DNA from: Richelia sp. CSU_2_1 | GTDB taxonomy: Bacteria; Cyanobacteriota; Cyanobacteriia; Cyanobacteriales; Microcoleaceae | Reading direction: 5' to 3' | Length of the DNA stretch: 35,065 nt | NCBI GenBank assembly: GCA_012034575.1 | Contig: JAAUPF010000058.1 | Location: 1 to 35,065 of the forward strand | Shown: positions 1 to 35,065 of the stretch, piece by piece | Layout: each line of letters starts with the position of its first letter | Position numbering within the stretch: the first letter of the stretch is position 1 | Made by a program: the position numbers and the translations under genes | Notes under the pieces: generated by a model | What the model was told of the DNA's origin: nothing | Databases searched by the model: none | The model's input: the letters and a program-made list of their open reading frames with translations, nothing else

Positions 1-38
1 AGTAAGGGGGAAAGGCAAGAACAGCCCCAGCCGCTCTC

Positions 39-281
39 TTAGCCCCCCCTTACTAAGGGGGGGGTTGGGGGGGGTATCTGCGGGTGGGGAAAAACCGCCA
101 ATTCTGCAACATACTCGCGCAACTCCTCAATTTGTGAGTCAGTAACATCGATCGAACGCAGGGTGCCGAGAATTACATGATGCCGCCCGCTCAAATATTT
201 CAACAAATTAAACGTCCTTACCTGAGTTCCTCCGCGCCCTGGCGGATAGGGAAAAGTCGCAGAAAGCATCAAAATCCTCAT
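39..281 (-). pseudogene. N-terminal piece of a GT4-type glycosyltransferase, reading frame broken
   Basis: The product begins MRILMLSATFPYPP, then GRGGTQVRTFNLLKYLS, the usual start of GT-B glycosyltransferases of family 4, which transfer sugars from activated donors during polysaccharide assembly. A full enzyme has roughly 400 residues, but this frame stops after about 80, in a proline-rich tail (PPPTPPLVRGG) that is simply the translation of the C/G-run palindrome at about 43-80. I chose the ATG at 281 because the longer frame to 362 starts on a weak codon and shows no family similarity. Either the palindrome inserted and truncated the gene, or a homopolymer miscount shifts the frame and the rest lies left of the window. 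The family call rests on the N-terminal motif only. Confidence 0.5.
43..80. repeat. C7-TTACTAA-G8 palindrome followed by G-runs
   Basis: A run of seven C, TTACTAA, then eight G forms a near-perfect hairpin, followed by TT and a second run of G. Repeats of this form are scattered in many cyanobacterial genomes. It coincides with the end of the glycosyltransferase frame. Its homopolymers are also prone to sequencing error. Confidence 0.6.
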
Positions 282-362
282 GGCTGTGCGATAAGTAACC
301 TCTAGATCGAAAATGCCACCAAGCGATAACATTAGCAATAAAACCCGTTTAACAACTGTCAA

Positions 363-566
363 CCCTCAACCCTCAACTATGAAGGAAGAAGGAAGAAGGA
401 AGAGGGGGAGAGGGGGAGAGGGGGAGAGAGGAAGTTTTAAGTTCTAAGTTTTGAATTTTAAATTAAGAACTGTCAATACTCAAAACTCAAAACTCAAAAT
501 TCAAAACTCCTTACCAATTCCCCATTCCCAACTGTCAACTGTCAACTGTCAACTGTCAACTGTTTA
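363..566. repeat. Composite heptamer arrays between the glycosyltransferase and the TPR gene
   Basis: This gap holds several 7-bp-period tracts. On the left are purine-rich GGAAGAA and GGGGGAGA units. In the middle are CTCAAAA units. On the right are about five CAACTGT units ending seven bases before the ATG at 570. The G-rich strand points right in the left half and left in the right half, so it points away from each flanking gene. Confidence 0.85.
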
Positions 567-569
567 ACT

Positions 570-1039
570 ATGGATGAATTATCTATCAAAGCGCTGCTTG
601 AAGACTTAAAAAACTCAGATGAAAGCGTGCGCGATCGAGCAACTGCAAAACTCTGGTATGCTTGGTTCAACCAAAAAGGAGAATACGGGATGCAAATTCT
701 CAGGCGATCGCAAGTTTCGCTAGATGCTGGCGATGTCAGGGGCGCTTTCGATTTGCTGACAAAACTGATCTCGGAAGCGCCTGATTTGCTGAAGCTTGGA
801 ACCGTCGTGCCGTACTTCACTATACCCAAGGAAATTATCAAAAGTCGATTCAGGATTGCGAAACTGTTCTCAAACTAAATCCGGTTCATTTTGGAGCGCT
901 GCACGGTCTGGGTTTGTGTTACGCTGCCCTGGGAGAATACACAAATGCTATTGGCGCTTTTCGCCGCGCTTTGGAAATTCAACCTTTTGCTTTGGTGAAT
1001 CAAAAGTTAATTCTTGAATGTACGGCTCGTTTGAGTTAA
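570..1039 (+). pseudogene. TPR-repeat protein with an internal frameshift
   Basis: Frame 1 starts at 570 (MDELSIKALLEDLKNSDESV) and runs through a helical repeat ending LLTKLISEAPD. After about 785 the family-like sequence continues in another frame: AEAWNRRAVLHYTQGNYQ, then DCETVLKLNPVHFGALHGLG, then AFRRALEIQPFALVNQKL, to a TAA at 1037-1039. Joining the frames gives about 156 residues with two or three TPR units (W/L/G/Y/A/P pattern), the usual architecture of a small conserved cyanobacterial TPR protein. Reading GATTTTGCTGAAGCT instead of GATTTGCTGAAGCT near 785-788 restores one frame, so one T appears to be missing. TPRs mediate protein-protein contacts and the partner is unknown. It may be a true pseudogene or a base-calling artefact. 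Confidence 0.75.
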
Positions 1040-1204
1040 GAAGAAGGCAGAAGGCAGAAGGCAGAAGGCAGAAGGAATAAAGAAGGAAGAATACTTGTGT
1101 AGCAAGCTCTAGATCGAAAATATCAAGCTCAAATCTGAAATTTCAAATCTCAAATCAAAAAAATCCCAAGTCCAAAATCTAAAATCTAAAATCCCAAATC
1201 GCCC
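1040..1204. repeat. Heptamer arrays between the TPR gene and the GT2 gene
   Basis: The left part holds about four AGAAGGC units in a row. The right part holds degenerate CAAATCT and AAATCTA/AAATCCC units running up to the GTG at 1205. No gene or terminator is visible. The units again change strand polarity in the middle of the gap. Confidence 0.8.
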
Positions 1205-2161
1205 GTGCCGAAAATAAGTGTTTGCATTCCTACTTGCAATCGATCGCACTTGCTAACTAGCGCGATCGCCAGCGTGCTCGATCAAACTTATAGAGACTTT
1301 GAACTGATTGTCTGCGACGACGGTTCGACTGACAGCACTCCTGCTTTAATGTCGGAGTTTGTCTGTCGCGGAATTCGCTATATCCGCCACCCGCAACAAA
1401 TCGGTAAAAGCAATAATATGCGATCGGGTTTTGCGGCAGCCAGGGGCGAATATTTTATTAAATTTGACGATGACGATCGCCTGACACCGCAATTTTTACA
1501 AAGAACATCTGCTATTTTAGATAAAAACCCCAATATCGATTTTGTCAGTACGGATCATTGGGCGATCGACATTAACAATAATATTGATGAAAACCAGACT
1601 AAAATCAATTCCCAGCGTTGGGGTCGCACCGAGTTACCAGCGGGAATTATTCAAGATTTGCTGTCAACTGTTTTTGTCAAACAAAGCTTGCAAATCGGGG
1701 CAACTTTATTTCGCCGCGGCGCACTACAAGCAGTAGGATTCCTGCGACCGAATTTGCAAAATTGCGAAGATAACGATTTGTTTGTCCGGCTCGCTATAGC
1801 CGGGAAAAAGTGTTATTATTTGCCGGAATTGTTGATGGAATATCGATTTCATGCAGGACAGCAAGGAGTCGATCGGGCGATTCCCTATTTAGCTGATAAA
1901 TTGCGCTATTTAACCAGCTACGAATTTGATGAAAAAAAGTTAGAAGCAGTCAGACTCAGAAGGATTGCAGAAACTCAATTAGCGTTAGGTTTGCGGCTGA
2001 TTGAGGTGGGCGAAACTGATAAAGGGCGCTTGATGGTCTGGGCGGGCAAATCAATTTCTGAGGCGAAAATGTGGGCGGGTTTGGGATTGTCGCTGCTGCC
2101 GGTGGAGTGGCGCGGGAGGGCTTTTGCGGCGGTGCGGGAATTGTTGAATAGTGCGGAGTAA
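1205..2161 (+). CDS. Family 2 glycosyltransferase (GT-A fold)
   Basis: The 318-residue product is a nucleotide-sugar-dependent transferase with the GT2 layout. It has an N-terminal nucleotide-binding strand (KISVCIPTCNRSHLL), DDGSTD at residues 38-43, and an FDDDD cluster at 87-91 that fits the metal-binding DXD site. NCEDNDLFVRLA, around residue 185, would hold the catalytic base. No transmembrane helix follows, so it is probably a soluble or peripheral enzyme that adds one sugar to a polysaccharide, glycoprotein or glycolipid; the acceptor cannot be told. I chose the GTG at 1205 because it precedes the first strand directly, and no earlier start adds family sequence. The broken GT4 piece nearby suggests a surface-polysaccharide neighbourhood extending left of the window. 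Confidence 0.9.
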   Translation: MPKISVCIPTCNRSHLLTSAIASVLDQTYRDFELIVCDDGSTDSTPALMSEFVCRGIRYIRHPQQIGKSNNMRSGFAAARGEYFIKFDDDDRLTPQFLQRTSAILDKNPNIDFVSTDHWAIDINNNIDENQTKINSQRWGRTELPAGIIQDLLSTVFVKQSLQIGATLFRRGALQAVGFLRPNLQNCEDNDLFVRLAIAGKKCYYLPELLMEYRFHAGQQGVDRAIPYLADKLRYLTSYEFDEKKLEAVRLRRIAETQLALGLRLIEVGETDKGRLMVWAGKSISEAKMWAGLGLSLLPVEWRGRAFAAVRELLNSAE

Positions 2162-2184
2162 GAGATATTAAATAGCTATTATGT

Positions 2185-2190
2185 TATAAT
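2185..2190 (+). promoter_or_regulatory. Possible -10 box for the small membrane protein gene
   Basis: A perfect TATAAT lies 57 bases before the ATG at 2247, in an AT-rich gap, with no recognisable -35 at the usual distance. Inferred only from the hexamer and its position. Confidence 0.35.
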
Positions 2191-2246
2191 AATTTAGACA
2201 GTCAAGCTAAGGCTTATATTTCGATTAAATAATAGGAGGAATTGCC

Positions 2247-2477
2247 ATGCAGATACCAGAAAATCCGAGCAATAATGACATCAGGGAAGCATTAATTGAG
2301 CTAGGTCAGAAGGTCGATCGATTGGAATACAAGTTTGACGCATACCAAAAGGGAACTGATGGTATGGTGAGGATGGCAACGACGATTATTATCGCAACTG
2401 CCTCTGTCGTTGTTTTATCTAGCCTCAGCCCCGCAATCACAGCTATCGTCACAGCATTATCGGCAGGAAACGGATAG
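2247..2477 (+). CDS. Small coiled-coil protein with one C-terminal membrane segment
   Basis: This 76-residue protein has a strong ribosome binding site, AGGAGGA at 2234-2240, six bases before the ATG. Residues 9-38 are charged and helical (IREALIELGQKVDRLEYKF) with a heptad pattern that fits a short coiled coil. Residues about 43-72 (MATTIIIATASVVVLSSLSP onward) form a hydrophobic membrane span. The layout resembles small tail-anchored proteins that oligomerise at the membrane, as in some holin-like or protease-adaptor proteins. I do not recognise a named family. The good ribosome binding site and balanced composition argue for a real gene. It faces the membrane protease gene end to end, with about 117 bp between them. 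Confidence 0.7.
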   Translation: MQIPENPSNNDIREALIELGQKVDRLEYKFDAYQKGTDGMVRMATTIIIATASVVVLSSLSPAITAIVTALSAGNG

Positions 2478-2594
2478 TAATAATTAAGTATCAAAGCGCT
2501 GCTAATACCCACAATCCACTCAATTAGTCAATCAATTAGTCAAGCAGCTCGATCGACTGTTTCTCCACGAAACAATTCCTAGCAATTAGCATTT

Positions 2595-3470
2595 TTAGCG
2601 CACAGCAGGCTGAGTTTTCGGTTCCGGTAAAGCCGGCCTCGGTTCGTAAGGCATCGGGATGTACTGCACGCTGGGCCGCCCGCCTTGAGGCTGCGGGTAC
2701 AAATCCATTAAATAATAAATGGATTTCGGCAAACCAACAGTTATCGGTAATCCTAATTCCGTCGCTTCTTCAACTGCGATCGGACAATCGTGAGTAATTT
2801 GTCCAGTCGTCAGCGTATCAATAATTCGATCTATATTTTCCGGTTTAATCTTTTGTTGTGGCACAGTATCTTCTAAAAGCGTGCGGACAAATCGCTGCAC
2901 TTGTCTGATAGCTTTGCGCGACAAATCTGCCATAATTAATGTTTGGTCGTCGATTTCGCTGACTGGTTTGTCTGCAACAACTTTGAGAATGCTGGCGGCG
3001 GGAAAGTTGCCCAATTGCGGATCGACTGGCCCCAAAACTGCATTTTCATCCATAATAATTTCGTCGGAAGCTAAGGCTAACATCGTGCCGCCGCTCATCG
3101 CATAATGGGGAACAAATACTGTTACTTTTGCTCGGTGGCGGATTAATGCTCTGGCAATTTGTTCGGTGGCGAGTACCAAGCCGCCGGGAGTGTGGAGAAT
3201 TAGGTCGATCGGCACGTCGGGAGGTGTCAAGCGAATTGCCCGCAATATTTGTTCTGAATCTTCGATGCTGATGTAACGGGAAAGGGGAATTCCGAGAAAA
3301 CTAATCGATTCTTGTCGGTGAATTAGGAGAATTACCCGGCTGTTGCGCTCTCGCTCGAATTCTTTGAGTGCTTGGACGCGGCGGAATTCTAAGGAACGTT
3401 TTTGCCAAGCCGGCTGCAGGGAACTAAGTAATAGAAACACCCAAAATAAGTCGAAGATGCTGAAGGTCAT
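2595..3470 (-). CDS. SDH-type (Clp/crotonase-fold) membrane serine protease
   Basis: The 291-residue protein fits the serine dehydrogenase proteinase family (PF01972), related to SppA and ClpP. The N-terminal stretch FSIFDLFWVFLLLSSLQPAW is a membrane anchor. The oxyanion strand appears as DLILHTPGG (residues 89-97), and the presumed nucleophile is Ser126 in PHYAMSGGTM. DENAVLGPVDPQLG follows, a hallmark of this family. The C-terminus is proline-rich (PMPYEPRPALPEPK) and probably flexible. The active site probably works at the membrane, on unidentified membrane or periplasmic proteins. The length is normal for the family. The gene stands alone with its own gap to the ctp gene on the same strand. 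The family assignment is firm; substrate and general base are unknown. Confidence 0.88.
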   Translation of the reverse strand: MTFSIFDLFWVFLLLSSLQPAWQKRSLEFRRVQALKEFERERNSRVILLIHRQESISFLGIPLSRYISIEDSEQILRAIRLTPPDVPIDLILHTPGGLVLATEQIARALIRHRAKVTVFVPHYAMSGGTMLALASDEIIMDENAVLGPVDPQLGNFPAASILKVVADKPVSEIDDQTLIMADLSRKAIRQVQRFVRTLLEDTVPQQKIKPENIDRIIDTLTTGQITHDCPIAVEEATELGLPITVGLPKSIYYLMDLYPQPQGGRPSVQYIPMPYEPRPALPEPKTQPAVR

Positions 3471-3601
3471 AGGGGCAATTTATTTGTAGGTAATTACCTC
3501 GATCTTCACTTAAGTAAGGTAAAAGCTAATCTGTCTGAGGTGTGATAATTTGGGTAGATAAAAAACTTGAACCTTGTGCTATCTGGATGCGATCGCACTA
3601 A

Positions 3602-3655
3602 AGAAGGCACTCCTGCAGAATAAGTATTGCTCCTATTCTGCGCGAGTGCCTTCTA
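3602..3655 (-). terminator. Long hairpin downstream of the ctp protease gene
   Basis: AGAAGGCACTC at 3602-3612 pairs with GAGTGCCTTCT at about 3645-3655. The arms extend to about 21 bp with two mismatches around a short loop. It sits 20 bp beyond the stop of the protease gene. Only a weak T-run follows on the minus strand, so it may also act as a 3' stabiliser. Confidence 0.65.
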
Positions 3656-3676
3656 AATTTTGCCTGCTAGCTGAAA

Positions 3677-4993
3677 CTATTTAGTAGCAGGAAGTTCGTT
3701 AGCAGCGACGGGACGAGTTGACGAAGCATTAGTTCTTAAAAGTGCGATCGCCTGCGCGTAGCAAGGATCGTCCTTAGTACCTACTAAAGCCGGTTTGTTT
3801 GCCAACTTGAGCTTTTGTTCGTCGCTAACGTTCACCTTGACATCTGGGGTGACGCCCTTGTGGCTGATATCGGTACCGTTCGGAGTATAGTAGTGCGCGA
3901 TCGTCACTGCCAAACCGGAACCGTCAGACAAAGAATGCACTGACTGCACCAAAGCCTTGCCAAAAGTTTGACCGCCTAAAACAGTGGCACGTTTGTTATC
4001 TTTGAGCGCGCCTGCCAAAATCTCGCTAGCACTGGCTGAATTGTCGTCAACCAACACCACCAAAGGCTTGTCAGTCATGGCAGTGCGGTTTGCCCGCATT
4101 TCCTGAGAATCGCCCGCCCGATCGACTGTACGGACGATCTCGCCTGTATCCATCCACATTCTGGCAATATCAATGCTCACCCGCAGCAGCCCGCCGGGAT
4201 TGCCGCGCAAATCCAGCACGAAAGCATCAGCTTTTTGGTCCGAAAGCTTTTTAATCGCTACCTGCATTTGTTCCCCGGCGTGGGCGCTGAATTCCTGCAA
4301 GCGGATGTAACCTACTTTTTTATTGCCTTCATTCTTCAGGCTGTAGCGCACCGCCGCCACCTCAATTTTTGCCCTAGTTAAAGTGAGATCGAACTCGGCG
4401 CTGCCGGGGCGGGCGATTCGCAGTGTCACTTTCGTGCCTTCAGCACCCCGAATCATTTGAGCCGCATCCGAGACAGTCATGCCCTTAGTGGTTTTGCCGT
4501 CGATGGACAAAATCGTATCGCCCGCTTGAATTCCCCCCTTCATCGCTGGGGAATTTTCCATTGGTTCGGCTACCGTAATGGCTTTAGTTTTTTCGTCCTG
4601 CTCGAGCTTCATCCCCACCCCTGTGAGTTCCCCAGAGGTTTGATTGGTAAGCGCCTCGTATTGTTTCGGGTCCATGAAGCGCGTGTAGGGATCGTCTAAT
4701 TTCTCTAGAGCCTTGCGGAGAGCCTCATAGGCTGCTTCGCGAGAAGTGTAATTTTTGCTCAGCAACTCTTGCCTGGCGGCTTGCCAATCAGTTTTGTTAA
4801 AGCTTCCATCCACGTACTCTCGGTTGACTATTTGCCAAGCTTCATCCAAAACAGCTTTCGGGCTGTCTTGAAGTTCGGCGCGGACCGATTGGCTCACACC
4901 AGGTGCGAATAATGATATGGAAGCAGTTGCTGCGATCGCCCCGCTGAACAGGGCCGTCTGTAACCGAGAAAAGCGTTTGGGGGCTGGGTTCAT
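3677..4993 (-). CDS. ctp: Carboxyl-terminal processing protease, S41 family (CtpA/CtpB type)
   Basis: This is a periplasmic or thylakoid-lumen endoprotease that trims C-termini; the cyanobacterial CtpA member matures the photosystem II D1 protein. From the ATG at 4993 it has 438 residues: a signal peptide (hydrophobic LFSGAIAATASISLFAPG with a VRA-E cleavage region), a helical N-domain, a PDZ domain around residues 105-190 (GVGMKLEQ, GGIQAGDTILSIDG) and the S41 core. The Ser-Lys dyad is visible as Ser321 in NSASASEILAGAL and Lys346 in GQTFGKALVQ, 25 apart as in the family, with Gln350 four residues on. A longer frame exists to a TTG at 5053, but its extra 20 residues lie in a repeat tract, so I prefer 4993. 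Which paralogue this is (CtpA, B or C) cannot be settled by eye. Confidence 0.93.
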   Translation of the reverse strand: MNPAPKRFSRLQTALFSGAIAATASISLFAPGVSQSVRAELQDSPKAVLDEAWQIVNREYVDGSFNKTDWQAARQELLSKNYTSREAAYEALRKALEKLDDPYTRFMDPKQYEALTNQTSGELTGVGMKLEQDEKTKAITVAEPMENSPAMKGGIQAGDTILSIDGKTTKGMTVSDAAQMIRGAEGTKVTLRIARPGSAEFDLTLTRAKIEVAAVRYSLKNEGNKKVGYIRLQEFSAHAGEQMQVAIKKLSDQKADAFVLDLRGNPGGLLRVSIDIARMWMDTGEIVRTVDRAGDSQEMRANRTAMTDKPLVVLVDDNSASASEILAGALKDNKRATVLGGQTFGKALVQSVHSLSDGSGLAVTIAHYYTPNGTDISHKGVTPDVKVNVSDEQKLKLANKPALVGTKDDPCYAQAIALLRTNASSTRPVAANELPATK

Positions 4994-5037
4994 CAGAAAA
5001 ATGGGCGTAGTGTTAACGGAGGGCACAAACCCTATTT

Positions 5038-5081
5038 TAGATTTTAGATTCAAGATTTTAGATTTTGGATTGCTAAAAAAT
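5038..5081. repeat. ATTTTAG heptamer tract
   Basis: Degenerate ATTTTAG units lie upstream of the ctp start. The TG-rich strand points away from that gene. The same unit recurs near 22905-22930 and 24462-24478. Confidence 0.7.
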
Positions 5082-5228
5082 CTAAAAGCACTCTTTAACT
5101 ATGTTAGGAAAGTTTTAGCTTCCTTGGGGACAGTTTAACTACCTTTTTTGCCGTTCGTACAGCTATTCGATCGAAATTTTATTAAACTTAATTTATTAAG
5201 TGTTGTTAATTTTACATTTACATCTGCT

Positions 5229-6056
5229 GTGGAAGTTAAATTTGCAGAATTTTCCCAAAAGTGGTTGAGCTTGCTAGTCAGTGGCGCGATCGGGCTGGCG
5301 GCGCTGGCTGGCGTCGTGGCGATGCAGGGCAACGGTCAATTGGGAGGCCTGCCCTCGGCTCAAATTCGGGAAGGAGCTGCGCCTGCAGCATCGCCTGCCG
5401 ATCTCAAGCAAGCGGTACAGCAAGAAGCGTTGCGCCTGCAACTGCTCAAATCTCTCCCTACTTTTGGTTTTAACAATTTAATTGCTGATTGGACTTTTAT
5501 CCAATTTTTGCAGTATTTTGGCGACGATGAAGCCCGGAATGTCACAGGCTACGGCCTCAGTAGCAAATATTTTGATGTAATTACTAAACTAGACCCGCGT
5601 CGGGTAGAAATCTATCCGTTTCTGGCAGTTTCTGTTTCCTTTTATCAAGCAAAACCGGAAACCACCGTGCAATTGATGGAGCGCGGTACGAACGCTCTTT
5701 CACCCGCAATTCATCCGGATGCTTGGCAGGTGTGGCGACATAAAGGCCTCGATGAATTGCTGCTGTTGGGAGATGCTCGGGGGTCCGCCCGATCGCACGA
5801 AATGGCTGCTGATTGGGTTGAAGGAACGCCGCAGGGCGAGAAATTAGCACCAGCATTTCGTGCAACCGCTCAATTTTTGAGGCGAGATCCTGACAGCGTT
5901 CCGGTGCGTTTTGCTGCTTGGAGTTCGGTTTATTATCAAACTAATGATAAATTGGTGCGACGCCGTGCCAAAGAAGCTCTTTTAAGGCTGGGCGCTCAGG
6001 TGCAAAAGGATAAAAACGGACAGGAACGTTTTGTTTTACCTGCTCGCAATAACTAG
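5229..6056 (+). CDS. Conserved cyanobacterial membrane-anchored hypothetical protein
   Basis: The product has about 275 residues from the GTG at 5229 (open to a TTG at 5148). Residues 11-32 (WLSLLVSGAIGLAALAGVV) form one membrane or signal-anchor helix. A small-residue linker (GAAPAASPADL) and a largely helical domain follow, with aromatic-rich segments FNNLIADWTFIQFLQYFGDD, YFDVITKLDPRRVEIYPFLA and PDAWQVWRHKGLDELLLLGD. The spacing of these helix pairs suggests degenerate TPR-like repeats facing the lumen or periplasm. I do not recognise a named family. I prefer the GTG start because it puts the helix near the N-terminus; the extra sequence from 5148 is low-complexity. It is divergently arranged with ctp, so the two may share a control region. 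Confidence 0.75.
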   Translation: MEVKFAEFSQKWLSLLVSGAIGLAALAGVVAMQGNGQLGGLPSAQIREGAAPAASPADLKQAVQQEALRLQLLKSLPTFGFNNLIADWTFIQFLQYFGDDEARNVTGYGLSSKYFDVITKLDPRRVEIYPFLAVSVSFYQAKPETTVQLMERGTNALSPAIHPDAWQVWRHKGLDELLLLGDARGSARSHEMAADWVEGTPQGEKLAPAFRATAQFLRRDPDSVPVRFAAWSSVYYQTNDKLVRRRAKEALLRLGAQVQKDKNGQERFVLPARNN

Positions 6057-6069
6057 AAAAGAGTCGATC

Positions 6070-6238
6070 GTTGACAGTTGACAGTTGACAGTTGAGAGTT
6101 GACAGTTGACAGTTGACAGTTGATAGTGCGAGCGTCCCCGCTCGCAAACCAATTACCAATTACCAATTACCAATTACTAATTCCCAATTCCCAATTCCCA
6201 ATTCCCAATTCCCAATTCCCAATTCCCAATTACTAATT
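6070..6238. repeat. Two facing heptamer arrays upstream of the first secreted beta-helix gene
   Basis: The left half holds seven or more AGTTGAC units. The right half switches to ACCAATT units and then about seven AATTCCC units. The left array begins 14 bp after the stop codon at 6056. The G-rich strands point inwards from both flanks. Confidence 0.9.
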
Positions 6239-6329
6239 TTCTCGATCGACTCTCCGGATCTGAAAATTATCGATCGATATTATTTTAATATAAAACAGCA
6301 AAAATTCCCCTATCTCAAAGGGTATCATT

Positions 6330-9300
6330 ATGGGTTTCCACAATCTTAACGGGCGGCGATCGCGCAACGGTAACGAAAATATTTTGGTGGTAGGGACACG
6401 GCAATGCCTTGTCCCTACAGGTGTTTGTGCGGGAAAAATAGCTTACTTTTTATTTTTAACTGTTTGTTTTGGTCTGTTTCCCTGCCGCGCGATCGCCCAA
6501 ATTATCCCCGATAGCACTTTAGGTTCGGAAAGTTCGCGTACAGTTCCCGATACTATTAATAATTTGCCGAGCGATCGCATTTCTGGCGGCGCAGTTCGCG
6601 GTTCGAGTTTATTTCACAGTTTCCGTGAATTTAATATCAACGAAGGGCAGGGAGCTTATTTTGAAAATCCGCAAGGTATCTCTAATATTTTTACTCGCGT
6701 TACAGGCGGCAATCGATCTAATATTTTAGGAACTTTAGGAGTTTTAGGAAATAGCAATTTATTCTTAATCAACCCGAAAGGAATTGTCTTCGGTCAGAAT
6801 GCTCGGTTGGATGTGCGCGGTTCTTTTTTAGCGACAAGTGCCGATAGTATTGTATTTAACAACGGCTTAGAATTCAGCGCTACCAACCCGCAAACAGCAC
6901 CATTATTAACAGTTAATATTCCCGTCGGTTTGAGATTTCGCGAAAATCCTGGGGCAATTGTCAATGCTTCGAGAATAACTCAAAATATTCAAGGTCGAGA
7001 AACGCCGATCGGCCTAGCAGTTCCTCCCGGTCAAACGATCGCCCTAATCGGAGGCAATATCAGCTTAGAAAGTGGCAGCGTCAGTGCATTTAGCGGCAAT
7101 ATTTTACTCGGCAGCGTAACGAGTCCGGGATTAGTTAGTTTCGGTTTAAATCCAGGGCTGACATTAAACTACGAAAACATTCAAAATTTCGGCAACATCG
7201 AGCTATCGGGAACTGCAACAGTTCTTGCTAGCGGGCCGGGGGGAGGCGCGATCGCACTTAAAGCCGGAAACGTAACTTTGCGCGATCGATCGAGCCTAGT
7301 ATCCGATACTTTGGGCAACACTGACGGCGGCGGCATCAATATCGAAGCAGCGCGTTTCAGTCTTTTAGATCGATCGTTTGTCGGCTCTAGCACTACCAGT
7401 AGCGGCACTGGAGGCAGTATTAATATTCGGACTGCCGAGAATATCGAACTCAGGGGCATCGGATTTGAGAACTTTCGGCGACTGATTCTCGATCCTGCAG
7501 CAGCACAAAAACCGCCAGATGTCACCGCCAGCGAAAGCAGTATCATAACTGGTACTAGCGGTGCTGGCAGAGCCGGAGATATCTCGATCGACACCAAGCA
7601 ATTAACGCTTCGAGACGGAGCTACCATATTAAATCCCGCTTTCGGTACGGGAGACGGTGGCAGCGTGACAATTAGAGCAGCCGAATCGGTAGAAATCAAT
7701 GCCTCCGGCTTGTTCACCACAACTTTTAATGGAGGAAATGCCGGCAGTATCGCGATCGAAACCGGCCGACTCAGCGTCACCGACGGAGCCATTATCTCGC
7801 CCTCAACTTTTGGTGCCGGAAACAGTGGCAACCTGCTGGTGAAAGCTTCTGACTCGGTAATTGCAGCCAGAGAGCGATCGGACAGTCCCTTGACTACGGC
7901 CCTGGCTGCTAACAGCATCGGCGGCACGGGAAGGGCTGGAAACATTGAAATTAACACCCGTTCCCTGCGCGTAGAAGCGGGCGCTAGTATTTCTTCTTCG
8001 AGCGGCTTAACAACAGCAAGGGGGGTGATTCCTGTGGGGGGGCCCGGCGGCAACATCACTATCGATGCCTCGGAGTCGGTGGAAGTTATCGGTACTGCTC
8101 CCAGCGCTCGCCCTTCTCGAAGTTTGATTGTTGCAGGAACTGCCGGCAACGGTAAAGGCGGGGATGTGACGGTGAACGCCAGACGGGTAATTGTCCGAGA
8201 CGGGGGAGGTATGGGGGCCTCAACTCTGGGGGCGGGACAGGGGGGGACTGTGACTGTCAGTGCGGAGGCGGTGGAAGTAGCGGGCACTACCAGGGACGGG
8301 ATTTTTCCCAGCGTCATCTCCACAGCTTCGGGAGATTTGCTGTACCAAACTTTGTTCGGGGTGCAGCCTCCCTCTGGGGCGGCGGGAAATTTGAATATTA
8401 CGACTGCCCGATTGAGCGTTCGAGACGGAGCGGCGGTTAGTGTTGAGAGTTTTGGCACGGGGCGCGCTGGCAATATCAATGCTGTGACGGATTCGATCGC
8501 CCTTGATAACCGGGGCAGCATCGACGGCAGGACTGTATCGGGTGCTGGAGCTAATATTAACTTGCGATCGGGCGACATCCAATTGCGCCGGGGAAGCCGG
8601 ATTACTACCGATGCGGGGGCTGCTGACGGTGGCAACATCAATATCAATAGCAATACTTTAGTGGCGATCGGGCGCGAAAACAGCGACATCACTGCCAACG
8701 CGCGATCGGCTTTTGGCGGGCGCGTTAACATCAATGTTCCCAACGTGTTAGGTTTTCGGGCTGCCAGTCGCGAACAAGTTAGAAACAGTTTGGGGCTGAG
8801 TGATGCTGAGTTTGCTGCGCTGCAAGTGAGTCCGACTTCTTTAGTTGCCACTAGCGACATCGCTGCGATTTCCCAAAGCGCCGGCCCGGCTTTGCAAGGG
8901 ACTGTAACGTTCAGCTCTTCGGGCGTTAACCCGACTCAAGGTTTAGTAGATCTGCCCCAAAATGTAGTGAACCCAGAGCAGTTAATTACTGCAAATCCCT
9001 GCGATCGAGGAACTCAGAGTACGTTTACCGCCACGGGTAAAGGGGGAGTACCGGCCAGTCCCAACGATGTCCTCAGCAGCGAATCTACCGCGTTTCCGTG
9101 GGTGGAATCGGAGGAAAGCCGGCAGGCAGAAACAGAAAGTAGAAACCAGAGCGCAGCAAGAGTTCCGGAAGCTGAAGGCAGAAATCGGAGAGAAGAGTTG
9201 GAAGACAGAAACAAAGCGGACATTCCGGCGTCTGTTGTTCCGGCTCGGGGTTGGGCTGTCAATGCTAAAGGAGAAGTGATTCTGGTTGGATACAATTCGG

Positions 9301-9356
9301 GTAATGCGGGCGATCGATCGCTTCTCAGACAAAATTCTGGTTGCGTGCTGCGTTAG
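6330..9356 (+). CDS. Filamentous-haemagglutinin-type secreted beta-helix protein (TpsA-like), copy 1
   Basis: This 1008-residue exoprotein is of the two-partner secretion type, exported by an outer-membrane TpsB pore that is not encoded in this window. A long N-terminal leader precedes a hydrophobic core (IAYFLFLTVCFGLF) and the AIA-QIIPD cleavage site near residue 56. The haemagglutination-activity domain follows, with LPSDRISGG, FHSFREFNINEGQGAYF and NLFLINPKGIVFG. Beyond it are many parallel beta-helix coils built on GRAGDI..DTKQLTLRDGA and GGSVTIRAAESVEI. The C-terminal domain carries a conserved Cys891 (ANPC), PARGWAVNAKGEVILVGYN and a final Cys1005 (NSGC). The leader contains an in-frame copy of a palindromic genome repeat (6390-6418). 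Copy 2 follows at 9807. The role is probably adhesion or surface structure. Confidence 0.9.
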   Translation: MGFHNLNGRRSRNGNENILVVGTRQCLVPTGVCAGKIAYFLFLTVCFGLFPCRAIAQIIPDSTLGSESSRTVPDTINNLPSDRISGGAVRGSSLFHSFREFNINEGQGAYFENPQGISNIFTRVTGGNRSNILGTLGVLGNSNLFLINPKGIVFGQNARLDVRGSFLATSADSIVFNNGLEFSATNPQTAPLLTVNIPVGLRFRENPGAIVNASRITQNIQGRETPIGLAVPPGQTIALIGGNISLESGSVSAFSGNILLGSVTSPGLVSFGLNPGLTLNYENIQNFGNIELSGTATVLASGPGGGAIALKAGNVTLRDRSSLVSDTLGNTDGGGINIEAARFSLLDRSFVGSSTTSSGTGGSINIRTAENIELRGIGFENFRRLILDPAAAQKPPDVTASESSIITGTSGAGRAGDISIDTKQLTLRDGATILNPAFGTGDGGSVTIRAAESVEINASGLFTTTFNGGNAGSIAIETGRLSVTDGAIISPSTFGAGNSGNLLVKASDSVIAARERSDSPLTTALAANSIGGTGRAGNIEINTRSLRVEAGASISSSSGLTTARGVIPVGGPGGNITIDASESVEVIGTAPSARPSRSLIVAGTAGNGKGGDVTVNARRVIVRDGGGMGASTLGAGQGGTVTVSAEAVEVAGTTRDGIFPSVISTASGDLLYQTLFGVQPPSGAAGNLNITTARLSVRDGAAVSVESFGTGRAGNINAVTDSIALDNRGSIDGRTVSGAGANINLRSGDIQLRRGSRITTDAGAADGGNININSNTLVAIGRENSDITANARSAFGGRVNINVPNVLGFRAASREQVRNSLGLSDAEFAALQVSPTSLVATSDIAAISQSAGPALQGTVTFSSSGVNPTQGLVDLPQNVVNPEQLITANPCDRGTQSTFTATGKGGVPASPNDVLSSESTAFPWVESEESRQAETESRNQSAARVPEAEGRNRREELEDRNKADIPASVVPARGWAVNAKGEVILVGYNSGNAGDRSLLRQNSGCVLR
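6390..6418. repeat. GTAGGGACACGGCAATGCC palindrome inside a coding sequence
   Basis: The arms GTAGGGACA(C) and (T)TGTCCCTAC flank CGGCAATGCC. Closely related copies are intergenic at 28928-28953 and 29051-29075. Here it is read in frame as part of the signal-peptide region (VGTRQCLVPTG) of the beta-helix protein. Copy 2 lacks it. Confidence 0.85.
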
Positions 9357-9360
9357 AAGG

Positions 9361-9483
9361 AAGAAGGTGGTAGGTGGTAGGTGGTAGGTGGTAGGTGGTA
9401 GGTGGTAGGTGGTAGGTGGTAGGTGGTAGGTACTCAACCTAAAACCTAAAACCTGAATCTGGAAGAAGGAAGAAGGAAGAAAG
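9361..9483. repeat. GGTAGGT heptamer array and flanking GAAGGAA/CCTAAAA tracts
   Basis: About nine consecutive GGTAGGT units begin right after the stop codon of the first beta-helix gene. Short CCTAAAA and GGAAGAA units follow. The rest of the 9357-9806 gap holds the palindrome at 9649-9697 and AT-rich sequence with no recognisable gene. Confidence 0.9.
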
Positions 9484-9648
9484 GTAACGGATTTTGTAGC
9501 GGGCGATCGCGGATGTTACAAACGAGTTACAGAGAAACCGGGTTTCTCGGGTGTGATTCATCAACGTGAGACCTGCTGTAATTGTCGATCGAACCGCTTG
9601 TTTTGGTAATTTTAAGTCTGGCAAAAATCTGAAATTTCCAGACGGTTT

Positions 9649-9697
9649 GTAGTGAGGACTTTAGTCCTCTGAATTTGCGGACTTAAGTCCGCACTAC
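9649..9697. repeat. Nested palindrome GTAGTG-GGACTT ... AAGTCC-CACTAC
   Basis: The left arm GTAGTGAGGACTTTAGTCC and the right arm GGACTTAAGTCCGCACTAC are inverted copies, and each arm is itself palindromic around GGACTT/AAGTCC. This gives either one long or two short hairpins. It lies about 110 bp before the second beta-helix gene and resembles dispersed cyanobacterial palindromic elements. Confidence 0.75.
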
Positions 9698-9806
9698 GAA
9701 CGCATATTATTGATTTCGATCGACCGCACAAAATATCATCGTTATTGTTTGCTAGGATATCAAAAATGTTAAAATATTAGCGTAATTTACAAATTACATA
9801 AAGCTC

Positions 9807-12737
9807 ATGATTTATGACAAACTACCAGTCAGTTTTCGAGCTAGTTTTTTACTTGTTAAATGTTGCCTCTTCCTGTTTGCTTTCCCCGCTGCCGCCCAAA
9901 TCATCCCCGACAGCACTTTAGGTTCGGAAAGTTCTCGTACCGCAGGCGATACTATTAATAACTTGCCGAGCGATCGCATTTCTGGCGGCGCAATTCGCGG
10001 CTCTAGCTTGTTTCACAGTTTTCGAGAATTCAATATCAACGAAGGACAAGGAGCTTATTTTGAAAATCCGCAAGGGATTTCTAATATTTTTACTCGCGTT
10101 ACTGGTGGCAACCGTTCCAATATTTTAGGAACTTTGGGAGTTTTAGGAAGTAGCAATTTATTCTTAATTAACCCCAAAGGTATTGTCTTCGGTCCGAACG
10201 CCCGCTTAGATTTGCGCGGTTCTTTTTTTGCTGCAACTGCTGACAGTATTGTTTTTAATAACGGCTTAGAATTCGGCGCTACCAACCCGCAAACAGCGCC
10301 TTTATTAACAGTTAGCATTCCCGTCGGTTTGAGATTTCGCGAAAATCCCGGAGCAATTGTCAATCGATCGATCGCTACCGGACAAGTAAATTTACCGCCA
10401 TTCCCAGTCCCAATTCCAATTCCTAACAATGTCGGTTTAGCAGTAGATCCGAGTCAAACTTTAGCTCTAATTGGCGGAGAAATTCAACTTGCCGGCGGCA
10501 ATTTAACCGCCAATAACGGACAAATTTTACTCGGCAGTGTTGCCAGTCCCGGTATTGTTAACTTCGCACCAACTCCCCAGGGTCTAACTTTAAACTATAA
10601 CAATATTGCAAATTTCGGCAACATTCAAATATCCGGCGGATCGCTCCTCAACACCAGCGGCAGCGGCGGCGGCAAAGTAGATATCAGAGGTGAAAATGTT
10701 ACTATCAGCGGTTCGCGAATTTACGCGCTGACGTTGGGAAATACCGACGGTAGAGGCATCGATATCAACGCCCGCAACTTGCGAATAGAAGGAAGTTCGC
10801 AACTTTCTACTTTCACTTTAGGCTCGGGGGATGGTGGCAATATTAACCTCCGTGCTGCCGACTCGATAGAAATGAGCGGGCTGGGAATAGAAGGCTACCA
10901 AGAAGTTGTAATTAAATATCTAGTATCGGGAACAACAGACCCTTTTGACCCGCAATTCGTGTTTTTTAACGGTACTGCTGGTGCTGGAAATGGGGGAAGC
11001 GCTAACTTCGATACCCAACGCCTGCTGATGCGGGATGGGGTAGTCGGTAGCGGCATTACTTTCGGCGATGGAAATGGGGGAAATTTGAACATCCGCGCCA
11101 ACACTTTTGAAATGACCGGTTCTGGAATTAACAATGCGACAGCTAAAGATAGTAGCGGTGCAGGAGGAAGGATCGACCTTAACGTTCAACGATTAATTAT
11201 GCGCGATGGTTCTCTGCTAGGCAGCACTAGCTACAGCACTGGCCCGTCGGGAAATATTACCGTTAATGCTGTTGAATCAGTGGAACTGTCCAACTCTGGC
11301 CCGAGAACTGTGGTATCGACCGGCATCAGCACGCTGAGTATCGGTTCAAACGGGAGAGCCGGGGACATTACGGTGGATACCAAGCGGTTGAGCCTTTCTG
11401 GCGGCTCGGCTTTTACGTTGGGAACGGGTGTGTTAGTCGGTAGATTCTTGTTTTCCCAAAGTGGAGGGCCGGCGGGAAACTTAACAGTTAGAGCTAGCGA
11501 ATCGGTAGAAATTGCAGGCATTTCCCAACTTTTGCTTAGCGGAATTCAAAATGCTAGTGGTTTCACTTCTGGAGCTTTGAGTTCGAGTCGGGGCGGGAAT
11601 ATTCGGGTGGATACGCCGAGGTTGACGGTGCGGGATGGGGGAATAATTTCTACGAGTTCTTTGGGTGCGGGAAATGGCGGTGATATTACTCTAAATGCCG
11701 ATCGAATTGATGTAATTGGCAGCGGCAATAACGGTTTATTTGTCAGTGCAATTGACGCATCCGTTGGCAAAGTTTTCGGCACCAATCCCAACGCGACGGC
11801 GAATGCGGGCGAGTTGAATATCAACACTCGCCAACTGAACGTGCGGGATGGGGCTACGGTGACGGTACAAGCTACAGGAACCGGGCGTGCCGGCAATATC
11901 AATATCGTCGCAGATTCGATCGCCCTCGATACCAAAGGTCGCATTGACGGTTCGACAGCATCGGGTGCGGGGGCGAATCTTAACTTGCAATCTCAAAATA
12001 TTCAGTTGCGTCGGGGGAGCCGTATTACTACGGATGCGGGTGCTGCTAGTGGCGGTAACATCAACATCAACAGCGACACTTTAGTTGCCATCGGGCGAGA
12101 AAACAGCGACATTACCGCCAACGCTCGATCGGCCTCGGGCGGTCGGGTTAATATCAACGTGTCTAATGTCTTCGGTTTTAGACCCAGGACTCGCGAACAA
12201 GTCAGAGATAGTTTGGGGCTGACTGACGCTCAATTTGCAGCATTGCAGGTCGATCCTACTTCCCTGCTGCCGACTAGCGACATCGCCGCCATCTCTCAAA
12301 ATGCCGGCCCGGCTTTGCAGGGAACGGTAACGTTTAGTACCTCAGGGGTGAATCCGGCGGGAGGATTGGTGGAACTGCCGCAAAATGTGGTCGATCCGGA
12401 GGGGTTAATTGCTGCAAATCCCTGCGTTCAAGGGGCCCAAAGCGAATTTACTGTCACGGGCAAGGGGGGAGTGCCGCCGAGTCCGAACGATGCCCTCAGC
12501 AGCGAATCTGCGCCGTTTCCGTGGGTGGATGTGGAAGGAACGGGGAGCGAAGCAGCAGGAAGGGAAGAGTTGCGAGGTGAAAAGGTAGAAGCCCAAAATT
12601 CGACTGCTGCAGTAGTTCCGGCTCGGGGTTGGATGAGGAACGATCGGGGGGAATTGATGCTGGTGGGATACAATGCTGCTGGGAATTTGGAGCGCAATCC
12701 CAGGGGTAATTCTGGTTGTTTGCCAAGTTTTAAGTAG
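9807..12737 (+). CDS. Filamentous-haemagglutinin-type secreted beta-helix protein (TpsA-like), copy 2
   Basis: The 976-residue paralogue of the upstream gene lies in the same orientation after a 450-bp gap. The signal peptide is short and typical (FLLVKCCLFLFAFPAAA-QIIPD, cleavage near residue 30). From the cleavage site through about residue 190 it is almost identical to copy 1 (FHSFREFNINEGQGAYF, INPKGIVFG, SIPVGLRFRENPGAIVN). The beta-helix middle diverges strongly (LSTFTLGSGDGGNINLR, DGVVGSGITFGDGNGGNLNI). The last 200 residues converge again (SDITANARSASGGRVNINV, ISQNAGPALQGTVTF). Cys873 (ANPC) and Cys971 (NSGC) match the two cysteines of copy 1; elsewhere the mature chain appears to lack cysteine. 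Probably a surface-exposed or secreted adhesin-like protein needing a TpsB partner encoded elsewhere. Confidence 0.9.
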   Translation: MIYDKLPVSFRASFLLVKCCLFLFAFPAAAQIIPDSTLGSESSRTAGDTINNLPSDRISGGAIRGSSLFHSFREFNINEGQGAYFENPQGISNIFTRVTGGNRSNILGTLGVLGSSNLFLINPKGIVFGPNARLDLRGSFFAATADSIVFNNGLEFGATNPQTAPLLTVSIPVGLRFRENPGAIVNRSIATGQVNLPPFPVPIPIPNNVGLAVDPSQTLALIGGEIQLAGGNLTANNGQILLGSVASPGIVNFAPTPQGLTLNYNNIANFGNIQISGGSLLNTSGSGGGKVDIRGENVTISGSRIYALTLGNTDGRGIDINARNLRIEGSSQLSTFTLGSGDGGNINLRAADSIEMSGLGIEGYQEVVIKYLVSGTTDPFDPQFVFFNGTAGAGNGGSANFDTQRLLMRDGVVGSGITFGDGNGGNLNIRANTFEMTGSGINNATAKDSSGAGGRIDLNVQRLIMRDGSLLGSTSYSTGPSGNITVNAVESVELSNSGPRTVVSTGISTLSIGSNGRAGDITVDTKRLSLSGGSAFTLGTGVLVGRFLFSQSGGPAGNLTVRASESVEIAGISQLLLSGIQNASGFTSGALSSSRGGNIRVDTPRLTVRDGGIISTSSLGAGNGGDITLNADRIDVIGSGNNGLFVSAIDASVGKVFGTNPNATANAGELNINTRQLNVRDGATVTVQATGTGRAGNINIVADSIALDTKGRIDGSTASGAGANLNLQSQNIQLRRGSRITTDAGAASGGNININSDTLVAIGRENSDITANARSASGGRVNINVSNVFGFRPRTREQVRDSLGLTDAQFAALQVDPTSLLPTSDIAAISQNAGPALQGTVTFSTSGVNPAGGLVELPQNVVDPEGLIAANPCVQGAQSEFTVTGKGGVPPSPNDALSSESAPFPWVDVEGTGSEAAGREELRGEKVEAQNSTAAVVPARGWMRNDRGELMLVGYNAAGNLERNPRGNSGCLPSFK

Positions 12738-12858
12738 CAGGTGTTGGGTGTTATATCAAATCCGGTAATACGCGCCTCAACTGTATTTCTCCTGCAAGTA
12801 ATCCACATAATTGTCGCTATTTTTAAATTAGTAAATCGCGACACACCCTAATCGGTAA

Positions 12859-12875
12859 GGTGCGCAGTGCGCACC
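12859..12875. repeat. GGTGCGCAGTGCGCACC palindrome
   Basis: A 17-bp perfect palindrome between the converging second beta-helix gene and metH, extended by TAAG and CCTACA flanks. Related copies are at 21009-21025 and 32937-32953. It may serve as a bidirectional terminator here. Confidence 0.7.
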
Positions 12876-12882
12876 CTACATA

Positions 12883-15800
12883 TCAAGCAGTAAAGTATTT
12901 TGCCACTGGGTGATAGGTGATAATTGCAGTTGTTGATTGTTCGGGATACAATTGTTCGCTTTCATCCATATAAAGGTTTATTCGATCGCACCCTAACAAC
13001 TCCAATTGTTTGTATTGATCGGCCATGTTCGGACAAGCGGGATAACCGAAACTGTAACGCGATCCGCGATATCTTTGCGCTAGCATATCCCGAATGTTGT
13101 CCGGTTCTTCGCTACCAAATCCCAATTCCCGGCGAATGCGCGCGTGCGTCCATTCTGCTACTGCTTCCGCTGCTTGTACCGCCAATCCGTGGAAGTACAA
13201 ATAATCGGTATATTGGTTGTTGGCAAATAGTTTTTGGGCGTACTCGGTAGCAATGTTTCCGACTGTGGCAACTTGCATCGGGAATACATCGATTTTACCC
13301 GATTCTTTGGGTGCGAAAAAGTCGGCGATGCACAGCCTGCGACCGGATTTTTGACGGGGAAATGTGAATGTTACTGCTGGTGTTGCTGCATCTAGCCCGC
13401 CGTTATTCATAACTTCTGGGTGGTATAAATGCAGGGAATTTCCTTCAGCTTGGCAGGGAAAATAGCCGTAAATTGCTTGCGGGTGGAGCAATTTTTCTGC
13501 GATAATTTTCTGCTTCCATTCTGCCAAAATTGGATAGACTTTTTCAGCTAAGAAAGCGTCGTATTCTTCCCGCGATTGTTCTTTGGGTTTGCGGAACTGC
13601 CACTGTCCGGCGATCAATGCTTGCAAGTCTAAATGCCAGAAAATTTCCTCAAAGGGAATGTCTTCCGGCTGCAATATTTGGGTGCCCCAGAAAGGCGGAG
13701 TCGGTCGATCGATCTCTGCTGCAACTGCGTCCGATCGCACTGTATCAATAACAGTTGGCATCTCTACTTTTTTGACGCCTTCATCACTTTTTTCCGGCGC
13801 TGTTTCTACTTCCTTAACCGCCCCGTTGCCATTTTCTTCAGCAAACTCGCCCAAAAATCCTTGCAAATCTTCCCATTTACCAGCAGATTTAGCTGGCATG
13901 AGTTTGTCCATAAAATGCAAGTCAGAAAACGCATCTTTGCCGTAAATTACTCTGCCTTTATAGGTATTTTGACAGTCTTCGCGGACGAATTTCGGCGTCA
14001 AAGCCGCGCCGCCCAAAATTACGGGAACGGTAATTCCTTTTTGGTTGAATACCTCCAAGTTTTCTTTCATGAATGCTGTAGATTTTACCAGCAAGCCGCT
14101 CATGGCAATGCAATCGGCTTTATGCTGTTGGTAGGCTTCGATAATGTTATCAACGGGCTGTTTGATTCCCAAGTTAATTACGCGGTAGCCGTTGTTTGAT
14201 AAGATAATATCGACCAAGTTTTTACCGATATCGTGAACGTCACCTTTGACGGTAGCGATGATGAAGGTTCCCTTAGCATTATCGCCCGATTCAGACTTTT
14301 CCATGTGCGGTTCTAAATAAGCCACGGCCGCTTTCATAGTTTCCGCCGATTGCAGTACGAAAGGCAGTTGCATTTGTCCCGATCCGAACAATTCTCCAAC
14401 TACTTTCATGCCATCTAATAAGAAGGTATTGATAATGTGGAGGGGCGGATAAGTTTCTAATGCTTTGGCGAGTTGTTGTTCGAGTCCGATTCTCTCGCCG
14501 TCGATGATGTGGCGCTTGAGGCGTTCTTCTACGGGCAGGTTTTCATCTTGGCTGCGATCGCGCTTGGTAGTTTTGCCCGCAAACACGGTTGTGAGTTCGC
14601 CCAAGGGGTCATAAACGCAAATTTCGCCGTCGAACTCCCGTTCGTCATAAATCAGTTTGCGGCAGATTTCTTGGTGTTGGGGGTCGATTTTTGCTAGCGG
14701 TAAAATCTTGTTGGCGCTGACAATTGCCGAGTCCATTCCGGCCTGCATTGCTTCGTGCAAAAACATGGAATTCAAAACTTGTCGCGCCGCCGGATTCAAG
14801 CCGAAGGAAATGTTAGAAACTCCTAAAAGTACGTGGCATCCCGGCAATTCTTTGCGGATGCGGCGGATCGATTCGATCGTCGCTTTGCCGTTTTTTCGGT
14901 CTTCTTCAATCCCGGTAGAAATTGGCAGGGCCAGGGTGTCGAAAAAGATTTCTGTTGGGGGAATTCCGTACTCGATCGCGGCGTTGTAGGCGCGTTGGGC
15001 GATCGCAAATTTTTTGTCAGCCGTCCGCGCCATTCCGTCTTCATCAATTGTACCGATAACTATCCCGGCACCGTATTTTTTAGCTAGTGCTAAAACTTGA
15101 TAAAAACGCGGTTCTCCGTCTTCATAGTTAGTAGAATTTAACAAGCATTTGCCGCCCGCAACTTTTAAGCCGGCTTCCATTTTTTCCCACTCGGTGGAAT
15201 CCAGCATTAAAGGCAAAGTGGCATTGGTAACTACGCGGGAAACTAATTCTTTCATGTCTCGCACGCCGTCGCGGCCGACGTAATCGACGTTAACATCGAG
15301 AACGTGCGCGCCTTCTCGCACTTGGTCTCGCGCCATTGCTACCAAGCCGTCCCAGTCTTCAGCATTTAGCAAATCGCGGCATTTTTTGGAACCGCTAGCG
15401 TTGAGTTTTTCGCCGACAATTAAGAAGGAATTATCTTGTTCGTAGGGCTGGGCGCTGTAAATTGAAGCGGCGGAAGGTTCCCAAGTAATTTCGCGAATTT
15501 TGGGTGTTAAAGTTTTGCCGATTTCTGATAGTTGTTGGATGTGTTCGTAGCGAGTGCCGCAGCAGCCGCCGATAACCTGCACTCCCAAGTCTTCGATGAA
15601 GTGCATTAAGGCCATTTTTAATTCTAATGGCGTAAGTTTGTAGTGAGCGTGACCGCCGATGTTTTCCGGCAATCCAGCGTTGGGAATGCAGGATACTGTG
15701 AAGGGTGAATGTTGGGAAAGATATTTAATATGTTCGGCCATGCGATCGGGCCCGGTGGCGCAGTTTAATCCTAAAATATCTATGGGATAGGGCTGCAAAA

Positions 15801-16443
15801 TTGTCAGGGCGGCGCTGATATCGGAACCGACTAACATCGTGCCGGTGGCTTCCATCGTTACCGATACCATTAAAGGCAGGCGCGCGCCTTTTTTCTCGAA
15901 TACGGATTCGATCGCGTTTAATGCTGATTTAATTTGCAGGACATCTTGACAGGTTTCTACTAATAATAAGTCAGCGCCGCCGTCGTAAAGTCCTTCGGCT
16001 TGTTCGGCAAAAGCGTTGGTCAGCGTGTCAAAATCGATATGTCCTAATGTTGGTAATTTGGTTCCAGGTCCGATCGAACCTGCTACAAATCGCGGCTTTT
16101 CGGGTGTGGAAAATTCGGCCGCGACACTCTTTGCTAATTCGGTAGCTGCTTTGTTTAAGTAATAAGCTTTGTCTGCTAAATCGTATTCGGCGAGAACGAT
16201 TGATGTGCCGCCGAAGGTGTCAGTTTCGATGACATCCGCGCCTGCTTCTAGAAAGCCGCGATGCACTTTGGCGACGGCTTCGGGCTTGGTGTGGACGAGG
16301 TATTCGTTGCAGCCTTCGTATTCTTTGCCGCCGAAGTCTTCTGCTGTGAGATTTTGGACTTGCAAGTTGGTTCCCATCGCGCCGTCGAAGACGATGACGG
16401 GGCGGGAGGGGTGGTGGAGGCGCGAGAGAAATAAGCTATTCAT
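12883..16443 (-). CDS. metH: Cobalamin-dependent methionine synthase
   Basis: The enzyme transfers the methyl group of 5-methyltetrahydrofolate to homocysteine via cobalamin; it is cytosolic. From the ATG at 16443 it has 1186 residues in the full four-module order. The homocysteine domain begins [10 protein letters not shown] and has the zinc ligands Cys228 (NCATGP) and Cys294/Cys295 (GGCCGT). The folate (pterin-binding) domain has [23 protein letters not shown] and [13 protein letters not shown]. The B12 cap and Rossmann domain carries the DVHDIGKN motif with the cobalt-ligating His737. The SAM-binding reactivation domain ends GYPACPN and YPEQSTTA. A frame open to 16524 adds 27 residues that are only the translation of heptamer repeats, so I reject that start. 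No cobalamin riboswitch was recognised upstream. Confidence 0.97.
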
Positions 16444-16446
16444 AAA

Positions 16447-16505
16447 ATAGTTGACAGTTGATTGTTGACAGTTGGGAATTGGTAATTGGTAATCGGTAAT
16501 TGAGA
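16447..16505. repeat. AGTTGAC / TTGGTAA heptamer tract upstream of metH
   Basis: Degenerate AGTTGAC units pass into GGTAATT and GGTAATC units, starting three bases from the metH ATG. Read on the metH strand they contain no stop codon, which creates a spurious N-terminal extension. Confidence 0.85.
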
Positions 16506-16556
16506 ATCTGTAGGGTTGAAACATTCGGGCAACAGTCTCGGTAATAATTTTTAGGG

Positions 16557-16562
16557 ATTATA
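16557..16562 (-). promoter_or_regulatory. Possible -10 box for metH
   Basis: TATAAT on the minus strand lies about 115 bases before the metH ATG, just upstream of a small CCCGA/TCGGG hairpin. There is no clear -35. The rest of the 16444-16786 gap holds only heptamer tracts and no gene. Confidence 0.35.
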
Positions 16563-16616
16563 CCCGAATGCTTCACCTCGGGCTCGCGCGATGGCGACAA
16601 TCCCCGATCCGGAAGT

Positions 16617-16672
16617 TTTGAGTTTTGAGTTGACTTTTGACAGTTGAGAGTTGAGAGTTGAGAGTTGACAGT
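16617..16672. repeat. GAGTTTT / GACAGTT / GAGAGTT tract
   Basis: Degenerate 7-bp units with the G-rich strand pointing right, towards the following gene at 16787. This is the one clear exception to the polarity seen in the other gaps. Confidence 0.75.
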
Positions 16673-16786
16673 GCAGGAGATGCTGGACCATTTATATTTG
16701 GTAAAGAAACGATGGTGTTGTATATTTACAATTTTATCTGCAGTACAATACTGTCAGCAATTATGCGAGTGGTTGGTTAAACAGTA

Positions 16787-17332
16787 ATGATTCAAGGACG
16801 CCAAGCTGCTGACAATAATTCGATCGTACCTGCAAAGGTGGAAAAAGTGCAAGATAATTTTGATAATTCTGTGATGCTGGGGGATGGGGCGATGGACGGT
16901 GAGGGATTTATGCGTTTGACTGTTGAGGAGTTTCAGGTAAGTGCGATCGAGATTATTAAACGAGTGATGTTTCAGGGTTCTCGGTTTGTCTTGCAGCAAG
17001 CTGGTGAAGATGCAGTGGCGTTAATTCCCGAAGAGGAGTTTCACAAGTTAGACTATTTGATGGCTGAAATTAAGCCTTCACAATTCATGCCTGATGAAGA
17101 GGAGTATTATGCAGATGAAGGCCCGATTCACTGTATGTCGATCGATAAAATTGTGAAAGATTTGGAAGATATCATAGCAGACATTCAAGAATTTGACGAC
17201 TTATTTGGGGTACTACCGCTAGCAGAAATGGGAGAGAATGTCGATATTTTTATATCTGTAGCTATCCTGATGTCGGTAGATAGATTTTGGGTGCATGAGT
17301 ACGCGATCGAAGAAAAAGAATCTCGGCGATAA
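16787..17332 (+). CDS. Phd/YefM-like antitoxin-domain protein, toxin partner not recognised
   Basis: The 181-residue acidic protein has a central stretch (residues about 42-92: VSAIEIIKRVMFQGSRFVLQ, then AGEDAVALIPEEEFHKLDYL). It follows the Phd/YefM fold pattern: helix, short strand pair RFVL/AVALIP, and helix EEFHKLD. Those small DNA-binding antitoxins autorepress their operon and neutralise RelE- or Doc-type toxins. The extra N-terminal 40 residues look disordered. The C-terminal 80 residues are very acidic (EEEYYADEG, IVKDLEDIIADIQEFDDLFG) and could be a toxin-masking or regulatory tail. The next gene is a nuclease-fold protein 115 bp downstream, behind a terminator, so it does not look like a classical toxin-antitoxin operon. 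The family call is by pattern and moderate. Confidence 0.6.
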   Translation: MIQGRQAADNNSIVPAKVEKVQDNFDNSVMLGDGAMDGEGFMRLTVEEFQVSAIEIIKRVMFQGSRFVLQQAGEDAVALIPEEEFHKLDYLMAEIKPSQFMPDEEEYYADEGPIHCMSIDKIVKDLEDIIADIQEFDDLFGVLPLAEMGENVDIFISVAILMSVDRFWVHEYAIEEKESRR

Positions 17333-17344
17333 TGCTATATTAAG

Positions 17345-17404
17345 TTTGTAGTTGCGCCCCGATCGACAGATCGGCGAAGACAGCGCAACTACAAACATTT
17401 TTTA
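17345..17404 (+). terminator. Rho-independent terminator after the Phd-like gene
   Basis: TTTGTAGTTGCGC at 17345 pairs with GCGCAACTACAAA ending at 17395, with CGATC-rich sequence in the loop, followed by CATTTTTT. It lies just after the stop at 17332 and separates this gene from the next. Confidence 0.8.
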
Positions 17405-17447
17405 AGGTTGCAATTGGGCTAGTCAATTAATCGAGAGGAATCGCATT

Positions 17448-18071
17448 ATGGTAGAAACGATTCAAGCTAAAAATATAATCCTCTATGACTTAGAAGCAAA
17501 GTTTGGTTTAAATCGGATAGACGACGCTCAATTTTTTCGGGAATGGCAGGACGATTTACCGGAATTAACAGAGTCGGAAAAACAAGCATTAAATGAAGTA
17601 AAAGCCGATTATCTCCATCTTTCCAAGTATCCAATCCTCGAACCAGTTGTTAAAATGGTCGTACTGTCTCCACTGTTAAGACTTGCAGGTTTTTATCGCG
17701 CTCCTTTTTACTTGAGTGCTGAAAAAGAAGTGATAATTGAATCGCAAGATGAGGAAACAATTGTCAGAGGACGCCTCGATTTACTGCTGTTTACCCCCGA
17801 TTTTTGGGTATTGGTAATTGAGGCAAAGAAAGCCCAATTCTCGCTAGAAGCAGGAATTCCGCAAGCTTTAGCATATATGCTGGGAAATCCCCATCCTGAA
17901 AAACCTGCTTTGGGATTTGTCACGAATGGAATTGATTTTATCTTCCTGAAATTAACGCAGCAAGAAACACCTAAGTATGCTGAATCTTATTCTTTTACGT
18001 TGCGGAGTGCGGATGGATTGTATACTGTGCTAAAAGTGTTAAAGCGATTCGCTCAATTATTCCGAGAATAA
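17448..18071 (+). CDS. PD-(D/E)XK nuclease-fold protein, HsdR N-terminal-like
   Basis: This is a 207-residue solo domain. The core of a PD-(D/E)XK nuclease is visible: Glu65 in the helix (PILEPVVKM), Asp111 in VRGRLDLLL, Glu125 and Lys127 in VLVIEAKKAQ, and Gln139 in GIPQALAYM. That is the order and spacing expected of the active site. GFVTNGIDFIFLKL then matches the second half of HsdR N-terminal-like proteins. In cyanobacteria many stand-alone copies exist without methylase or specificity subunits, and none is encoded here. It may cleave DNA or be a repurposed binding protein; all catalytic residues are present. The ATG at 17448 follows GAGAGGAAT, a reasonable ribosome binding site. Confidence 0.8.
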   Translation: MVETIQAKNIILYDLEAKFGLNRIDDAQFFREWQDDLPELTESEKQALNEVKADYLHLSKYPILEPVVKMVVLSPLLRLAGFYRAPFYLSAEKEVIIESQDEETIVRGRLDLLLFTPDFWVLVIEAKKAQFSLEAGIPQALAYMLGNPHPEKPALGFVTNGIDFIFLKLTQQETPKYAESYSFTLRSADGLYTVLKVLKRFAQLFRE

Positions 18072-18101
18072 GTTTTTCAGGACTTGCAGGCATTCTATAA
18101 T

Positions 18102-18275
18102 ATGGATGAAACAGAGTTTTTAGCTTTATTGAAACAGCGCACTGGCCCAGTTGTGGAAAATTTGGAGCTAGAGAGCGATCGCTATTTCTTTCCAGTGCAT
18201 TTAATAGGGAACAATTGCAAGTCCGAAGAAGTCGTTAAAAATTGTCTGAAGCAGCTACAAAAAATAGTAATCTAG
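18102..18275 (+). CDS. Small hypothetical protein
   Basis: The 57-residue ORF starts at the ATG at 18102 (MDETEFLALLKQRTGPVVEN), 30 bp after the nuclease-fold gene on the same strand. It is open from a TTG at 18084. The sequence is balanced, with a plausible helix and strand (DRYFFPVHLIG) and a basic helical end, but I recognise no family. It lacks a clear ribosome binding site and may be the remnant of a longer gene or a downstream operon member. Confidence 0.4.
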   Translation: MDETEFLALLKQRTGPVVENLELESDRYFFPVHLIGNNCKSEEVVKNCLKQLQKIVI

Positions 18276-18305
18276 ATAACGGTCTTGACAAAATAAGTTC
18301 GATCT

Positions 18306-19151
18306 ATGAAATTAAGTCGGTCTGGTATTTCTAAATGGATGGTCGTCCTATTTGCTAGTATTTTAATCACTTTCGCCTTGCCTTTGTTGGCGAGAGAGAT
18401 TCAACTGCCTGCAAGTCGCTGGGTGGAAGTACGGCAAACGAGAGGAACCGTAACGTATCAAGGAAGACCCGCAAGAGTGGGCGATCGCTTGACAACAGCC
18501 GGTCAGCAAATCTCCACAGGCAAACAATCTAGCGCGGTTTTAGCCGTAGACACTGGCATTGCCACAATTAATGTAGCAGAATTAACCACCGTCCAAGTTA
18601 GAGGTCTGTCCGTTGCTGCCAATGGAGGTAGAGTCACCCTGCTGTCAGTCCCCGCAGGATTGGCAAGAGTTTCGACCCGACCCTTGACTAACCCCAGTTC
18701 GCGCCTAGAAATTACCAGCCCAGCAGGAGTTGTGGGCGTCAGGGGGACTGAATTCGCTGTGGGAGTCGGTCCGGAGGGAAAAGCCGCAACTGCCACATTT
18801 GAGGGGAAGGTTGACGCTAGCGCCCTCGGGCGAACTGTGAGGATAGAAAAGGGCTCTGCTTCCCTCACTTTTCCCGGCAATCCTCCCAGTCCACCCCAGG
18901 CATTCAAAGAAAATCTGAACTATGAATTGATAAGTTTATCAGTCATAAGTCCAGGCAAAGTTCGATGCGTTTGTACTGTCGATCCGCTGAATTTAGTGTA
19001 TTTAAACGGCCAACCATTAAAGATGGATCGAACAGGTAAAATCGACGAGGTAGTGCCGAAGCCAGCTAACTCTGACTACTGGCTAGTTGTTCGCAGTCCG
19101 GTGGGAAATGAGGTATCTTATGAACTCGGTGAAAGTTTAATTAAGAAATAG
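18306..19151 (+). CDS. FecR-domain periplasmic protein
   Basis: The 281-residue exported protein has a signal peptide at residues 1-29 (KWMVVLFASILITFALPLLA). The FecR beta domain spans residues 40-150: WVEVRQTRGTVTYQGRPARV, GDRLTTAGQQISTGKQSSAV, and the motif SPAGVVGVRGTEFAVGVG. The C-terminal half is a small beta-rich module with two cysteines (RCVCTVDP). Classical FecR is an inner-membrane sigma regulator, but this solo exported form in cyanobacteria probably works as a periplasmic sensor or binding domain. It ends three bases before the CHASE2-cyclase ATG, so the two are almost certainly one transcription unit and may form a sensor pair in which FecR feeds the extracytoplasmic CHASE2 domain. 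Confidence 0.88.
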   Translation: MKLSRSGISKWMVVLFASILITFALPLLAREIQLPASRWVEVRQTRGTVTYQGRPARVGDRLTTAGQQISTGKQSSAVLAVDTGIATINVAELTTVQVRGLSVAANGGRVTLLSVPAGLARVSTRPLTNPSSRLEITSPAGVVGVRGTEFAVGVGPEGKAATATFEGKVDASALGRTVRIEKGSASLTFPGNPPSPPQAFKENLNYELISLSVISPGKVRCVCTVDPLNLVYLNGQPLKMDRTGKIDEVVPKPANSDYWLVVRSPVGNEVSYELGESLIKK

Positions 19152-19154
19152 CTA

Positions 19155-20978
19155 ATGACTAAATTAATAATCCCTCGTTTGCAACGTTTTTTTGCCCGCA
19201 GCCAATCCTTGCTGCCGGGAGTTGCTGCCGCTATTATTTCCTTGGGTTCGTTGCATTTTGGTGGCTGGAAACCGCTGGAACAACTAGGCTATAATAGCCT
19301 GTTTCAACTTCGCGAAAGTGGAATTTTACCCAAACCTACTTGGGATAAACGAGTGGTGGTTATTGAAATAGACGAAGCAAGTTTAAGAAAGTTGGGGAGA
19401 TTTCCATTTTCGCGCGATCGCTACACTCAATTATTACAATCCCTTTCCCCTTCTCAACCCGCAGTTGTTGGTCTTGACATTATTTTTGCCGAACCCAGTC
19501 CCAAAGATAACCAACTTGCAGACACGATGAGTGCCAAGGGTAATGTAGTGTTAGCTAAGGCTTGGGACGATCGAGGAAAACCGCTACCAATTGTACCAAC
19601 TTTAGATGCCGCAGCCGCCGATCGAGGTCATATTTTCCATAAGTCAGACACAGATGGGATCGGTCGTCAAGCCACGCTGTGGTTGCGAGATATTCCCTCA
19701 TTGGCAATTGCCATGCTGCGCGTTTACAACGCTGACAAGCAACCGCAATCTGGAGAGCTAGAAAAGTTTTTATCGCCGCCTAGTAACGGCAGTCTAGAAT
19801 TTCAACGCGCTTGGATAAATTGGCCGGGAAAAGCACAATCTTTACCCACTTATTCGTTTGCTGATGTTCTGGAAGGGAAAATTCCTAACGATGCTTTGAA
19901 TGACAAATTGGTGTTAGTAGGTACGACGGCAACAGGTTTAGATCCATTGCAAACTCCTTTAGATCGAATTCCACCAACCGATGGGGTTTACCTTCATGCC
20001 GCAGTTATTGATAACTTACTCAATAACCGACTGCTGCAACCTTTACCTGAATGGAACAAGTGGCCGATCTTACTTTTACTTGGGCTAATTACTAGCGGGA
20101 TATTATCAAAATTGGGACCGATAGGACGAATTGCGATCGCCATCCTTCTCCCCCTAATTTGGTATGCAGTTTCTTTCTTGTTATTTACGTTTAATTCTAT
20201 CCTAATGCCGATCGCTGCACCAATTGGTACGATCGTCTTAACTGGAATTGGCATCCAACTGCGAGAACAACAAGAAAAACAACAATTAATGAGCCTGTTT
20301 GAAAAATACATGGCAAAAGAAACTGCTGACTTAATTTGGCAGCGCAAAAACGAAATATTTAAAAATGGAGAAATGAAACCACAAGAAATGGTTGCCACCG
20401 TTTTATTTATGGATATTCGAGGGTTTACTAGCATTTCCGAACAACTATCTCCGAGTGAATTGATGCCTTGGCTGAATCAATATTTAAATGCTATGAGCGA
20501 GTGTATTATGGATCGCGGTGGCACGATCGATAAATATATTGGCGATGCAATTATGGCAATATTTGGCATTCCATTTCCTCATACTCAACCTGAAGAAATC
20601 AAACAAGATGCTCAAAATTGTATTGCCGCTTGCTTGGATATGTCAGAAAGATTAAAACAATTAAATCAACAATTTGAAAGGGAAGGAAAGCCAAAAATTG
20701 AATTTGGTGTAGGGATTCATACAGGATCGATTATTGCCGGAAGTGTCGGCGGCGGAAAGCGATTAAATTTTTCAGTTTTAGGAGACACGGTGAATATTGC
20801 CGCCCGATTGGAAGCCATGAATAAAGATCTTAAAGAAAACAATCCTTATCGGGTATTAATTACAGGAGAAACCTGGGAGTGGGTGAGAGATCGCTACGAA
20901 GCAAAACCAGTTACAAGTATTCAATTAAGAGGCAGAAAACAAGAAACAACTATTTGCGCGATCGTCGGGAAAAAGTAA
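19155..20978 (+). CDS. CHASE2-domain class III adenylate/guanylate cyclase
   Basis: The 607-residue membrane receptor cyclase makes cAMP (or cGMP) in response to an outside signal. An N-terminal hydrophobic stretch (residues 17-38) leads to the periplasmic CHASE2 domain (about 40-295; VVVIEIDEASLRKLGRFPFS, VVGLDIIFAEPS, KLVLVGTTATGLDPLQTPL). Three membrane helices follow at about 302-368 and then the catalytic domain at about 410-600. Metal ligands are Asp420 (LFMDIRGFTS) and Asp464 (YIGDAIMAIFG). Lys460 and Ser540 take the purine-selectivity positions, and Asn547 and Arg551 the transition-state ones (DTVNIAARLE). Ser at 540 in place of the Asp of mammalian enzymes resembles the bacterial class IIIb pattern. 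All key residues are present. It is in an operon with the FecR gene. Confidence 0.92.
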   Translation: MTKLIIPRLQRFFARSQSLLPGVAAAIISLGSLHFGGWKPLEQLGYNSLFQLRESGILPKPTWDKRVVVIEIDEASLRKLGRFPFSRDRYTQLLQSLSPSQPAVVGLDIIFAEPSPKDNQLADTMSAKGNVVLAKAWDDRGKPLPIVPTLDAAAADRGHIFHKSDTDGIGRQATLWLRDIPSLAIAMLRVYNADKQPQSGELEKFLSPPSNGSLEFQRAWINWPGKAQSLPTYSFADVLEGKIPNDALNDKLVLVGTTATGLDPLQTPLDRIPPTDGVYLHAAVIDNLLNNRLLQPLPEWNKWPILLLLGLITSGILSKLGPIGRIAIAILLPLIWYAVSFLLFTFNSILMPIAAPIGTIVLTGIGIQLREQQEKQQLMSLFEKYMAKETADLIWQRKNEIFKNGEMKPQEMVATVLFMDIRGFTSISEQLSPSELMPWLNQYLNAMSECIMDRGGTIDKYIGDAIMAIFGIPFPHTQPEEIKQDAQNCIAACLDMSERLKQLNQQFEREGKPKIEFGVGIHTGSIIAGSVGGGKRLNFSVLGDTVNIAARLEAMNKDLKENNPYRVLITGETWEWVRDRYEAKPVTSIQLRGRKQETTICAIVGKK

Positions 20979-21008
20979 GAAAAAAAGATATCGATCTCGA
21001 TATATGTA

Positions 21009-21025
21009 GGGTGCGCAGTGCGCAC
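21009..21025. repeat. GGTGCGCAGTGCGCACC palindrome, second copy
   Basis: The same 17-bp palindrome as at 12859, with GTAG and TTAC flanks here. It lies just past the cyclase stop and before the convergent coiled-coil gene, and may be a bidirectional terminator. Confidence 0.7.
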
Positions 21026-21053
21026 CTTACGCCATAATTCAACAATCCAAGCC

Positions 21054-21925
21054 TCAAGATTTCTTTCTCATCCTTCTATTTGCAGATCTTTTAGGTAATT
21101 GCTTAATTTTGCTTTCCTGGCTTCCCACTTCAAATTCTACCGGATACTCTGGCGATTCTGTTATTTCTGAAGTGGCAATTTCCCCCTCTTCCTCCATTAA
21201 CTGCACCCCTAACTCAGGCATTTCTGACGGCAACTCTTTTATTTCTCGATCGACTTGTGTTTCTATAATTGAGTTTTCTATTTCCTCTAGTGGCAAAAGT
21301 CGATGACTTCTTGACTGATTTCATCGCCTACAATTTCATCTTCGATCGATTGTAGCGGTAAATCTGCTAGCGGGGTTAAAGGCCGATCGACCTCTTGAGT
21401 AATTTCACTTTCTCCGATTTCATCTTCAATTGATTGTAGCGGTAAATCTGCTAGCAAAGCTGAAGGCCGATCGACCTCTTGACCGATAGCACTTTCTATG
21501 ATTTCATTTTCTATTAGTTGCACTGGAGATAGCTGCTGTTGGGCAGAATTCTGTTGGGCAGACAGTAACTCTAATTGAGTGATTAGCAGATTCATCTGTT
21601 CGTTGAGAACGCCGATTTCTCTGCTTTGCTGTTCGATCAGTTTCTCAGCAGTTGCGATCGCCCGATTTCGTTCTAAAATAACTTCATCTTTACTTGCTAA
21701 ATCTAAGGCACTCATTGCTGCTTTAATCAGATTGTAAAAATACGGTTGAGACACATCTACCTGTCTGGCGTCTTGACGGGTTTTGCCGATAAGTCCCACT
21801 TTTTGTCCTTGTTTAACTGCCAAAACTAAACCTAGGTGATTCTTAATTTTTAATTCCTTAGCGCGATCGACTTGAACTAAACTGCAAATATATCTGCGAT
21901 GGTCAAAGTAAAATTCGGCTTTCAT
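21054..21925 (-). pseudogene. Coiled-coil protein with 28-residue acidic repeats, frameshifted
   Basis: From the ATG at 21925 the first frame gives 212 residues. It has a conserved N-terminal domain (FYFDHRRYICSLVQVDRAKE, GLIGKTRQDARQVDVSQPYF), a coiled coil (AEKLIEQQSREIGVLNEQMN) and 28-residue repeats of the form LQSIEDEI.ESEITQEVDRP. It then stops at 21287. The next repeat continues in another frame (LLPLEEIENSIIETQVDREI) to a stop at 21054. At about 21302-21307 the sequence reads CGATGAC where the other repeat copies have CGATCGAC; restoring the missing base joins the frames into one protein of about 290 residues with four or five repeats. The family is unknown to me; the acidic tail could bind a basic partner. 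The N-terminal domain suggests a cytosolic scaffold. Confidence 0.7.
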
Positions 21926-22117
21926 AAAAAAGCACCCTTGTTTGCGACAGTCCCGCAGAATTATAGCACGAACGATCTTAAAACCGCAGCAAAATCCCTA
22001 AATGTAGTGTAGGTGAGCAGTTTGACGCGCTACATCTAGCGTTTAAAAAGATTTTCAGCATATATTAAATGCGTCTAATGTCAAGAGTTATTGCTAAAAT
22101 CAATCAAAAATCAATAA

Positions 22118-22230
22118 TGGGTAATGGGTAATTGGTAATGGGCGAAGCAGAGGGAATTGGTAAATCGACTAATGACCAATGACTATCAACTATCAACTGT
22201 CAACTATCAACTGTCAACTGTCAACTGTTA
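22118..22230. repeat. Facing GGTAATT and ATCAACT/GTCAACT heptamer arrays
   Basis: GGTAATG/GGTAATT units on the left, next to the coiled-coil gene, face ATCAACT/GTCAACT units on the right. The right array overlaps the last codons and the stop of the dual-OB gene. Confidence 0.9.
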
Positions 22231-22894
22231 CATCTTCCGGTAACTCTACCACACCTGCAATCAACTTCCAACAAGGATCGCCCTCTTCTTCCCAATCATC
22301 GGGTCTCCAAGGCATACTCAAACTCACAGAAACCAAACAAACTTTTTGCGGGCGGTAATTCAATTCTAACTTTCTAATAAACACCGGATCGGTAATTGTT
22401 GCCGTCAAAGTTTGACCCTGAGGTGTTGCAATAAATCCTTCCCATTTATTGCCGCCCTCAAATCTTTGACTTACCCGTCTCACCGTAAATTTTACTGCTT
22501 TTACCAGTTGCAAAGTCACTCGATCGACTGCTGGCAGAGACTGCATATAACTCACTGTAACATATCGCAAATCGTTGTGCAAAATGTATTTTTCTCGGCT
22601 GCAATACTGCAACAAATAAGCTGGCGGAACTTTCCCTACTTTTTGCCAATTTCCCGGTAAAACTGAGATATTTTCGCTTTCAAATCCGAAATCCGGTCCT
22701 GTCTTAGCCAAAGGAATTTCTAAAACATCCAATAATGCGGGTTCCATCCTATTTATCAGGCGCATTTCTTTAGGAATTTGACCGTCTGGTAAATCGGAAA
22801 CGGGGCGAATCCAGTTACCTTTAAGCGGATTAATGCCGGCGATACACCTTTCACCGCGTTTCCACGAATTAGCAAGGCAAATTATCCGAGACAT
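22214..22894 (-). CDS. Dual-OB-like domain protein
   Basis: The 226-residue protein starts MSRIICLANSWKRGERCIAG, followed by INPLKGNWIRPVSD, a pattern seen in proteins described as having a dual OB-containing domain, which are predicted to bind nucleic acid or nucleotides. Two beta-rich halves can be seen: residues 1-100 end in ILHNDLRYVTVSY. Residues 120-210 carry VKFTVRRVSQRFEGG, KWEGFIATPQGQTL and VCLVSVSLSMPWR. It is cytosolic with no signal. Two DUF488 genes lie just upstream on the same strand, 94 bp away, and such pairs recur in bacterial genomes. Its last codons (ACAGTTGACAGT) and TGA stop lie inside a heptamer array, so its C-terminus is repeat-derived. The name rests on remembered family pattern and is moderate. 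Confidence 0.65.
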   Translation of the reverse strand: MSRIICLANSWKRGERCIAGINPLKGNWIRPVSDLPDGQIPKEMRLINRMEPALLDVLEIPLAKTGPDFGFESENISVLPGNWQKVGKVPPAYLLQYCSREKYILHNDLRYVTVSYMQSLPAVDRVTLQLVKAVKFTVRRVSQRFEGGNKWEGFIATPQGQTLTATITDPVFIRKLELNYRPQKVCLVSVSLSMPWRPDDWEEEGDPCWKLIAGVVELPEDVTVDS

Positions 22895-22904
22895 AGTGAT
22901 TTTA

Positions 22905-22988
22905 GATTTTAGATTTTAGATTTTAGATTTGGTAATTGGTAATTGGTAATTGGTAATTGGTAATTGGTAACTGTCAACTATCAACTAT
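22905..22988. repeat. ATTTTAG, TTGGTAA and CAACTAT heptamer arrays
   Basis: From left to right: three ATTTTAG units, about seven TTGGTAA units, then AACTGTC/AACTATC units in the opposite polarity up to the end of the DUF488 gene. The repeats fill the whole gap. Confidence 0.9.
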
Positions 22989-23441
22989 TCAAAGATGATT
23001 GATTTTCACATTTTCCCACTTATCGCTGAGGTATTCAGCAACTAAACGGCGGTGACAGTTGTGAGGTTTTGGTTCGCTGCAAAGCAAACAACTGCAATCT
23101 AAAATATCCGGCGAAACTTTCTTCTCAATTTGGCGCGATCGCATTAATTCTAAAAACTTTTGTTCGTAAACCTCCCACTCTCCTTTGTTCTTTTTATAAT
23201 CATCCAAAATATCTTGAGTCGGCGCTAAATCCAAAATGTGAACGTACTCAATATTGCCAATCTTTCGCAAAAAATATTCCAAATCTTTCCGCTTGGCAAA
23301 ACCTGCCAACTGCGAAACATTATTCAGCCGCGTGTCAATCACCCGCCGCACGCCCGATTTTATCAAAGTATCGAAAAACTGTTCGGCACTTTTTTGGGTA
23401 AAACCAATGGTAAATAAATTAATTTCCGGTTTTGCTGACAT
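22989..23441 (-). CDS. DUF488 family protein (second of pair)
   Basis: The product has 150 residues from the ATG at 23441. The N-terminal INLFTIGFTQKSAEQFFDTL is the family signature, followed by VRRVIDTRLNNVSQLAGF, KRKDLEYFLRKI and EYVHILDLAPT. The C-terminus CSCLLCSEPKPHNCHRRLVA carries the conserved Cys...Cys-His-Arg cluster. The fold and enzyme activity of DUF488 are not settled; a Cys/His catalytic or metal site near the C-terminus is inferred from conservation. It overlaps the end of the upstream DUF488 gene by 23 bp, a sign of translational coupling. It is more divergent than its partner (IDTRLN rather than ADVRSHP), so the two probably have distinct roles. Confidence 0.85.
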   Translation of the reverse strand: MSAKPEINLFTIGFTQKSAEQFFDTLIKSGVRRVIDTRLNNVSQLAGFAKRKDLEYFLRKIGNIEYVHILDLAPTQDILDDYKKNKGEWEVYEQKFLELMRSRQIEKKVSPDILDCSCLLCSEPKPHNCHRRLVAEYLSDKWENVKINHL

Positions 23442-24054
23442 AAGCAATTTCCAATCCTTGACGGTGATAAGCTGTTTCTAAATTGACTGTCTCTGTTTGT
23501 ACTTGCGGTGGCGTTTCAAACAAACTTAACTGAATGGGTGCATTACTTTTTTTGCCTTTGTTAAATTTGTTTAAAAGTCGGTCTTCTAAATCCGCATGGG
23601 ATTCTAGATTGCCGTCAGACAGGATGTGATTTATTTGCAATTTAAATTCTTTGATTTTATGGCAAACTAAAATTGTTCTGTGGCAAGTTATCGGGTCTTT
23701 TTCCGCGCACATTAAACTGATTTTATAACTGGCTGCACCTTTGAGCAAGCGCTGGATTCCTTCAGCAAATAACTCGGTTGCTGCTATGCGATCGTACAAT
23801 GCTTTGCCGCCAATATCGTAGCAGCTTAAATCTTCCGGCCTCGCACCCAATTCTTTGCCTAAAAATACATATTGAATGCCAGCGTTTGACAGAGAAGTTT
23901 TAATTTCTGACTTGCTAAAATGGGGCAAATAGCGGCTGTAAGGGTGCGATCGCACGTCAGCAACCGCTGTAATTTGGTGTTTTTGTAGCAAAGAAACAAA
24001 GGTTTCGATACTCAGATTGGAATGCCCGATCGTAAATAATTCCATTGTCTCCAT
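23419..24054 (-). CDS. DUF488 family protein (first of pair)
   Basis: The 211-residue protein starts MELFTIGHSNLSIETFVSLL, then AVADVRSHPYSRYLPHFSKS, GIQYVFLGKELGARPED and SLMCAEKDPITCHRTILVCH. These are the canonical DUF488 blocks, including the C-terminal Cys and CHR residues. A further 60 residues (IQLSLFETPPQVQTETVNLE) form a likely disordered tail, not seen in the shorter partner. The last codons overlap the start of the second DUF488 gene. Together with the dual-OB gene they make a compact three-gene minus-strand group; a nucleic-acid-related or defence role is inference from context only. ATGs at 24054 and 24045 are both possible. Confidence 0.88.
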   Translation of the reverse strand: METMELFTIGHSNLSIETFVSLLQKHQITAVADVRSHPYSRYLPHFSKSEIKTSLSNAGIQYVFLGKELGARPEDLSCYDIGGKALYDRIAATELFAEGIQRLLKGAASYKISLMCAEKDPITCHRTILVCHKIKEFKLQINHILSDGNLESHADLEDRLLNKFNKGKKSNAPIQLSLFETPPQVQTETVNLETAYHRQGLEIAYVSKTGN

Positions 24055-24103
24055 TTACTTCTCTGTTTCGCATTTTCGGGGCTTTGTTTTGCATTTTTTG
24101 GGT

Positions 24104-24454
24104 TCAAACTGCGGGTTTTTTCAGCAATTTTTGTAGCAAAATCTGCAATCCCAGCAGCAGCAAACCCAGGGCTGCTATCCCAAAAACACCCGTACCTAAA
24201 GCAGCCATTCCCACTACTAAAGTGCGCACGGCAACGCCAATTTTAATTACGGTAATATTGGCTGAATGCACCGGCTTGCTGGCGAAACTCAGGGCGATCG
24301 ACATTGTTAAAGAATACATCCCAAAAGCAAAAGCGCTGGCGATTAGCGAACCGATGAAGCACCGCAACACTGTAGGCTGCTGCTTGGCTGGCAAACTTTC
24401 CCCAGCCGCTTTTAAAGATGGTGAATTTGAATCTGAATTAGTTACATCTGACAT
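24104..24454 (-). CDS. DUF3082 family membrane protein
   Basis: The product has 116 residues. A polar, proline-containing N-terminus (about 27 residues) is followed by two hydrophobic spans: FIGSLIASAFAFGMYSLTMS (about residues 33-52) and residues 80-104, AALGTGVFGIAALGLLLLGL. It ends in a short basic tail (KLLKKPAV). This is the small two-span protein found in cyanobacteria next to ispE, which is indeed the next gene upstream on the same strand. Function unknown. It ends 49 bp before the DUF488 gene's start. Confidence 0.75.
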   Translation of the reverse strand: MSDVTNSDSNSPSLKAAGESLPAKQQPTVLRCFIGSLIASAFAFGMYSLTMSIALSFASKPVHSANITVIKIGVAVRTLVVGMAALGTGVFGIAALGLLLLGLQILLQKLLKKPAV

Positions 24455-24461
24455 ATCGATC

Positions 24462-24660
24462 GATTTTAGATTTTAGATTGATAATTGGTAGTTGGTAGTT
24501 GGTAATTGGTAACTGGTAATTGGTAGTTGGTAATTGGTATCTGCTTTACTGTCATCAGTTCTCAGGAAAATAACGATCGACTATCAACTATCAACTGCCA
24601 ACTGTCAACTGTCAACTCTCAACTCTCAACTATCAACTGTCAACTGTCAACTGTCAACTG
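24462..24660. repeat. Facing TTGGTAG/TTGGTAA and CAACTGT heptamer arrays
   Basis: ATTTTAG and then about eight TTGGTAR units on the left are followed by about fifteen CAACTRT/CAACTCT units on the right, with unrelated sequence between. The right array provides the stop codon of the restored ispE frame. Confidence 0.9.
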
Positions 24661-25603
24661 TCTTCAGAAACAATCCGAATGCCAGTCTTACTAAAGTTTG
24701 CTATCCAAAAATCCAAATCGGGAGAGCGATCGCACTTTTTACTTTAGCCTCAACCTCCAGGGCTGCGGCGCGAGACTCCACCAGCGCGAATACAGTCGGT
24801 CCCGAACCCGACATCATCGCTCCCAAAACAGATACAGACTCAAAAGCCTGTCGCAACTGCAATACTTGTTCGTAAACGGGTAAAGCCACTTTTTCTAAAT
24901 CGTTGTGCAACAGTTGGCCGATTTTCGATCGATCTTTATGGGCGATCGCCCCTACCATCGGCCCCGAATGCAGCCGTTCCCGGCGACACTCCAAATCTTC
25001 TGGCGGGCAATACGTACTGCCGAACTTTTGGCGGTAAGTTTGATACGCCCAAGCCGTAGAAATACTGAGATTGCGGTACTTGGCAAGCACCACACAAAAA
25101 CCGTCCAAATCCGGCAGCGGCGACAGTTTCTCGCCGCGACCCGTTGCCAAAGCCGTCCCGCCAGCAATGCAAAAAGGCACATCCGATCCCAAAGTTGCCC
25201 CCAATTCTTGCAATTCCGATTGCGTCAGGCCCAGCTCCCACAGCAAATCGATCCCTACCAACACCGCCGCTGCATTTGCAGACCCCCCAGCCAGTCCCGC
25301 GGCTACAGGAATCTGCTTGTGAATGACAATCTCGATTCCTCCATATCTGGCTAAAGCATCGGGGAATTGCTTCGCTAGCAAATCCGCCGCCCGGTACGCT
25401 AAATTATTTTTGTCAGGCGGGACTTGGGGGTGATCGCAGCGGACGCGGATCGTATCAGTCCCGATCGGGCGCAAATCGATGCGATCGGCCAAATCGATGC
25501 TTTGAAGTACCATCGCCAACTCGTGATATCCGTCGGGGCGATCGCCGATTATTTCCAAATATAGATTGATTTTTGCAGGTGCTAGTAGAGAATATGAGCG
25601 CAT
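24654..25603 (-). pseudogene. ispE: 4-diphosphocytidyl-2-C-methyl-D-erythritol kinase, C-terminal frameshift
   Basis: IspE phosphorylates CDP-methylerythritol in the MEP isoprenoid pathway (carotenoid, quinone and phytol precursors). The GHMP-kinase sequence is intact for about 290 residues: PAKINLYLEI with Lys11, the glycine-rich ATP loop PVAAGLAGGSANAAAVL (99-115), GSDVPF with Asp142, and MMSGSGPTVFALVE. The frame then ends early at 24701 (ALPIWIFG). Another frame continues PDLDFWIANFSKTGIRIVSE and ends DS-stop at 24654, as IspE C-termini should. One base appears missing beside the HIP1 octamer at 24726-24733. The gene is essential, so either the shortened enzyme works or the base call is wrong. 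It should be read as ispE. Confidence 0.85.
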
Positions 25604-25689
25604 AGGTTAACAGCGGGCGAAAGAACTCCCAGTTTAAAGTCGATCGGCATCAGTCAGGATACATTTTCTCACAATTCAAAGGAAATATT

Positions 25690-27084
25690 ATGCTGGAATT
25701 TTGGCAAAGTTTTTTTAGCCGTGGGTCATTTATTCCTCACGGGCACTGCTATCTCTGGCAGACTCCGTTAGTGTGGCTGCACGTTACCTCAGATTCTTTA
25801 ATTGCGATCGCCTATTTTTCGATACCCATTACGCTGATTTATTTTATTAACAAACGCGAAGATTTGCCCTTTGACTGGATCTTTGCCATGTTTAGCGCTT
25901 TTATCGTCGCCTGCGGCATCACTCATATATTTGAAGTCTGGACGCTGTGGTATCCTACCTATTGGATTTCCGGATCGATGAAAGCATTTACTGCCCTGGT
26001 TTCATTATCTACTGCGGTATTATTAGTAGGCTTAATCCCTCAAGCCCTAGCGCTGCCCAGTCCTGGCCAGTTAGCATTAGCAAATAGCCTGTTAGAAGCT
26101 GAAATCTTTGAACGAAAACAAGCAGAAATAGCACTGCAAAAAGCTAACGACGAATTAGAAACTAGAGTCGAATCCCGCACCGCACAATTAAAGCAACAAA
26201 CCCTACAGCTCGAACAAACTTTATTAGAATTGCAGCAAACTCAAGCCAGACTAATTCAAAGCGAAAAAATGTCATCTCTGGGGCAAGTAGTAGCTGGTGT
26301 CGCCCACGAAATTAACAATCCAGTCAACTTTATTTACGGCAATCTGACTTATGCTGAAGAATATGCCAATAACCTGCTGGAAATGGCAGATATCTACGAA
26401 AAACTCTATCCCAATCCCTTACCTCTAGTTAAAGAAAAGCTCCAAGATTTAGATTTAGATTTTATCAAAGCAGACTTACCAAAAATATTATTTTCCATGA
26501 AAGCGGGGACCGATCGCATCCGCGATATTGTCAAGTCACTGCGAAATTTTTCTCGGCTTGACGAAGCAGAAAGGAAATTAGCTGACATCCATGAAGGAAT
26601 TGACAGCACGCTGATGTTGCTGCAAAACCGCTTGACTTCCACACTCGATTTTTCCGATATTGAAATTATTAAAAGCTACGGTAACTTACTGAAAGTCGAG
26701 TGCTATCCCGGACAGCTCAATCAGGTATTTATCAATATCTTAAATAATGCTATTGATGCTTTCGAGGAAGACAACGAAGCACCGCTAATTACTGACAGAA
26801 TCAATTCTAAAACAATCAAAATTTCTACTATAATTATAGATGGCAAATGGGTAGAGGTTCGGATTTTTAACAATGGACCGGGAATGAGAAAGGAAGTAAT
26901 CGAGCAGATATTCGATCCATTTTTTACAACAAAACCTGTAGGTAAAGGCACGGGACTGGGTTTGTCGATCGCCTATCAAATTATCACCGAAAAACACCAA
27001 GGAGAATTGCGGTGTATTTCAGCACCGGGTCGGGGTACGGAATTTATTATCAAAATTCCGATTAGCCTGAAATCGACCTTGTAA
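25690..27084 (+). CDS. Ethylene-receptor-like sensor histidine kinase
   Basis: The 464-residue membrane kinase starts with an ETR1-type three-helix sensor (residues 25-115). The residues known to matter in plant ETR1 are present at constant offset +10: Asp35, Tyr42, Ile45, Pro46, Ile72, Cys75 and His79, the last two being the copper ligands. It then has a coiled coil (about 135-195), an H-box with His206 (GVAHEINNPVNF), an N-box (FINILNNAIDAF) and G-boxes (FNNGPGM, GKGTGLGLSIAY). Plant-type GAF and receiver domains are absent. The ATG follows AAAGGAAA, a plausible ribosome binding site. By homology it senses ethylene through Cu(I) and passes phosphate to a response regulator not in this window. 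It begins a plus-strand block between ispE and rsmA. Confidence 0.9.
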   Translation: MLEFWQSFFSRGSFIPHGHCYLWQTPLVWLHVTSDSLIAIAYFSIPITLIYFINKREDLPFDWIFAMFSAFIVACGITHIFEVWTLWYPTYWISGSMKAFTALVSLSTAVLLVGLIPQALALPSPGQLALANSLLEAEIFERKQAEIALQKANDELETRVESRTAQLKQQTLQLEQTLLELQQTQARLIQSEKMSSLGQVVAGVAHEINNPVNFIYGNLTYAEEYANNLLEMADIYEKLYPNPLPLVKEKLQDLDLDFIKADLPKILFSMKAGTDRIRDIVKSLRNFSRLDEAERKLADIHEGIDSTLMLLQNRLTSTLDFSDIEIIKSYGNLLKVECYPGQLNQVFINILNNAIDAFEEDNEAPLITDRINSKTIKISTIIIDGKWVEVRIFNNGPGMRKEVIEQIFDPFFTTKPVGKGTGLGLSIAYQIITEKHQGELRCISAPGRGTEFIIKIPISLKSTL

Positions 27085-27452
27085 CATCAACAAACAATCT
27101 AAATTTAATGCCACCGATCGCGTCCCCGATCGCGATCGGGGAGGCTTGCACTGAAATTTACCGAATCAAGGGGAGGGCTACCCTCTGCAACGCTGGTCCC
27201 GGATTTGGGATAACTATACGTTACGTAGTGTAGAGAAAAATTTATTTCCCAATATGAGCTACCTCATAAATATAATGGTATGTAGCGTTTAGATTAAGAA
27301 CATACAACTGAATCGAACGGTGATTTAAGCATTTCAAGGTTTTTTCAACCGCAAGCCGTTGAAATCCGTTCGCCAGTTGTTAGATAGACCAATATTAAAT
27401 TGCTTAATTAGAAGCTCGAAAATAACAAAATTTACCAACTTGGAGAAAGACC
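27085..27452. other. 368-bp intergenic stretch before the dioxygenase gene
   Basis: It holds an 18-bp perfect palindrome, CCCCGATCGCGATCGGGG at 27124-27141, soon after the kinase stop and probably its terminator. Farther on is a small hairpin (TTTCAAC / GTTGAAA, 27343-27364). The ribosome binding site GGAGA at 27442 precedes the dioxygenase ATG by six bases. I see no gene and no heptamer array here. Confidence 0.6.
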
Positions 27453-28331
27453 ATGAAAAATATCACGATCGACACAATTACTGAAGCAGTAATTAACCAC
27501 GGCGAGAGTAGTAAAACTCACCCGCGCCTGTACGAAATTTACACGAGTTTAATTCAGCATCTCCATGGGTTTGTCCGGGAGGTGAATCTTACCGAACAAG
27601 AGTTGCAGTGCGGACGTAATTTCATTAATCGGGCAAGTCACCACACCCAAGAAATTCCCGCTGGAGAGATCCATATGCTGACAGATTTGTTGGGAATTTC
27701 GGAGTTAGTGGAATTGCTGCACGACACCAATAACAGCACAGAATGCAACTTAGAAGGTCCGCTGTACGTACCAAATGCACCAAAACGTCACATGGGCGAT
27801 CGACTGGGCATCGATGCCGGCGGTGATATTCTTTGGCTATCAGGTTGTGTTTTAGACTTGAACGATCGCCCGATTGCTAATGCAATGATTGATGTTTGGC
27901 AAGCTAATTCTCAAGGGCTTTACGACATTCAAGATCCGTCTCAACCTGATGGTAACTTCCGGGGGTGTTTCCAGACAGATGCCGATGGCAAATACGCTTT
28001 TGAAACCGTCGTGCCAATGGGATATAATGTACCAGCTAGCGGGCCCTCTGGCGAGCTGCTGCGACTTCTGGGGCGGCATACTTGGCGGGCCGCTCACATT
28101 CACTTTAAACTTAGTGCTTTAGGATACGCACCACTGACAACTCAGATTTTCATTGACGGAGATCGGCATATCGATTCAGATACAACATTTGCAGTTCGTT
28201 CCGCGATCGTCGAACTGCAAAAACATCAAGTATCCGATCGTGGCAAACCAGTCTATACAACCGAGTTTAATTTCGTTCTCCAACCGATCGAGCAATCAAT
28301 CGAAAGTGACATCTATAGCCTTTCTCAATAA
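27453..28331 (+). CDS. Intradiol ring-cleavage dioxygenase (catechol/hydroxyquinol 1,2-type)
   Basis: The 292-residue non-haem Fe(III) enzyme cleaves the ring of catechol-like substrates between the two hydroxyls. The helical N-terminal dimerisation domain (residues 1-100, HPRLYEIYTSLIQHLHGFVR) leads to EGPLYVPNAP and the beta core. The four iron ligands fit Tyr157 (GLYD), Tyr191 (VPMGYNVP), His215 and His217 (WRAAHIHF). The length matches bacterial catechol and hydroxyquinol dioxygenases. The exact substrate cannot be told: the N-terminal domain favours free catechol/hydroxyquinol over protocatechuate. No other ring-degradation genes are near, so it may act on a single plant, humic or quinone-derived compound. 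It lies downstream of the ethylene-type kinase after a 368-bp gap, so co-regulation is possible but not shown. Confidence 0.9.
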   Translation: MKNITIDTITEAVINHGESSKTHPRLYEIYTSLIQHLHGFVREVNLTEQELQCGRNFINRASHHTQEIPAGEIHMLTDLLGISELVELLHDTNNSTECNLEGPLYVPNAPKRHMGDRLGIDAGGDILWLSGCVLDLNDRPIANAMIDVWQANSQGLYDIQDPSQPDGNFRGCFQTDADGKYAFETVVPMGYNVPASGPSGELLRLLGRHTWRAAHIHFKLSALGYAPLTTQIFIDGDRHIDSDTTFAVRSAIVELQKHQVSDRGKPVYTTEFNFVLQPIEQSIESDIYSLSQ

Positions 28332-28355
28332 CTTTCAGTACACTGCGGGGGTCGG

Positions 28356-28470
28356 TAATTGGTAATCGGTAATCGTTAATCGGTAATCGGTAATCGGTAA
28401 TTGGTAATCGGTAATTGGTAATCAGTAATCGGTAATCGGTAATCGGTAATCAATAATTGGTAATCGGTTA
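28356..28470. repeat. GGTAATC/GGTAATT heptamer array
   Basis: About 15 units of GGTAATC or GGTAATT lie between the dioxygenase stop and the PTOX remnant. All have the G-rich strand pointing right, away from the dioxygenase. The PTOX coding sequence is missing its first half exactly on this side. Confidence 0.9.
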
Positions 28471-28534
28471 CTCGATCGGCTTACCTAAACCAGAAAGGCT
28501 ACAGTACACTGCTACTGTATTTTTGACGGAGTTA

Positions 28535-28894
28535 ATGATGTCTGTATTATCTACTGAAAAAAATCCAATCGAACAACACGCCTATGATACCTACGACAAA
28601 TTTCTCGCAGCAAATGAGGCAACTTTGAAAGCGCAACTCGCCCCTGAAATTGCGATTCGCTATTACCGAGATGGCGATTTGTATATGTTTGAGGAAATGC
28701 AAACCACAATAACACAATTTGAATTTCGCCGTCCCGCTGTAGATAATTTGTACGACGTATTTGTCAATATTCGAGATGACGAAGCGGAACACGTCAAAAC
28801 AATGGTTGCTTGCCAACAGCCAGAAGCACGTCTCACCTTTAAAAGCCCTCATGAAATCCCACTTCTAGTAACTGCCAACCTAGAAGTTAAATAG
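28535..28894 (+). pseudogene. C-terminal remnant of plastoquinol terminal oxidase (PTOX/alternative oxidase)
   Basis: The 119 residues match the C-terminal part of PTOX: HAYDTYDKFLAANE, LAPEIAIRYYRDGDLYMFEE, NLYDVFVNIRDDEAEHVKTM. Here DEAEH holds the last Glu-x-x-His iron ligands. The full enzyme, about 200-300 residues, reduces oxygen with plastoquinol at a di-iron site, using further Glu/His residues in its first helices. Those helices are absent, and the upstream sequence is a heptamer array, so the iron site cannot be complete. ATG at 28535/28538 with GGAG at 28528 could still allow translation. The remnant was probably left by a deletion ending in the repeats. It follows the dioxygenase gene on the same strand. 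Confidence 0.75.
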
Positions 28895-28927
28895 GTGAGG
28901 ATTTACAGCACTTTTCATGAAGCCCTA

Positions 28928-28953
28928 GGTAGGGACACGGCAATGCCGTGTCC
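28928..28953. repeat. GTAGGGACACGG palindrome, intergenic copy
   Basis: GGTAGGGACACGG-CAATG-CCGTGTCC; the same family as the copy inside the first beta-helix gene at 6390-6418. Confidence 0.75.
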
Positions 28954-29050
28954 TTGCAGGGATTGTTCGATCTGCGAGTGTACTTTATCAACCTGAAATT
29001 TGCTTATTGATACAGCAGATTGCAGCTCGATCGAGTACATTCAAAAGTCA

Positions 29051-29075
29051 GTAGGGACACGGCAGGTGTCCCTAC
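29051..29075. repeat. GTAGGGACACGG palindrome, short copy
   Basis: GTAGGGACA(C)-GGCAGG-TGTCCCTAC; a compact third copy with a shorter centre. It lies 98 bp from the copy at 28928, between the PTOX remnant and the end of rsmA. Confidence 0.7.
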
Positions 29076-29130
29076 CCAGCCTCTATCGTGTACCTCCCTT
29101 ATATAAAAAGTGCTGTATCTGAAGATCGCA

Positions 29131-29958
29131 CTACAAACGGTTTTCTTCCAACAAGTTATTGCTCAAATTTATCCATTGTTCAACGCTTAAATCTTCCGCG
29201 CGAGATTGAGGATTTATCTGCAAATTTTCTAACACTTGCACCAGCGTCTCTACATCCACAACTCCTTTCAAATTATTGCGCAACATTTTGCGCTTGCTGC
29301 TAAATCCCAATTTAACTAAATTTTCTAAATGTTTGGGATTTGCAGCCGGATTTTCTATTAATCTCGGACGCAGCCTCACCACAGCCGAATCTACTTTTGG
29401 CGGCGGATAAAAGTCTTTTGCCGGCACGTCGCAAATTAACTCGCATTCCGCTAAATATTGCACCCGCACCGACAAAGCACCGAAAGCTCTAGAACCCGGT
29501 TTAGCGTACAGTCGATCGGCCACTTCTTTTTGCACCAACAGCACGATCGAATCAAAAGGTTTAACAGCCGGCTGCGATATCGTTCCCAGCAATTTTTGGA
29601 CGATCGGGCCGGTGATATTGTAAGGAATATTGGCTACCACTTTATTAGGATTTTGGAATCTCTCAAAAGTAGTAAGTTGCGCTTCCAAATCCATCTCCAG
29701 AAAATCGCCTTGCAGCAGTAAAAAGTTATCTTTTTTACCGAGTTGCTTCGCTAGCTGCAAGCATAAATCTCGATCGATTTCCACAGCAACAACAGCTTCA
29801 GCATCAGCCAGCAAGCGTCGAGTTAGAATACCAGTACCGGGACCGATTTCCAGAACGCGATCGCCCGATAACTCGGCTGCTTTTACGATCCGATCCAAGG
29901 CTTTTTCGCTTTTGAGCCAATGTTGAGCAAACTGTTTCCTGGGCTTGGTCGATCGCAT
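29131..29958 (-). CDS. rsmA: 16S rRNA adenine dimethyltransferase
   Basis: RsmA (KsgA) dimethylates two adjacent adenines in the 3' hairpin of 16S rRNA late in small-subunit assembly, using SAM. From the ATG at 29958 it has 275 residues: TKPRKQFAQHWLK, the SAM loop VLEIGPGTGILTRRLL, the acidic VEIDRDL, the catalytic NIPYNITGPIVQKLL motif, and a C-terminal FYPPPKVDSAVVRLRP. All motifs are intact and the length is normal. A longer frame to 30000 adds 14 residues lacking family similarity, so I prefer MRSTKPRKQF. In cyanobacteria this gene usually lies close to ispE; here about 3.5 kb of plus-strand genes separate them. Confidence 0.96.
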   Translation of the reverse strand: MRSTKPRKQFAQHWLKSEKALDRIVKAAELSGDRVLEIGPGTGILTRRLLADAEAVVAVEIDRDLCLQLAKQLGKKDNFLLLQGDFLEMDLEAQLTTFERFQNPNKVVANIPYNITGPIVQKLLGTISQPAVKPFDSIVLLVQKEVADRLYAKPGSRAFGALSVRVQYLAECELICDVPAKDFYPPPKVDSAVVRLRPRLIENPAANPKHLENLVKLGFSSKRKMLRNNLKGVVDVETLVQVLENLQINPQSRAEDLSVEQWINLSNNLLEENRL

Positions 29959-30095
29959 TTTTTGAAACTGCCGAAAAATTTCCGAATTGCATTTTATCAC
30001 AAACCCCTAATTTTTGCTGCCATCCAGTCATGTTTATTTTTGTTAACAAGCCTTGAATCCCCAACAAAAATTGGCCATCATACAAACCAGTCCCC

Positions 30096-30152
30096 CATTA
30101 CCAATTATCAATTATCAATTACCAATTACCAATTACCAATTACCAATTACCT
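30096..30152. repeat. ACCAATT/TCAATTA heptamer array before galK
   Basis: About eight units end five bases before the galK ATG at 30157, leaving no room for a normal ribosome binding site. Read on the galK strand the array is free of stops and encodes an apparent N-terminal extension. Confidence 0.9.
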
Positions 30153-30156
30153 AACA

Positions 30157-31230
30157 ATGAATTTCCAACGAGTATTTGGTACATTACCAAAAACCAAAGC
30201 CAGCGCCCCCGGAAGAGTAAACCTGCTAGGCGAACACACAGATTACAATGATGGATTCGTACTGCCGACAGCGATTCCCCAGCGCACGACTGTGCAAATC
30301 GGTTTCAGCAATGACAAGCTGCACCATTTTTATTCAGCAGAATATGATGAATTAATTAATGTTTCAGACGAGGATACAATACCGCAAAAATTCGTCAGTT
30401 ACATCTGCGGCTGCATGAGGCTTTTAGAAAAAGAAGGATACAAAATACCGCCCATAAATCTCTACATTACCTCGAACGTGCCGATCGGAGCCGGTTTGTC
30501 CAGCAGTGCCGCCTTAGAAATAGCAACCCTCAGAGGATTGCGCGCGCTTTTGAACATTCCCCTAGACGACTTGCGACTGGCCCAAATCGGACAGCTAGCC
30601 GAAATCCGATATGCCGGCTTAAACTGCGGGATTATGGATCAAATGGCATCGAGTTTAGCAGACACCGACACCATGCTATTTCTCGACACCCGCACCCTCA
30701 ACCGCCGCCCCTTACCGTTTCCCACGGGCACAGAAATTTTAGTAATTGACAGCGGCGAAAGCCACAACTTAGCAGCCGGAAGCGGCTACAACCAGCGGCG
30801 GGCAGAGTGCGAAGAAGCAGCCAAGAGGCTGGGAGTAAAAGCCCTCCGAGATATCGCCAACCCGCAAGCAGTAGAAGCCCTACCCGAACCTTTCAACAAG
30901 CGAGCCCGCCATGTCGTTAGCGAAAACAACCGAGTGCTCGAAGCCTTAAAATCGCTACCTGCAGAACGTTTCGGGCAGTTGATGAATGATTCCCACGCCA
31001 GCCAGCGCGACGACTACGAAGTTTCGACGCCAGCAGTAGACGCCCTCGCCAGCATCTTGCAACAAATCCGGGGAGTTTTCGGCGCGAGGCTGACGGGCGG
31101 AGGTTTTGGCGGTGCGTGCGTGGCTTTGGTAGAAAGCGGCAAAGCGGCTGGGATTGCATTGGAGGCGATCGCCCGCTACCAACGCGCGGGTTATACTGGC
31201 CGGGTATTGGTTCCCGAAGTTAAAAATTAA
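30157..31230 (+). CDS. galK: Galactokinase
   Basis: Galactokinase makes galactose-1-phosphate from galactose and ATP (first step of the Leloir pathway). The 357-residue product has the three GHMP motifs: the sugar-binding signature GRVNLLGEHTDYNDGFVLP (19-37), the ATP loop PIGAGLSSSAALE (109-121), and TGGGFGGACVALVE near the C-terminus. NCGIMDQMAS holds the catalytic Asp161. The length is near normal. A frame open from 29920 adds 79 residues made of repeat translation and unrelated sequence, so the ATG at 30157 is the sensible start, although the array leaves no clear ribosome binding site. glgA follows on the same strand, so both may serve carbohydrate storage and recycling; no galT or galE is seen here. 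Confidence 0.93.
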   Translation: MNFQRVFGTLPKTKASAPGRVNLLGEHTDYNDGFVLPTAIPQRTTVQIGFSNDKLHHFYSAEYDELINVSDEDTIPQKFVSYICGCMRLLEKEGYKIPPINLYITSNVPIGAGLSSSAALEIATLRGLRALLNIPLDDLRLAQIGQLAEIRYAGLNCGIMDQMASSLADTDTMLFLDTRTLNRRPLPFPTGTEILVIDSGESHNLAAGSGYNQRRAECEEAAKRLGVKALRDIANPQAVEALPEPFNKRARHVVSENNRVLEALKSLPAERFGQLMNDSHASQRDDYEVSTPAVDALASILQQIRGVFGARLTGGGFGGACVALVESGKAAGIALEAIARYQRAGYTGRVLVPEVKN

Positions 31231-31378
31231 GTTGAAAGTTGTAGCATTGCGCGCCCTACATCTTCAGCCGGCAATTAGAGACGTACCGATCGACTTAACA
31301 AGCTCGACAGCAGGCTTGCTTGTCGGGCGATAAAATGTATACTTTTGTCAAGTTAAACAAATATTTTTTGATTAATCC

Positions 31379-31383
31379 AGGAG
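31379..31383 (+). promoter_or_regulatory. Ribosome binding site that sets the glgA start
   Basis: AGGAG lies eight bases before the ATG at 31392. It decides for this start over the in-frame one at 31320, whose extra 24 residues precede the conserved KAGGLGD-containing domain. Confidence 0.75.
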
Positions 31384-31391
31384 CCAGCGGA

Positions 31392-32867
31392 ATGTACATC
31401 GTACAAATTGCCTCGGAGTGCGCCCCCGTTATCAAAGCAGGAGGTTTGGGCGACGTAGTTTACGGTTTGAGTCGCGAGTTACAGAATTCCGGCCACTGCG
31501 TCGAGATTATTCTGCCCAAGTACGACTGCATGAGGTACGACCATATTTGGGGACTTCACGATGCCTATCGAGATTTGGCTGTGCCCTGGTACGGTGGCGA
31601 AATCTTTTGCGATGTTTTCTGCGGCTGGGTACACGGGCAATTGTGTTTTTTCATTGAACCTAAATCGCAAGATAACTTCTTTAATCGCGGCTGTTATTAC
31701 GGCTGCAATGATGATAATATGCGGTTTGCTTTTTTCAGCAAAGCAGCTTTGGAATTTTTGCTCAGAAGCAACAAACGTCCCGATATTATTCACTGTCACG
31801 ACTGGCAAACTGGTTTGGTTCCAGTCCTGCTGTTTGAAATATATAAATACAATTGGATGGAATACCAGCGCGTCTGCTATACCATTCACAATTTCAAACA
31901 TCAAGGCATGGGCGGCACGGATATTCTGCAAGCAACGGGTTTGTACAGGCCGGAGTATTATTTTCAGTACGATCGCCTGCGGGATAATTTCAATCCGTTT
32001 GCGATTAACTTTATGAAAGGTGGCATTAATTACTCGAATTTTGTAACTACTGTTTCGCCGCATCATGCTTGGGAAGCTCATGTAGGCGAGTTTGGCTACG
32101 GTTTGGGACATACTTTGCATTTGCATCAAGCGAAGTTTCGCGGAGTGCTCAACGGCATCGATTACGATGTGTGGAATCCCGAAACAGATCGCTACATTCC
32201 CCACCACTACACAGCAGAAGATTTGGCAGGAAAAGCTCAAACTAAAAAAGCTTTGCGCGATCGGCTGATGCTGCAAGATGCTGACAAGCCAATTGTGGCT
32301 TTTATCGGTCGTTTGGACGAGCAAAAAGGCGTGCATCTCGTCCACCATTCTATTTACTATTGCCTCGAAAGAAACGCGCAGTTCGTACTTTTAGGTTCGG
32401 CGACAGAATCGGGAATTAACGCGCATTTCCAGCATGAAAAACAGTTTTTGAATGACAATCCTAACTGTCATTTAGAATTGGGTTTTAATGAGGAACTGTC
32501 ACACTTAATTTATGCGGGTGCGGATATAATTGTAGTTCCGAGCAATTACGAACCCTGCGGGCTGACTCAGACGATAGGCATGAGGTACGGTACTGTACCT
32601 GTAGTGCGCGGAGTTGGCGGTTTGGTGAATACGGTGTTCGATCGCGATTACGATACCCGCCATTTGCCAGAAGAACGCAACGGTTACGTATTTTATCAAA
32701 GCGATTATTACGCTTTAGAATCGGCGCTCGATCGGGCGATCGGACTGTGGGAATACTATCCTAAAGAGTTTGAAAAATTGGTGGTTCAAGGGATGAATTG
32801 CGACTACTCGTGGAAGTATCCAGCGAAGGATTATGTGGAAATTTACGAGTTCATCCGACATAAATAA
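31392..32867 (+). CDS. glgA: Glycogen synthase, ADP-glucose type, cyanobacterial
   Basis: GlgA extends alpha-1,4-glucan chains from ADP-glucose (GT5, GT-B fold). The 491-residue product begins MYIVQIASECAPVIKAGGLG, with the KAGGLGD donor site (Lys15), and continues with IHCHDWQTGLVPVLL, YTIHNFKHQGMGG, VTTVSPHHAWEA, GVLNGIDYDVWNPETD and IGRLDEQKGVHLV. The C-terminal active site is SNYEPCGLTQ and GMRYGTVPVVRGVGGLVNT. The length matches cyanobacterial GlgA proteins, which often occur in two copies; this looks like the GlgA2-type sequence (HHSIYYCLERNAQFVLLG), an assignment made from memory. It lies 161 bp after galK in the same direction and could share its transcript. Confidence 0.95.
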   Translation: MYIVQIASECAPVIKAGGLGDVVYGLSRELQNSGHCVEIILPKYDCMRYDHIWGLHDAYRDLAVPWYGGEIFCDVFCGWVHGQLCFFIEPKSQDNFFNRGCYYGCNDDNMRFAFFSKAALEFLLRSNKRPDIIHCHDWQTGLVPVLLFEIYKYNWMEYQRVCYTIHNFKHQGMGGTDILQATGLYRPEYYFQYDRLRDNFNPFAINFMKGGINYSNFVTTVSPHHAWEAHVGEFGYGLGHTLHLHQAKFRGVLNGIDYDVWNPETDRYIPHHYTAEDLAGKAQTKKALRDRLMLQDADKPIVAFIGRLDEQKGVHLVHHSIYYCLERNAQFVLLGSATESGINAHFQHEKQFLNDNPNCHLELGFNEELSHLIYAGADIIVVPSNYEPCGLTQTIGMRYGTVPVVRGVGGLVNTVFDRDYDTRHLPEERNGYVFYQSDYYALESALDRAIGLWEYYPKEFEKLVVQGMNCDYSWKYPAKDYVEIYEFIRHK

Positions 32868-32869
32868 AC

Positions 32870-33055
32870 AGTTGACAGTTGACAGTTGATAGTTGATAGT
32901 TGACAGCGAGAGTTTGTCATAGTGCGATCGAACTGTAGGTGCGCATTGCGCACCTTACTTTATGCCTATATCTTTAGGAATAAATCGACTCTCTCTTCTT
33001 CCCTCTTCCCTCTTCCTTCTTCCCTCTTCCTTCTTCCCTCTTCCTTCTTCCTTCA
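32870..33055. repeat. CAGTTGA and CTTCCCT heptamer arrays after glgA
   Basis: About four CAGTTGA/TAGTTGA units start right after the glgA stop. After 90 bp there are about nine CTTCCCT/CTTCCTT units on the right. A GGTGCGCATTGCGCACC palindrome lies at 32937-32953, a third member of that family. The remaining 33056-33194 stretch shows no gene. Confidence 0.85.
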
Positions 33056-33194
33056 ATAAAGTTTTCCGCAAAGATGCGTGGGGGGAAAGTACGAAAACAA
33101 TTTGTAGGGTTTTCTTGGCTGCCGTTCCTGAGGGCGATCGTCCAAGATAAAAGTATAGAAATTCAACGGCCGGTTTTCACCCGCCCTACAAAAA

Positions 33195-33566
33195 ATGACC
33201 TCACAACTAGAACAACAAGTAACTATCCTGCAAGACGAAACAGCAGCGGCCGCCGATTCAGCTAACACAACAGTTGAAACTCCATTCACCTCAGAATTCG
33301 CAACGGAAGAAAAAGTGAGAGTTGAAGAATTCAGAATCAGCGGCGATTCTTTAATCGCTAGAATCAAAGAATTAATTCAGCAAGGAAAACTCCGCCACGT
33401 AGTTATTAAGAATTCGCAAGGGCGGGTGTTGGCAGATATTCCCCTGGTGCTCGGATTGGTAGGCGGTGTTGCTGGGGCTGTAGTGTTTCCTATCGCTGCT
33501 GTACTGGCTACCGTAGGGGCATTTGTAGCTCATTTGACAGTCGCTGTGGAGCGGAAAGAGCAGTAG
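33195..33566 (+). CDS. DUF4342 protein
   Basis: The 123-residue protein has a variable acidic N-terminus (about 40 residues) followed by the DUF4342 pattern: VRVEEFRISGDSLIARIKEL, IQQGKLRHVVIKNSQG, VLADIPLVLGLVGGVAGAVV, then another hydrophobic stretch, FPIAAVLATVGAFVAHLTVA. The glycine-rich hydrophobic region suggests membrane association. Function is unknown. The short basic domain before the membrane part recalls proteins that pair a small folded domain with a membrane tail. It has its own hairpin terminator and seems to be a single-gene unit. Confidence 0.8.
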   Translation: MTSQLEQQVTILQDETAAAADSANTTVETPFTSEFATEEKVRVEEFRISGDSLIARIKELIQQGKLRHVVIKNSQGRVLADIPLVLGLVGGVAGAVVFPIAAVLATVGAFVAHLTVAVERKEQ

Positions 33567-33583
33567 TTCGATTTGTTATTGAC

Positions 33584-33620
33584 AGCAAGGCAATCTCAGA
33601 TTCTGGGATTGCTTTGTTTT
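33584..33620 (+). terminator. Rho-independent-type terminator after the DUF4342 gene
   Basis: GCAATCTCAGA pairs with TCTGGGATTGC, followed by TTTGTTTT, beginning 18 bases past the stop codon. Confidence 0.7.
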
Positions 33621-33735
33621 AGCTTTTAATTCGACTCTCACAATCTCGTTACCGAGCTGCTCTAAATTCTGCTAATTTAAGTTGTTTTTGCATGAGATAT
33701 GTTCAAACACCAGAGGTTAGAGGTAACGTAAATCT

Positions 33736-34209
33736 ATGTACTTAGATCGAGTCAAAAACCAACTGATAGAACTAAAACTCGCTAGGCAAGATGAACTGGT
33801 AGGCTGTACTCGCGATGAGGTGAGAGCGATCGAGCAAAATTTAGGTATTTCTGAGCCCCTTGCGTACCAAGAATTTCTATTGTCGATGGGATGCGGGGCT
33901 GGTAAATTCTTACGTGGTTCGGACTGTTTCTTCGATCGACTATTTCAAATTCAAGAATGGGCGATCGACCTCTTACAGGAAAATAATTTTCCTCGCTCTC
34001 TACCAGACGATGCCTTTATTTTCTTGATGCACCAAGGTTATCAATTCAGCTTTTTTAGATTGTCAGAAGGTGCAGATCCCCCGACTTACTCATACTGTGA
34101 AGGGACAGATCGAACTTCTTTCATTAAAAGCCATGAAAGTTTTAGTGAGTTTTTGGCTGCAGAGGTAGAAATTCACGCCAAGTATTTAATGGCTCTGGCT
34201 AACAAGTAA
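33736..34209 (+). CDS. SMI1/KNR4 (SUKH) family protein
   Basis: The 157-residue cytosolic protein carries the SUKH signature: GCTRDEVRAIEQNLGISEPL, AYQEFLLSMGCGAGKFLRGS, and a later PDDAFIFLMHQGYQFSFFRL. Bacterial SUKH proteins are mostly immunity proteins of contact-dependent or polymorphic toxin systems, or regulators. No toxin is visible here, so it is an orphan or a solitary regulatory copy. It converges on the oxygenase gene with only five bases between the stop codons. The fold assignment is good and the role is inferred. Confidence 0.82.
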   Translation: MYLDRVKNQLIELKLARQDELVGCTRDEVRAIEQNLGISEPLAYQEFLLSMGCGAGKFLRGSDCFFDRLFQIQEWAIDLLQENNFPRSLPDDAFIFLMHQGYQFSFFRLSEGADPPTYSYCEGTDRTSFIKSHESFSEFLAAEVEIHAKYLMALANK

Positions 34210-34214
34210 TGACA

Positions 34215-34817
34215 TTACTTGATTTTTGCCTTCGCAGCCCTAGACTCGATCGCGAATTCTGGAATATCTGCCAATTCTCGATCGTCCAAAACGTACTGTT
34301 CGCAAACTAGACTCAAACGAGTGCCGCCAGTTTTAACTGCATTCACAGAATGGGTTAAATCTCCTTGAAAATACAGCAGCGAGTTGGCTTCCGGCTGAAT
34401 TTTACCGACTTGTTTTTTGCTGCTGCGCAAAACCAATTCTCCCCCTTCCAAGTCCGGCGGAACTTGTACGTACAAAACGCTGACGGTCGCCGGAGGTGCA
34501 ACTGTTTTGCAGTACGATCGCAAAGATCGATCGATATGCGGATCGACGCGGGAACCTGCTTTCAACAGCAAAGGATTCAGGTAAAATGCGTTGCAATCCG
34601 GCTGTAAAGCTCGGTCTAGATAAGGCTTGAAAAAAGGAAATTTTTGTTCGACTTGGGCAACGGACGATCGCCCAAAAACTACGGAAAATCCTTTGGTGCT
34701 GATAAAGTCGCGATTGAGGTTGTTGGTGGCAAGATAAGGAGAAGCTAAAATTGCTCCTCGCAAGTCGTTAAGGTAGTCGATCGAAAAAGCATGAGGATAT
34801 TTTTGATAGTATTTCAA
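34215..34817 (-). CDS. 2OG-Fe(II) oxygenase, prolyl-4-hydroxylase-like
   Basis: The 200-residue enzyme uses 2-oxoglutarate, oxygen and Fe(II) to hydroxylate an unknown substrate. The iron triad is visible as His94 and Asp96 (VDPHIDRS) plus His156 (GDLTHSVNAV), with Arg167 (GGTRLSLVCEQ) for 2-oxoglutarate. The core is a double-stranded beta-helix (VSVLYVQVPPDLEGGELVLR). The length fits small bacterial and phage prolyl-hydroxylase-like members. The C-terminal 25 residues are charged. The start at 34817 is just before a heptamer array, which lies in its leader. The substrate could be a protein or a small molecule; context gives no hint. Confidence 0.85.
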   Translation of the reverse strand: MKYYQKYPHAFSIDYLNDLRGAILASPYLATNNLNRDFISTKGFSVVFGRSSVAQVEQKFPFFKPYLDRALQPDCNAFYLNPLLLKAGSRVDPHIDRSLRSYCKTVAPPATVSVLYVQVPPDLEGGELVLRSSKKQVGKIQPEANSLLYFQGDLTHSVNAVKTGGTRLSLVCEQYVLDDRELADIPEFAIESRAAKAKIK

Positions 34818-34827
34818 GGCTCTATAA

Positions 34828-35065
34828 TTGGTAATTGGTAATTGGTAATTGGTAATTGGTAATTGGTAATTGGTAATTGGTAATTGGTAATTGGTAATTG
34901 GTAATTGGTAAGGAGTTTTGAGTTTTGAGTTTTGACCGGGAACGCATTCACAATGGTAACTTAAAACTCCCCCTCATCCCTCATCCCTCATCCTTCTTCC
35001 TTCTTCCCTCATCCCTCATCCCTCATCCTTCTTCCCTCATCCTTCTTCCCTCATCCCTCATCCCT
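34828..35065. repeat. TTGGTAA, GAGTTTT and CCTCATC/CCTTCTT heptamer arrays
   Basis: About twelve TTGGTAA units begin 11 bases beyond the oxygenase ATG. They are followed by three GAGTTTT units. At the window's end about twelve CCTCATC/CCTTCTT units run in the opposite polarity, presumably facing a gene beyond the window. Confidence 0.95.

Follow-up and report, generated by a model that had tools for sequence, protein, structure and literature searches.

Heptamer arrays close to genes in a cyanobacterium are oriented relative to the gene end

Tandem heptamer arrays lying close to genes in Richelia sp. CSU_2_1 are polar: the G-rich strand runs outward, away from the gene end. In 1.28 Mb of the genome, 195/203 arrays that have a called gene end within 25 bp follow this rule (starts 66/66, stops 129/137; binomial p about 1e-47), and 10,000 shuffles of orientation gave a maximum of 127. 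An earlier note had proposed such a polarity for one stretch of this genome, 35,065 nucleotides of contig JAAUPF010000058.1 (the window). Near gene ends, the polarity is confirmed. The rule is local: it is tied to gene ends, reaches about 25–50 bp and gives way to random orientation beyond about 100 bp. It is identical at starts, stops and tRNA ends.

Sample and methods

Arrays of the window were taken from a Tandem Repeats Finder listing and from direct reading of the bases. Gene ends in the window were refined by hand from open reading frames (ORFs) and conservation, and a stricter array detector was used for scoring. An Rfam search of the window returned no match. The genome-scale test covered 81 pieces, 1.28 of 7.27 Mb of the same genome, with 507 period-7 arrays; these pieces are non-random, many contigs having been chosen via an array search listing. 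We excluded 68 arrays whose gap was cut off by the end of a piece, and 10 inside called genes. The 429 closed-gap arrays became 422 after those with zero skew or equidistant from two genes were dropped. Gene models came from an in-house ORF caller rather than from curated annotation. Its named relatives place the genome in the genus Microcoleus. Completeness is 86% and contamination 6.6%, and the assembly is in 370 pieces. The named Microcoleus loci and the genus genomes used for comparison seem to share source genomes, and the two sets are therefore not independent.

Results

Period 7 stands out in this genome. The first 0.99 Mb held 399 period-7 arrays, compared with 1–17 for each of periods 4–6 and 8–11. 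Of these, 391 lie in gaps and eight in called genes, as is typical of the short tandemly repeated repetitive (STRR) heptamers. The arrays crowd towards genes: 203/422 have a gene end no more than 25 bp away, against 93 expected under uniform placement in the same gaps, and 63 overlap the stop codon of a gene.

The outward fraction falls with distance from the gene end, from 42/52 arrays at 26–50 bp to 45/76 at 51–100 bp and 41/91 beyond 100 bp. Pooled up to 50 bp it is 237/255, which is polarity of the type described by Rehm et al. Array skew unrelated to whichever gene end lies nearest did not turn up close to genes and is what the arrays beyond about 100 bp show. As the earlier note had it, gene orientation does not matter; tandem, convergent, and divergent gaps show the same polarity. 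The sample comprises 195 different gene ends, of which 187 are fully concordant. All 9/9 arrays next to tRNA genes, at about six sites, are outward, as are 32/32 in 58 more distant cyanobacterial loci. Ordinary intergenic DNA has an outward skew of only 0.02–0.12 within 50 bp, and its composition is rejected as a general cause.

Neighbouring arrays in the same genome are ordered G-then-C in 94 pairs and C-then-G in seven. The earlier note had read this order as a rule on the left and right halves of a gap. That form did not survive: a gene-independent order stood at 73:6, fell to 24:4 away from called genes, and to 7:3 once weak ORFs were removed, so that no significant order is left among pairs farther than 50 bp from genes.

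Period-7 arrays are present at the tracts named in the earlier note. The arrays of the window, with coordinates, strand, and unit, are as follows.

529–563, minus strand: CAACTGT (ACAGTTG family), outward; ends 6 bp short of the ATG (570) that opens a plus-strand gene
1042–1075, plus strand: AGAAGGC, outward; 2 bp past the TAA at 1037–1039
1174–1193, minus strand: AAAATCT (AGATTTT family) tract, outward; precedes a gene starting at 1205 or 1250
5034–5071, plus strand: ATTTTAG; a minus-strand gene ending at 4993 has its start about 40 bp away; same unit, equally oriented, in relative G007
6070–6127, plus strand: GTTGACA, outward; 13 bp past the stop at 6056
6148–6238, minus strand: CCAATTA/CCCAATT, C-rich; in the gap's right half, with about 91 bp to either gene
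9365–9431, plus strand: AGGTGGT, outward; 8 bp past the stop at 9356
9436–9481, no strand assigned: AACCTAA (short, C-rich), then GGAAGAA (G-rich); local exception to the left/right order
16449–16500, plus strand: TTGACAG/TTGGTAA; begins a few bp from a minus-strand metH-like gene (gene start 16443)
16614–16668, plus strand: exception of the earlier note; G-rich strand towards the right gene, at least 118 bp away
22182–22228, minus strand: ACTGTCA, outward; overlaps the stop of the minus-strand gene 22214–22894
22898–22930, plus strand: GATTTTA, outward; 3 bp from the start of a minus-strand gene
22931–22970, plus strand: TTGGTAA; on the outer flank of the GATTTTA array 22898–22930; points towards the next gene, 18 bp off
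22969–22988, minus strand: short AACTATC tract, outward; against the gene starting at 22989, separating 22931–22970 from it
24462–24479, plus strand: GATTTTA, outward; 7 bp from the start of a minus-strand gene ending at 24454; position conserved in the genus
24480–24539, plus strand: ATTGGTA; abuts the GATTTTA array 24462–24479 on its far side
24592–24662, minus strand: ACTGTCA, outward; 3′ end of the next minus-strand gene
28354–28451, plus strand: TCGGTAA, outward; 22 bp past the stop at 28331
30097–30151, minus strand: ATTACCA, outward; 5 bp upstream of a galactokinase-like gene (30157)
32868–32903, plus strand: ACAGTTG, outward; immediately past the stop of a glgA-like gene (31335–32867)
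32997–33054, minus strand: TCTTCCC, C-rich; right part of the gap, 129–140 bp from genes
34825–34935, plus strand: TAATTGG, outward, at 7 bp from a gene end (34817); then GAGTTTT
34971–35065, minus strand: CCCTCAT, C-rich; runs to the contig end

The strict detector, combined with the refined gene ends, finds 15 arrays no more than 25 bp from a gene end; 14 are outward and one, 22931–22970, is not. The array 24592–24662 is among the 14 only when the array, rather than the ORF stop (24701), marks the gene end. It supplies a TGA in a conserved reading frame, and relatives without the array read on. The strict detector begins the 16449–16500 array at 16472, 28 bp from the metH-like gene. Farther than 25 bp, the rule by nearest gene fails in the window (5/15 arrays outward), and the left-G/right-C form fits several of them. 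Two spots in the list of the earlier note are imperfect: at 359–377 a C-rich tract occupies the left of the gap, and 9436–9481 runs C then G. The exception given there as 16617–16672 does point towards the right gene, and at 118–193 bp from genes it lies outside the zone of the rule. The genes flanked by arrays in the window include metH-, glgA-, and galactokinase-like genes.

In relative G007, a single partial copy stands at the site of 529–563, and a partial-copy seed occupies the site of 22182–22228. At 9365–9431, G007 has a GTTGACA-type array instead, with polarity unchanged. The partial copies may be precursors of arrays or, equally, contracted arrays. The GATTTTA unit is found upstream of the gene beside 22898–22930 in 9/12 orthologues, and AGATTTT is conserved beside two genes through the genus. 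Arrays at the glgA 3′ end occur in 13/28 orthologues with five different units and one polarity. A clear exception, which counts against the reading favoured below, is orthologue L174, in which AATGACT stands outward before the glgA start. The unit changes between species while the polarity remains constant.

Each heptamer keeps its own outward strand (257/267). The commonest units are ACAGTTG, AATTGGT, AAGAAGG, and AGATTTT, none of them of the GGGNATC/GGGGAYT type. Most units lack a GGG run; TAACTGA-type units are rare and the outward strands have other sequences. AAGAAGG is outward 22:1. AGTCATT, in which G equals C, is outward 8:0 in the same genome and 18:0 over all sets, with 8 of the 18 arrays coming from the named Microcoleus set and seven or so of these at one orthologous gene end. 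G-richness, in whose terms the earlier note put the rule, is hence a correlate, and orientation is a property of the unit.

Orientation is equally strong in two-copy and long arrays. Lone 9-mers (1.3-copy words) more than 30 bp from any array are outward in 60/72 cases, compared with 148/279 for letter-permuted words; more than 100 bp from genes the figure is 121/220. Lone words and short arrays may be remnants of longer arrays, and length independence is therefore no proof of orientation at birth.

Identical heptamers flank a gap on both sides in 1/94 pairs of the same genome (10.1 expected). Simple inverted duplication fails as a general cause, in agreement with the earlier note. The avoidance is reversed in the named loci (4/27, 0.6 expected), and we therefore make no general claim of it.

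Discussion

The reading that we lean towards, tentatively and at a little under an even chance, is that strand-fixed arrays expand from words at gene ends and that their orientation is filtered at gene boundaries. Short heptamer words would expand and contract by slippage, mutate, and be replaced in place with the strand unchanged. Arrays or words with the other strand outward beside a gene would be removed because the wrong orientation near a gene boundary would harm the gene through DNA or transcript. In transcript terms, such a filter would favour G-poor leaders and G-rich trailers, the form that the earlier note gave and that the counts support. G=C units obey without a composition bias, and a purely compositional filter is therefore insufficient. 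Under this reading, it is not obvious why selection should act on the trailer side.

An unlikely alternative is polar growth, in which a strand-specific, telomere-like 3′ extension at breaks in the gap makes the outward strand and the ends are then joined. Resection would halt at genes because deeper loss would be lethal. This accounts for the polarity at both gene ends and at tRNA genes, for the fixed strand of each unit, and for the different units on the two sides of a gap. It also accounts for abutting far-side neighbours of like polarity (18/21 at 0–3 bp) and for same-polarity composites built in order, such as ACAGTTG then AATTGGG (8:0). Against it, pairs far from genes lose their order and arrays beyond 100 bp are random. 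Ku, the only enzyme candidate searched, was found in 0/29 genus genomes, with the control genome positive. Flanks are more conserved on the base side of arrays (0.74, n=35) than on the tip side (0.57, n=40), a difference that is pseudo-replicated and confounded by gene miscalls. Internal decay, as a sign of polar growth, had no consistent effect under strict settings (90 vs 89); a lenient setting gave more mismatches at the outer array end, probably from the merging of arrays of different units. In its boldest version, the arrays would be caps from strand-specific 3′-end synthesis at chromosome breaks, each heptamer with its own template, and repeated breakage would erode the gap to the protein or tRNA gene boundary. 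Such a bacterial analogue of telomere addition seems improbable to us.

Selection on translation signals, with outward strands giving stops after genes and keeping start- and Shine–Dalgarno-like words out of leaders, is distinctly unlikely. Many outward units do hold a stop codon, arrays overlap stops or, as at 24592–24662, supply one, and starts obey without exception. However, units free of stops on both strands also obey (starts 17/17, stops 16/17), and stop codons favour the outward strand in only 8/16 units, with six ties and two opposed. The tRNA genes obey as well, and translation signals alone therefore cannot be the cause; stop-codon supply as a general or sole cause is ruled out. Promoter direction, by which arrays resembling −35 boxes and firing into the gene are removed, draws on the perfect TTGACA outward in ACAGTTG and on a −35 match that favours the outward strand in 7/16 units and opposes it in none. 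The remaining 9/16 tie, AAGAAGG and AGTCATT among them, and for AGATTTT it is the inward strand that matches −10 better. The ties rule out −35 direction as a general cause, and we regard this reading as very improbable. It is highly improbable that G-rich DNA or RNA acts here through quadruplexes or R-loops. The outward strand has G>C in 13/16 units and G<C in none, but GG is missing from the commonest units, ACAGTTG and AGATTTT, units with G=C follow the rule too, and lone words and two-copy arrays are as strongly oriented as long arrays. The units without GG and the absent length effect contradict quadruplexes as a general cause. Least probable of all is an artefact or shared ancestry, that is, copies of a few old arrays or a bias of gene calling or assembly. 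The genus-wide AGATTTT arrays, the in-house gene models, and the fragmented assembly could point that way; the number of different, concordant gene ends, the many units, and the replication in distant loci argue against it, as does the same rule published for finished Xanthomonas and Nostoc genomes (PMC4692102).

A near-absolute, unit-specific orientation anchored at gene ends, tRNA genes included, strongly constrains accounts of function and origin. It excludes quadruplexes and start or stop codons as general causes. It is also a warning for gene callers, since arrays often overlap or supply stop codons. Direct tests of the orientation accounts are feasible by strain comparisons and by reporter constructs in cyanobacteria.

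Heptamers have been reported to be the most abundant intergenic tandem repeats across a wide range of prokaryotes, without a clear indication of what they do (PMC6344855). STRR heptamers of filamentous cyanobacteria are, like the present arrays, 7-bp tandem repeats between genes (Mazel et al. 1990, as cited in PMC2670836); the passages on them in that source discuss hairpins and transcript stability, not polarity. The TAACTGA direct repeats of Beggiatoaceae, Cyanobacteria, and Bacteroidetes (MacGregor 2015, PMC4679880) are likewise intergenic and of fixed orientation, and lie just upstream of start codons, with 147/170 sets in the BOGUAY genome towards a start. They differ in their translational-control explanation and in having few sets near stops. 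In a published Microcystis sample they lack a single orientation, a counter-case to the filter that we favour.

The polarity, of which the earlier note knew no description, is not wholly new. Rehm et al. (2015, PMC4692102) had it for one family, the quadruplex-forming heptamers GGGNATC/GGGGA(C/T)T of Xanthomonas and Nostoc sp. PCC 7120: according to the passages seen, the G-rich repeat lies closer to the 5′ neighbouring ORF, whatever the ORF orientation, and quadruplex and R-loop effects were considered for the GGGNATC repeats. A literature search, with most subscription papers outside its reach, found no description of the polarity beyond theirs. Both sets of repeats are intergenic heptamers with the same polarity. 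Theirs, as far as the passages go, is one quadruplex-capable unit family, whereas here there are many units, most without GGG, some stop-free, and some with G equal to C. What is new is the extension to other heptamers, the distance law, the tRNA genes, and the turnover of units; beyond the parts of Rehm et al. available, the present analysis adds tests against tRNA genes, distance, and orthologues.

Polarity at gene ends

Heptamer tracts of the window were detected by Tandem Repeats Finder, and the gene ends were refined by hand before scoring. An array is termed outward when its G-rich strand (or the usual strand of its unit) runs away from the adjoining gene end. The bases agree with the earlier note, which had placed the G-rich strand pointing away from genes: of 15 arrays detected no farther than 25 bp from a gene end, 14 are outward. 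A short outward tract stands between the fifteenth, the sole non-outward array, and the neighboring gene. The tract that the note listed as an exception lies at least 118 bp from genes.

The window is one contig of a 7.27-Mb, 370-contig assembly, and its glgA-like gene has Microcoleus and Tychonema as nearest named relatives. Matches in a Pfam scan of ten window proteins include a glycosyltransferase, an S41 peptidase, two TPS-secretion proteins, methionine synthase, an ethylene-receptor-like kinase, galactokinase and starch synthase. Further features were observed:

570-1039, + strand: gene that begins in one frame and goes on in another, a frame shift in this assembly (either a sequencing error or a pseudogene)
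6130-6147 and 32920-32950: hairpins between the paired arrays of a gap (GCGAGCG...CGCTCGC; GGTGCGC...GCGCACC); comparable ones are present at gaps in relatives
6330-9356 and 9807-12737: adjacent proteins with a TPS secretion domain, similar to one another
21328-21515: 84-bp tandem repeat, 2.2 copies, inside the - strand ORF 21287-21925
24592-24703: heptamer array providing the TGA of a reading frame conserved with relatives; in species lacking an array here the frame continues about 11 codons further
24701-25603: longest window ORF there, terminating in a different frame from the conserved one

For a genome-scale count, genes were called with in-house software and period-7 arrays were detected in 81 pieces (1.28 Mb) of the same genome, which gave 808 genes and 507 arrays. 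Distances were counted on the 422 arrays that could be scored and lay in closed gaps. Up to 25 bp from a gene end, 195/203 are outward (starts 66/66, stops 129/137). The proportion is 42/52 at 26-50 bp, 45/76 at 51-100 bp and 41/91 beyond 100 bp. Shuffling the orientation 10,000 times gave at most 127 outward arrays versus the 195 observed. Concordance is full at 187 of 195 distinct gene ends; several of the eight discordant ends are composites, overlapping gene calls or AGTCATC family members. Ordinary intergenic DNA beside genes has no more than a weak outward skew.

Placement is also biased to gene ends (203/422 arrays versus 93 expected). Neighboring arrays run G-then-C rather than C-then-G in tandem (58:3), convergent (15:2) and divergent (11:0) gaps. 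This order follows from the gene-end rule. The note had framed the rule by halves of the gap, but it is local to gene ends: pairs that lie over 50 bp away from genes, weak ORFs included, give 7:3. Same-polarity neighbors in these pieces have a preferred sequence from the gene outwards, for example ACAGTTG then AATTGGG (8:0) or AATTGGT (4:0).

Beside tRNA genes we counted arrays that lie at most 25 bp away and have the tRNA gene as a closer neighbor than any protein gene: 6/6 are outward (159 distinct tRNA contexts), and so are another 3/3 in two additional genomes (64 tRNAs). These nine represent about six sites, as two or three are orthologous; one site lies at the 5' end of a tRNA gene. Farther out, at 51-120 bp, 2/5 are outward. 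For an array flanked by two tRNAs, the orientation is outward relative to the nearer (9 bp) and inward relative to the farther (36 bp). Since tRNA genes lack start and stop codons, polarity does not require translation. Dense clusters of about 20 or more tRNA genes in a few kb occur in stretches L343 (own genome), L355 (relative G016) and L387 (relative G004).

The unit fixes the strand

Pooling the own, named and other genomes and scoring units with at least three sightings, we found a single outward strand per unit in 257/267 arrays of 17 units.

Outward:inward arrays by unit family, pooled genomes
ACAGTTG 83:1
AATTGGT 33:2
AGATTTT 23:1
AAGAAGG 22:1
AGTTGAT 18:1

On the outward strand of 16 units, G exceeds C in 13, equals it in 3 and is lower in none. 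The G=C unit AGTCATT is 18:0 (own genome 8:0, at eight loci; another eight of the 18 come from the named Microcoleus loci, for the most part at a single orthologous site), and ATTTGTC, also G=C, is 7:0. G-richness thus stands as a correlate of polarity, because units with equal G and C also obey.

Two-copy arrays have the same polarity as long ones. Lone 9-base unit words were scored where they lie no farther than 25 bp from a gene end and over 30 bp from the nearest array. Of these, 60/72 are outward, against 148/279 for letter-permuted control words. The unit words are also roughly three times as common as the permuted ones, and they may be seeds or remains of arrays.

Conservation and mechanism

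Within 25 bp, 32/32 arrays at 58 more distant named cyanobacterial loci are outward (order G-then-C 12, C-then-G 3), as are 20/24 at 22 closer named loci and 46/52 in stretches from 15 relatives. TTGACAG triplets occur in all 28 other genus genomes examined (7 to 1218 overlapping matches each). An array lies within 8 bp downstream of the glgA-like stop in 13/28 orthologues; these comprise five different units, each in its usual outward orientation. An opposite case is AATGACT before the glgA start of one orthologue. At 9356, AGGTGGT in the window is matched by a TTGACAG-type array of identical polarity in relative G007. AGATTTT directly precedes one gene in 9/12 orthologues and a second in 6/26 (strict detector), with constant orientation at each. 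The window carries an additional TTGGTAA array on the far side of its AGATTTT array.

We favor a model of strand-fixed arrays that would turn over in place and whose orientation would be filtered at gene boundaries. As its main rival we see a strand-specific extension of ends at breaks. Ku is absent from 29 genus genomes and orientation far from genes is random, and both make end extension less likely.

We searched the literature and found no account of polarity across many units, in G=C units or beside tRNA genes, nor of the distance law or of unit replacement with constant polarity. MacGregor 2015 (PMC4679880) describes TAACTGA sets oriented to start codons in one genome (147/170), and a Microcystis sample of mixed orientation. 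According to Rehm et al. 2015 (PMC4692102), intergenic G-rich repeats are nearly all closer to the 5' neighboring ORF, whatever its orientation. The note took the polarity to be undescribed, which on that account is wrong for this repeat family. The repeats of Rehm et al. share the polarity reported here.
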